Source of the DNA: Argopecten irradians
Lineage: Eukaryota > Mollusca > Bivalvia > Pectinida > Pectinidae
Reading direction: 5' to 3'
Assembly: GCF_041381155.1 (NCBI RefSeq)
Contig: NC_091142.1
Location: 3,847,778-3,911,777 of the forward strand
DNA length: 64,000 nucleotides
In this document: positions 1-64,000 of the stretch, in pieces
Layout: each line of letters begins with the position of its first letter
Numbering within the stretch: the first letter of the stretch is position 1
Notes under the pieces: generated by a model
What the model was told of the DNA's origin: nothing
Databases searched by the model: none
What the model saw: the letters and a program-made list of their open reading frames with translations, nothing else
Position numbers and translations under genes: made by a program

Positions 1-119
1 ACATGTACGCTGTTCTATATAAAACAGCATTAGTTATTATACATGTAGCATGCAAAAGTAACAAACATGAAAATTTCTATAATGCACATCTAATCTATAT
101 ATATAAGGAGAGATACAAG

Positions 120-700
120 CAAGCCATTAAAGTTAATTTAAGCAGCTAGTTAGTGAAAGCTTTACTATAGTAAGCTAAAGCATATAAGGCAGTTCAAGCA
201 GCTCCATGCACAGCTCAAGCAGGTAGTTGGTGTAAGCAGTTACTGGAACAAGCAGCAAACAGTTTGTAAAATACACATAATTGTTAATTTAAGCAGCTGA
301 TTATTGATAGGTTGAAGCATTTACCATGCAGTTCAAGCAGCTAGCTTGCACATATTCTTTTAAATCACACACACATATAGCATCAATCCATATGGATGGT
401 TGCTGAATGTGCTTCATGCTGAATGAAGCACATAATATTCAACATTTCGTCTGTGAAAAACATAGGCATGTTACTACAGCATTAGTTACTTTGTGCATTT
501 GGTAAAAGCTCCAGTACTTCGATTAACACAAGATACAATTTTAAGTTGCATGTGCTTATATATATTATAAGCAGGGAGTTTGTTGAAAGCATTAACAACA
601 TAGGCAGCGTAGACAAAATTCTGTTGAGTATCGTGCCTGAAAAACATCAATCCATATGGTGGTTAGGCAGAATACAGCACAAGGGAATGCTTATTGTTAG
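120..700. repeat. Degenerate AAGCAGCT-type dispersed repeat
   Basis: The word AAGCAGCT and close variants recur between about 140 and 350, several times preceded by AGTTCA. Two longer blocks also resemble each other: a CATCAATCCATATGG stretch near 382 recurs near 646, each following an AAGCAG-rich segment. This looks like an old, diverged repeat. I see no coding exon in 1-1371, and the 65-codon ORF at 546 has no recognisable features. Confidence 0.35.
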
Positions 701-1371
701 TAATTTCCATCACCAATCTGCAATGAAAAATAACAGGTCTTGATGTTACACTTTTTGACAGTTCGAAAAAAACTTTAACAAACTATTTATTAATTTGTTC
801 ACGTGTTAATATTACAGTATGAAAACAGTTTGACCATAGGAAATAAATGCAGAAACTGTGTAATGTTATAAGAACTAGTCTGTTGTTTATCGAATTATTT
901 GATAACGACGCTCAACTAATAAAATAAAATTAGAGGTCATTGCCAATTCAGTTTGCAGACTGTGCCACGACGTTATGTTTCAAAGTGTCCGTATCATTAA
1001 TGCAGAGTACTCTTACGATCATTAGGACATGTTTACACTTTATTTAGGAGCAACATTTTCATCAAACATTATTTCTTATTATTGGTATTTATTTGACATG
1101 ACCAATGGTCACCGTATGCGTCTGAAACTTGAAATCAGCACACCATACTCTTGAGACTGGTACTGTACAGGCTCAGGTTAAAATTATCGCGCCTCGATTA
1201 TTATAAATACGTTTATTCACTTATCAATAACAACGAAAATCAAAAATAAATAACCATAAATCTTCATGAATTTCCGCATTATCAGTATGATCCACATACC
1301 TGTTTGTAAAAAAAGCAGACGACAGATACCGTTCAAGAACGATAACTCTTGTAAACAATATGGCGGCCATA

Positions 1372-2244
1372 ATACTGGATTGGCCTATATATGACGACAT
1401 AGCTGTCTCACTTAAACAGTTTGTTACACCATTGCTTCCTCTTACAGATGGTACAATGATATCAGCACACATCACCTGTTACAACGATTTTAACATGAAA
1501 CACGAGACAACTGCTTCTTTTCTCGTCCTCGGACACGCTCCTACTCTCACAGGTATGTGTAATGTTCTCGTCCTCAGAATGTCTCTTTGACTGATATATT
1601 TGCTTTCAAAATGACACATTTCCAATTTTAGTGGCAGTAATATTTTTTTTTTTTTTTTTTTTTTTTTTGTAAATAATTTTTCATCTGATAAAACATTGTT
1701 TATAATGTTCTTACATTGTTTTACAAAACGTTTTGTGCGCTCTACTTTTTCTTGCTTTAGAGTAATTAAATTTCTTTAAGAATTAATACATACTTTTAAT
1801 TGATATCGTTCTACACGCCAATATTTATTGCTTGATAAACTCTGAATACAGTTGCTAATTAATCAATGTAATACCTTCAATCGTATATAGGGTACAATAT
1901 TATAATCTAGATTCTGGCATAGAACAGAGGCAGGGGAAATTATATAATGGCAATCAAATTAAAATTCAAGAATTAAATGGTGTATTTTATTTTCCAGGAC
2001 AGCAAAGACTTTAGATGTTTCATGGAATGACTTTTTTTTTGTACGACCAAATTTGCAGCCTTCATACACCGTCACATTTGGGTCAGAAGAGGGTTTCACC
2101 GACATCGCAAGTCGTAAAAATTTACAAGAGCGGCGACACGTGTTTGACGTCTCTTATACCGGAAATGACGTATTTGCCATCGTAACCTGTACATACATAA
2201 CAGGGACGCCGAACGTGTTCCGTCGGAAAATGTTAGTCTCATAG
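1372..2244 (+). pseudogene. Copy A: 3' remnant of the PLAT/FN3 secreted-protein gene
   Basis: Two blocks match the last two exons of copy C. Block 1372-1552 matches the exon at 30281-30793 (for example TMISAHITCYND). It lacks the start of that exon and has an internal deletion of roughly 340 bp near 1503, but keeps a GT donor at 1553. Block ~1997-2244 matches the final exon at 31000-31268 and ends at the same TAG (2242-2244). The upstream acceptor has degenerated. Everything 5' of these exons is missing from the window, so this is a truncated duplicate and not a functional gene on this evidence. An alternative is the end of a gene whose 5' part lies left of the window, but the internal deletion makes that unlikely. 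Confidence 0.75.
1643..1668 (+). repeat. Poly-T run, 26 nt
   Basis: An uninterrupted run of 26 T lies in the former intron between the two exon blocks of copy A. It could be a homopolymer or the reversed poly-A tail of a small retroelement; no SINE body is visible next to it. Confidence 0.9.
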
Positions 2245-2790
2245 AACAGCTCGCGTGATTTCGTGTGTTATCTAAATGCTTGATGATGTATGGACTAAAA
2301 ACACTATTTATGCACTTGGATATTTATTGAATGACTGTAAGCAAAATAAACCAGGCATTGCTTTTTGCAATAAAAAAAAAACAACAAAAAACAAACACAA
2401 CATACATCTCTATGTAATGAATATCTTACTCTGCAATATATATGCTTCTCCCGGAACTTTATCAATCGCTTGTGTATATATTGTTGCGCTTCCAATTAAT
2501 AAATATGATGATCTTTAAGAATTACTGTCTTTGTTTTAATTGCTATCTACTACTAGTAATCGTTTTGTATTTGTACATATATGCATTTTATAAGGCTTTG
2601 ACGTACTTCATATTAATTATTATTGCTTTATGCCCACAATGTTGAATTAATGGAATGTGAAAAGATGTATTATTATGAAAGATGACTAATACTACTTGAA
2701 CTTGATCCTCGATAACTGCACAAAAAATGACTACTGATGATGAAGCAAATCACTTGAATATTTTATATGCTTGCTTTAAATTTTGATCAA
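2245..2790 (+). other. 3' flank of copy A, homologous to the 3' flank of copy C
   Basis: After the stop codon, A and C stay alignable: AGAACAGCTCG follows both stops, ATATGATGATCT is shared (2504 and 31513), and both have CTACTTG followed shortly by GATCCTCGA (2703 and 31969). Homology fades near 2790 and 32060. The AATAAA at 2498-2503 sits where copy C has AATAAA at 31505-31510, so it is the likely ancestral poly(A) signal. The block shows that the duplicated segment included downstream DNA, so the copies arose by segmental duplication and not retroposition. Confidence 0.65.
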
Positions 2791-4098
2791 CAGTAAATTA
2801 TTCATACCAATGTTTTTTTACAAGTTTTGATAACAATTTTGTCCCAATTACTGTTGAAAGTTAGCTTTCTATATTAGATGTTTCATCCATTATTATATCT
2901 ATTTCTGCGGCAACTTTAAACAATCCCGGTTTGTGTTAGCTCACCTGACACATGTATTGGTGAGTTTATGGCATGGCGCAGCATTCATCCATCGTACATC
3001 AACATTACCTTTGAAACGTTACTAGTCATAACGCTCTATATAGATTGTAAACAAATTTAGCTAGAAGCGTTTTTTAATATACGTTGGTTCCCACCTCCGG
3101 GGCAGGTGGTGTGGGGTCCACTAGTGGGAAGTAGTGGTTAATCATTTACGTCGCTACCAGTTCTTTTTTTATTATACCCAGCACAAAAATCTAGAGGTTT
3201 AAGTCCCCGTGTCTTACTCTAAGAAATTAATAGGTATTTTAGTCTCAAACGACGTGACAAAAGTCTGGTTAGTCAGCACGCTGCTTGCCGATTGGATTGA
3301 CAATTTGATCAATTATTCCTATTGCTTTATGCTGTTCAACATTATAGATAACGATATTTGATTTACTTGTTTGTAACTCTCTCGCCAAACCCACAAATAA
3401 AGCACAAAGGGTCATACCAGAGATAACACCCGGAAGTAAACCTCATTCTGTCGGTTTAAACACAATAAACATATCCAGATAAGAAATTCCGTGTTATTCC
3501 TGTTCAACAGGTAAAAATTTGATCTTAAGAGTACAACAGACATATGTCAATACATCTCATACTGTATTAAAATGAAAACAATAAACAATACGCTAATATA
3601 AATATCATAAAACTGGTCTATAAAATTAACAAACAATTCCAGAGCCTTCTCATAATTACTTTGACTAGTGGTCCTAATCCAATATCACATTGAATCGTCC
3701 CACATGTAGTTATATGATATAGTTATAAGTTGTACTTTTAAAACATTTTATTTAGTGTCTATTTGACATCGGATAAATTTGTCACGAGTTGTACTGAGTC
3801 CAGCGGAAACTCCTTTTATACATCGTACTATCGACTGAGAGACAGCAAAACTGCGTGACATTTCTCTAATACTGTCTGGTTTGCCAGGAACCACCGGTAT
3901 ATAAGGAGCTGTTCACCAGGAAGCAACGGAGATTTCCCATTTGTACGATTCACATATCATATCAGAAGAGAAAGCTCATTCAGAATAATTGCAAATGTAT
4001 CTGCAGTAATTCTGAAAGAAACCTGTTAGTCAAAGATTGCCTGTGAATGGGGATGGGACAAACGTTTCAACGCTACCCCCAAATTCATTTTCACACTT
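2791..4098. other. Gene-free spacer
   Basis: I see no ORF of note, no RNA gene and no clear repeat structure here, only A+T-rich sequence with a short G+C-rich patch near 3090-3125. Confidence 0.5.
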
Positions 4099-5147
4099 TC
4101 AATATTTGATGTGGCCACCATTTGCCTCCACACAAGCACGAAACCTACGTAGCTTGGACCAAACCAGACGCTGAATTCTAACTAGCTTAATGATCCTCCA
4201 CTCCTCCTGAAGGGCAATTTCAAATTGACATCGATTTTGCGGTTGTGGCTGACGTCGATTCAAAGCTTGACCTAACTGGTCTTACAGGTGTTCAATCGGA
4301 CTGAGGTCAGGGGAGAAGGCAGGCCAGGGCAGTTTTTGAATGTTCTGTTGATTAAGGAAGTCTGTGGTCAACCTTGCTGAGTGCGAACGAGCATTGTCCT
4401 GCTGTAGAATGTCGACGTCGGGATGATTACGAAAGAACGGTACAACGGTAGTTTGTAGGACTTCGTCGATGTACCGCCGTGCCGACAGATTACCGTCCAC
4501 GATAACAAGGGGCGTCCTGTGGTCGAAGGTTATCCCTCCCCACACCATGACACAGCCACCACCCCAACGGTCACATTCGCGGACGCACGAATCGACGTAA
4601 CGCTCTTCCCGTCGTCTCGACACGCGAAGTCTACCGTCACTATTACGGAGATGGAAGCGGGATTCATCCGTGAACAGTACGCGTCTCCATTGGCGTATGG
4701 GCCAACGTCGATGCCTCCGGGTCCACGTCAGGCGATTTTGACGTCGACGTTGTGTCAACATGTTCCCACGGAAGGGTCTACAGGCTTTCAAACCGGCGCT
4801 ACGCAAACGTCGGCGGACAGTAGAAACCGTAATTGGTCTTCCATTGATACCTATCGTTGTTCTGGCCGTTTGGGAGGCAGTTTGGAAGCGGTCACGGAGA
4901 TGGGTGACCCGGATGTAACGGTCCTGTCGATCCGACGTCACTCGTTGCCTCCCAGGGCGCGGTATATCATTCAGAGACCCGTTTGAACGTACCGCTGATG
5001 AAGTCTCACAATAGTAGAAGGCGAACTTCACATTCTACGCGCAATTTCGCGCCGTGGAAGTCCGCCTGCCAACATACCGGGTGCACGTGCAGATAGGTAC
5101 TTTTTCAACAATCGACCGCTTCACGGCCCGAGAGCAAGTTCAGACAT
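4099..5147 (-). mobile_element. Tc1-like DNA transposon, decayed transposase
   Basis: Read on the minus strand, the start is at 5147 (MSELALGP) and the end is the stop at 4099-4101 (GGHIKY). It shows paired helix-turn-helix remnants (LPRREIARRM), the linker PRPGRQRV, and a DDE core with LFTDESRF, QQDNARSH and SPDLSPIEH, the pattern of the Tc1 group (DD34E type). The reading frame is broken: a TGA lies just after the start (LALGP), another after REIARRM, the frame shifts near 5030 to 4990, and a TAA replaces the usual Trp after PIEHL near 4285. A terminal motif GAGCGCCGATGAAAACG is visible in reverse complement near 5255-5271, but I find no matching left inverted repeat, so the left end is lost or diverged. 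It is non-autonomous now. Confidence 0.85.
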
Positions 5148-5275
5148 GCGAATCATTACTGTATACATATGTAAGGTGCTCAAAGTTTTACATTATTAAT
5201 TTGTTTGATATGAACAAAAAAAAATAATTGAAAAATATTCAATTAAAAAGTGTTGCGTTTTCATCGGCGCTCAGT

Positions 5276-7085
5276 ATAGTATAACAAAGGCCTAATGAAT
5301 CAAGAGTCATCGATGCAATAAATTCGTTATATAGGCAATTGCTGAAGTATGGTAGGCTAGGGCACTCTTTCACAGATGGAGGCACGAGAATGTCTAAATA
5401 TTGCATTTGTTCTTTTTCAACACATGTACAGCTCGTGTAGTCGAATCTTAGGAATCATACGATTTCTGCATTTACCATTTAAAACCCCAAGGTCAAGGAT
5501 AATGGTTTTGATAAAACTTTACTGAAGGTGAGGGTGGGACTTGTTATGCATAAATCTATATACTTATGGTTTTATCAATGATTTATTGATATTGCGAGGC
5601 TTTAAATCATGTTTGCTTTAAATGTAAATTGAGATTTTTTCCCAACTTTATCAAAGTCTATCAGCAGGTATCTTCACTGATTTCATTCTGTACACTAAGC
5701 GGCAATATATCCCTTCCATATCAGGAAATTATACTGTAGAGCTGGACTTTGAACAGGTAAGCGCAATAATAAATTCGTAAATCCCCCAAACGCTCATGCA
5801 GTTGCACCATTCCATCTGGCATCCCTCAAAACCCCTACATACCAATTTTCATTGAAATCAGGATGATGTTTAAAGTTTGTAATAAAAACTTTTTCGTCAC
5901 CATGAAAACATAAATGGTACCACTGTCTTTGGCACCCCATCTGTATATACCAGTTATACAACTTGTTAAGACAGTATCTAATTTTTTACCAATGAGATAA
6001 CTGAAAATGGCAGTTATATTTGCAATTGATCTCGAAATTGGAATGCTCTTCCGCATCTACGCATATATCCCAACCATCATGTTAAGTGTCGATCCAGTTT
6101 GACAATTTTTTTTTTTTTTTTTTTTTTTTTGAGAAATCGCATTTACGTCGGATTTACTGCAAGTATACAATATCTAAATTTTGACCAATCAGAAGCCTGT
6201 TAATGGTGGCCATACTTTTCATTCTATTACAAAAAATGTTTTTTTTTTATCTATGCACTCATCCCAATGCTAACGTTTTATCGAATTTTGTTTTTGTGAA
6301 CACACTCACGGCGGGGAAAGACCGAAACTAAATCAAATCACTTAATCTGTTGCATTCAATCTGATTAAAAAATACAGATACTTATAGCCACTCCGTTCTA
6401 ATAGAGACAACATCACATAAGAGGTTATGTTCGGATGACCTTTATACCAACTGTACTGCAAATCAAATATATATTTTCTACACTTGCTACATCAATTGTA
6501 AACGTCATTTCATCCCAGTATACATATACATTTAGCTTTGTTATGCTCTTAGGCGAGATGTCTACGTATAAGAAAATTGACAGCCTTTTCAAATTATTTC
6601 GTCCCCGGTCAAGATTCTGGCGGTAGCAATTTAATTGGTCATTTCCAAAGGTTACCAAGACGAGATCCCTAATTGGATGTTGTCAGATTCTCTAATCAAA
6701 CAAAGTGATATTACGGATCTGTATTTAATTAGATTTTGCTGCATTTAGAGCATTTATAAGGATGTATACCTGGCTATATGTTACATATGTATGTATGTAA
6801 TGTAAACATTATTTCTTACAGTAATCGTACGGTAATTTGATAAGAACTAGTTAAATTTTGACCAAATAAGTTGTTTTTTTAAAATGGTGAGGACCACATA
6901 TATACATGCAATGCATTTTCCATATCGATATTGCCATACAGATATTAATAGTTTTACCATTATGGCGAGTATTTCCAAAGAACGAGATATACGATTCCCG
7001 GCTACGTATAAAATGTCCTGACGATAACACGATCACACACATACAGGCTTATCTTCCGGACTGCCACTACAGACTCGGGGATAGA
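5276..7085. other. Gene-free spacer with a 25-T run
   Basis: No supported gene. A run of 25 T sits at 6106-6130. A possible 5' UTR exon for copy B ends at 7085, just before a GTACGT donor, by position only; its sequence does not clearly match the equivalent of copy C. Confidence 0.4.
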
Positions 7086-7432
7086 GGTACGTACTATTGT
7101 ATCTTTATACCTTTAACATTCTATCTGCATTTAATCTCTTATCCGTTGATATCATTTATTAATTGTTTTATTATGACAGTGGAGGTTTTTATGAATAACA
7201 GTTGTTATTTCAATCGTGAATAATCGATAAAATAGGTTTTTATTATCATTATCTTGTCTAATTGTTTCTACTAGAAATATAAATTGTAACTTTGTGTTTA
7301 TTTTATCATGTCCACGGTTTTCTTCATTTAAGGATTTTTCATTGATTAAACATAGTTTCTTTGCAATTTATATTTGTTGGTATAAACCTGACAAATTGGT
7401 TACAATTTCAGGTACACATTGCGTGACTAATA

Positions 7433-10400
7433 ATGGGAACGGATTGTTCCCTTCTTTGGGGTATATTTATGCTTCTATTACTTCCGTTGTTTGTATCAGG
7501 TAAGAAACTATACGTTGTTTGCCTCGTGAAATAAGAGCCATACCCGATAACATAGATGAACTTTCATAATAAGAATTTTAGAAGAAACTTGTTAATACGG
7601 TATATTGGTGGATTAAATCAGATATTTAAATAAATAATACGTATGATGATTCAAATACATGCATATTTGATGTATGCAATTAATTATTTATTGGAGGGCG
7701 TGCTGCTGTTAAACCGTACACATTAAAGCATTATTTTGATCACGAGCTTGACAGGTTTGTCACGTTGTTGTAATGCGCGAAACAAGAAAAACAGTCACTG
7801 TAAACAAACTTTTATTTGCGTGCGATTTACTTTTGCGTATTTCGTAATCCAATGTATTCGTGAAAGTTTATATCAGCGAATTAGCCTCTACACCATTTAT
7901 ATTGATTGAATTTTCTGGTCATTAAACTTTTAAATGTGTGCATGTTAATCTTCGCAAACTTGTTTTGAAAAGGAAACAGTGGACAAAACTTAAAGATAAC
8001 CTTAGAAACATGATTTTAATTCTTGAAGTGAATTTTTAGTTTACAACTATGCAATGTGATAGCAAATCTGGACCTATAGCGACACTATATTGCATTTTAG
8101 AATAGCGTATACCTTTCGTGGTTTCAGGAGTAAGATTTCACGTGAAGATAAAAACTGGGAACAGAGAGTACGCCGCAACTTTTGCTAATGTACGGATAGA
8201 CGTGGAGGGAACAACAGGCACTGCACATTCGCTGTACTTAGGGAATTACTTTGATACTGGACATACCGACTACAAAGACGTGTATATTAGTGTTGGTAGA
8301 ATAAACAGGATTACTGTATACCATGACAATAGTAGATCTCAGCCAGGCTGGTATTTGGATTATGTATGTACACGTATTATTAAATATATATGTATTCACT
8401 AATCAGAATATATAATGTTCAACATATAATGGCACATCTAGTATAGCTATTCTTCAATGTTTGAGTCATCTGACCTGCAGGTCGTGGTACGCCGTGCGGC
8501 GTCAAACGTCAAATTTCAACTTCTTCTGAAGTTCCAGTGATGGGATTGAGCTAAAACTTGCCTGAAATGATCCGGACAAAGGTGAAATTGTTGATCGGGT
8601 GGTGTAGTGTTTAAGTTAGTCGCCATTTTACCTAGCAAACCGGGGTTCGATCCCCGGCGGTCAAGGGATCATCTACCCCTCGCGCGCTTTCATCCGAATG
8701 TCATTTGTATAAGTTGTATGACTTGTTCCACAATCAATGTAAAATAAATAAAGTTTATAGTTTGTATTTAATCCGGACATGGTCCCGACCATGTGTTCAT
8801 ATGTTTCGGGTTTATCCAAAAACAAGATGATCGAGAACAGCCGCCAACTTGGAAACATATTTTAAAGTTACATTTTTTCAGTTCTAATGGTGCTGGTTGA
8901 AACTATGCATCAATTAAAAGGCGAGCAGCCTTAGAAATGTTGTTATTTTTATTCTTGTAAGAAAGTACATAGGTCTATATAAGTGCATATTGAGATGACG
9001 TTATAGTAATACGATTGATATTATGGGATAAGAAGAGGAAGTACAATGTGTTATATAACATACGGGCAATACTTGATCTTTTGTTCATTTTTGAACTTGT
9101 GTGCACGTCTTATGTTTTTGTCCGGACATATCAGAGTATATATAAGTCTGATTATTTTTCTGTGTACTCATTTTACACAAAGAATGGCGAAGCACGCATT
9201 GTTGTGCGATTAAATGAAGATGTTACTTTGATTTTTTTAAAATGAACATGCTTTGATGCCTTTTTAGCTAAGGTTTTTAGAATATTGAATGTTGCATGAA
9301 TAAAGGTCGCTCCCTTTCCAATACGTATCCGTATACGAATGCGTATACATGTACATATACATGTACCTCTTAATGTAAGTAACCCTATTAAGAGGTTGAT
9401 ATATGAAACGCTCTTTCGAATGCTGATTAATTTTCCTTTTAAAATCACTGAAATATAAAATTGTGTTGACGTGGAAAATATTTAATGTGATTTAGATCGA
9501 GATGCACGATACAGCAACGAGACTGAAATATACATTTAACTTCTATTGCTGGGTGGAGCACAGAGACAGACATGGGAAAAACTCGAATGGTAATATCATT
9601 ATTTCCTATGTTGTTTTTGCTATTTATCACGTCAACGTCTCTTACATACTATTTTGTTTTAATTATGATAATCCACTTTGAAGTAGTGATCTTGTTCAAT
9701 ATAATTTCTATTGGTTTTAGTAGTCAAATTATTGATAGGAAAGAAATAGTAAGCCATATTTTTTTTATTCTATTTTTTTTCAGCAAAACCTATAAATACC
9801 TGTTAGTATGTTTTATACTTTCAACGTGCTATTTTTTTCAGCAAAACCTATAAATACCTGTTAGTATGTTTTATACTTTCAACGTGTTTTTTTTTCAGCA
9901 AAACCTATAAATACCTGTTAGTATGTTTTATACTTTCAACGTGCTATTTTTTTCAGCAAAACCTATAAATACCTGTTAGTATGTTTTATACTTTCAACGT
10001 GCTATTTTTTCAGCAAAACCTATAAATACCTGTTAGTATGTTTTATATTTTCAAAATCAGATTGAAAAGTTACGTAAACTTGACGTGTAACAAGGAGCGA
10101 GGTTAATATTTAAGGTTAATATTTAAGGTTATTATTTTAGGTTAATATTTTCAAATAACTTTAATACTGGTTTATTAAACCAATACACAAAATACTAGTA
10201 TCACTATCTGCACTGAAAAAACAACAACATATGGACACCAAAGTTTTGGCAAAATTCAAAGAGTATTGTAAACACGTTTTCTGTAATGTACAGAATGCTA
10301 CTATAACCAACCTATCGACAATTGTCTAGTGGACCCTGTAAGAGTTGAATGTCACATTGGAAGGTGTACAAGCTGTTGGGACGGGTTCTCAATCGACGGA

Positions 10401-13400
10401 AATAAATGTACCTGTAAGTATGAGAATGTAGAACTAAGCTGATGCTATTCATTTTTTTACATTATTATGTTAAAGGCACAATAAACATAACTTTTCAGTT
10501 GTTTGTTTAATCACAAACATTTACAGGAAAATCACCATGTTCTCTCAGCATAACATGTTGACTTAGGCCAGGTAAGATGTTACTGAGACCAACTGTGAAG
10601 TTTCGAAATTTATAAAAAAAAAATAATAAAATAATAAAATAATTAAAGTGGTCTACAATAAATACAAACCGAAACGATACGAAGAAATTCACGGGAACTC
10701 TCGATTTCCAGAAAATATCACGTGACCCGATCGATATTGGCTATAGGCCTATATACGAAACGCTTCGGTAATTGTCGTGACCCGATCGACTTCGCACGGA
10801 AAACAGGAACAAACATGATAGCGGCTGTAGGCCTATACACAGCGACCTGGCACGGAATTTTAACCAACAGTATATATATGTATTTAATAGTATCATTTAT
10901 TTCTCTTTAAGGTAAATTATGAGGCAATGATATATGTAGAACCCGTTTATTAAAATAAAACTCATATGATATGTCCGTTTTTCTCAACAGTAGAGTTCAT
11001 ACCGTTGATACAATGATACATACTAATATATATATGTATATACCGTTGGTAAGAAATATGTGCCCGGTCCCCGTGGGCCTATATACGAAACGCTTTAATT
11101 TAATAATTATCGGTTTTGCAATTGCGACTGTTTCAAGATAGCAGATATGTTTACAAGACGATTTTTGACCGTTCGATATCACAGGTTTATCTGCACAGAA
11201 TAATGTCATAATACACGTCTTTCATCTTTATTCTAGGCCATTGGTACAATGTTTGATCATTGTATATGTTCGTGAATAAAAAAAAAACACACTTGAAGGT
11301 TACGTATATTGGGCTTTTATGAAATGTGATACATATAATTAGACATTTACATTAAAACCTATATTTTTTATATTCCATATCTTATAACAATTTTGATATT
11401 GCTGGTACAAGCATCAAGGTTTGTGGAAGCTTTGACAGGCCAAATTTATTACTGATATAACATTACTATGTACTAGAGAAACATATACATGCAACTATTT
11501 TATACATATGGATAATATTTGTTAAGTACACATTTTAAGCTTATTTTGAATAGTGTTAATGTATCTTTGTCATTAAAAGTTACAAGGACTGCGGAAGCTT
11601 TGACATGCCAAATGAAAATAACAGACGAAAACAATGACGAAAGAATAGCCCACGTGCCACCTGGTCAACCGAATACATGCTCCAATCAGCGGGACTTTTA
11701 CGGCAACATACAGGTGAAGAAAGTGGACACCATTGCGGATTTTGATCTTTTATTGAATATATCCCATCCGGATTCCACAAAGCCTCGATTCGTTACTGCT
11801 TATGCATTTGGTATCACTGACGTATATTTTCACATTGTGAAAAAATCTTTGACAGGTAAATCTTTAACGCTTCGAATAACAACTTGATAAATTAATCAAT
11901 AAATGTCACTTTGTGTGCATTTGTAACCTAACGACAAAGCTATGTATACTGCATACCTTTAGTGATCACGGTATAATGTCCTCTCATTGGTATCTTCGAC
12001 ATAACTAGTCAGTTTCTTTATGTTTAAAAATATTTTATCTGAATGTACAACGTAATCAATACATAAAATAAACGATTAATACAAATACAAAAAAAATGTT
12101 TGAACTAAAACATTTTGGTTTTTGTAAGTGGCAACAGTTCTGAAGAAAATCAAAGTGATTAAATTCAAAGGCATAATGCCCGACATTTTTTTTTTTAATT
12201 TAAGACACTTTATTACAAGATATCGTTTGTAAGATTGCCATGTACATCTATATAACAAATTGCATGGCAACCGACATATACCAAGATAAAATTTGCTTTT
12301 TGTCTTTCAAAGTTACGTCATTTCAATCATTTCGATGTCAACAATAGTTGCGTAACCTCTTTTTATTCCGACAGGCGCAGAAGTTAATACCACATTTGTT
12401 CTTAAGGAAGACAAAGAAAGTAGGAACCCCGTACATCGATTGACGTATAACAGGACAATGGACAATCCGATCAGTAACGGCGATTTGGAAAACGGACAAA
12501 GGTTAAATATTAAACGCATCATGTGTTATTGTTTACTTATAACAATATCTGGAATCATGTTTTTTAATTTCTGATATTTTTAAGTTTTTTAGGTATGGTA
12601 AAGAGAGTTTGTATAAGTCATACTTCTGACCTACCAGTAGGTTGAAAAATGAGTAATACCTGTAAATCGCTTCTAACAATTGAGTTCTGGATAATTGTTT
12701 TCTAGGATTATGATAACATATGGTAAGCAATATATTCAGAAATTATATAAATACACATATATGATTACGTGTGTGATCATTTTTATTTACTGTGATAGTA
12801 TAACTTTAGGCATTGCATTTACAAAGTGTGGTTACCTCATCATAACATCTAAACTTTATGTTCAAGGCTTTGTCTACGACTTGAAGTGCTCGGAGGAGGC
12901 CATGCGAATTTTAAAAATGTCTTACCTAATACCACGGAATCCGTTCAGTACCCGAAAACGTCCACTGTGAGGGATATATGTTACTGGTATGACGATGCCC
13001 CACCAGAGCACTGCCTGGAGCATTCTTTTTGTGGTACAGAACCACTGGACACGGCCAGTCGTATCCTGACCAGTCGGGACTTCACAGTGACCGTGACAGG
13101 CTGGGATGACCCCTCTCCTGTACCGGGAGACCCGAAGTTCGCTTCTGGTATACACACATACGTGGTAAACATGTATGAAGTTAAAGAGTCGGGGTCTGAT
13201 TTCCTTGACGTTGGAAGAAAACCTGTTTTACCGGCAGTTGTGAAAGAGAATTTAACTCAAGTCAATATAAGCATTCCCTCAAATTTACCAAATCCAGCTA
13301 TGTACGCAATAGTTTTAGAAGTGACGGACATTGCTAACAATGTGCGACAAGCTCGAAGATTCGTCATGTTTGATAATTCATCAACCGTAACCTCGCGGGA

Positions 13401-15476
13401 TGACAAACCTTTCTATTCCACAACAGCCTCTCAGAAAACCAACCACAAGTGGCAAACAAACCTTGGACAGATATGTTACTCCTGGACCGACAAATACTAC
13501 AACGACAAATTCCATACACTGAATCTTCTAAAACCAATACGAGACGATCCACACGGTTTGATATCTGGTGTGTACGAACAAACAACTGGAATCCTTCCCG
13601 TATCAGGAACTGAAAACATCCACGGCATTACGAGGTTTTATTACACACTGAGACGGGAGGGACATATTTTGAATCAGACGAAGGTTCCTGACTTTACGTC
13701 ACAGACACTATGTGTCTCTCCAAAACTTACTGATGGTGAAACTTACCGTTTAGATTTAGTGGCAGAAGATATGTTTAACCACACATATACAGACTCCCTT
13801 GTAACTTATATTGACGCCAGTGAACCGGAGATATTTGATGTGTGGCTTGTGAGAGACGGTTATGAGCGACTCTATGTACATTACAGTAATGACCTCTCCA
13901 AAATGATCCTCGCATTCAAGTCTCTCGATGTCCACAGTGGTATTTACTCCGTAGATTGGTCACTTGGCACAGCATTTGGAGGGAACGACATTGGACAGGG
14001 CTCTATTGATATTCTAACGGCTAACACAAACGTAAGTATTTTTGAATATATGTTGCAAGTGCATGCATTTAGTCGATTTGGAAATAAAAGTTTGTTTTAA
14101 CGCTGTTATCCTTTAGAATAATGGCACGTATCAGAATAAAATATAATCTGATTGATAGACTTTGCAAAATCACAAATCATTCGGTTCCTCCATATTAATT
14201 ATAGTTTGTGAAATATTAGCATTATAAAATTATACCTCTATCGTAAGAAAAATATTTCCGGTTTGTTTTATGTTATACATTTAAAGTTATATGTGCCGTA
14301 ACTGGGCGATAATTTTGACATGCTACTTTTTCATCATTGATTTATTGAAAACCATAAGGTTTGATGAATAAAGCTGTAAAAACCATTCAAATGGCTTCAG
14401 ATGACTTATAAACGTTAGTTATAACAGAGAAATTTTGTACTGAAAAATTGTGGTTTTTATGCCATTAATATGTTTAAATGAAAACATACCTGCAGAAGTC
14501 ACTTTATAATTACTAAAAACATTGTAAAAATGTGTAATGAAATTGTAGACCACAATTTGGCTTCATGGTCTAACCGTATGTACTCATTTCACTTCCCTAT
14601 TGATGTAAATAAATAATTTTGGCAGTACTGCCAAAAATCATTTTCAGCTCTTATTTGTACATGTAAACTTAAAACCTATGCATTGAAAGCACTGTAATTT
14701 TCAAAAAGTTGGTAATTTTTGGTGATGAGTAACATATTGAAAGCTCATCTTGATTCGTGAGTTTGAAAAATACGGCACATATAACTTTAAATATAAAACT
14801 TTATAATTTTAATTTGTTTTAGATAACCTGTCTGGATGGTGTTAACCCATGCTACTGTCCTTACGTCGGAGACTGCCTCTTTTACAATTTCACTCTCAAC
14901 CTCAATTCGCGTCTCCATAGCAACGCTAGTTTCGGAGGCCACAACCACAAGTACCATTTTACTATAACAGTTACCAATATAGCACGACTGTTATATGTAA
15001 AACATTTAGAAATCTTGGCTGACGACTCGCCCCCAGCACCGGGGATTGTTATTGAAGGGACGACTGGCTCACCAGACATAGACTACACTAGTGAGGTCAA
15101 CATTACCGTTACCTGGGCTGGATTCATTGATAATGAGAGTGGTATAAAGTTATATAAAGTTGGACTGTCGACGAAATGTTTGCAAATTACAGACGTCGAT
15201 CACGACACATTTATCGATGAGACAACGCTAACCTCAGCTAATTTTTCTCTACCAGAGGAAGGAAAGTACTACGTGACTGTAGTGGCTTACAACAACGCCA
15301 TGGAACCATCAACACCTGTCTGCTCGGATGGTGTCGTACTCGAAAGATTGGAACAAAAACAACAAATTCAAGCGATAAGTAGCGGTTGTGTCCGCACTAG
15401 TGTCTGTAATGAAAGTCATGTCAAACTTATCATTATGTTAGAATTCGTTTTATTGATATTAAGGGTCATCAGATAG
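7433..15476 (+). CDS. Copy B: secreted PLAT + Cys-rich + FN3-like protein, C-terminally truncated
   Basis: Eight exons: 7433-7499, 8128-8363, 9496-9589, 10294-10413, 11580-11855, 12375-12501, 12867-14031, 14823-15476. Phases agree throughout, giving 912 residues with no internal stop. Exon 1 is a signal peptide (MGTDCSLLWGIFML). Exon 2 is a PLAT/LH2 domain (residues ~23-101) with the typical HDNS...PGWYLDY ending. Exon 4 is a six-Cys module (CTSCWDGFSIDG). Later exons are beta-sandwich modules including DDSPPAPG and WAGFIDNESGI, with many N-glycosylation sequons. An acceptor at 7410 upstream of the ATG implies a 5' UTR intron, also present in copy C. At about 15345 the sequence departs from copy C without a splice site; the new tail ends in a hydrophobic stretch (VKLIIMLEFVLLILRVIR). 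Likely secreted or membrane-anchored; ligand unknown. The protein family has no name I recognise. Exons 1-7 are well supported; the C-terminus is less sure. Confidence 0.75.
8593..8756 (+). mobile_element. tRNA-derived SINE in intron 2 of copy B
   Basis: It starts with an A-box-like GGGTGGTGTAGTG and carries a B box (GGTTCGATCCC, 8644-8654). The tail includes CCCCTCGCGCGCTTTCATCC and ends in AATGTAAAATAAATAAAG. The tail matches the SINE at 31590-31778 in the opposite orientation, so both belong to one family. A G+C-rich stretch at 8470-8580 just upstream may be another repeat. Confidence 0.75.
9781..10055 (+). repeat. 57-58-bp minisatellite, five copies, intron 3 of copy B
   Basis: Units begin at 9781, 9839, 9896, 9954 and 10011 with CAGCAAAACCTATAAATACC, and each ends in a T-rich run (GTGCTATTTTTTT). 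The copies are almost identical, differing mainly in T-run length, so the array is young. Copy C has no equivalent. Each junction forms a polypyrimidine tract plus CAG, a 3' splice site look-alike. Confidence 0.95.
14281..14790. mobile_element. 510-bp MITE with 20-bp perfect inverted ends (TTAA-flanked)
   Basis: The left end TTAAAGTTATATGTGCCGTA (14281-14300) is matched exactly in reverse complement at 14771-14790. Both ends finish in TTAA, the target used by piggyBac-type transposases, so the true inverted repeat may be the inner 16 bp. The interior has no long ORF. It lies in intron 7 of copy B; intron 7 of copy C (24407-24782) is much shorter and lacks it, so it inserted after the duplication. 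A relic of similar interior sequence lies at 54985-55190. Confidence 0.8.
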
Positions 15477-16940
15477 TGAGAACCATAAAAACCTGTTGAA
15501 ACGTTGATTGCAATATCAACATTATGAAATAAGCACATCGAAGTGAATGAAATTGAAATAATTAAAAATAATTTTCATTTACCAAGATTATCTAGTCATA
15601 CATTCACATGACAACATCAAAGTCATGTCAATTACCTTATAAAAGAGTCCAGAGAAAAAATGTGTAAACAGCAATTTTAAATGGTATTTGAAGTATATAT
15701 TAGAACATTAATGCATCACATAATTGTACAAAATGCCCGTGTAATGACATGAGATTAAACGTGAAGTTAGCATGACCTTACTATTACAAGATATAATTAT
15801 ATCGTTGCGTTTAAAAAAAACGATGATGACGAACAGATTGTTGTGTATTGGGAAGGAAACACATGATGAAACTGAATCTCGTCTGGAGAAAACACATATG
15901 TCTGCGACAATTTATGTATAATATATTTTAACAACAAGGTGTGGAAATGAATATAGCGTTTCTAGGCGTCTCTTGAAGTGTTTCTGGTGCGATGAAAAGA
16001 AAAGGGATCATATTATGTACATCTGAGGGCGTTGTACTATGATTGTCCTTTGATGATTCACATTATTCGTGATGGGATATAGTCCTCGAGTTCGGATTGC
16101 ACCTAATGCTATACTATGTATGACGAATTATGATGGTCGTCAAACATGTAATGTATGTTTATTAAATCATTCACACATCGATTGCTTGATGGATGGAAAT
16201 TGACGTCCTTGTTCTGGTTATAGCCGAGCAATTTGAACAGAATCATTTCGACTATTTGTCAAATTTCTTATGTTAAAATATCCCATTAATTTTTTATCTT
16301 CTAATCAATCATACCATGTGTGTCATCAAGAGTTATCTAACATTAAACAATTCCCTTTGTTGGGGTAAGAGGTAAATATGGTGTGATGATAGAATGTATA
16401 TTTAAGTATCAAAATCGTTATTTGATAGACATGTAATATGGGAAAATGAAATATCAATGAAAATTACGTCAAGTGATGACGTTATAATCACCGGATTGTG
16501 GGACAAATCGTTTGGGGATCTGCAACTACTTTATTAGAATGATTGCCAAGGACTCAACCCTAAACAATTGAACGTTTTAGTAAGCATTGCATTGCTAGTA
16601 CAACATTAATCTGATTACGAGTTCACAACATTGACGTAAAGTCGATGTTTCCTACAGTGCAAATGCCGATATCTAATAACTTATATACCCAAACAGGATA
16701 TACTGTTTGTCTATGAGTCAGGACATGGTCAGGGATATCTTAGCCCGAATGAAATATTCTTTTCTTCCATCACAAACATAGGTAAACAACTGTTATTCTT
16801 CCATTCGAGATTACCCTTTTGAACTCGTCGATCTGATAAGATATATTATTATACCTCACTTTTATTTAGAATGTTCTGATTGGATTAAACTTGATCACAT
16901 GACATTGAATAAGTTAGATGTTTCCCCGGAATTGGAAGGC

Positions 16941-17046
16941 GAGGGAAATAACCCCAGGGAAATAACCCCCGAGGGAAATAACCCCCGAGGGAAATAACCC
17001 CAGGGAAATAACCCCGAGGGAAATAACCCCAGGGAAATAACCCCGT
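16941..17046. repeat. GAGGGAAATAACCCC minisatellite, about seven copies
   Basis: Units of 14-17 bp of the form (CGA)GGGAAATAACCCC follow head to tail. Each unit is itself partly self-complementary at its ends (GGG...CCC). The motif recurs loosely in the loop of the palindrome 200 bp downstream, so the two may belong to one element. Confidence 0.9.
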
Positions 17047-17224
17047 GGAAGCTCCGCACGTGACCGGAAGTTGACGTCATCTGCAACGTCAACCAACAAT
17101 GGCAACGCTGTTGTTTATTTTTTTGTAGCCCAACGAATTTAACAACGTTGTTGTTGGGAAATATCTTCATGGATTCTTTTAACAGAGATTTTTTTTCTTT
17201 TGATTTTGTTCGGTATAATAAAAT

Positions 17225-17363
17225 AATTATGTCCCTATGTGTCGGGATACATCTAGAATTGTCTCCCTGGAAAGAGTTATTTTCTCGAGGGCGAAGCCCG
17301 AGAGAAAATAACTCTTTCCAGGGAGACAATTCTAGATGTATCCCTCCACAGAGGGCCATAATT
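17225..17363. repeat. Large palindrome / foldback, arms of about 65-70 bp
   Basis: The inner arms 17244-17291 and 17297-17344 are nearly perfect reverse complements (GGGATACATCTAGAATTG opposite CAATTCTAGATGTATCCC) around a five-base centre, with one small mismatch block beside the loop. Weaker pairing continues to about 17225 and 17363. The element would form a strong hairpin. It resembles the end or whole of a foldback/MITE element; no transposase is present. Confidence 0.9.
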
Positions 17364-20300
17364 GTATATTATTATAACCCTGATAGATATATTTTTTGAC
17401 TAGTCAATATAATGCTTGCTGATTTTTTTGACATTCAGATTGACTTTTCATTTTTATTCAAATACAGCTGTGTTTACTTTAATATTATAGAATTCACAAT
17501 GTTTGATATATAAAATGAAAGTAAACAGTCCCAACAGCCTTACAAATCAGCAATGTTATCCGGAAGTAAGACTTATTCCTATGCCTTACATGTATTTTTC
17601 TACTTCTGCATGAATAATAACATCTTTTCATAGAAGTAATATGTCACACAATTAAATAACACTTGAAAAGATAGGTGAATAAACAATAGTTCATCTTTTA
17701 GGTATTTCTGGCGGTCATCTTGAAACAAATAGTCGCCAGTAGTGAAGCCAAATGGGTATTTTGCGAAGGCCCAGATTTCAAAAACATTTACTTTGGTATG
17801 AACTGATATGATGTCAAATGTCGTACTTCTATCATAATGAGCACTATTTATGCCTCAATATACGCGACAGATCTAAATACATCAAAGTATGAAAAAAACA
17901 GAAAGTTTTAGAACAGGAAGTTAGTTTTATCACTGAACACAAACATGAATGAACAGGTCGAGAAAAGTAATTATGGAAAGGTCACCCTGTGGATACTCAC
18001 ACAATCCTAGTGCAGTTTCAGTTCCGTTTATGTTTACGATATATTATATATGATGTGTTCTAAGTGAATAGAAGTCGCGTAAAAGTTATGTAACATTTTA
18101 GCATTCCAGTCAGAGTCATACCATTAACATTTTAGCATTCACATGATGTTAAACTTAATTTACTCAAAGTAGACCGGATGGCGGTTAAGCTTCATATTGT
18201 CAGAGTATTTGAGTTTAAATAAAATGAAAAAGTTTGGCTGAGGCAATCACAAACAATACAAACAACGTATTTCAGACTAGGTCTTCGAAATTCATGAGTT
18301 CTGTTAAATAAGATTACATTGAGCGTGGATATGTTAACAACGTGTTTGACCATATTTGTTTTAATTTGCCCTATTAAATAGTTAGAGATCGTATTAACAA
18401 ATACTAAATATTGCCCATTGCTTTAATATACTTTTAACTGCGATTGATGTAGCTTAAATTACCACATATGTCCATTAACATCGAAAAGACAAGGAAACAC
18501 ATTCATGGCACAGTTCTAATTGTACATTAGTGAATTCCCTGGGTAATTAGATATCAGTCAGATTTCATGATAATCCAATGTGATTTATCCCTGTAAACAC
18601 CACCAACTATAATGATAAACAACAAAAGTCATTAAACATGTTTTGTAAACGCATCTATAGGAGGAAACATGCATTTAGTTTAAAACGTATCGATATTATC
18701 AATGTTCGGCCATTCAGTTACTATACGCACTTTCATTAAACTATATTTTTTTAATGTTTTAGATGGAAATGACGTATTACTAGTTTCATGCGTAGCTATA
18801 CACTATTGAAAAGGAAATTGTAGGTATAGGGTCATCAGGTTGAGTGATTATAGTAGACTTATATAAGACTCTCATTTTGGAGATTAGGACCAAAAGACAC
18901 ACTATATAAAATCTTACACTTCAAGTTTTTTAATCTTTCTGTGGTGGAAGTGAAGATATCAGAGTGAAATGAACGTTTAAACCTACATTAGTTATTATAT
19001 AATATAAGTAATATTCATGCACAGACACGTTAGTCGCCAAGCCTTTTTTTATCTTATAACGCTATCTTAAACAAATCAATCATACATGTAGTTAGCAAAC
19101 GGAAACATTCGCAAGCACTCGGGTGGGCTGCACCCAAACTTCACAGTCGTATAATATATTGAGTGTTGAGCGAAGAGGTGAGTTACTCGATGGATTGATT
19201 GTGTGTTGATACTGGTATTTGGCAAGTTGGATTATACTTTTTACTAGCATGATTTAACCAAGACAATATTGTATATGTAAATGGAAAAGAAATAACAAGC
19301 AGCTTACCGGGATATACACTCATTAATATGCATATCAGTACATCATATTTTGTTTTTGTAGTTTACTATCTAATATATTAATAACTATACATTTATGATA
19401 CAATTATATAATATTGCAATTGTTCTGTAACAGAAACTCAAATATTTTAATAATAATTAATATTTAAAAATCAATTTAGCAATTGATAAATATGAATATT
19501 AAATGATTTATATTTTAATACATATAACATGCTATAGTATGACATTATTTTGGTTACATCGATCCCATATAGTAATTGTTTTCAGCTCCTCTATGAAAAA
19601 AAATTCGACAAAGGAAATAAAAACAAAAAATGAAATAAACACAACGTGATAGTACAACCTATATGGTAATCCCGTCATATCATGCTGTCAACAGAGACCC
19701 TTTGCATGGAGGTAAGTACACTGTACTATTGGATATATAAGATGAATTAAGCTTTCATGATATTGATTTCACTGTAATATTTTATTATCAGTTTCCTGTT
19801 ATATATCGTATTAATAAATCAAGTTCTCAAATTATCTCGGTAGGTTTAAAAATGAAATGTCCTATTCACTGTATAGTGATGGTAACTATTTGGTGGTGAT
19901 TATTCACGGTCATTGTTTGTTGTCTTAGGTACTTAACTACGTGACTAAGCCGATGCTAAATAATGGGGACGAGTGTTGCCCAGACGTTGGGCGTTTTCAT
20001 GATTCTTTCTATTTCGTTAGCAGTAACGGGTAAGAAGCATTTTAAGAGACATTTTATTACACTTTATTCATCTCTTATTAATTTGATAAAGATGAGTACA
20101 TTTTGATAAGTGTGATATAGGTCCATAGATATGTTTAGGCTAGTCGCAATGATTAAATATATTTCCGCAATTTACTCTATGACATAATACCATGTTTTGT
20201 AAGTCAATGGGAATGCTAGTTACAAGAAAGAAATCATATCAGTCTTTATATTATTGAAACATAATATGATATAGATTGTTCCGTCTCAAAATCTGAAAAC

Positions 20301-23300
20301 GTTTGAATGCTTCAGGTGTTACATTACACGTTAAAATAAAAACTGGAACTATATATTGGGCTGACACGCGTGCTACAGTGAGTATGGATATAGAGGGAAC
20401 AACGAACAATGCAAGTTCTGTATATCTTGGCAATAACTTCCAAGTAGACGGAACTAACTATATAGACGTGGAGGCCAACGTTGGAAGAATAAACAAAATT
20501 ACCGTTTACCGTGACAATCGTGGGAAGAACCCGGGATGGTTTTTGGATTATGTATGTATATATGAAAATGTAGAATATGATCATAAGCATATACAATCCA
20601 GAGATAATAAAACTTTGATTGGTCTCAGGTAGTCACTAATTCGTAAAAAGCGTAAGTTAGTGTGCAATTTAAAGTTAGGTGTGCTATATACTTCTGGTCA
20701 ATATTATGTAGTGTGAATTATATATATATCAATCATTATTTGTTTGGTCACTGCATACTATACTATGTATATCAAATGTACCCCTAAACGGATCTGTAAA
20801 GATTGTTAATGGTTGGTCAGCATAAGGATAGCTGAGAGCCATAACGAACCATAACCTTTCATTTCATTTGAGGTTTCTGTTTATTAATGAGCTAATCTTG
20901 TTCAGTAAATTTCAAGTAAATGATAATGTTATGACTAATGTTTATCTTACTGTGTTTTGCTTAATGTATAGAACATGCTAAACCATTATGTAGCATGTTA
21001 AAGATGTTTTGCCCACTACCCATCTGTAAGATATAGAATAGACATTGTCCAAAAAACCACCAGACCGTATAGATGATGCTGTAAACGACTGTCCTCTTAT
21101 ATGTATTCATGTGATTTAGATTGAAATAACCGATGCATCAACTCGACTGAAGTATACATTTAAATGTAACTGTTCAGTGGTAGAGAGTCAAGACCTAAAG
21201 ACATCCTCAAAAGGTATGCTATTGTAACATAGTATATTCATAATCAGTATTGAAACTTAATATCAGGATAGTATATGTATGTTAAATATTTTCAAATTCG
21301 AGTTGAGAAGTAAAGAATAACGGATAACAATAATCATTATTAATAGCTTTAATGCTGCTTAATCAAATCGATAAACAATTTATTTGTATCAGTATATACA
21401 TTGGAAAAGAAGAACATTAACCTTTTTGGCAAATACTTAAAGAAAAATGTAGAAAAAAATGTAGACACTTTTTTTCTATAATTTACAGAATGCTACTACA
21501 GCCAACCTATCGACAATTGTCTTGTGGACCCTGTGAGAGTTGGGTGTCACATTGGACGATGTACAAGCTGTTGGGACGGGTTCTCAATCGACGGAAACAA
21601 ATGTACCTGTAAGTTTAAAAATGTAGATGTAATTTAATTTGTTTTTCTGATATTATATTAATATGTTCAGGAATGGGATAAAATCATTGGACAATCATAT
21701 TAATACAGAACTTTTTTATATTTTATATCTTTAAACCATTTTGATGTTGTTTGCAAAAGTTGTAAGGTCTGTGGAAGCTTTGACAGGCCAGATTGATTAC
21801 TGATATAACATTACTGCATAATAGAGAATGAAATATACATCCTACATTAATATGAACATTTATCTTAATGCAAGTATCTTATATCTATAGATACTATTTT
21901 TACACTTTCTAAGTTAGCTTATTTTGAACAGTTTTTATGAATTCTTGCCTTTACAAGTTACAAGATCTGCGGAAGCTTTGACATGCCAAATGAAAATAAC
22001 AGACAAAAACAATGACGAACGAAGATCGCAAGTGCTACACGGACAACCGAATACATGCTCCAATCAGCGTGACTTTTACGGAAACATACAGGTGAAGAAG
22101 GTGAACACCATTACGGATTTTGATCTTTTATTGAATATATCCCACATGGATTCCACAAAGCCTCGATACGTCACTGATTATGCGTTTGGTATCACCGACG
22201 TATATTTTCACATTGTGAAAAAATCTTTGACAGGTAAATCAGCGCTTTGTATTAACAACTTGACAAATGAATCAATAAATGTCACTTTGTGTACATTTGT
22301 AACATAACGACAAAGCTATGTATATTACACGCCTTTAGTGATCACGGTATAATGTTCTCTCATTGGTGTCTTCGACATAACTAGTCAATGTCTTCATGTT
22401 TAAAAGGTATTTTATCTAAATGAACAGCGTTATCAACACATAAAACAAACGATTAATACAAATATATAAAATATTTGAACGGACACATTTTGATTGTGTA
22501 AATCTCATCAGTTTTGAAAAAATCAAAATAACTAGATTTAATGGCATGACCGACATTTTTTTCAATCAGTATTTTTGGATACTTTATGGCAAGATATCGT
22601 TTATACGATAAATACGTTTTACGACTTGTACATGTACATAGCATATTGCATGGTAAACTACATATATCAAGATACAATTTGCTCTTGTTTATCTTTAAAT
22701 GTTACCTTAGTGGAGGGAGATAATTTCAATGCCAACAATCTTTGTGTAACCTCTTTGTTATTCATATAGGCTCAGAGGTTAATACCACCTTTGCCCTAAG
22801 GGAGGACAAGGAAAGTAAGAACCCCGCTCATCGATTGACGTTTAACAAGACGATGGACAATCCGATCAGTAACGGCGATTTGAGAAACGGACAAAGGTTA
22901 AATATTAAAAACATCATGTGTTATTTCTTAATTACAATATCATCTGAAAAAATCTAGATTTCTGAAAATTTTAAAGAGTTTTAGGTATGGTGAATAGAGT
23001 TTGTATAAGTCTTTGTTCTGACCTCCCTGGGCCAGGAAGGGTAGGTCCAGTAGGTACAAAAATAAGTAATACTTTTAAATCGCTTCTAGTATTTGCGTTC
23101 TGGATGATTGTTTTCTAATATTACAATAACATATGACAAGCAATATATTCAGAAATAATATCAATACATATAGATAAGTACATGTGCTGCGCAAGATCAT
23201 GTTAAGTGTGGTAACTGCATCATGCCATCTAAACTTTATGTTCAAGGCTTTGTCTACGACTTGAAGTGCTCGGAGGAGGCCATGCAAATTTAAAAAAATG

Positions 23301-26300
23301 TTTTACCTAATACAATGCAATCCGTTCAGTACCCGAAAACGTCCACTGTGAGGAATATATGTTACTGGTATGACGATGCCCCACCAGAACACTGCCTGGA
23401 ACATTCCTCTTGTGGTACAGAACCACTGGACACGACCAGTCGTATCCTGACCAGTCAGGACTTCACAGTGACCTTCACAGGCTGGGATGACTCCTCTCCT
23501 GTACCAGGAAATCCAAAGTTCGCTTCCGGTATACACACATACGTGGTTAATGAAGTTAAAGAATCAGGACCTGATTTCTTGGACATTGGAATGACTCCTG
23601 TTATACCAGCAGTACAGAAAGAGAAGTTATCTCCGGCAAATATCAGTATCCCATCGAATTTACCAAATCCTGCTTTGTACGCTATAGTATTAGAAGTGAT
23701 GGACGTTGCTAACAATGTGCGACAAGCTCGAAGATTCGTCATGTTTGACAACTCATCAACAGTAAAGGCACGGGATGACAAAATATTATATTCCACAACA
23801 GCCTCTCGGAAAACGAACCACAAGTGGCAAACGAACCATGGACAGATATGTTACTCCTGGACCGACAAATACTACAACGACAAATTTCATACACTGACTC
23901 TTCTTAACCCAATTCGAAACGATTCACATGGCTTGATCTCTGGTGTTTACGAACAAACAACTGGAATCCTTCCCGTATCAGGAACTGAAAATGTCCACGG
24001 CATCACGAGGTTTTATTACACACTAAGACGGGATGGGATGATAATAAATAACACAGATGTTCCAGACTTTACGTCACAGAAATTATGTGTCTCACCAAAA
24101 CTAACTGATGGAGAAACTTATCGTTTAGATTTAGTAGCAGAAGATGTGATGATCCATACCTATGCAGACTCCCTGGTTATTTACATTGACTCTAGTGAAC
24201 CGGACATAGTCGATATTTGGCTCGAGAAAGACGGATATGAGCGACTCTTTGTACATAACAGTATCGACTTGTCTAAAATGATCCTCACATTCGATGCGTC
24301 TGATATACACAGTGGTATTTACTCCGTAGACTGGTTTCTTGGTACAACTTTTGGAGGGAACGATATTGGACAGGGCTCCATTGGTATACAGCGGCTCGGC
24401 CCCAACGTAAGTATCTCTTCATTTCTTTCGTGTGAATGTCCCGCCAATATTAGAACATTGACAAATGTTAATTTAAGTGCTCCCTGTCATCAGCGTGTAT
24501 TGCTTTAACTGGCACTGACATGTGGAGGACGAAAAATATTAATTGTTTAGTCAGATCCGTGTTGAGTGTATTTAATCGTAATTTGAAATTCATACATTTC
24601 CTTTTTGAAAACCCTTGTATAATCCATTTACATATGCCAAATTTAAAAAACATTACCTTTATCATATAGAGGAACGCAGAAGTCATTAGTCATTATTTCA
24701 TTACCATTTGACCATTACAAAGTACATGGATATATAATTATTCGCAAACAGATGAAAATCAACAATTATATTTGTATTTCAGATGACCTGTCCGGATGCT
24801 GTACTTAACTGTTATTGTCCTTCTGTAGGAGTTTGTTCCTTTAACAATTTCACGCTCCATCTGAACTCACTCGTCCATAACCACACCCATAAAGGAAATC
24901 ACAACCGCCAGTACCACTTTACCATAACAGTTACAAATATAGCTCAACTTGTCTCTGTAGAACATTTAGAAATACTGGCTGACGACTCGCCGCCCGCCCC
25001 GGGTGTTGTGATGGAAGGGACGATCGGGACACCAGACATAGACTACACGAGTGATGAGATAATTACTGTAAACTGGGCCGGATTCATTGATCATGAGAGC
25101 GATATAAAGTTGTATAAGGTCGGACTGTCGACAGAGTGTTTAAAATTGCAATGTTTGGACGATCAAATGACAATATCACGAATAACGGGATATCGGTCTT
25201 GGAAACAGCATTGACATCGGCCCGTCTTTCTCTGCCAGACGATGGGAAGTTCTACGTGACTGTAGTGGCTTACAACAACGCTATGGAACCATCAAAGCCC
25301 GTCTGCTCAGATGGTATCGTTCTGGACAGGACTAAACCAAAGTTGGTCAACTTAACGTTACAGAGTGCGACTATGATGGAGAGTATTCTATGTTCTGATG
25401 GTAGCGCCTGGTTCATCACAGCAAATTTAACGAAACACGAATTACGCGACATTGAGTGCAGTGAAAAGTGTCAGAACTCTACCACAAATGACTTTATTTC
25501 GAGTCTTCCAATGGACATCCCGGATATGAAACACGATCTTACTCCGACCTGCAACATAAGTGCTTTACATGGTACTATCTATCTCCCGATCGATTTGATT
25601 AACCTAAAATGGAATATAATCGAGGGTGAAAGCCAAACCTACGAGGCATTCTTTGGGATAGGCTCAATAAAGGATTGTGGATCTTCTCCAGATGTAATAG
25701 GTTACCAGAAAACTCATCACAAATACTTCTACAAGAAACGACACACTGGCCTTAGTAACGGAGATGAGTTCTACATCTTCATCAGAGTTACCAACAGTGC
25801 CGGCCTTGGTACGACGGCTGTGATTGGTCCGGTTCTACTTGATGAGTCCCCTCCCTCCTGTCCTATCACACTGCTACCAAATATCCATGACGACACTTTA
25901 TCAACTGGAACAATGGAGAGTTCCATGATAGTGATCAACATGAGCACATATCGTCCTTTTTTTACCGAATAGGTAAATGGGTTTACTTCGTATTTATTTC
26001 TTCATAAGTAACCTTGCTTGATCTAAAAAAATCAAATAGGAACGCAATACTTAATATCGTTAAGGAAAATATGTTCTACAACACTTTGATTATTAGCAAT
26101 TAACAATTTTCATTTCTTAACTGCAGAGTCAATTTCATGACTTGTGCCTCCTTTAATTTTTAGGTCGTGACGGGAAACTAGTGTCCGGATTTATCCCCCT
26201 TCTGAACACTGGATGTAATGTGAGTAAGTGCTTCAACATTGACGTATCAGATATACAAGCCTACGACATCCATGCAGGATGTGAATTCTATATTGAAGTT

Positions 26301-27692
26301 TATGCCTTTAATAACGCCGGTTATTACTGTACTATCGATACCGAACCATTCTTTCTTCCATCGATTCTACCTCCTGGTCATGGGATCGTTTTTGACATCA
26401 CACCTGGTAACATCTCCCCTCACAAGAGCTACGATGACGTCGATATAGCGTTAGCGTCATCTCAAGTTTGTGTAGCGTGGGAGGAATTTGAACATCATGA
26501 CGGTGTTTCCTATGAATTCGGAGTTGGATAATCTCCTGGAACTGATGATGTGGTTTCGTTTCACCAAATCAGCAATACCGGCGTTAATTGTGATTCATCA
26601 GTTACTAACCTGACCAAGTATACACAGTATTTCTCAACAGTCCGAGCGTCGTCAACAGGAGGAAACATGGTCGGAATCTCGGACGGTTTAATCATGGTCA
26701 ACGAAGATGATATTGATTCTTTAATCTTACAGGTTTATGATGGACAAGGATGTTCTGGACGTGCACACATTCTAAAAGATACCGTGTTTTCAACAAAAGA
26801 ATTAGCCTTTATTCCAGCCGACAAAAATTTCCATATTGGACATACATATACCTTTATAGCAAACGCGAGCGTTTCCATTCTTAGCGAAGAAGCTATCATT
26901 CACACTCAGAGACAAATAAAACAACTATATTACACAGCTTTTACACCGATGGTTCGCTCCCCTCGCTTCAACGTGTCATCCAATGACGATAAGAATTCTC
27001 ATGTCAGATTATACGTTGCTGACTGCGTCATCAATCATGACATCATGTTTGCATCTCACCGGGTGTCAGTCTACTGGGACAATGATGATTTCCATCAGTA
27101 TGTATCACATTACGAAGTAGAACTCCGGGTGGTATCACGTGACAATGCATCACAAACTGATCTCGTGACATTGGCGTACGGCAAAACTTCTGGTAATACC
27201 GCGGTCTACAGTTTTAATGACGTATCGTTAAGATCCGGGAGGTATATTATTTCAGTCAGACCTTGTATTCGGGAGATGTGCTTGAAATGGACCAGTTCTG
27301 ACGGATTTGTAGTCACGGATGCTACGTATGATGAGTTTAGTGTAGAGGCTAACTTGCATAAAATAGGAGACGCGTGTTCAAGTGTTAGCCTAACAATATC
27401 AGATATTGAATGTCCATCCGGAATAGATCATAGGTGTGATGTTATTGCTCGGTGGGGAATATTTCAGGACAACAAGGCCACACTACAAGTTACACCATGG
27501 ATTGCACATCAAATATCTGAAAATCAAACAGAAAATTTCATGGTGAGTTTATTTGTCTTTAAATTACAATGCTTCGTTAAACATTATACCATGATATTTT
27601 TTATATATAGTAATGTTTTTTTATATATTATATTTTGCTTTTTTACCCGTTTCGTGATCTTGTCATTTTAGTTTATATACTTGATGAATCAC

Positions 27693-27712
27693 TTTATTTA
27701 CAGATCTGACAG
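27693..27712 (+). promoter_or_regulatory. Tandem 3' splice sites, exon 10 of copy C
   Basis: Two AG acceptors lie 9 nt apart (ending 27703 and 27712). Both keep phase, but use of the first puts a TGA at 27707-27709 in frame, while the second opens straight into CIKIPLYPHQ. The second must be used for a continuous frame. Confidence 0.5.
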
Positions 27713-29681
27713 TGTATCAAAATCCCACTGTATCCTCACCAGACATTGTTAACATGTGTTGAACTTTACTGCCCTTTGGGAACCTCTGGCTTACAATGCG
27801 TCCCTTTAACAGTATCAGAGGATCCCAACAGTTTCGACAAGACAGCTCTGTACGAGGTAGACTCTGATTTAGATGTTGTCAGGGAAATAAGGAACTTCAT
27901 CCACGCTTCAAATTTAGGACAAAGACTCGCGTCGTTACATGAGGCCGAACTAGACTTCTCTACAAAGCCTGTTCGTGTTGGCGGGATAATACTTGGATTG
28001 GAGGATCGCCAAGTCACATGGTATCTACTGAAGGATAAAATGAACCAATCATTCACGTGTTACGATAATCCCATGTGTGTAACTGTCCATCAAACTGTCG
28101 GAGGATTTTGTCCTTTTCAGGGGATTGTACTTGAAAACGAAATAATCCACTACATCTGTGCCGAGATAGAAAGCTATACAACTCCGAATGGACAGATACT
28201 CCCTGCCTTTCAGACTTGTGGTGATGGGTTCGTTTTTGACGAAAATCCGCCCGAGAAAGGTGACGTCATTATTATATCACAGAACGGGTACATCACCAAC
28301 AACAGACATATGCTGGTCCACTGGAATGGGTTTAAGGATTTCCATGGTTACAAAGACCTGGGATACCCGGACAGTATATCCAGATATGAATATTCAATAG
28401 GTAAGATGGTAAGATCATGGTTTCTTGTATGTTGACAAGCTGCATTGAATTGCAATGAATGAAATATATATTTTTTCCGATTATTGTTGCTTTTTCTTGC
28501 TTTTGGGTTTTTTTTTCTTTTTTTGTGGGGGAAATATACAATTTCTTACAACATTAATATCCTCTAATTTAAAGGAAGCAATCCATATGGAGAAGACGTT
28601 GTTGCCAGGAAGACAATCGGTCATTCGAATTCCGTGAAAATCATCAGTCCGAATCTCCATCCGGGTTCCACGTATTATGCCACCGTTACCGGTATGACAT
28701 TTATTAGTTCACACATAAGACACAAAGAACACATCAATCATCACATGTTGATAATCTGTTTTGTATACATTGTATTATTAGCCTTACTAATGTGCTTTAT
28801 ATTTTTTTTAATTATCTATTTACAAGCATTTGATCACGTGGGCTATTCAAGCACAGTTGTCTCCCCTGGAGTTCTGTATGACGACACACCCCCTGTACGT
28901 GGATCGTTACATGTTGGAACCTATCTGATGTCAAAAGACTTTATTGAGTCAGAGGTCCACGTGCACTGGACAGGTTTCGATGACGACGATAGTGGAATCG
29001 ATAGGATACAGGTGGGAATTGGATCAACCAAATCGGAAACAGATATCGTGAGCTTCCGGAACTTTTCCGGGAAATGCGCCATATTTACTGACCTCTCTCA
29101 CTACCATGACGGACATGACTATTATGCTATCATTCTGGTGAGTAACTTTTCTTGTATTCAAAGTGACAAGACACAATCAATTATCGTGTAAGATATACAA
29201 TTTATGAATCAGACACTTTTAGATTTTTTTTGTGTGTTTTTCATTCAGGTGACAAACAAAGCGGGTCTGTCAGTTCTGTCAGCGTCAGAATCGTTTGTCA
29301 TAGATAAATCCCCTCCTACAAAAGGCACAGTCCAAGATGGAGTTGACGTTCAATCGGTACTGCAATTTTTTGTGGCATTTATCTGAACTCTTTCATGAAG
29401 TGAAGAATTAATAAGAATGTTTACTGATTGAACGGTATTTTATTGTTATATAAATTTTCTATCAATATGGTTTTTCATGGCGAAACATATGGGGTTTTTT
29501 AAATGCAAAATGTATCGTGAAGGGATTAGCTGATCAATGATTGTTCATGGCTTTTTTTTATCATCATGAAAACTGTAAGGAAAACACATTGCTTAAGTTT
29601 ATTTATAGACACGAATATTGAAAATAACAACAATATGTGCGGTCAATGATGATCTTTATTTTATTTTTATTTTATTTACAG

Positions 29682-30108
29682 CCGGGACATTGTCTTAAGC
29701 TAATACGACACATGTGGATGTCATTGGTCCGGATTCTGTGACCCTCATTCCGGGAGTGTTTGTATTAGATACAGCAGGTTGAACTCTTTCATGAAGTGCA
29801 CCCCTTTCCCTATTTGGTACAGATATGTAGGGGCAGGTTCCACACCCGGCGGGTTTCAGATCCATCCGTTAGTTATTGTGCCACGGTCATCAACACTCTT
29901 TCATAGAGGCATTGCATGAAACGGACAGGAGGTGCCATATCACCGCCATTGTAGAAAACCATGCCGGAGATCGGAGTCACTTTCACGCACGTCCTGTTAT
30001 TATGGAGTCACACACACATGCCACCTTGGGAACGTGACTGACGCAGAAAGTAAAATAACTCAATGTGCACCTGTGACGCAGAAAGTAAAATAATATGTGC
30101 CTGTATAG
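29682..30108 (+). pseudogene. Degenerate exon 14 of copy C
   Basis: Sequence after the acceptor at 29681 still shows coding-like fragments in changing frames, such as SANTTHVDVIGPDSV and later CHITAIVENHAGD, the latter like the end of an FN3-type module. Several stops separate them. Exon 13 ends in phase 0 and exon 15 starts in phase 1, so an exon here was needed and cannot simply be skipped. The end is a guess from a possible GTATGT donor at 30109. Confidence 0.45.
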
Positions 30109-31504
30109 GTATGTCTATGTAATAATATTGATAAATATGGCATATCATGTGCATTAGTTTTCGTGTTTTAATACTATAAACTATATACTATAAAATCACA
30201 AATAATAACTAAGTACCTATATCGATAAACATACGTGTATGTCTTAAATGTGAGTCAATGCATTTTTATTTCTGTTTCAGTGGACGACGACAACAGACCG
30301 ATATATGACGGTATAGCTGTCTCACTCAAACAGGTTGTTACACCATTGCTTCCCCTTCGACATGGTACAATGATATCCGCTCACATCACTTGTTACAATG
30401 ATGCTAACATGAAAATATTGACTACTGTTGGACCGGAACTTATTTCTTATCTTCCTCCAGACGTGAAGGAAGGTGAAATATCCTTCGTAACAACAGCTGA
30501 GACATCGGCCGGATTTCCTGTCACCTGTCCGAGTTCACCATTAATGTTTTTCTGGGAAGGTATCGATGACGCATTTGGAATCAAAGGTTATTCATACTGT
30601 ATCCTCCAGGGTGGCCAGGTTACAAAGGACTGGGGGGAAACGAAGATGCGGACCTCCGTATTGGTGGAGGATATCAGTCTCACAAACAACCGTCTGTACA
30701 CTGTGGAGGTCATGGCCAGTAACTACGCTGGGGTTTATAGCGAAGCCATCAACGCCTCTATTCTCGTCTTCGGACATGCTCCTACTCTCACAGGTAAGTG
30801 TAATGTTCTCGTCCCCAGAAAGGCTCATATATTACTGTGATACAATTTCTGCATTTTGAAAAGGATTATATAATATAACTTAATATCAGTGTTAACATTA
30901 TTTTAGAAGTGTGTGCAGGCTCTTTGTACATAGTTATGGCGATGTAATGATAAGATATACATCTCAGGATATCTAACCTTTGTTCTTTATCACCTTTAGG
31001 TAAATTTCCACGGATCACAAGAACAGGCAATACTTTTGATGTTTCATGGAATGACGTCTTTTCTGTGCGACCTGAATTACAGCCTTCATACACCGTCACA
31101 TTGGGATCAGAAGAGGGTTTTACCGACATCGCAAGTCATAAACATTTACAAGAACAGCGATACGTGTTTGATGTCTCCTATACCGGTAAAGACGTATATA
31201 CCATCATAACCTGTACATACATAACAGGGACGTCGAACGTGATTCGTGGGAGGGTGACAGTCTCATAGAACAGCTCGTGTGGTTTTGTGTATTATCTAAA
31301 TTCTTTTGTTTGGTGATTAATGCCGTAAAACACTGCTTATAAAATTGATGGTCTTGATCATTTATGGAATGGCTTTAACCGAGTCCTGACACTACTTTCT
31401 ACCAAAATAAAATGAATTAAAATAAAATAAAAAATACACTTCTATCTAATGAAAATCTTTCATTATGATTTTCTCTGACCTTTCATATATATCATTGCGC
31501 TTCA

Positions 31505-31514
31505 AATAAATAAA
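31505..31514 (+). terminator. Candidate poly(A) signal of copy C
   Basis: Overlapping AATAAA hexamers lie 237 nt after the stop codon, in a block conserved with copy A (2498-2503). Other AATAAA-like words occur near 31410-31425. Confidence 0.5.
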
Positions 31515-31589
31515 TATGATGATCTCTAATAAGCACTGTCTTTGTTTTTAATTGGTTTCTACTAATGATAATCGTTTAAATATAAAATA

Positions 31590-31778
31590 TAAATTTCATT
31601 TATTTTACATCGATTGCAACTTATACAAATCACTTTCGTTGCCCCGGATGAAAGCGCGCGAGGGGTCTTAGGGTGGGAGGAAACCGGAGTGAACGGAGGT
31701 AACCCACGTGATCGGGTAGGTGACCCCTGACCTTTTCACGTCCTTTCTGGGGTGGCCTATCCACTACACCACCCGGTA
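31590..31778 (-). mobile_element. tRNA-derived SINE inserted downstream of copy C
   Basis: On the minus strand it begins with ACCGGGTGGTGTAGTGG (A-box-like), contains CTCCGGTTTCCTCCCACC, and ends with the CCCCTCGCGCGCTTTCATCC tail and AATGTAAAATAAA shared with the SINE at 8593. The central segment resembles the conserved block I recall from mollusc SINEs (Meta-domain type); that link is from memory. The equivalent place near 2560 in copy A has no insertion. Confidence 0.75.
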
Positions 31779-32699
31779 GTGATATCTTTATATTTGTACA
31801 TTTATACATATGGTTATATAAAGGTTTTGCCTTTAATTGTAATTGTGTAAGGCACAGCTGAATTGATGGAATGTTAAAAAAAGGAATGATAGTTAAAGTT
31901 AATAAAGTAACGCAAATATTATGAAAATTTTCTTAAGAAGTATGGAAAAAGACTAGTTCTACTTGCACAGGATCCTCGAAAACTGCACGGAAAATAGTGA
32001 CATAAGATGAAGAAAACCACTTGATCCTTTTATATGACTGCTATATATCTTGATACACCGTAAAGGTGGTGTTCAAGATAATGTTAAAAATCCCATAGAA
32101 GCTTCCCACAGCCCAATTTTCTTAAAACTTTGCATATTGAAAGTACTACTAGTTGTCCCTTAAAAATGACACTTCTTTTTCCTTTTGTGATTTTAAAAAG
32201 GTCCAAAGGGCTTGAATTCTTTGCAGTCATTTTCATTAAAACTACCTGCACAAACATGCCAAAAAAGGTAATACTCTTCTTTATATCTTTATTTTTTATT
32301 CATAAATCATATGAGTAGATCGTATACTTTATATTTAGTCATTTCTTTAAGATTTTTAACGGAAAATTTAGTTTGAAATAATATTTTTTTACGAAAAAGT
32401 AACACTTTTTGAAAAAAACGAAAACGAAACATTGCTCTTTGTCATCTAATATCACTCTGTTACTGGTTTTGTCCACAATTTTACCCCCAATTAAAAATAC
32501 TCCCATGAAATCTTCTGTCTTTTTGTAAATTAGGTTCAAAATTAAAACCCGGGAAAACAGTTTTTGAGTGACTTCAAAATAGAGAATGCATGTAGCAACG
32601 GACCACTTCTTTGTTAGTATACCTAGTTATACATTTCCAATTTATGATTACAGAGGTCGATAAAAGTGAAAATCAGTGTACAGTAATAATTTTAGATGC

Positions 32700-33030
32700 T
32701 AAATATCATGGTATCATTTTCAGAAAGATTGGTTGCCATGGAAACTAAATTGAGGGTCCGATTGGTTGAAATTTAGATATTGTCAGATTTAAGTGAAAAT
32801 TGGTATATAGGGGTTATAAAATATGCTGAGTAACGTGGAATCACTTTTTAAAAGATTGGCTGCCATGGAAACAAAATGGAGGTCTCCGATTGGTTGAGAT
32901 TTAGATATCATTAGATATTAGTGAAAATTGGTACATATGGGTTATGTGGTATGCCAAATGAGATAGTTACAGTCTTAAATACATTGTTGCCATTCTTTGG
33001 AAATAAAAGCCGCCTGATTGCTCAAAATTA
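32700..33030. repeat. Diverged ~127-bp tandem repeat, about 2.5 copies
   Basis: GATTGGTTGCCATGGAAAC at 32727 recurs as GATTGGCTGCCATGGAAAC at 32854. Each is followed by GATTGGTTGA..TTTAGATAT and GTGAAAATTGGTA. A weaker third copy starts near 32980 (TTGCCATTCTTTGGAAAT). Confidence 0.75.
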
Positions 33031-35504
33031 AGATTGTAGCCTTTGTGGTGCTGGTAGTATTTTTAAATCATGCATATTATATTTTTTTTGAAAATCAAAT
33101 GTAACTCTGTTTTCTTCTTTAATCATTTTTAATTCAATTTGAAATAGTTTTTATCTACATGAGAGAGATGGATAATCTTAGTTTGTATCTTTGGGTTTAA
33201 GTTGCTGACGAAAATATACTTCTTTCCAATAATCATTTGATATCTGATATGAAAAGAGAAACTCTTTGTTTCACCCAAGAGCATATCTAGTTGTTAGGCT
33301 TTTTTGTACTGTTTGGAAAATGCTGGAATAAAAATGCAATAATTTTAGAGTACATATGTTAGTTAACAAAAAATATATCACTAAATGTTTTTTTTTATTA
33401 TGATGTCTATGATCAATTTTAAATTTATGGTCAACTAGGGCAAATATTGATTATTTAGAAAATTTGTCTTGCTGCATTTCAGCCTATGAATTTGTAAAAT
33501 TCTTATCAGATTATAATAAGTTCATTATTCTCCATATGCCCAAGGCCTTAAAGCAAACTTATAAAATGTAGTATGTAGCATTAATGCTTTGATATCGATT
33601 TCTGGCACAAATTTCGTAAATAGTCATTCGTTTGATATCGTGCATTTCAGACATTAAGTTCTACGGCTACCGCATAGTGTTTCACCAATTACATACGTAA
33701 AAAAACATGTAAAACCCCACATGAAGTAACAGACATTTTGCGGTATACTGTTAATACCGTTGTTATTTTTAATTACAGATTTAAATGTCTCATCGGGACT
33801 ATCAATAATTGTATGCTGATCTATTTTTACATAAAAACATACCAGGAAGTTCAGCAAAGTCATTTAATGTAACACTGGTAGCTCTAAAATGTGATGCAAT
33901 CGGGTGTTTGTGTAATCATAAACGAAAAGTTGGTATGTTTGTAATGAACTCATTTAAGAATAGTAATGGGTTTAAGGTAGACTGTTATATTTATATTTTA
34001 GATTTAACTTCAATAATAATCCTGATGAAAACGTCCAAATTCTAGCATAAGTTTAGAAATGATATGACTCACTTAATCCAGGACTATGTACATGTATATG
34101 ATATGTGTCTTGTCGAACCCCAACACAAGTCATATTTTTAATTTTTGTTTTTAATGAATTTACTGAAGATGTTTAATTTATTGAATACATCCGTGATACT
34201 ATTGATACGATCAATTTCTGAATATAAAGTAAAGCAAACAAATTTTAATTTCATTTTCCGTGCATAACATTTAAATTACTGTAGCATAGGTCTTCTGTTT
34301 ACTTAGACTCATTTTAATTTTCCTAATCGTTAAGATACAGCTTGATAATGCAGCGATTTCGTATACAATTCGTCTTCGAGACAACAGACAAAGTGAACAT
34401 CACAGATTTTGTTCTACAACTGAAATAATGTATATGTTATACCATTTATAGTATAATATGTTTGAAATTCAAATAATGATACAAAGCATGGGTTCTGCTC
34501 TATTGGTTTAATGATAATGCAAACGGCCGTTAAACAGTGGTTATAATGCAGCTCTCAAATCGAGATATGCAATTAATTTTGAGTGCTGCATTAAATATCA
34601 ACCTCTTAAGTCACTCAGCATACGTGAAACAAAAGGTGGACGGACGTCATTACAAGCAGAACTTGTTTATTTAGCAACAATTGTGAAAGAAATATCACGC
34701 TTGATCTGCCGCAAACCATTACTCTAACTATAGAAAAAAAATAGATAAATTTAAATCTTTAGGCATATTATATACTTTTGGCCCGTGTCGTGTGGATAAG
34801 GAATTCAACCCCATATTACACTTCCTTGTTTATAACATTGACAATCTGAAGAAATGCGTACGTACACAGTCGTTGTTCCATAAACAGTGCCAACCAATCT
34901 GGCTATAACTGGCTATGACTTAATTGTTTTGCTAAGTTATATAAACAGATGCATCTTTTAAGAGACATTTTTTTAAAATAGTACGTAGAATCCCCTAATT
35001 GACATTTTAAGTCTAGTTTACGAAAATGTGCAGGAGGACCCTTTTTTCTTTCAAATGTGCAAATTTAGAACATTTCAGTCGACGAAAATGGAGGGGGGGG
35101 GCAACAAGAAATGTTTGCCCTTGTCCTGGGAAACGGGGAGACAATTGCCCTCCCCCTGACCCCCTCCAACCCCGACCCCCACCTCCCACACCCGCTTCCT
35201 ACGCCCCTGTATCTACATTGCCAAGTAAAACAGTATAGTTCTATGAAGCTTTAGAGTATTTGATGGAAATATGACAAGAAGTGAGAGGTATTTTCACCCG
35301 TTAATTATGTATATATTATACATGAATACAGGTGTACATGTACATTATTAAGCAAACATATATGTACATAGGTCTACAATGTATATGTAAGGTATATTTT
35401 TCCATTGAATACAAAAAAGTACACATACAATTTAGATATATAGTTAGGCTGATTTTTTTAAAGTAAAATCAGATGTAAAAAAGTTATATAACCAGTGACA
35501 TATA

Positions 35505-35775
35505 GGGGAATGTCTATTAGACGGATATAGACTATAACTAGGTATATATAGGGAATGTCCATTAGACGGATAGACCTATAACTAGGTATATATAGGGAAT
35601 GTCTATTAGACGGTTAGACACTATAACTAAGGATATATAGGGAATTTCCATTAGTCGGATATATATTATAGCTAGGGCTATATAAGGAAAGTCCATTAGG
35701 CGGATAAAGACTATAGCTAGAGATATATAGGAAATGCCCATTAGACGGATAGACATTATAACTAAGGATATACAA
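35505..35775. repeat. 45-bp minisatellite, six copies
   Basis: ATTAGACGG or close variants occur at 35516, 35561, 35605, 35650, 35695 and 35740, with TATAACTAGG.TATATA between them. Units are 5-15% diverged by eye. A single stray piece (GTCCATTAGACAGATGG) appears near 36169. Confidence 0.9.
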
Positions 35776-38700
35776 TGTATACGGAATGTCAAATATTGAT
35801 ATAATGATAAAAGAAATACACGTACTTACTTAACATGCCTATATTATTAGTTTTTCGCCATTTTTCCTTATTATAAAGTCTATATTAGGCCATTTTTTTG
35901 AAAAGCCTAATAATATTGGCAGGTTTAGCGGAATAGTACATAATATCATGACAAATGAAAATAAAATAATGGTAGAATCAAGTATAAAACCTTATATTAT
36001 AATGAAAACCCTTCTTTATGGCTACAAAAACCTGTACAGTATAGGATTATTTCACTTAGAAACTCTTCACAAAACTTTTGCAAACGTTTCAACGTTTATT
36101 AGATTAACACAGTAATCAGGAACCTGTAGTGGATAAATTTGTGTTTTCAATCGATAGTAGATATGTATGTCCATTAGACAGATGGGATTTCCTTCGATCG
36201 GATGTTTGGAATGTTCACGCGTCGCGCATGCACATAGGGGTTGTTTACACTCGCCGAAAGATAATAATATGAAATAGTGACTAGGTCGGTCCTATTTATT
36301 TTCAGTTTTTCTCCATTTTGAACAAAATTGTTATACAAACTTTTAAATATTGTTATTAACACAAAGTACACAACTTTTACAATTAATTTTAGTCCTATAA
36401 TTCTTTTTATCTTTTATTACATGATTTTTTTAGCGATTTAGTCCATTTAATACCAATTAAAACATTAACATGGCGAACGTGTTCCACAAAAGAGATGATA
36501 TCCACTCCATGACCGACTACAAATTTACACTTCTGTGGATATAAGAAAGTGCAATTTGGTCGTTCAATACTGAAAAAAATCCACCAATTGAGCGCTGTAC
36601 ATGAATGAACGCTTCAAAGAAAGTGTGAAAAGTCCGGAAATAAAATCATTACTAAAATAAGTACGTTTACACCTACAATAATAAGAAAAAAAATGCCGAC
36701 AGCTGATTAGGGTTGATATCTATTTAAAATTAATTAACATTTAAAATTGAAACGTTGAAAAGGAATGCAACTATTGTTCCGTTTTCATGTAATTTCACTC
36801 CGACAGAATTTGTTGCGACTTTTTCCAGTACACGACTAGTCTGTCAATTCAATTGAAATTAAATACACTGTATACAAATTGTTTACAGCACTTCACAACA
36901 TATTCGGGGTGACAATACTCTGTTTAAAATTTAACTCTTGTAAAATACAGGTAACTTGTTTCTAAACTCATTATCCCAATTGCAATCCTACAAACTCTAA
37001 CATCCAAGTGAAAAATTTTACCGAAAACATTGAAGTTCTAAGTTCAATCTTAAGAATCCTTTGTATAATATCATCCTGGATAACCTCATGAATAGCCATT
37101 ATATGCATTTACATAAGATACAACCTAGAAATAAAGAATCTTCAATGATCTGAAATAGAGAATCTATGTAACGATTTTGAAAAAAAATCCCTTAGCTCTA
37201 TGAATACCAAGTGATTTCCAAATGTGTTTTATACTTTCAATCATAGCTAAATAAAAAAATCTCCTCTTGCTACTTAATTACAAAGATTAGAAACACCATA
37301 AACTAGCATATATTAAGTTTCATATGGAAGTGAAAAATCCGTAAACGCACATTGATGCTGCTTTTTATGTTTAAATATTTATATTTAAAACTCCACCTCA
37401 ATGAAGCTATTTAACTTCGATCACTTCATTTCCCATTGAAGATAATTGGTCGCGGCTGACCTCTGACCGACGTGATAATACATATTAAATTGATTACATT
37501 GTGACCTAGTTTTACACCGCTTTAGTTATGGATGAACCTTTAGAAACATATACAGATATGTTTGATAAAGTGATATTAAAATTGTTAGCACTATACAAAT
37601 GATTTAGAAGAATATATAGTACTTTGATGAAACACTGACTTAGGCTCACGTCCCCGGAAAATTGCTGAACGTAGACCTAGTACACTAGTTGCAGATTTGT
37701 ATAATACTATCATACCGAATACATAGGATTCGACTGTTGTCAATGTCGGGAATGGTATATTGGTTTACGTAAATATAAGGATTGATAATCAGTTTTGCTG
37801 CTTGTATTGATTGATAAAGCATATTAATATCGTGCAAATGGTAGACGAACTAATTCGCAGTTTAGTTCATTTATACGAGATTAACTGTCTGCATCAGTAA
37901 ATGCAAGCAACAAACTTGACAATCGGTCATCAACGTAGCGAAAATGATTATATATAATTAGATAAATGAAGTCTTCATTGATCTCGCTGAAAACTCTGCC
38001 ATAATTCATAAATGTATATATCATTGTTTGATGTCTCACGATTCCAATCAGGACGTTTTCTTAGGTGTTCTCATGTTGTCACGCAGTCAGGTGACTGTCG
38101 CTACATGAATACTAATACTGCCAAGACCACCAAGTTTTCGACTTTTCTCACGCAAATTAAATCGTATTTACGTGTTCATGATACTGTATGACTACAGAAA
38201 TGTGCTTTACAAACTTTTCAGTGCGTGTATAGTGATTTAAATGTTTTAAAAGCAGACATGAAGAGGCAATTATTTTCCGAATAATTGGCAACTCTTTTGA
38301 TAATTTTGACAAGGATTAGCATTTTCGGGGGAATGCACAGCATTTGTTATGATGCGTGTACAATTACCTGTATACTCATGTTTGTTTTATATATATTGAG
38401 TTGAGTAGTGGGATGGTTTAGGGAGAACTTTTAAACATGCGTGAATGTTCACGTCTCGATAGTGAAAATGTTCAATTTCATGATACAAAAAGTACATAGA
38501 AACCATTTGAAAATTATATGGAAAAGAGTTGACTATAGGACTATAGATATACAAGTATATCGATAGTTTTAACAGTGGTTATACGACCGAAACTACCGTT
38601 ATTATGTCGCCGCCCTATTCCGGCTGCAATGATAGGAATACACTGACAGAATTAAACATGGCGCGCCTATCATCGGACCAAGCTTTTAAAGTTGAAGAAA

Positions 38701-38897
38701 TGTAATAATAACTCCGAAATACACAAAAACAATTGTCTTCGCGTCAGTGTCACAATGTTGACGATTATTATTTCTACTTTTCCTCGAGTCTTGTCTTGGG
38801 TAGCAGTGCTTTAACTGAGCTGAGTGAAAAACAGAGGCCTTGGAATGCATTTAATATATTTAATATTTAAGTAGAAACATATGCAAAATCACAAAGT

Positions 38898-39104
38898 TCA
38901 ACTCAACATTCCGTTTGCTATACAGCGCGTCCCGAGTTGGCGTTCTTTCCTCCTGAATATCTTAATCTTAAACTGTCCAGTTGACTCTACATTATTGCGT
39001 GTAGCCTCATCTTTCACCTCAGATTTTGCAGGAGGTCTCTCTTTCCTCGCCAAGAATTCTTTCTCCTTTGTCATTAAATACTTTTGCAAATTATTTTGCT
39101 TCAA
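38898..39104 (-). other. Possible coding fragment, unrecognised
   Basis: A 68-codon minus-strand frame is rich in Lys/Arg/Glu (MTKEKEFLARKERPPAKS, then FKIKIFRRKERQLGTR) and reads more like a real polar protein than chance A+T-rich sequence. No splice sites or further exons tie it to a gene. It could be a conserved exon, a retrocopy piece or chance. Confidence 0.2.
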
Positions 39105-39783
39105 CTCTTACCTTTCCCCACATGAAAGCCATTACTCATAATCCATGATTTTATTTGCAGTTGCACACGCCACATAAAAATGGACAATAAAAATGAATGG
39201 TGCTATTTCTTATGAAATAATTGGCAAAATATTTCCAAATAGTACAGTCACTTTGTCTGGTCACTTTGAAATTGCCTATTTTCAATATATAGCTTCTAGC
39301 CAATAATAGCAGTATTTTTGAAAATAGTTTTTCTTTGTTTGCTCCTATTTCAACTTAAATCGGACTTTACTTTACGGACATGTTTTTGTTATCCCGAAGT
39401 CCTTATACCGGTACTTAGTTTTTTAGTCTAACGGACCTTGTGATAAAGATTATATAGAGCGATACTTTAGCAGAATTAAACAGTATAAATATTGAGGAAC
39501 CATTTAGGAATCGCGTTTTATCCCCCCTGGGGGTTAAAAGGCCTATTCAAGTTCAGTGAATGAGCAATGAAGCGTTACTGTAAACAAACCGATTTCCAAC
39601 AGCGATAAAATGTTTCGGTTACTGTACAAGAATGAAATTTGAAATCGCAAACCAAACTCGACGTGAAAACATCGAAAATAATTGCCCCGATAATAAGTTG
39701 ATATACAGAATATCAGCGTCAGCAAGACCAAAGGTAAATGAGCCAGCGGTTAACTGTCAATTTGACAGTCTTCAACAAGTTGT

Positions 39784-40740
39784 CACTTATCAATATATAG
39801 ACGCTTTCTGATCACTGATGTCACTTATCTATAAATGGACACTGTCTGATTACTGATGTCACTTATGCATAGATGGACACTGTCTGATTACTGATGTCAC
39901 TTATCTATAAATGGATACTGTCTGAATTCACTGATGGTACTTATTATTATATAGACGTTTTCTGATCACCACTGTCACTTATTTATAGATGGACGCCGTT
40001 TGATTACTGATGTACCTTATTTATTGATAGGCGCTGTCTGATTACTGATGTCACTATCTATATATAGATGCTTACTGATCACTGTCTGAATTCACTGATG
40101 TCACTTATCTTTAGATAGACGCTGCCTGATCACTGATGTCACTTATCTTTAGATAGACGCTGCCTAATCACTGATGTCACTTATCTTTAGATAGACGCTG
40201 CCTAATCACTGATGTCACTTATCTTTAGATAGACGCTGCCTAATCACTGATGTCACTTATCTTTAGATAGACGCTGCCTAATCACTGATGTCACTTATCT
40301 TTAGATAGACGCTGCCTAATCACTGATGTCACTTATCTTTAGATAGACGCTGCCTAATCACTGATGTCACTTATCTTTAGATAGACGCTGCCTAATCACT
40401 GATGTCAATTATCTTTAGATAGACGCTGCCTAATCACTGATGTCACTTATCTTTAGATAGACGCTGCCTAATCACTGATGTCACTTATCTTTAGATAGAC
40501 GCTGCCTAATCACTGATGTCACTTATCTTTAGATAAACGCTGCCTGATCACTGATGTCAATTATCTTTTGATAGACCCTGCCTAATCACTGATGTCAATT
40601 ATCTTTTGATAGACCCTGCCTGATCACTGATGTAAATTATCTATAGATGAACGCTGCCGATCACCGGTGTCATTTATCTATAGATGAATGCTGCCTGATC
40701 ACTGGTGTCTCTTATCATTAGATGAATGCTGCCTGATCAC
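39784..40740. repeat. 38-bp satellite, roughly 25 copies
   Basis: Unit: CACTGATGTCACTTATCT plus TTAGATAGACGCTGCCTAAT. The centre (40093-40545) is almost perfectly homogeneous with exact 38-bp spacing; both flanks are diverged. The right edge overlaps the predicted last exon of the minus-strand GPCR gene. Confidence 0.95.
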
Positions 40741-43700
40741 TACTGCGATAGTGGTACTGTCCCCAGTAGGTAGATTTTGTTCCGGTGTTAGTGGAATTAT
40801 TGGCAGTGTTTTCTGTAAAATTAAGTAAAGAAAATAATACAAAAAATAGGAGAAAAGTACTGTCAATTATGTGTATTTCACTAAAGATTTAACTCGGCAA
40901 AGAAAGTCGTATGAGTATGAAAATCCATCGCGATTGTTTCCCGTATAATATATCGCATTTATTTATCAACTTTTAGACATAGGTTTATCTCCTATGAAAT
41001 TAGAATTGTATTAAGAAGGTATCCAAGACAACGACACTTTCTTTATCTAACTACAAGTAATTGTGTCCAGAGCTCTGTACTGTACACTAATCCTCACCTT
41101 TTTTCTATTCCTCCAGATAGTTGTACCAGTGTACAGTAACGGATTGATGGCAGCATTGATAGGCAGTACAAACACCATTACCTAGGCATAAACCGTGTCT
41201 GGGATGTCCATTCCAAAACGTGAGGCAACACCTAGGACATAATATATATACATATATCATCAGCATACGTAACAGTCGGTCAAGGTATTTGCAAAACTGA
41301 CAATAATTCTATCAAATATTAAAGTATTCATTATTCCAGTTTTTGTTTTTCAGCAAACAGTTAATTGATAGTTTGCGGTACTAAATATCAACCGATATTG
41401 CTATGGTTGAATTACCTTTTATATAATCTGGGGCGACTGAAACAAATCGAACACCTACCCATGACACCTATTGGAAACCAGCAACAGAAATCGGTCGCCA
41501 CTACAAAGAACAGAGTCCACGCTACAGTTATCTCTCTTCTCCGTTTTTGTGAAGAGGCGATGCGGGCACCACTTTTTCTCAAACTTTTGCAAATATACAT
41601 TTGACCTACTAGTATCAATAGAAATATAAAGCTGTTAAGACAGACAAACACAGCGAAGGAATACTCAGTCCCTGGCTGTTCATTTCCTCTCAGGGGCAAA
41701 GCGAGACAAACACTTGATTGCGAGTAGAATTCTTCCTTGAAGTACGACTGTACAGCGATTACAGGGATGATGGCTAGTGTCCCTGATACCATCCACAATA
41801 ACACTGACACAAATACAGACCATTTCCATGTGACGTTTCCTTGAGAAAGACGGGAGAGCGGAAACATGACTGCAATAAGTCTGTCCATCGTTACCATGAT
41901 AATCAGGAAGGTCGACATCTCGCTGGATACACTAGATAATATACCTGCCGCGGTACATAAACTACTGTTTCTCCATTTGTGGTCATGCCATGCATATTTC
42001 CCGTCGTAATGAATATCAACTACTCCTATTATCAACAGATAGATACCCATGAGCATATCCGACACAGCCAAGTTCAGCGTGAATAGAGAGTATTTTAAGT
42101 AAGTTACTTTTGTCAATGAGCAGTCGATACATTATGACGGCAAGGTTTCCACCTAAAGCACATAATCCAATTATCCAAAGACAAACTTTTAATACTGTGG
42201 AGTTTACCAAGGAATAGCATGATGAAATAGCCTCCCCTTTTGACACAGACCAGCAGACAATCCACATTGCCACAGGGGCCGATGCATTTCTCCGCAATTT
42301 GCTTCTTCAACTGTTGGAGGTCTAACACAACACATGAAAGGGACATCAGTATATAAGTTCCTTAAGTTATATAGACCCTCAAACATATGTTCCGTAACTT
42401 CTAATTGATTTCGCATGATGTTCAACTGGGAAAGATTTCCTGGAAAGCGAGGTAAATGTGTCAGTTTATTGTAAGACAAGTCTAGCATTTTAATGGCCAT
42501 TGACCAAGTAACAGATGAAACTGTTGCATTCTCAAACATATATTGGTCGTAATCGTCAACCATTTTATAGAACACTTTGTAAGGCAGAAACGATATTTCA
42601 TTGTGATGTATATGTAGATTAGTTAATGCATATAGTCCAAGAAATAGGTCAAATGGGATATTCTTTATGTGATTATTGGATAAATCGAGCTCCACCAACT
42701 GGTGCAGTCCACGGAACAGATTATTTGGAACAACTGTGATGTTATTTCTGTTCAGTAATAACAATATAATATTAGATAGTCCACCAAAAAGATCGGCCGG
42801 GAGAGTTACAATGTTGTTACCCTCTAAATTAAGAACGGTAATCCCTGATAGCCCGTGGAACGAATTATAGTGAAGAACGTTTATTTCATTGTACATTAGA
42901 AACAATTGATAAAGTTTAGTAAGCCTACAAAACACATTAGACGGAACAACGGATATCTTATTAAAGCCTAAATTTAGAATGTTCAGTTCACACAAGTCAT
43001 CAAAGACGCTGTGAAGAAGCACTGAAACATTATTACTACCCAGTGAAAGATAATAAAGATTCGATAGCCCAGAGAAAAGATCAGATGGAAGAACTGAAAT
43101 TGTATTTTTGTCTAAATAAAGATTTGTTAATTGATAAAGACCTCTAAACACATTATGAGGAAGTATAGTAATTTTGTTTTTCTGTAAGTCAAGTTTCTTC
43201 AGTTTTGAAAGACCATTGAAAATATTGGATGGGAGAACGTCTACATTACATGCAGAAATATAGAGCAACTTAAGGTTTGTCAGACCATTGAATACGTCAG
43301 ATGATATATTGGTGAACTCATTACCAGACAAAGAAATGTTTTGAAGTTTATAGAGCCCATAAAACAGGTTGCTAGGGAGGACTTGTATTCTGTTATGGGA
43401 CAGATCGAGATCAGTGACTTCCGGTATGCTAGAAAACACATTGTTAGGAAGGACGTGTATGTTGTTATGGGAAAGATCGAGATCAGTGACTTCCGGTACA
43501 CTGTTAAACACGTCTTGTGGGAGACCGGAAATATTTCTTTCGCTCAGGTCCAGCAGAACACGGAGAGGCGATGTTGAACAGGCATGGATCTCCGTACAGT
43601 TGTAAGGTTCTGAAAAATAAATCTCAGGACTTAAACTTTTTCATATTGTCGTCAATATTTAATATTAGTTGATTTATTACTTTGTTAAATACATAACCCA

Positions 43701-43979
43701 TTCAGTTTGGGTAACTTATTGATATATATATGTTTATAAGTATTAGAATGCCGTTTTTCATGATAATATGCCAGGGTCGTTATATTAAATTACCAACTCT
43801 TCAGTATCTTTTGATGCATAGATTAATAAAAAAATAAAACTATAAAATCATTAACTAGAATATGTCAGCGGACAATTTGAAGGACCTTTCACGAACAAGG
43901 AATATCGGCCAAAGTAATCCAATTAAAAAATTAATAAGCCCCTATCTCAAAATGCTACAGGCCCACTCTTATGTCTCTA

Positions 43980-46585
43980 GGCCTTTCATGGCTTGACGAG
44001 AAGTAGTTTAAATGTTTAAGGATTTTGGGGCAGGTGACTTTGAATGAAGATCAAGGTAATTTATATTCACAAAACTGGAAACCATTGATGCCAGCATGCC
44101 ACATACCTTATATGAGGTTTCTAGGCCTTCTAGAACTCCACAAGAAGTCGTTTGATGATTTTAGATTTATTTTGGTTACGGGACTATCAATTATATTAAC
44201 AAGATTGGTAGGCATTTATTTCAGCATGTTACATGCCTGATATGAGGTTTCTAGGCCTTCTAGAACTCCACAAGAAGTCGTTTGATGATTTTAGATTTAT
44301 TTTGGTTACGGGACTATCAATTATATTAACAAGATTGGTAGGCATTTATTTCAGCATGTTACATGCCTGATATTAGGTCTCTAGGCCTTCTAGAACTTCA
44401 CAAGCAGTCATCTGAAAGTTTTGGGATTTTTTGCCCCTGTGACATTAGATATAGATTAAGGTCAATTATCTTAACAAACTTGGTAGCCATTTATGTCAGC
44501 ATGCTACAGACATGTTACAGACCTAATGTTAGGTTTATAGGCGTTTCGGAAAATACAAGAAGTGATTTGAACATTTTAGGTCTTTTGAACCATATGACCT
44601 TGAATGAGGTTCATGTTCATATGAAACCTCAGACACTGCCCTACAACATACTATAAATATTTTAAACATACTATTTACTAATTAAATGACAGAGATTCCA
44701 GTTTCATCATAGGTGAAAAACCCTAATAATAGATAAATAAAATGTGCTGACATCTTTGATAATTTCAAGATTTGAGTTGATCTCCTGAACATGTCAAGAA
44801 ACAAGAGGCTCATGGGCCTTAACGGTGATTTGACTATTGGCACAATACAACACCTCAAAGAATATATATGTAGTAGTGACAACAAATTAAGGCAATACAA
44901 AAGAAGTTCAGGTTCTGATATATTTGATGAATTAGACCATGCATGAAAGTCTCTTGATCATCACCATGCTAAAAATCCAATGTCCAGTCTCTAGGCCACT
45001 TAGTTATTTACAAAAAGTCGTTGAAAGAATTTAGCCTTTTTGACCCCTGTGACTTTGAATGAATCTCAAGGTCATTCATTTGAACAAACTTGGTAGCCCT
45101 TCATCCTAGCATGCTACAGGCCAAATATCAGGTCTCTATGCCTCTTAATTATTCACAAGAATTCGTTTAAAGGATTTATCAAATTTGACCCCTGTGGCCT
45201 TGGTACATGTAGCGCTTCGCCCCAGCATACCGCAGGGCCAATATGAGTACCCTGGACATTTTGGTTCTTGAGAAGTGGTTTAAAATGTTTAGCCTTTTTT
45301 AGCATTGTGACCTTGAATGAAGGTCATGGTAATCTATTTGAGTAAAGGTGGTAGCGCTTCATCCCAGCATGCCACAGGCCCAATATCAGGTCTCTAGGCC
45401 TCTTAGTTATTCACAAGAAGTCGTGTAAAGATTTTAGCCTTTTTGACCCCTGTGACCTTGAATGGAGGTCAAGGTCATTTACATGTATTTGAACAAACTT
45501 GGCAGCTTTTCATTCCAGCACACACACACAGGCCAAATACCAGGTCTCTATGCCTCTTATTGATTCACAAGAAGTCGTTTAAAGGTTTTAGCCTATTTGA
45601 CCCATGTGATCTTGAATGCAGATCAAGGTCATTTTTTTAACAAACTTGGTAGCCCTTTGTCCCAGCATACCGCAGGCCCAATATGAGTACCTTTTGGTTC
45701 TTGAGAATAAATCGTTTAAAGAATTTAGCCTAAATGCCCCCTGTGACCTTGAATAAAAGTCAAGGTCATTTATTTGAAGAAAAAAAAACTAAGAAAATAA
45801 AGGATTTATCAAATTTGACCCCTTTGACCTTGGTACATGTAGCGCTTCGCCCCAGCATACCGCAGGGCCAATATGAGTACCCTGGACATTTTGGTTCTTG
45901 AGAAGTGGTTTAAAATGTTTAGCCTTTTTACCCCTGTGACCTTGAATAAAGGTCATGGTAATTTATTTCAGTAAACGTGGTAGCCCTTCACCCAAGCATA
46001 CAACAGGTCAATATGAGTACCCTGGGCCTTTTGGTTCTTGAGAAGTTTTTTTAAAGGTTTTAGCCTATTTGACCCCTGTGACCTTGAATGAAGGTCAAGG
46101 TCATTCACATGTATTTGAACAAAATTGATAGCTCCGCATTCTAGCATGCTACAGGTCAAATATCAGGTCTCCAAGCCTCATAATTATTCACAAGAAGTCG
46201 TTTAAAGATTTTAGCCTATTTGACCCCTGTGACCTTGAACGAAAGTCAGAGTCATCTATTTTAACACACTCTGTAACACTTAGTCCCAGCATACCGCAGG
46301 CCCAATATGAGTACCCTGGGCGTTTTGGTTCTTGAGGAGAAGTCGTTTAAAATTTTAAGGCTTTTTGCCCCTACGACCTTGAATGAAGGGCAAGGTCAAT
46401 CATTGGAACAGACTTGGAAGCCCTTCATCCCAGCATGCTACAGGCCTAATATCAGTACCCTGGACATTTCGGTTTTTGAGAAAAGTTGTTTGGATGAAAA
46501 GTATACAGAAGGCTGCTTACGGCGCACGCCGTAGGACGACGGACGATGCATGATGACAATAGGACATCCTGACCCTTCGGGCCAA
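43980..46585 (+). repeat. Array of ~135-150-bp units with GACCTTGAATGAAGGTCA cores, in the GPCR intron
   Basis: About 14 diverged units share AGAAGTCGTTTAAAG, TGACCCCTGTGACCTTGAA, GTCAAGGTCATTTATTTGAA, AACTTGGTAGCCCTTCAT and CCCAGCATGCTACAGGCC. CAGCAT landmarks lie near 44086, 44222, 44352, 44495, then from 45107 to 46428 at 118-152-bp steps (one 193-bp step). One unit is duplicated almost exactly (44100-44226 and 44230-44356). 44650-44940 is non-repeat interruption. The right end (46505-46585) is a G+C-rich terminus with ACCCTTCGGGCC that reappears at 51640. The layout resembles bivalve 'pearl'-type elements (tandem core plus defined end); that is my inference. Confidence 0.85.
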
Positions 46586-46879
46586 ACGACGCAAGAATGA
46601 TATAAATGAAGGATAAACAAAATAAATTTACCACATTCGGATTGTGTTTCCAGATCTCGACAGTCAACACAACATCGGTATTCCACAAGTTGAGGATATT
46701 TCCCTGGTGCTGGACATTTCTTGTCTTTGGTTTCTGGTTGATCTCCTGTAATCAGGTATCCAGACAACTATGGTACCAACATTAGGTATGAAGTATTTTG
46801 ACATATTCAGATCGAGACAAAGCTTTGAGCAGTATATATTCATAATTGAAATGAGTGTATCAATCGATAGATAGTTTTA

Positions 46880-47310
46880 AAGCATCTGACACAATGTTTG
46901 GGCTAATATCACGAAAGCTAGGTTAATGACAAAACGAACTGGGACAGGATACATGATGTTAATGGCAACAAGAATCGGGACAGAAGACCAGATGCTCTGG
47001 CTACTGGCGCGATGGTAAGGTTAATGACAAACATATTATGGGCGGGAGACCCGATAGTTGAAATTTTAAACCGATGACCATGGCAACTGCTAAAAGATTG
47101 GAGACACGATGTTTAACGAAATATAAGACAGTAAAAATATAGTCGAGGTAATGGCAGACGAATCCGACAGGAGATAACATGGTCAGGGTTACCACAAAAG
47201 GATTTGAGATAGTGACATGATGGTCTGACAAACGTCAAAAAAGGTCGGGCGGGAGACCTGTTGGTCGACAAACGACAGTGATCGGATCAGAGATCTTGGT
47301 GGATTTGTGA
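46880..47310. repeat. Degenerate short-period repeat in GPCR intron 1
   Basis: Phrases such as GGTTAATGACAAAC, GGGCGGGAGACCCGATAG and GGTCGGGCGGGAGACC recur with variable spacing of about 45-60 bp and much drift. It is probably an old minisatellite. Confidence 0.45.
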
Positions 47311-48927
47311 AGAAAAATTGTCAATGTTTCAAATGGTAGTATTTAACTAATAATCAAAGAGTCGCTAGTTCGACTCCAGACGCAAGTCTAAATATGTATC
47401 CCTGTATCCGCGATGTTTCCATGTGTGTGATCTATGTTAAAACGTTTCTGCTATTTACTTACATCTTAAACGTATAGCAAAAACATTTTCAACGAGAACG
47501 TAGCAATAGATACCTTGAAGTAAATCTGAATAAATTTAGAAGATCTGGTCTTTACACATATTGAATTCCAATTATCACTCAGGTAAACTTTGTGTGTTAA
47601 AAAAATCCTACCTTTAAGACATCCCTCATGAATCCTTCGTTTTACTCGTGCACCACTGGTCTCGAGTTTCATATGGAAAACATTATCTACAAAATGTTTG
47701 TCCTCGTCTGCGATCTTGTGGTGGTCATTCGGTTTGGGCACCGATATATTAGAACTGTTCCAACTCTGTGTTGATTGTTCACTCAAAACCGCTGCAATAC
47801 CCATAGTAAAAACCCACAATAGGAATGCCATGTCTGGTTTCAGATGTTTAGGTAACAGCAACGATATATTAGGTCTTGAAAATCAAAGGTATCCAACAAA
47901 ATTTTTGTGAAGTCAAAAAAAAAAAATTTTCATGGAAACTGGAGAACAATTTTTCAAAAAAGCGATGTCACAGAACAACTTACTTAAATATAAATTTTGA
48001 TACTTGAACGATATTACAGACAACTTTCAACTGTCTGGAGCGATGTGGCCAAAAATCGATAAGAAATCCCAAAAATTGAAAATATATCGTTTTCTTTTTT
48101 GCCTGGAGACTTTATCCTTGGTACTGGAATTATGTCTTAGAATAGCTATCCAAATGACTAAAGTGATCATATAACAACTTTCCAAAAGACTTAAGAATCG
48201 TCATGGAACAAGTGTCCCTGACACCGGAGCAAAGTAACACAGCAGCACTATACCTGGCGGTTAGAGAGATACCATTCGTATGTTATGATGTGAATTGGCG
48301 TGGTGAATCCTATAGACCAGTATGATATAACACAAACGAAACTCCGTTTTGGGAAATTTGAGGAATGTCACAAAGCATCTGTCATGTAATAGAGCAAATC
48401 TCCTGGAAAATGTACCGATCCCAAAGAGAACCAGACAAAATAAACATGTAGTACCATCTAGTGAATTGCTATATCCTTATTCATTTTCGATTTGTTTTAA
48501 TATAAACGATCTCACATTAACATATCAGCCGTCCAAGCTAATTAGCTTTATCAATATCTAAATGGTGTCATTTTATATTGTGATATAAAACGAATAAAGG
48601 CTTGTGACATATTAATATGATAAACAGGGTTCAATTCGTCAAGGATTTTTTGTCCGGTGTCCGATACTGATTAGTAACCAAATCCGACGGTATGATCAGT
48701 CGATCTAGTGGACCAGGATACAAATGTCAAACATTGTATTCGAAACATGCGTAAGGTCTCATCGTTGAATCATCAGCCAACCAACTGATAGTCATATTTA
48801 TTTTATTCCGAACATTTTTAAATTGCTATAAGAATTGAAAAAAAACCCTACATATTGTCACTAGACAATTTGACGGGCTTTTCACGAGAAAGGGATTATG
48901 GCTAAGGTCATTCATATTAACAATTTG

Positions 48928-49095
48928 TTTTATTAGTTAAACGTCCTATCAACAAACAATGTCATACAAGGACGTGCCAGGTTTGTTGGTGGAGAAAATC
49001 CGGAGAACCCAGATACAACACCGATCAGCGGTTTGTCCATGGCAACTGTCCCATATGGGATTCAAACTCCCGACTCAGAGGCTCAGGGGTTGAGG
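48928..49095 (-). mobile_element. SINE with CCAACAAACCTGGCACGTCC tail
   Basis: It matches the element at 62293-62466: AACGTCCTATCAACA, AGGA.GTGCCAGGTTTGTTGG, TGGGATTC.AACT. On the minus strand it starts with a tRNA-like B box (GAATCCCATATGGG context) and ends at TAAACTAATAAAACAA. Confidence 0.7.
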
Positions 49096-49199
49096 GCTGG
49101 TAGTAATATATCAGCATGTATGCGGCGTGTTGCGTGTATAAAGTATTGGAGTGTGTTTTGCGGTATATTTATGGCTTTTTTTCTTGTATAGTGGTAGCG

Positions 49200-49410
49200 C
49201 TACATATAAAACTGAAGCATGCCGCCGAAGACACCAAGCAACACACTTCACCTGGTCACATTATACTGACAACGGGCGAATCAGTCAGTCATCCGACTCC
49301 TTTTATGCTGAGCGCTAAGCAGGAGGAGCAGAAACTACCACTTAAAATCTTACTCACAGGAGCGAGCGCTCAACAAGAGACCAAATGTGAGGTAGTGTCA
49401 AGGATACGTT
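49200..49410. repeat. Probable dispersed repeat
   Basis: GAAGACACCAAGCAACACAC, CACATTATACTGACAACGGG and TGCTGAGCGCTAAGCAGGAG are phrases I associate with a common dispersed repeat in mollusc genomes, from memory only. No second copy lies in this window. It forms a 98-codon ORF (49116-49412) that I do not regard as a gene. Confidence 0.35.
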
Positions 49411-49529
49411 AGGAAGAAGAAAGTACTGAAGATAAAGAGAAAAGATAAGATCCTAAATTTAGTTGAATTCTACGATTATAGAGTAGGAACAGCAGGTACA
49501 ATTCTTACGCCCTACCTGCAGGACATAAG

Positions 49530-49655
49530 GACTTCTAAAACTTCACAAGAAGTCATTTGATGATTTTAGGATTTTTGGCCCATGTGACCTTGAATGAAGG
49601 TCAAAATTATTATATTATCAAACATGGTAGCCATTGTTGTCAGCATAGGTTTTGT
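49530..49655 (+). repeat. Solitary unit of the GPCR-intron array family
   Basis: It contains CACAAGAAGTCATTTGATG, TGTGACCTTGAATGAAGGTCA and CATGGTAGCCATTGTTGTC in the order seen in the array at 43980-46585. Confidence 0.75.
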
Positions 49656-51639
49656 TCCTTTGACCTTGAAAATTCGTATTGTTTTAACTTTGATAAAAGA
49701 TCATTACCGATTAATGTCTCATAATCAAATAGCTATTTTTTTGTGACTGTATTGTCGTAGTTGATGGCATCATTGTTATGTTTGAATGGATACATTATAA
49801 CATATTTCAAATTGAATCACCTGTCTTAAATATAATCTCTTAAATGTAAAATACATATGCTAAACAGTGTTTAAAGTTATGAAATATAAAAGCAAATGAC
49901 AATTTTTTCCAAGTCAGAACTGTATACTTAAAAAATGTTTAATTTTAACAAAAACGTATAAAAGCTTAAGCATCCCTGAGGGTGTTCAATCGACGTCACT
50001 CTCCATATGTCTAAGGAATAAACTCGTTACCAGTTGGGATATACAAGTGAAATGAAGCCAATCCTGTTAGAAGAGATATTCATTGCGCCCGTTGTGTATT
50101 TTCATTCAAAACATTTGAATATTAATATCACAGGAAAATGTTGTTTGAACGTTTTGAAATTGAATGATCTATCTTGTAATTCTCGTAATATTCTGTACGG
50201 AATTCCGTCTTTGCATATTTCAGAGTTATTTCCCTTGTTGATATGTGTCCATTATGACGTCATTATTTGGTTAGCATATTTAACGTTGTTTTCTCCAAAT
50301 AACATGACGCTATGCTCGCAAACGTATGACGTTACAATCAATACCTACCAGCAAGGGCAGATTACTCTGTAATATGCAAATACTGAATAGTTTCGCTTGA
50401 TGGAGTCTATCAACAGGTAATTAAACACAGGTTTCATGTTAAATAATTAATCAGATTCCCAATGTGCTTCTCCTGGTTCATTGCTATGTCGTTACGTAAA
50501 TGTAAATGAAATGTAACGTCGTAATGTTACAATTCTGTAGGTAACATTGAGGATTTTGATTTGAGTAGGGTAAAGTAAATTCGCGATTATTTTGACTCAA
50601 GAACATAAATTTTCAAAGCTGATTTGTAAAAGATTTATCTTTGGGATTAACACACTATGATTTCACGAAAATACAATCTAAACTTATATCTATGGTCCAG
50701 TCCAGAACACACAACATCGCTATGTTTTAATGAAAACCGCACGTGTTTTTCATTTTGTGTTGAGATACAAGAAATCAACACATTTTTCTTGCTTACCGTC
50801 TATGCTTTTGGTTGATATATTGTATGTCATAACAACACTGCGATATTTTATTTTACTTTCCAAATGGTTTATTAACGAGTAACGTTGGCATTTCGGCACT
50901 TTAAACAGATATTTTTTCGACGGAAACTTATTCTAGCAAACCAGATTATGAAATTTAGATAACCACAAAATAGAGAAATCACTAGTTCTATTATTATAAA
51001 TATTTTGTCTACATGAGGAATTTGAATGTTGATTTGATTCCTTTGAACTTGATTGATGAAGTTATCAAAACTTCTTAGGATATAAATGCACCGATGAGAA
51101 ATGGAGGGTGTTAATCCATAACAAAATATCCCATATGACAAAAATATAATATCATGTTGAGAAGTAAAGGGTTTTGTGTGTGTTGAGAAGTGCACTCTGC
51201 TCTAAGCTAAATAGTAATTGTTAAAATGAGTATTTTTTTATCGCTTTGTAATATAACTACAAATATAAAACTCTAGTTTCACAAATCTACGTTGACAAAT
51301 GTAGCAGAATAAATACACTGGTATAATGTATCTCTATTGGTATATTTTATCGCTACAGTTGCCCTTCGTTGGGCCCCAGATCTAAAGGGTAAAGTGGTGT
51401 GACAGCGTACCAGCTTATCGACATTACGAAACTGATATGTAAAAAACCAGGTGAGATATAATGTGTTTAATTTATATTTAAATGATACCATCTTACTTTT
51501 AACATGTTGAAACAAAACTGTAAACATTTCATGTGATCCAGTCAAGTAACAGCCATACAGAAACTGACATTAGGGCTTCCTATCGTAACAGGATCAATCC
51601 AATACAGACTGAGTAAGTTATTTCAAGTTTTAAGGCCTT

Positions 51640-51845
51640 CTGCCCCGAAGGGTGAGTGTGACCTATAGTCATCATGCTTCCTGTGCCGTCCGACATCCGC
51701 CGTCGCCCGTTCGTAAAAATTTCATTCAAACGACTTCTTCTCAATAACCGAAATACCCTGTGCACTGCTTTTTGACCAACAGCATGCTGGGATAAAGTGC
51801 AATCAAGTATGTTCAAATGAATGACCTTGACATTTAAAATTCTTT
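51640..51845 (-). repeat. Terminus plus one unit of the same array family, reversed
   Basis: Reverse complement shows GTCATTCATTTGAACATAC, CCCAGCATGCTGTTGG, AAGTCGTTTGAATGAAA, a CG-rich run and ACCCTTCGGGGC. This matches the right end of the array at 46470-46585, so a mobile or dispersed unit with a fixed end is implied. Confidence 0.7.
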
Positions 51846-52398
51846 AAACGAATTATTTTGAATAACAAAAAATCCTAAAGTAGGGTGACAAACTTTGATA
51901 TTATTGCAGTGTTTAAGCAAATAAATATCAAATTGATATCAATATGTTAACAAAGTGGTATGTAAACTGATATATTGTTATCAACTTAAATAGCAAAACT
52001 GCTGGTAGTAGTGCATAACTTCGATTACACAAAGGAGTGATGGGCACTCGTTCTGAACAGATTAAACCCCATGTACAGGACGCATGCTAATTTTGGAAAC
52101 CTTTTTCATAACCCACTTAGAATTATGTCAAAGTGCGTTGATATTACACCATATTTATCGCACTATGTTTGTTTGTTTTTCAAATTACGTTATTTTGGGT
52201 TTCGTTATCAGCGTCTTCTGTATACCGAAATAAACCTTTTATACACTGAGTTTGTAATCTGCCATTTGCTGTCTGCATGTTATCATACACTGGTAACTGT
52301 AACAATTACCCATATTGCGTTATGTTTCTATCACTAAGTCATATATACTCTCCAACTGCTCACTCTGTTTCCATGATAACTGTAACTATTTACAGATC

Positions 52399-54287
52399 AT
52401 GCCTTACTTAGAAGTTGTACACGAAACGTTGGCGCGAATAGATGTCATCATACACGGATTGCCGCAAGTCTTCTTTAATCGCAGCAGTAAGTCGTAATAT
52501 GATTATCATTGAAATATCACAACTGGCCTAACTCTTTTTTGTTTGAAATAAAAGAGATTCTAATTCTCTTTTCGGTGTTTCTTATAATCTGGTTGTTGAT
52601 TGACTTTTAACTTTGACTTAAGCATTGACTGTTATATTTTGATATGGATTAATGTGAAACATACAGCATTGGATGTTCTAGCACATCCAATAATGCGCGC
52701 TTGCGCACCCTGATACATATGCTAGAACCAATGCTTATATTTACATATAACAAGTCATTACCGTAACGAACATAAATAGTATACGTCTGCATAGACAACA
52801 ATATAAATTCATTGGTCAGCCGATTATTTAGATAAAAATAGAAGATTCTACCGCTTCTGGTCGGTTGCCATGGATAAACGAAATACTTACATAATAATCC
52901 GGATAAACGAATATGAAGAAACAATCCAATTCATTTTAAATATCTTGATTATAATATATTTTCATATCTATTTGATTTCTAAGATTATTTTGAGTATTCT
53001 TCTTTAAATTGTCACACTTGAGGAAATCTGGTCTTTTCAAGACCTTTTTGAACTCTGATGAAGGTATTAGTACGCCAAAGCCTAGCTGTCAATGTTGATA
53101 TTGGAAATTTTCATACATTAGGTTTAGTAGCAACATATATATACTCTGCAGCGGTAATGACGAACTTATTTGAATGTATTTTTGAATGTGTTTTTGTGTG
53201 GGTTTTTTAAACTAGATCATTTTGGTGCGCCTTAGAAACCTGTTATCGTTCAATGGTTAATGGTGTCCGGGAGGTGACTGCCCTCCTATAACATTTTCTT
53301 CATTTCAGACGTATAGCATTGTTTCAAATATTAATGTTCTTGTATCAAATGCTTATATTACTTAGGGTCAGCTTTCGGCCTTAGCAATTTTTTAGGTCCT
53401 CCCTGATACTTCAATGCAAAGCATGCACAGTTTTCTTCGTACTAATGACACAAGTTTAATTGTAAATGTCCTGTAATTATATTAGATTATTTACTTTGTT
53501 TTCAGATAATCTGTCTGTATGGAGCACCATAGAAATGTTTGTGGCTGCACAACACCCTCCGAGAAGTACAGTGTTTTGCAGCAGACGAGACCTATATCAA
53601 AATGGCCGTATGCTGCCATTTGCCGTTCAGATTTCATGCTCCCTTACACCGGAGGTTCATTTGATATCAAGATACCAGAAACCGGACATGAAATTGGCAA
53701 TGTCCACATCCCTCCATCATATCGGTAATACGTCATACAGTATGCTGACAACTATGTATAATCAGGATACCAAAGAGAAACTTGGCGAATTTTTCATAAA
53801 ATTTGTCACTGTGGACCGACGTACAAGGAAATCCAGTCCCATATCTAAATCATTTCTAGTGAAATTAGGGGACAGGTCAATGCAGGATGGCAACCTTCCG
53901 TACCAGATGCCAGCTATACCGGAGATGCCTGAATCAATATTTGATATAACAGTGATTACGCGTCACAGCGACCTTGACACGAATCAGCACGTGACCACAC
54001 ATAGATATATCCAGTTCTTCACTGACTGCGCTACCGAGGCAGCTCAGCGCGGATTTTATAAGCATTTCAATGACGACATTTGTCGATATCCGTTAGAGAA
54101 GTATGACGTCACGTTACTGGGGGAGAGTAAAGTCGGTGACATGTTACGTGTTTGCACATGGCAAGATAGAAAGCACTTGAAGACTTTATACTTCACCTGT
54201 CTTAAATGTAGCTCGTGTGTAATGAAGGCAGTGTTTGTCTATGGGAAGGACAGAATGGCCCCGAAAATACCCCCTCATTATATGTAA
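52399..54287 (+). CDS. Double-hotdog acyl-ACP-thioesterase-like protein
   Basis: Two coding exons, 52399-52486 and 53506-54287, join in phase 1 and give 289 residues. The acceptor just before the ATG (52395) implies an upstream 5' UTR exon. The second half carries DLDTNQHVTTHRYIQFF, close to the DLDxNQHVxxxxYI active-site segment of plant FatA/FatB acyl-ACP thioesterases, where the Asn and His of NQH take part in thioester hydrolysis. The first half (SVWSTIEMFVAAQHPP to FVTVDRR) fits a first hotdog fold. No signal or transit peptide or TM segment is obvious, so a cytosolic acyl-thioester hydrolase is likely; substrate unknown. A poly(A) signal lies at 54674. The frame is intact, unlike the other large genes here, and neighbours give no functional hint. 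Confidence 0.8.
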
Positions 54288-54673
54288 CATACCAAAATAT
54301 AGCTTGAATATAGAAGAAAGATATCTGCAACAGAAGAAAGATATGGGCTATTAAACTTAAATACCTCTATGCATACAATCTAAGTTGCTTGTTTATTTGT
54401 CCATCATAAGAAAAGGGCAAACCAAACCAAATATTCTTGACATATCAACAGGAACCACAACAGAAACTGACTTTCTGTAACACATTGCTTTATATTAATA
54501 CTGTAATAATGTTCTCCGGATGCGAACATTTCAAAACAAAATGAAATATTTTTCATTTGCTTTCAATAAGGCAACCTACACCATCAGATGATTAAATGGA
54601 GATTTCAATTTTCTTTTGTATACAGTGTACTATTTGATCTCTTGGTGTCTTATAAGGGTTATTCATGGGAGAA

Positions 54674-54679
54674 AATAAA
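54674..54679 (+). terminator. Candidate poly(A) signal of the thioesterase-like gene
   Basis: AATAAA lies 387 nt after the stop codon and is followed by a T/G-rich stretch (TTTCTGTTCTGTGTTTTTC). Confidence 0.5.
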
Positions 54680-54984
54680 TACTAATTTCTGTTCTGTGTT
54701 TTTCACTGATCTTTTTAATCCAAAGTTGTAAACGAAGACTCTCCGAAATGGTTAAATATGGACAATGGACGTATCACCATATTGTATCCCAAGAGCGGAA
54801 AGTGTGACAGCAGCATTTTTATGCTGGTCAAAAATCCAATATAGACAGATGGACATGGATGATACCTTTCAAATATCAGTACAACACAGAATTTATACTC
54901 TGTGAAATTCTTATTTTTCATGTCCTAATACGTTTAGATGGACACCTATCTATAGAATTCACTATATAATTACGAATACACTAG

Positions 54985-55190
54985 TCTGTAAAATGTTAAA
55001 TGGAATTGGAGACCACCACTTGGTTTCCTTTTCTGGCAATATATGTACTCATTTCACTTCACCGAAGTTATAGATATAATGAAATTTAGCAATATTGTTT
55101 TATGCATCAATGTCTTATTTGAACTTGTAAAATTAACAGAACAGTATTGCAGTTCTCAAATGTTGGTAATTTCGGGGGTGAATAAACTAT
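54985..55190 (+). repeat. Relic similar to the interior of the 14281-14790 MITE
   Basis: Shared phrases in the same order: GTAAAATG..AATGGAATTGGAGACCA, TATGTACTCATTTCACTTC, and ATGTTGGTAATTTCGG. No inverted ends are visible, so it is an old fragment or a related family. Confidence 0.6.
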
Positions 55191-56214
55191 AAAAAATCTG
55201 TTTATTAATGTTAATATCGTGTTTTTTTAAAGCCATGTTAAAAAAATGATAAAAGTTCAGTGCTTTGTTAGAGATACCAATATATTTCGATAAATTTTGT
55301 TGAATATATTTCGTTGAATTTGTTGAACATCTTGTAAAATCTTTTTTTTTCTTCTGTTTGTAATGATATAAACTAGGAGACATTTTGTTAATGATGTTTA
55401 TCAATATCTAGCTTGATGTTTTAGGATATCATCATCATTAAATAAATGTAACAATTCAGATTATTTATGTATATATGTATATTGATTTGTATGTACTGTT
55501 AATATGTAAGGAGAGGGCGTGTATAGGCATGTCGCCTGTTGCCCAATTCCGATCGTCTTTGACATCCGACAATAAAATATTTTGAAATGAAAAAAAATAA
55601 TAAAAAATCTGTGTACTAATGCGGTATTTAAATTATTTTTAAATTATACACAGCACATAGTATTTCAGTTATGTCTTGTTTTCATTATCGGATTCCTATA
55701 TAAAACTATACCTGGCTTTCCATACATCGACCTTATGAAGCTAATATTGGTCATAAAAAGGGAAATCGAGACTTTTGTGGATCACGTGTCTTGTTGATGC
55801 TTGTCGTTAAGGCATATTTCTTCATGTATATAGATTCTTAAATGAAGATTCATTTTATAAAATATTTTATGAGACGAGTTAACACAATAATCATTTAATC
55901 CACTCTAATTCGTTCATGTTATAACAAAACAATCGTTATCAAAATATGCAAACACAGAACCATTCTTATAAAATATTACACATACAAATTATAACAAATA
56001 GGATATATTATCACACTCTATCAATTGTATTGTATTTGTTAGTATAACTATAATCATCAGTAACAAATAGCCTCATTTTTTGAACGATCAGAGCAAGGGG
56101 ACGCCATTGCTCTAGAATACAATTCAGTATACTTTGAAAGGTGTGGTAGATTAGGTCTTTACAAAGAGACAGAAAAACCTAAATTTAGACAAAGCAATTT
56201 AGTTTAAAATTCTA
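55191..56214. other. Gene-free spacer
   Basis: A+T-rich DNA with no supported gene or repeat. AATAAAATATTTTGAAATG near 55570 after a short G+C patch may be the tail of an old element. Confidence 0.4.
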
Positions 56215-56480
56215 GTTCTAACAGAACTTTCTCTGGAATTCTGATATACCGCCTAAAGGTGTCCGAACTCCAGCGCCCCAGCAATCTCACTTTCAGATAA
56301 GCCCCTGATTGCTGCTTCAGTGGCAGCTCCTATTCTAAGTGAATGTGTCTTTTACCGATTGCTATCAAGGCCTAAGAAAAGCAAGGTGTTTTAAAACTGA
56401 TGCAAACTGGTACCTAGTCAAAGGAGAAAGATCAAAATGACAGAAGAGGGGGCCAGGGCTCCTATGCTTTACTGTTATGT
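56215..56480 (-). mobile_element. Fossil of a tyrosine-recombinase element (DIRS- or Crypton-like)
   Basis: On the minus strand, HSLRIGAATEAAIRGLSESE is followed by a Gly/Arg/Trp-Ser-like and RRYIRIPEKV segment. This is the C-terminal active-site region typical of tyrosine recombinases in DIRS-like and Crypton elements. Only this fragment is present; no reverse transcriptase or ends are seen. It is broken and old. Confidence 0.65.
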
Positions 56481-56884
56481 ACTGTTCAAGGCGTTTAACT
56501 GGACAGAATGTTCCTTCTAAACGAGGAATACATACGGTACACCCTTTACCTTTACCTTCTTAATCAGCCTATAGACATTTGATAACCTGAGCGATGCATT
56601 TAATGGGTCAATATGACACCTTATCGACCCCGGAAAATCATGACTGATATATAATGAGTAGAAATCACAAATATTAAAGAATACAGAATAATGAAAAAAT
56701 AAATTATGTATTTCGATAAAACATTTATAAAATACAAAATGTAGGTGTATAATTCGTATACATGTATGTATATACAATGCGATCCAAGAATTCAAGTAAT
56801 CTAATCGATAATTTCAACAGTAATCATGTCAGCATATCGAATCGACTATGTCTTAATTCTTCTTTGAAACATCATTTTAGGGAA

Positions 56885-57325
56885 CGTGGATGTGGCGAGG
56901 TGGTAAAAGGTGTTTTTTTACGTAATTAGTCAAAGTTTCATTTTTATGTAAAATAGGAAATTTGTATATTCATTTGTTGTTATTTAACTTATCATATTAC
57001 TTATATAAATCTCTTTCCAGCTATATTTTGACTATTCTTTGCTGCTGTAAAGATTACATTGTTTCAATTTCAATGGCGTGAAAGTGTGAACATGTGAAAT
57101 ATACTTACAAAGAATTTAAATGTAATATGTGTGTATTTTGTTTTGAATGTCTAAATGTATGGTACATATTCGTATGCATAAATTGATTCTTCAATAAAAT
57201 TATATCTTTGAAAAAAAAAAAAAAAAAAAAAAAAACGGAGGTATATTTTTCTAGGCGATTGGGTGCCGTAGATCGTGAGTTCGAGACCCGGATAGGGCAC
57301 GAGTCAATAAAATTACATTCTTTTT
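56885..57325 (+). mobile_element. tRNA-like SINE pieces with an internal 25-A tail
   Basis: A possible SINE head (GGCGAGGTGGTAAAAGG, 56894) is separated from a B-box segment (GAGTTCGAGACCC, 57279-57291) and the tail TCAATAAAATTACATTC (57304). Between them a stretch ends in CAATAAAATTATATCTTTG plus 25 A (57211-57235). The two tails are nearly the same, so one retroposed piece may sit inside or against another. The arrangement is inferred. Confidence 0.45.
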
Positions 57326-58025
57326 TAAAATTGTCTTTCTTTGATCTATGATTGAACATTATATATTTATATATAACACAACACATTAAGGACACACGCA
57401 TTGGGTTATACAAGCAATAATTTGTTTTAATTTTGTAAATTCGGGACAGTTTTTTAAGAAGAGAACTGATCTACTTCATGTACAACAAGAATATGTTGTT
57501 CTTCAATGCTATGCTCATCAATTGAAATTTCAAATGCAGACTGTGCAGCTTACTGTTAAATTAACACTGCTACCATGTATATTTTGGGGTACATAAACTA
57601 CATAAAAAATATGTATATTAAAAGAATGACTTATTTATATACATTTGATATCTAATTTATTTATAATGAGTATATATTACTTTTATAATTCAATATATAT
57701 GTTTATCTAAAATATTTTTCTCTACAGAACAGAAGTGTCTAAGGCATGAAAATGTAGAATAATCCCTTCCTGTGTAAGCTTTTAAAGGTAGTAGATCTGT
57801 CGCCCTTGCTAAAAATGTTAAAATAATTGATCGCATTAGAGCTATACTGACAGAAAAATACTAAGTACAATACCCAAATGGGAAAAAGTAGTGATAAAAG
57901 ACTGAAAAAGTTTCAAGATAACACAATATCAAACATAATATTCCAGTCTCATGTATTGAAAGAAGGTCCTTTCAAAAGTTTTCTTTTGGTGCTGATCTAT
58001 TGCTGTCTATGATGGTAATATCAAC

Positions 58026-61000
58026 TTAACAAGAACCGCATATCTGTTCTGTATGCAAATTGTCGGAAGTAACAGAGGTAACTGATTGTGTTTCGATGTC
58101 ATCGTCAGCGTGCTTATCTATCCTAGGATTATCAAGATTGAGGTCAGTGTGGCTCGGTTTTTTATGACTGTATCATTTCTTGTTTCCATTTTGGTATCAT
58201 TTCTCCAAAGCTCCCTCTCTGTGCTCAGTAACGACATGAACTCCTTCATCTGAGCAACAATTTAACATTTCTTTACCTTTTTTGCTGAAAAGACGAAAAT
58301 GATAAGTGTAAAGATAAATACGAATTGGTTGATGTATACAGTGTAAATATATCAAAGCATTTAAGCTTCCTTTTGTTTTGTTATCCTTGTGAGCGTGGCA
58401 ACATTCATTATGTACTTTCCATGCATAACAACATAATTAGAATATAAAGTGGACTCAAAATAATTTAATATATAATGCTGAACTAGAGGCCAAAGTTAGC
58501 AAAGCTTAATTTATTAGTTTGATTTTCAGGTAACTTTCATCGATCACATCCTCCTTACCTACCCGATATCATCCATGCGTTCAATGTCCCTTTTCTTTGA
58601 TTTCTTCTTTCGTCTCCTCGTATATTGTTCCTCAGTCATAACTACGCTGGCCGACTCTAGTTCTTCGTCCTGATGCTCTCTCTTCTTTTTCTTCCTGGAT
58701 TTTCTCTTATTCTTTGGCATATCTGGTTCTGTTATGGATTCCGACATATTTGGTTCACTCACTATGCCATCTTCTTTTGTGGATATATTGGTTAATGCAA
58801 CTGTGGTTTCTGGTGGATTGGTTATATGTTTTTCATCATTTAAGTCTTGTTCATTGCTAGGGATAGTGGACATTCGTGGACTTGGTTTCGAAGTCACTAT
58901 TTCAGCTGCGCTGCTTTTCGGCATTTCTTTGTTAAACCCTTCTTCATGGTTCTGTTCAGTGGATGGCCTTACGAGAATAAGATTACTGTCTATTCTTCCG
59001 TCATAAGTTTCTGTCTTCAATTCTGTTCTATTCCATGATGTTCCGTCGGTCGATGGGGAAGCAAATGTAACTTCATCACATTTATCGCCGGTTATGTTGG
59101 TTTCACTCAGGTCATGGCTGCAAAATAATCAAAGGAGTAAATCAGGAATTTGTCTAAAGATTAATGCAATCGGTAGATCTACATCTAAGTCGATTGATCT
59201 ATAAGTCATGATATTTGTTTTGACTTTTAATATTTTGTGGGCGGTTAGACTTTGAAAATAAATTTCATGTGAAGTGTTTCAACTATCATTTATGTTACTC
59301 TAGATCGTAAGATTAAATTGTTATGGAAATGTCATTTTCATGACAACATCCAATAACATTCACCATAAGTACAATTAAATTTATAAAAAAATGTTCATAA
59401 TAAAGGCACACGACATGGCATATACAGGTAAATAGGTATTTGAATCATGTATCATATACCCTTTTGTTTAACTCTGTATATAGATTGTATCAATCCGACT
59501 TTACCTAATTTCCTTTCTCTGTCTTTTGCTTTTCTTCCTCGATTTTCTCTTCTCTCGTCTGTCATTATCATCTTCGGTAATAATCGCTAGATCTCCGATG
59601 GAACATTCTGGTTCAATCTTTCTTCGTTCTCTTTTCCTTTTCTTTTTCTTTTTCTTTCCACTCCCTTTATCAGCTGAAATATTCGACTGCTGTTCCGATT
59701 CACCTTCCTCGATATCTTCTGTGATGGGTAGATTGTTAGTACCAGTATCAGTTGTCGATTGATTTTCGTTAGATATCCCAAACATGAAACCTGCGTCAGG
59801 GTTCGGAGTATCCAGCGTTATATCGTCATCCATGTTTTTTCTGTCTTCTTTAATTCCTGCCTCAATTTGAATCCGTCTTTCCTCTACATGTGAATACGAA
59901 CTGGTAATGGATGTCTGCTTGTCATCTTTATCGCAGAAATCATCGACCGATATCGTTCTTTTAAAGTGATCGCTGGAACATAAAAAAAAGTTTGTTGAAA
60001 GAGCAATATCCAACGTGGAAGACTCTAAAATAATCAAGATATATATATTCCTTCATCACAAATGAGTTTGAGCAATTTATCATATATTGTATGCACTTTA
60101 AAAGCAGATACTCAAACTCTAATAAGTTCTGTTTCATCAATGATGTTAAGAATTCAATATGTGACGACATGTTTAGAAAACGTGAATATTTATAAGAATC
60201 AGAAACAAAATTTACCATATAACATGCACGATTGCAACTACTTACATTTTTCCCATATGTTGGTCATTTTCGACATTCGCAACACACTTCACAGATTCGT
60301 TTGTGATTTGAATGGAATTATGTGTATCAATATCAAGTGAATCCTGTTTTAAAACAGTATTTCGAAGTTCCGGAATTCTCGTCCACTCGGTCCATTTAGG
60401 TCGCAATACTTTAATCTTTTCTTCTTTGTCGACAGCATCATTGATAGGAATATCCTGTACCTCTTGCTTGCTAATATAACATGAAAATATGGGAATCAAA
60501 TGTATAATTGGATATGCTATTACCTTTTGCAACGAAATCACATTCCAAGAAGTAATTTATGAACGTCCGTAACGATTGGACGTTTATGAATTCCTCCCAA
60601 GGGTTGTGATTAAGATGTCACACACACACTCATGAAGAAAATGATTTTTACGCAGAATTGATGCATTGCATAACAATATTTCTAGCCGGGACATCTAGTC
60701 CAAAAGATCATTGCACTGGCTTGTGTTTAACACAGGAATTTATCACTGCTAATACTGGTGAAAACTTAGTGACAAAAAGGAAAATAAAATCACTTTTTTC
60801 ATTAAACGCATACAATTGTATCTTAATATAATCCTTATTATAAAGTTAATTAAAAAATCTACAATAGATAAAAAAGGGATGAAAAAATAGCGAGAGGTAT
60901 AAAAAATCACATCTGTTAATGATTGGTAAAATGCAAATATAATGTACTTATATTTGCATTTTAATTTAATTTAATTATAAGTATGTATCGAATATACAAT

Positions 61001-61274
61001 ATGATCTATCACATTTATTTTTTAATTGCTACCTTTTACGAATCATGTGCCGAATTAATTAATTTTATTTAATGTACACATTGTACTTACAATGATTAAA
61101 TAATTATGAATATAATTACTAAATAATTTATTCACCTTTTATATTTCTTTTTACAAAAGCACCACAGGACTTAGACAAGGAGACATACAGAGAGCGATCC
61201 AGTGACTGCTGATATAACAATGATGATGACGTCAGAGGTAGTGTCTTCTGTTTCTTTATCGCTAACAACGCAAT
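58026..61274 (-). pseudogene. 3' part of a single-pass membrane protein gene with Lys/Arg-rich tail
   Basis: Minus-strand exons 61274-61136, 60470-60246, 59972-59505, 59117-58563 and 58284-58026; all junctions are phase 2 and agree. The first exon encodes a TM helix (DVIIIVISAVTGSLSVCLLV) and a basic stop-transfer (CKKKYK). The rest is an acidic, Ser/Thr-rich cytoplasmic tail with two related modules, each a Lys/Arg block (KKKKKRKRERRK; RKSRKKKKREH), then an acidic 'IITEDD/VMTEEQ' segment and a second Lys/Arg block. The blocks resemble nuclear-localisation signals. 5' exons (ectodomain) lie beyond the window or within/past the LINE. I do not recognise the family. TAA at 61173-61171 interrupts the TM helix; two TGA (58199, 58175) lie in the last exon, the first of which might be the true end. 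If the exon 4 donor at 58562 is not used, the protein ends at TAG 58561-58559. Hence coding status is doubtful. Confidence 0.6.
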
Positions 61275-61494
61275 CTGTAAATACATAACATAAATGAAAC
61301 TATATGTATATGTTTAACATTAGAAATACACAAAAAGATATATCTTTAATTTAATTTTGTATTTATCTAACGAGAATTACAAACAGCCCGTAGGCTACTT
61401 GATGCTCTCCTCAAAATATATCAAACAAACAATATGTACATTTACACAGAAGACATACAAATGTCGAACATACTCACACTCACACATACATACT

Positions 61495-61560
61495 TAGAGA
61501 GAGAGAGAGAGAGAGGAGGGGGGGGGGACTGAGACAGAGAGAGAGAGAAAGGTGGGGGAA
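61495..61560. repeat. GA-rich microsatellite with G10 run
   Basis: (AG)n, then GGAGG plus a long G run, then more (AG)n. It adjoins the 3' end of the LINE and may have grown from its tail. Confidence 0.9.
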
Positions 61561-62292
61561 GGGGTCAGAATCTGTTTGAATTACTATATATTCAAATACA
61601 TGGTCAAATAATGCTTTGATCTCAATTTCGTTCAGAGTTTCTAAGCCACATACAATTATTTTGACAAGAACATTTGGCATGAGCTCCATAATGAGGTTGG
61701 AATTGATATTTGGAGCGAATATATGACAAACAGCAAGCATATTATAACGGATTCTGTTATATTTTGGGCAATGTAAAAAGAAATGAATTTCATCTTCGGA
61801 GGAGTTCGCGCAAAGGTCACATAATTTGTTATTGGTTACGTTTTAAGAGTGTCTATGTTTGTTTGAAGCATTTAATCCCATTCTTATTCTAATGTGATTG
61901 GTTTCACCTTTCCCGTGTCCATATGTATATAAATAGATTTTTGTGGAGTGGACAGATTTGACAGTGCTAGAGAGAAACACGTTAGTGAAGAGCTATTTCT
62001 TATGTGTTAGGTAGATTGTTCCAGTCGCGTATGGATTTTAGAAAGAAGGATTGATAATAAAAAACAGGATAATAATAACAGAATAGGGAGAATAGTATTA
62101 TAATTTCTAAAAATGTAGTTTTGTGTTCTTTGAGTCTGAATTGGACAGATAGTTTTCAAGATGGACACAGATCATGCTTAATTTTAAATAACATTTTTAG
62201 TGTGCAATTTTTTCTTCTATCTCTTTTTCCCATCCCAATTCACCCAACACTTTAGTATAATTGGTTACCTTATGACCAACTATGTATATTAT

Positions 62293-62466
62293 TGGTTTGG
62301 TTTGATTAGTTAACGTCCTATCAACAGTCAAGGTCATGTAAGGATGTGCCAGGTTTGTTGGTGGAGGCAAGCCGGAGTACCTGGAGAAAAACCACCGAGC
62401 AGCTGTCAGTACCTGACAACTACCCCACATGGGATTCGAACTAGCGACCCAGAGATAGAGGGCATG
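62293..62466 (-). mobile_element. SINE nested in the LINE
   Basis: On the minus strand: B box in CTAGTTCGAATCCCATG, then GGTGGTTTTTCTCCAGGTAC, TCCACCAACAAACCTGGCAC, and the tail TGATAGGACGTTAACTAATC. Same family as 48928-49095. LINE reading continues on both sides, so the SINE inserted into the LINE. ATGTATATTA on the left and ATGTATGTGCATATTA on the right may be a drifted target duplication. Confidence 0.75.
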
Positions 62467-64000
62467 TATGTGCATATTAAAGCCGCCCTACGCTGAACAC
62501 TTTCAATAAGGTCAGAATCTTGCTGACTATAATTATAAAAATAATAAAATAAAATAAAATATTGCCATATTTCATAACCGATCTTACCATAGGTTTATTA
62601 AGTGTTTCTAGGCATGAACGTGGGTTATATAAGTTAATGCTTGCAAGATGTTTAATATTCTGTTGGCTTTGGCTCCAATTTCTGAAATGTGAGAATGCCA
62701 GCTAAGGTTACCAGATAGAAATATGCCCATATGTTTATGGTTAATTACATGTTTAATCGGAATGTTATCAAGCAGAAGTTTCGGTTTATTAATATTTTTT
62801 TAAAGCAAATAACAAATTCAGTTTGTGTGCATTGAATGTGACAAGTCATCGCTTTGTCAATTGAGACAGAGTAATTAAATCGTCGTTAAGTGTATTTACT
62901 TATTCGTTGCTATCTATTGTTGATGAGAGAGATGCCTCGTTAGCGAAGAAGTTAACGTCAGATGAAATACCTACATTGGTATCAATTACTTAAACTAAGA
63001 ATAAGAACGGTCCAAGGATCTGGCCCTGGGGGACACCAGAGTGAATACATTTATGACCAGAATATTGACCATTTAAGACTACATACTGTTTTATATTACA
63101 AAGATAACATTTAAGCAAATAAAGCAAACTTCCTCTATTACCTATGTTTTCTAATTTATGAAGTAAACCTTCGTGCCACACTTTGTCAAAAGCTTTTGAG
63201 ACATATAGAAATACTAATAATACTATAATAAAAACCTTTGTATACTATTTTTCAAGACATTGATATTGGTCGATAGTTTTTAAAAATATTTTTGCTATCT
63301 TTTTTATGAATAGGACAAACTTGAGCTGTTTACCACAAAATGGGCAAATACCTGATCTGAGAGAATTATTAAAGGTATATGCTTAAATATGACATAATGA
63401 TTGACAGCAATTTCTAAAAATGAAATTTCCTATGCCATCTGGCCCTGTTCCCTTTTTAGGGTTTAGCGACTTAAGTAGTGTTATATACCTCTTCTAGAGT
63501 GTTTTGTACGGTTCTAATTACAAGTAACCTTAAACCTGAACTTATCGAAGTCTTTACCAGTATTTTTTAAATAATTTGAAAAATCTATCTCTAGTCCTAA
63601 AGGCTCGACGTACTTCTTTTGTTAACCACGATTTGTCGCGAGGACAAATATTAACTACTATATATTATAAATGTTTTGCATGTATCTAAGATAAACTTGT
63701 TTACATTTTCAATGATATCATCTAAAAGATCAAAAACACCAAAGAATATATCGACATGAGCGGTGTTAAATGCATTGTTCAAACCATCGATATCAGCAGT
63801 TTTGTAGTCCCATTTGGTTCTCTGATATAAATAAGGCTTTGGGACATAATATTTCAGTTTACAGGAAATAGAACTGTGATCAAGATTACAAAGTGGTGGT
63901 TTTATATCAACTTTTGCCACCAAGTGGACTTTATCAACAAGAACGAGGTCAATTATATGTGATGATTTCGCGGTAAAATGGGTAGCTTAATTAATTAATT

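What the first reader, a model, noticed from the sequence alone, without database searches (positions are those of the whole stretch)
1372..31268. Three tandem copies of an undescribed PLAT + FN3-like gene, broken in complementary ways
Copy A retains only the 3' end, copy B only exons 1-8, and copy C spans everything. B and C share exon lengths exactly for exons 1-6 (67, 236, 94, 120, 276, 127 nt). Homology of A and C extends past the gene. This fits repeated unequal exchange with later deletions. The architecture (signal peptide, PLAT, six-Cys module, at least five D-S/T-PP repeats) matches no named animal family I know.
Basis: partly seen in the sequence, partly recalled or inferred. Interest (0 to 1): 0.75.

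Follow-up and report, generated by a model that had tools for sequence, protein, structure and literature searches.

The report
Broken copies in a head-swapping gene family
The three copies are all damaged members of a larger family of giant, apparently secreted animal proteins whose long tails are kept alike by DNA exchange between copies while their tips stay very different, a pattern known from some recognition-protein families.

Summary
Three related gene pieces lie in tandem, B and C share exon lengths 1-6, and PLAT is confirmed (48.6 bits, cut-off 23).

Two corrections. C does not span everything: it lacks about 4.1 kb that codes for much of the FN3-like stalk in relatives, and has three frameshifts and one stop in exons 7-9. 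So all three copies are damaged. They also belong to a family with ten close PLAT exons on this chromosome; the modelled full form has 20-22 exons and about 3,300 residues.

More interesting is a mosaic. In six of seven chosen pairs, synonymous divergence in exons 2-6 (head) is 1.1 to saturation but 0.02-0.17 in exons 9, 10 and 12. C is D-like upstream and F-like downstream; a C-D clade is rejected for exon 8 (p 0.0002) though not for exons 9-10 alone. Distant relatives carry a C-type lectin or thrombospondin-1 exon upstream of the same stalk.

Best reading: a secreted modular binding protein with exchangeable heads on a stalk homogenised by recombination. Ligand, expression and species are unknown.

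The parts
1384..1585 (+). Copy A, exon 19 remnant with an internal 328-nt deletion between 1500 and 1508 (not a multiple of 3)
   Evidence: blastn to C 30298-30414 and 30750-30826
1990..2244 (+). Copy A, last exon (exon 20) with the shared stop codon; DNA homology runs on to 2565
   Evidence: 86% to copy H, 75% to copy C
7433..7499 (+). Copy B exon 1, signal-peptide-like
   Evidence: hydropathy
8128..8363 (+). Copy B exon 2, PLAT first part
   Evidence: Pfam PLAT aa 27-124 of B
9496..9589 (+). Copy B exon 3, PLAT end
10294..10413 (+). Copy B exon 4, six-Cys module (phase 1-1)
11580..11855 (+). Copy B exon 5
12375..12501 (+). Copy B exon 6
12867..14031 (+). Copy B exon 7, tandem FN3-like pair in its middle part
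14823..15476 (+). Copy B exon 8; family homology ends about 15346, then a novel tail to a stop at 15474-15476 (truncation shared with B')
15477..19480 (.). Spacer between B and C, collinear with the spacer between B' and D
   Evidence: blastn 84-90% in pieces
19963..20029 (+). Copy C exon 1
20316..20551 (+). Copy C exon 2, PLAT
21120..21213 (+). Copy C exon 3, PLAT end
21489..21608 (+). Copy C exon 4, six-Cys
21958..22233 (+). Copy C exon 5
22770..22896 (+). Copy C exon 6
23247..24406 (+). Copy C exon 7 with a +1 frameshift near 23291; the D-like to F-like switch lies near 23.7-24.4 kb
24783..25972 (+). Copy C exon 8 with -1 near 25142 and -4 near 25897
26164..27542 (+). Copy C exon 9 with TAA at 26529-26531
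27743..28400 (+). Copy C exon 10
28575..28691 (+). Copy C exon 11
28827..29137 (+). Copy C exon 12
29249..29356 (+). Copy C exon 13
29682..29779 (+). Copy C exon 14, 5' part only, with small indels
29780..29825 (+). Junction of the roughly 4.1-kb deletion (rest of exon 14, exons 15-17 and most of 18 missing)
   Evidence: C 29779/29826 against D 11433/15662, F 14741/18909, H 12069/16142, I 13330/17472
29826..30015 (+). Copy C exon 18, 3' remnant
30281..30793 (+). Copy C exon 19
31000..31268 (+). Copy C exon 20 with stop

Best explanation
A, B and C are damaged copies in a multigene family on chromosome C9. An undamaged member would encode a signal peptide, an N-terminal head (PLAT, one to three Cys-rich modules, a domain from exons 5-6) and a very long stalk of FN3-like repeats, with no membrane segment seen, so a secreted protein of about 3,300 residues. 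SHOWN: copies have exchanged DNA; within a group of copies the stalk half (introns included) is far more alike than the head half; head exons are phase 1-1, so they can be added or lost without a frameshift; more distant relatives have a C-type lectin or TSP1 exon upstream of the same stalk. INFERRED: the head binds a ligand (for PLAT perhaps lipid, glycan or protein) and the stalk is a spacer or multimerisation scaffold; the family works like other modular secreted recognition or adhesion proteins. B, C and A are by-products of the exchange (truncation plus segmental duplication, recombination plus deletion, decay).
Against: Exons 9-10 alone do not reject a C-D clade (p 0.137). Stalks are homogenised within groups, not across the family: E-H has stalk dS about 0.8. 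Some head pairs are closer (PLAT dS: BG 0.41, GH 0.45, HI 0.51, BH 0.62). dN/dS of heads is 0.06-0.28 over exons 2-6 and at most 0.54 in single blocks: no pairwise sign of diversifying selection. A head clade of E with K is not rejected (p 0.2). The fifth copy of the lectin group, C231, gave no lectin exon. No expression data. Gene models are from my own splice-site script; head models of E, F, I and K are uncertain. That the lectin and TSP1 exons are spliced to the stalk is inferred from order and strand. The exon 7 model is of middling confidence (pLDDT 65) and that of exon 17 poor (42).
Confidence: 0.75

Rival explanations
1. Assembly artefact: stalks were collapsed or mis-joined, or the copies are haplotypes, so that both the mosaic and the lesions are errors.
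For: Copies F and especially G carry many +1/+2 insertions in exons, which looks like unpolished long-read sequence (my recollection of such errors); D, H and I each carry a few indels as well.
Against: Stalks are not identical: every pair differs in introns 7-13 (89-94% among C, F, H and I; 77-79% with D). C has -1, -4, a CAA-to-TAA change and a 4.1-kb gap, not insertions alone. B' shares B's truncation in an inverted block at 84-93%, last exon 75%. E and K, 6.2 Mb apart, show the same head/tail contrast.
Confidence: 0.12
2. No exchange: the heads simply evolve much faster than the stalk under diversifying selection, and the three copies are ordinary tandem duplicates that decay.
For: Heads differ much more in protein than exon 7 does.
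Against: The contrast is in synonymous sites and introns, not only in amino acids; head dN/dS is well below 1; C groups with D in the head and with F in exon 8.
Confidence: 0.05
3. B is a working short form: a head plus one FN3 region ending in a hydrophobic tail that could anchor it in a membrane.
For: B is open over eight exons and its new C-terminus ends in a hydrophobic stretch (19-residue mean 2.02); the truncation survived a segmental duplication.
Against: B' carries a 1-nt insertion before the tail, and exons 2-4 were not found for it in the stretch fetched; chance open frames in AT-rich DNA are often hydrophobic (recalled); no expression data.
Confidence: 0.15
4. A structural matrix or adhesion family (for example shell, mucus or egg coat) in which stalk homogeneity is what matters and the heads are incidental.
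For: Long FN3-like stalk, secretion signal, 33 N-glycosylation sequons in K.
Against: PLAT, C-type lectin and TSP1 in the same position suggests a binding tip; nothing here tests tissue or ligand.
Confidence: 0.3

Closest known systems
Fibrinogen-related proteins (FREPs) of snails
   Same: Multigene recognition proteins in an invertebrate whose diversity is credited to gene conversion and point mutation (abstract start and passages of PMC12074976).
   Different: FREPs are defined by fibrinogen-related domains (same source); none was found here in what was scanned. Here no diversifying selection or somatic change is shown.
Sp185/333 (SpTransformer) genes of sea urchin
   Same: Clustered, gene-conversion-prone family with segmental duplications (passages of PMC5103432).
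   Different: That paper reports almost no pseudogenes, and the genes are small with two exons (abstract start of PMC5491942 in the listing); here genes of 20 or more exons with several wrecked copies.
Polycystin-1
   Same: PLAT and Ig/FN3-like repeats in one large protein (recalled).
   Different: PLAT here is at the N-terminus; no REJ, GPS or channel segment was matched by Pfam in what was scanned; no membrane-like segment in the K model.
LOXHD1 and lipoxygenase/lipase PLAT proteins
   Same: PLAT domain.
   Different: A single PLAT and no enzyme domain in B; LOXHD1 is made of tandem PLATs (recalled).
Clustered protocadherins and other families with homogenised exons
   Same: Part of the coding region under concerted evolution while another part stays distinct (recalled).
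   Different: Here the homogenised part is the 3' stalk over several kb including introns, and the distinct part carries different domain types.

Membership tests
PLAT/LH2 domain proteins | Pfam PF01477 above its cut-off | tested here: met
   48.6 bits against 23 in copy B
Fibronectin type III proteins | Pfam PF00041 above its cut-off | tested here: met
   31.8 bits against 25 in exon 18 of copy H; below cut-off in H exons 9 and 17, in K exons 8 and 18 and in the window's own pieces
Fibronectin type III proteins | FN3 fold in exon 7 | tested here: met
   AF2 model of middling confidence; first match SiiE (Ig-like), most other listed matches FN3 pairs
Polycystin-1 family | REJ/GPS modules and transmembrane channel | tested here: inconclusive
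   No such Pfam match; highest 19-residue hydropathy 1.28 in K; exons 13-16 were not scanned in any copy
LOXHD1 | Tandem PLAT repeats | tested here: not met
   One PLAT stretch in the first 876 of 912 residues of B
Lipoxygenase or lipase | Catalytic domain next to PLAT | tested here: not met
   No such Pfam match in the first 876 of 912 residues of B
FREP | Fibrinogen-related domain | tested here: not met
   No such Pfam match; exons 13-16 (about 167 residues) not scanned
Multigene recognition families diversified by gene conversion | Exchange between copies | tested here: met
   dS contrast and clade tests; exons 9-10 alone inconclusive
Multigene recognition families diversified by gene conversion | Diversifying selection on the binding part | tested here: not met
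   Pairwise dN/dS of heads 0.06-0.28, at most 0.54 in single blocks; site-wise tests not done
Multigene recognition families diversified by gene conversion | Binding or immune expression | not testable with these tools
   No expression or binding data

The most novel reading that the evidence does not exclude
An undescribed invertebrate recognition system in which one long FN3-like stalk carries interchangeable heads (PLAT, C-type lectin, TSP1), head exons being shuffled as phase 1-1 cassettes, the stalk kept uniform by gene conversion, and wrecked copies such as A, B and C serving as donors of head or stalk sequence.
Probability: 0.2. Interest if true: 0.85.

Novelty: new variant of a known kind. 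Interest (0 to 1): 0.62.

Why it matters
If it holds, this family is a clear natural case of a protein whose tip diverges while its stalk is kept the same between copies, with different known binding domains mounted on the same stalk. It makes a testable question out of how large invertebrate receptor repertoires are built: head exchange upstream of a recurrent recombination boundary near exon 7. It also warns that annotating any single copy in such an array, or naming orthologs from the stalk, will mislead.

Tried and rejected
C as an intact full-length gene: rejected. A as a gene lying whole upstream of the window: only exon 13, weak traces of neighbours and intron scraps were found in the 20 kb upstream. 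Haplotype artefact: unlikely. Diversifying selection on heads: no pairwise sign.

Organism: tests gave no answer. The mollusc haemocyanin family gave no match and that search rang nowhere, so it is uninformative; a myosin-tail exon matched PDB chains named Myosin-9, -10 and -11 best.

Structure of exon 17: poor model (pLDDT 42), not used. PDB sequence searches: profiles of exons 7 and 17, no match up to E 10; single exon 17 sequence, none up to E 1. The TSP_1 search of the genome scored 150 of 507 candidates and its list does not show the C3 copy, so it says nothing on that point. NCBIfam, PHROGs and PADLOC were not searched. Rfam: no match in the window.

Papers: eight searches were answered. 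PLAT domain with FN3 and mollusc: 0. PLAT domain with fibronectin, invertebrate, gene family and expansion: 1, a coral skeleton paper, listing seen only. PLAT domain with FN3, extracellular and bivalve, any three: 13, of which 10 listed, listing only. PLAT with FN3, gene conversion and invertebrate immune: 1 (passages of PMC12074976 seen, where both 'plat' hits are other words). PLAT with lectin, thrombospondin, FN3 and expansion: 0. Gene conversion with variable N-terminal and others, any four: 9, listing (passages of PMC5103432 seen). PLAT domain with signal peptide, lectin and oyster: 0. Concerted evolution with exon shuffling, pattern recognition and invertebrate: 2, listing. No paper was read whole. 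No animal proteome could be searched.

Pairs and rows chosen: 13 pairs and seven were picked by me. Left out before counts: copy G from dS stalk blocks and trees (too many indels); copy B exon 8 and C exons 14 and 18 from dS; codons touching indels, and stop codons, skipped; exon 3 from the head tree; heads of I, G and B' partly not found. One search had a filter fault of mine and was redone.
Full report
WHAT IS IN THE WINDOW. Self-comparison confirms three related stretches on the plus strand. B has eight exons, all in frame with GT-AG ends, giving 912 residues. C has the same first six exon lengths. A keeps pieces of the last two exons. The shared sequence of A and C runs about 320 nt past the stop.

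WHAT AN UNDAMAGED COPY LOOKS LIKE. Fetched paralogs on the same chromosome show what the window copies lack. Splice-site models and exon-by-exon alignment give a short-head form of 20 exons (67, 236, 94, 120, 276, 127, 1165, 1195, 1376, 658, 117, 311, 108, 157, 184, 51, 1604, 1260, 513, 269 nt; 9,888 nt, 3,295 residues, phases consistent). Copies E, F, H and K have two more Cys-rich exons between exons 4 and 5 (120 and 138 nt in the H and K models), and G has the first and traces of the second; in the B and C genes, B', D and I there is no match to either (one chance match at window 57476, E 0.36; the head of I is itself degraded). Copy K gives an open model of 3,320 residues without a membrane-like segment, though its head model is uncertain. 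Pfam finds PLAT in B (48.6 bits, cut-off 23) and fn3 above cut-off in exon 18 of H (31.8, cut-off 25), below it in H exons 9 and 17. Exon 7 of B, modelled with 16 relatives, has confident parts (pLDDT 65 overall). The first structural match is the bacterial Ig-like adhesin SiiE; most of the other listed matches are FN3 pairs.

DAMAGE. Against the family, C lacks about 4.1 kb between exon 14 and exon 18: it jumps from 29779 to 29826 where D, F, H and I have 4.03-4.18 kb more. In H that interval has open frames of 567 and 432 residues, the second running beyond it, with several D-x-TPP motifs. C also has three frameshifts in exons 7-8, a TAA in exon 9 where five relatives have CAA, and small indels in the rest of exon 14. 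B leaves the family sequence at about 15346 and ends in an unrelated tail. A has lost its 5' part: an exon 13 and intron scraps lie upstream of the window, and exon 19 has a 328-nt deletion. So none of the three is an intact gene of the full type. Indels are also seen in D (one clear), H (one), I and F (several) and G (very many, mostly insertions), and part of this looks like poor polishing. The lesions of C include deletions, a substitution and a large gap, so insertion errors alone do not explain them.

HISTORY. (1) B's truncation is shared by B' on the minus strand near C9:4042 kb, and the order B'-spacer-D mirrors B-spacer-C over window 12864-31263 in pieces at 84-93%, the last exon at 75% (tail compared). 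The truncation therefore predates that inverted duplication. (2) B' has an H-like exon 5 (95-96% in protein) and exon 6 (71%) but B-like exons 7-8. (3) C is D-like from 19.6 to about 24 kb (92-98%) and mostly closest to F, H and I from about 24 kb on. Introns of the 5' half of C align only with D, and in part with B; introns 7-13 are 92% identical to F and 77% to D. The head groups C with D at 100/100. Exon 8 groups C with F and rejects C with D (p 0.00017), as do exon 19 (0.012) and exons 8-12 with 19 (6.7e-5). Exons 9-10 alone do not (p 0.137).

HEAD AND STALK. In six of the seven pairs I chose, synonymous divergence is 1.1 to saturation over exons 2-6 and 0.02-0.17 over exons 9, 10 and 12. 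The seventh, C-D, is low in both (0.09 and 0.13) but rises to 0.35 in exon 8 and 0.39 in exons 19-20, as expected of a recombinant. E and K, 6.2 Mb apart, show the contrast too. The likeness of stalks holds within groups (C, D, F, H, I; E with K), not between them: E-H has stalk dS of about 0.8. Some heads are less far apart (PLAT dS 0.41-0.62 for B-G, G-H, H-I and B-H). Since introns show the contrast as well, selection on the protein does not explain it; exchange between copies downstream of about exon 7, with little or none upstream, does. Head dN/dS is 0.06-0.28 (the lowest, E-K, rests on a saturated dS), so the heads look conserved rather than driven apart.

OTHER HEADS. The stalk is wider spread than PLAT. 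A search with exon 7 finds 41 places, with relatives at 55-60% (C9 35.9 Mb, C968, C231), 40-41% (C3) and mostly 26-33% (C6, C2, C4, C8). In the 10 kb upstream of the C9 35.97-Mb copy no PLAT first exon matched, but there is a C-type lectin exon (Pfam 48.3 bits, cut-off 22.6); upstream of the C3 61.84-Mb copy a TSP1 exon (38.3, cut-off 21.6). On the same strand follow, in the C3 copy, both extra Cys modules, exon 5 and exon 7; in the C9 copy the second extra Cys module, exons 5, 6 and 7, and by eye a likeness of the first. Related lectin exons lie upstream of the stalk in four of the five copies at 55-60% (three on C9, and C968, whose lectin exon has a stop); C231 gave none. For TSP1 only one of two C3 copies was read.

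HOW IT PROBABLY WORKS. The anatomy (signal peptide, binding-type domain at the tip, Cys-rich connector, long FN3-like stalk, no membrane segment seen) suggests a secreted protein whose tip binds something and whose stalk gives reach or assembly. This is inference. Phase 1-1 exons let heads and Cys modules be gained or lost without a frameshift. Similarity-driven exchange keeps the stalk alike, and unequal exchange leaves wreckage such as A, B and C.

AGAINST KNOWN FAMILIES. It works like known recognition families shaped by gene conversion (FREPs, Sp185/333; passages seen), but it is not a member of either: no fibrinogen domain was found in what was scanned, and the genes are of quite different make. 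Polycystin-1, LOXHD1 and lipoxygenases share PLAT but not the layout (recalled). I found no description of this architecture in Pfam, PDB sequences or eight answered paper searches of an open-access library; animal proteomes were not available.

VERDICT. The broken trio is ordinary wreckage; the family behind it is the more interesting find.

Noticed in passing
window 41412-43640, minus strand: A leucine-rich repeat ORF (LRR_8, 229 bits) followed by a rhodopsin-type 7TM ORF (7tm_1, 76 bits): probably an LRR-containing G-protein-coupled receptor.
   Followed up: partly
window 53466-54284, plus strand: Thioesterase-like open frame (4HBT_2, 34 bits).
   Followed up: partly
window 39781-40741; 44092-46491; 35487-35772; 9773-10054: Tandem arrays with units of about 38, 130-154, 45 and 58 bp; the last lies in intron 3 of copy B.
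   Followed up: no
L018/L019 (C9:4086-4105 kb, copy G): Exon 9 of copy G has dozens of small insertions and few deletions, as in unpolished long-read sequence; caution for reading pseudogenes in this assembly.
   Followed up: partly
   Followed up: no
genome C9:4388312, 4393607, 4398925, minus strand: Three further PLAT-like exons at 32-34% identity to the K head, spaced about 5 kb.
   Followed up: no
window 15416-15476: B's novel C-terminus is strongly hydrophobic and could be a membrane or lipid-anchor signal; B' has a 1-nt insertion just before it.
   Followed up: partly
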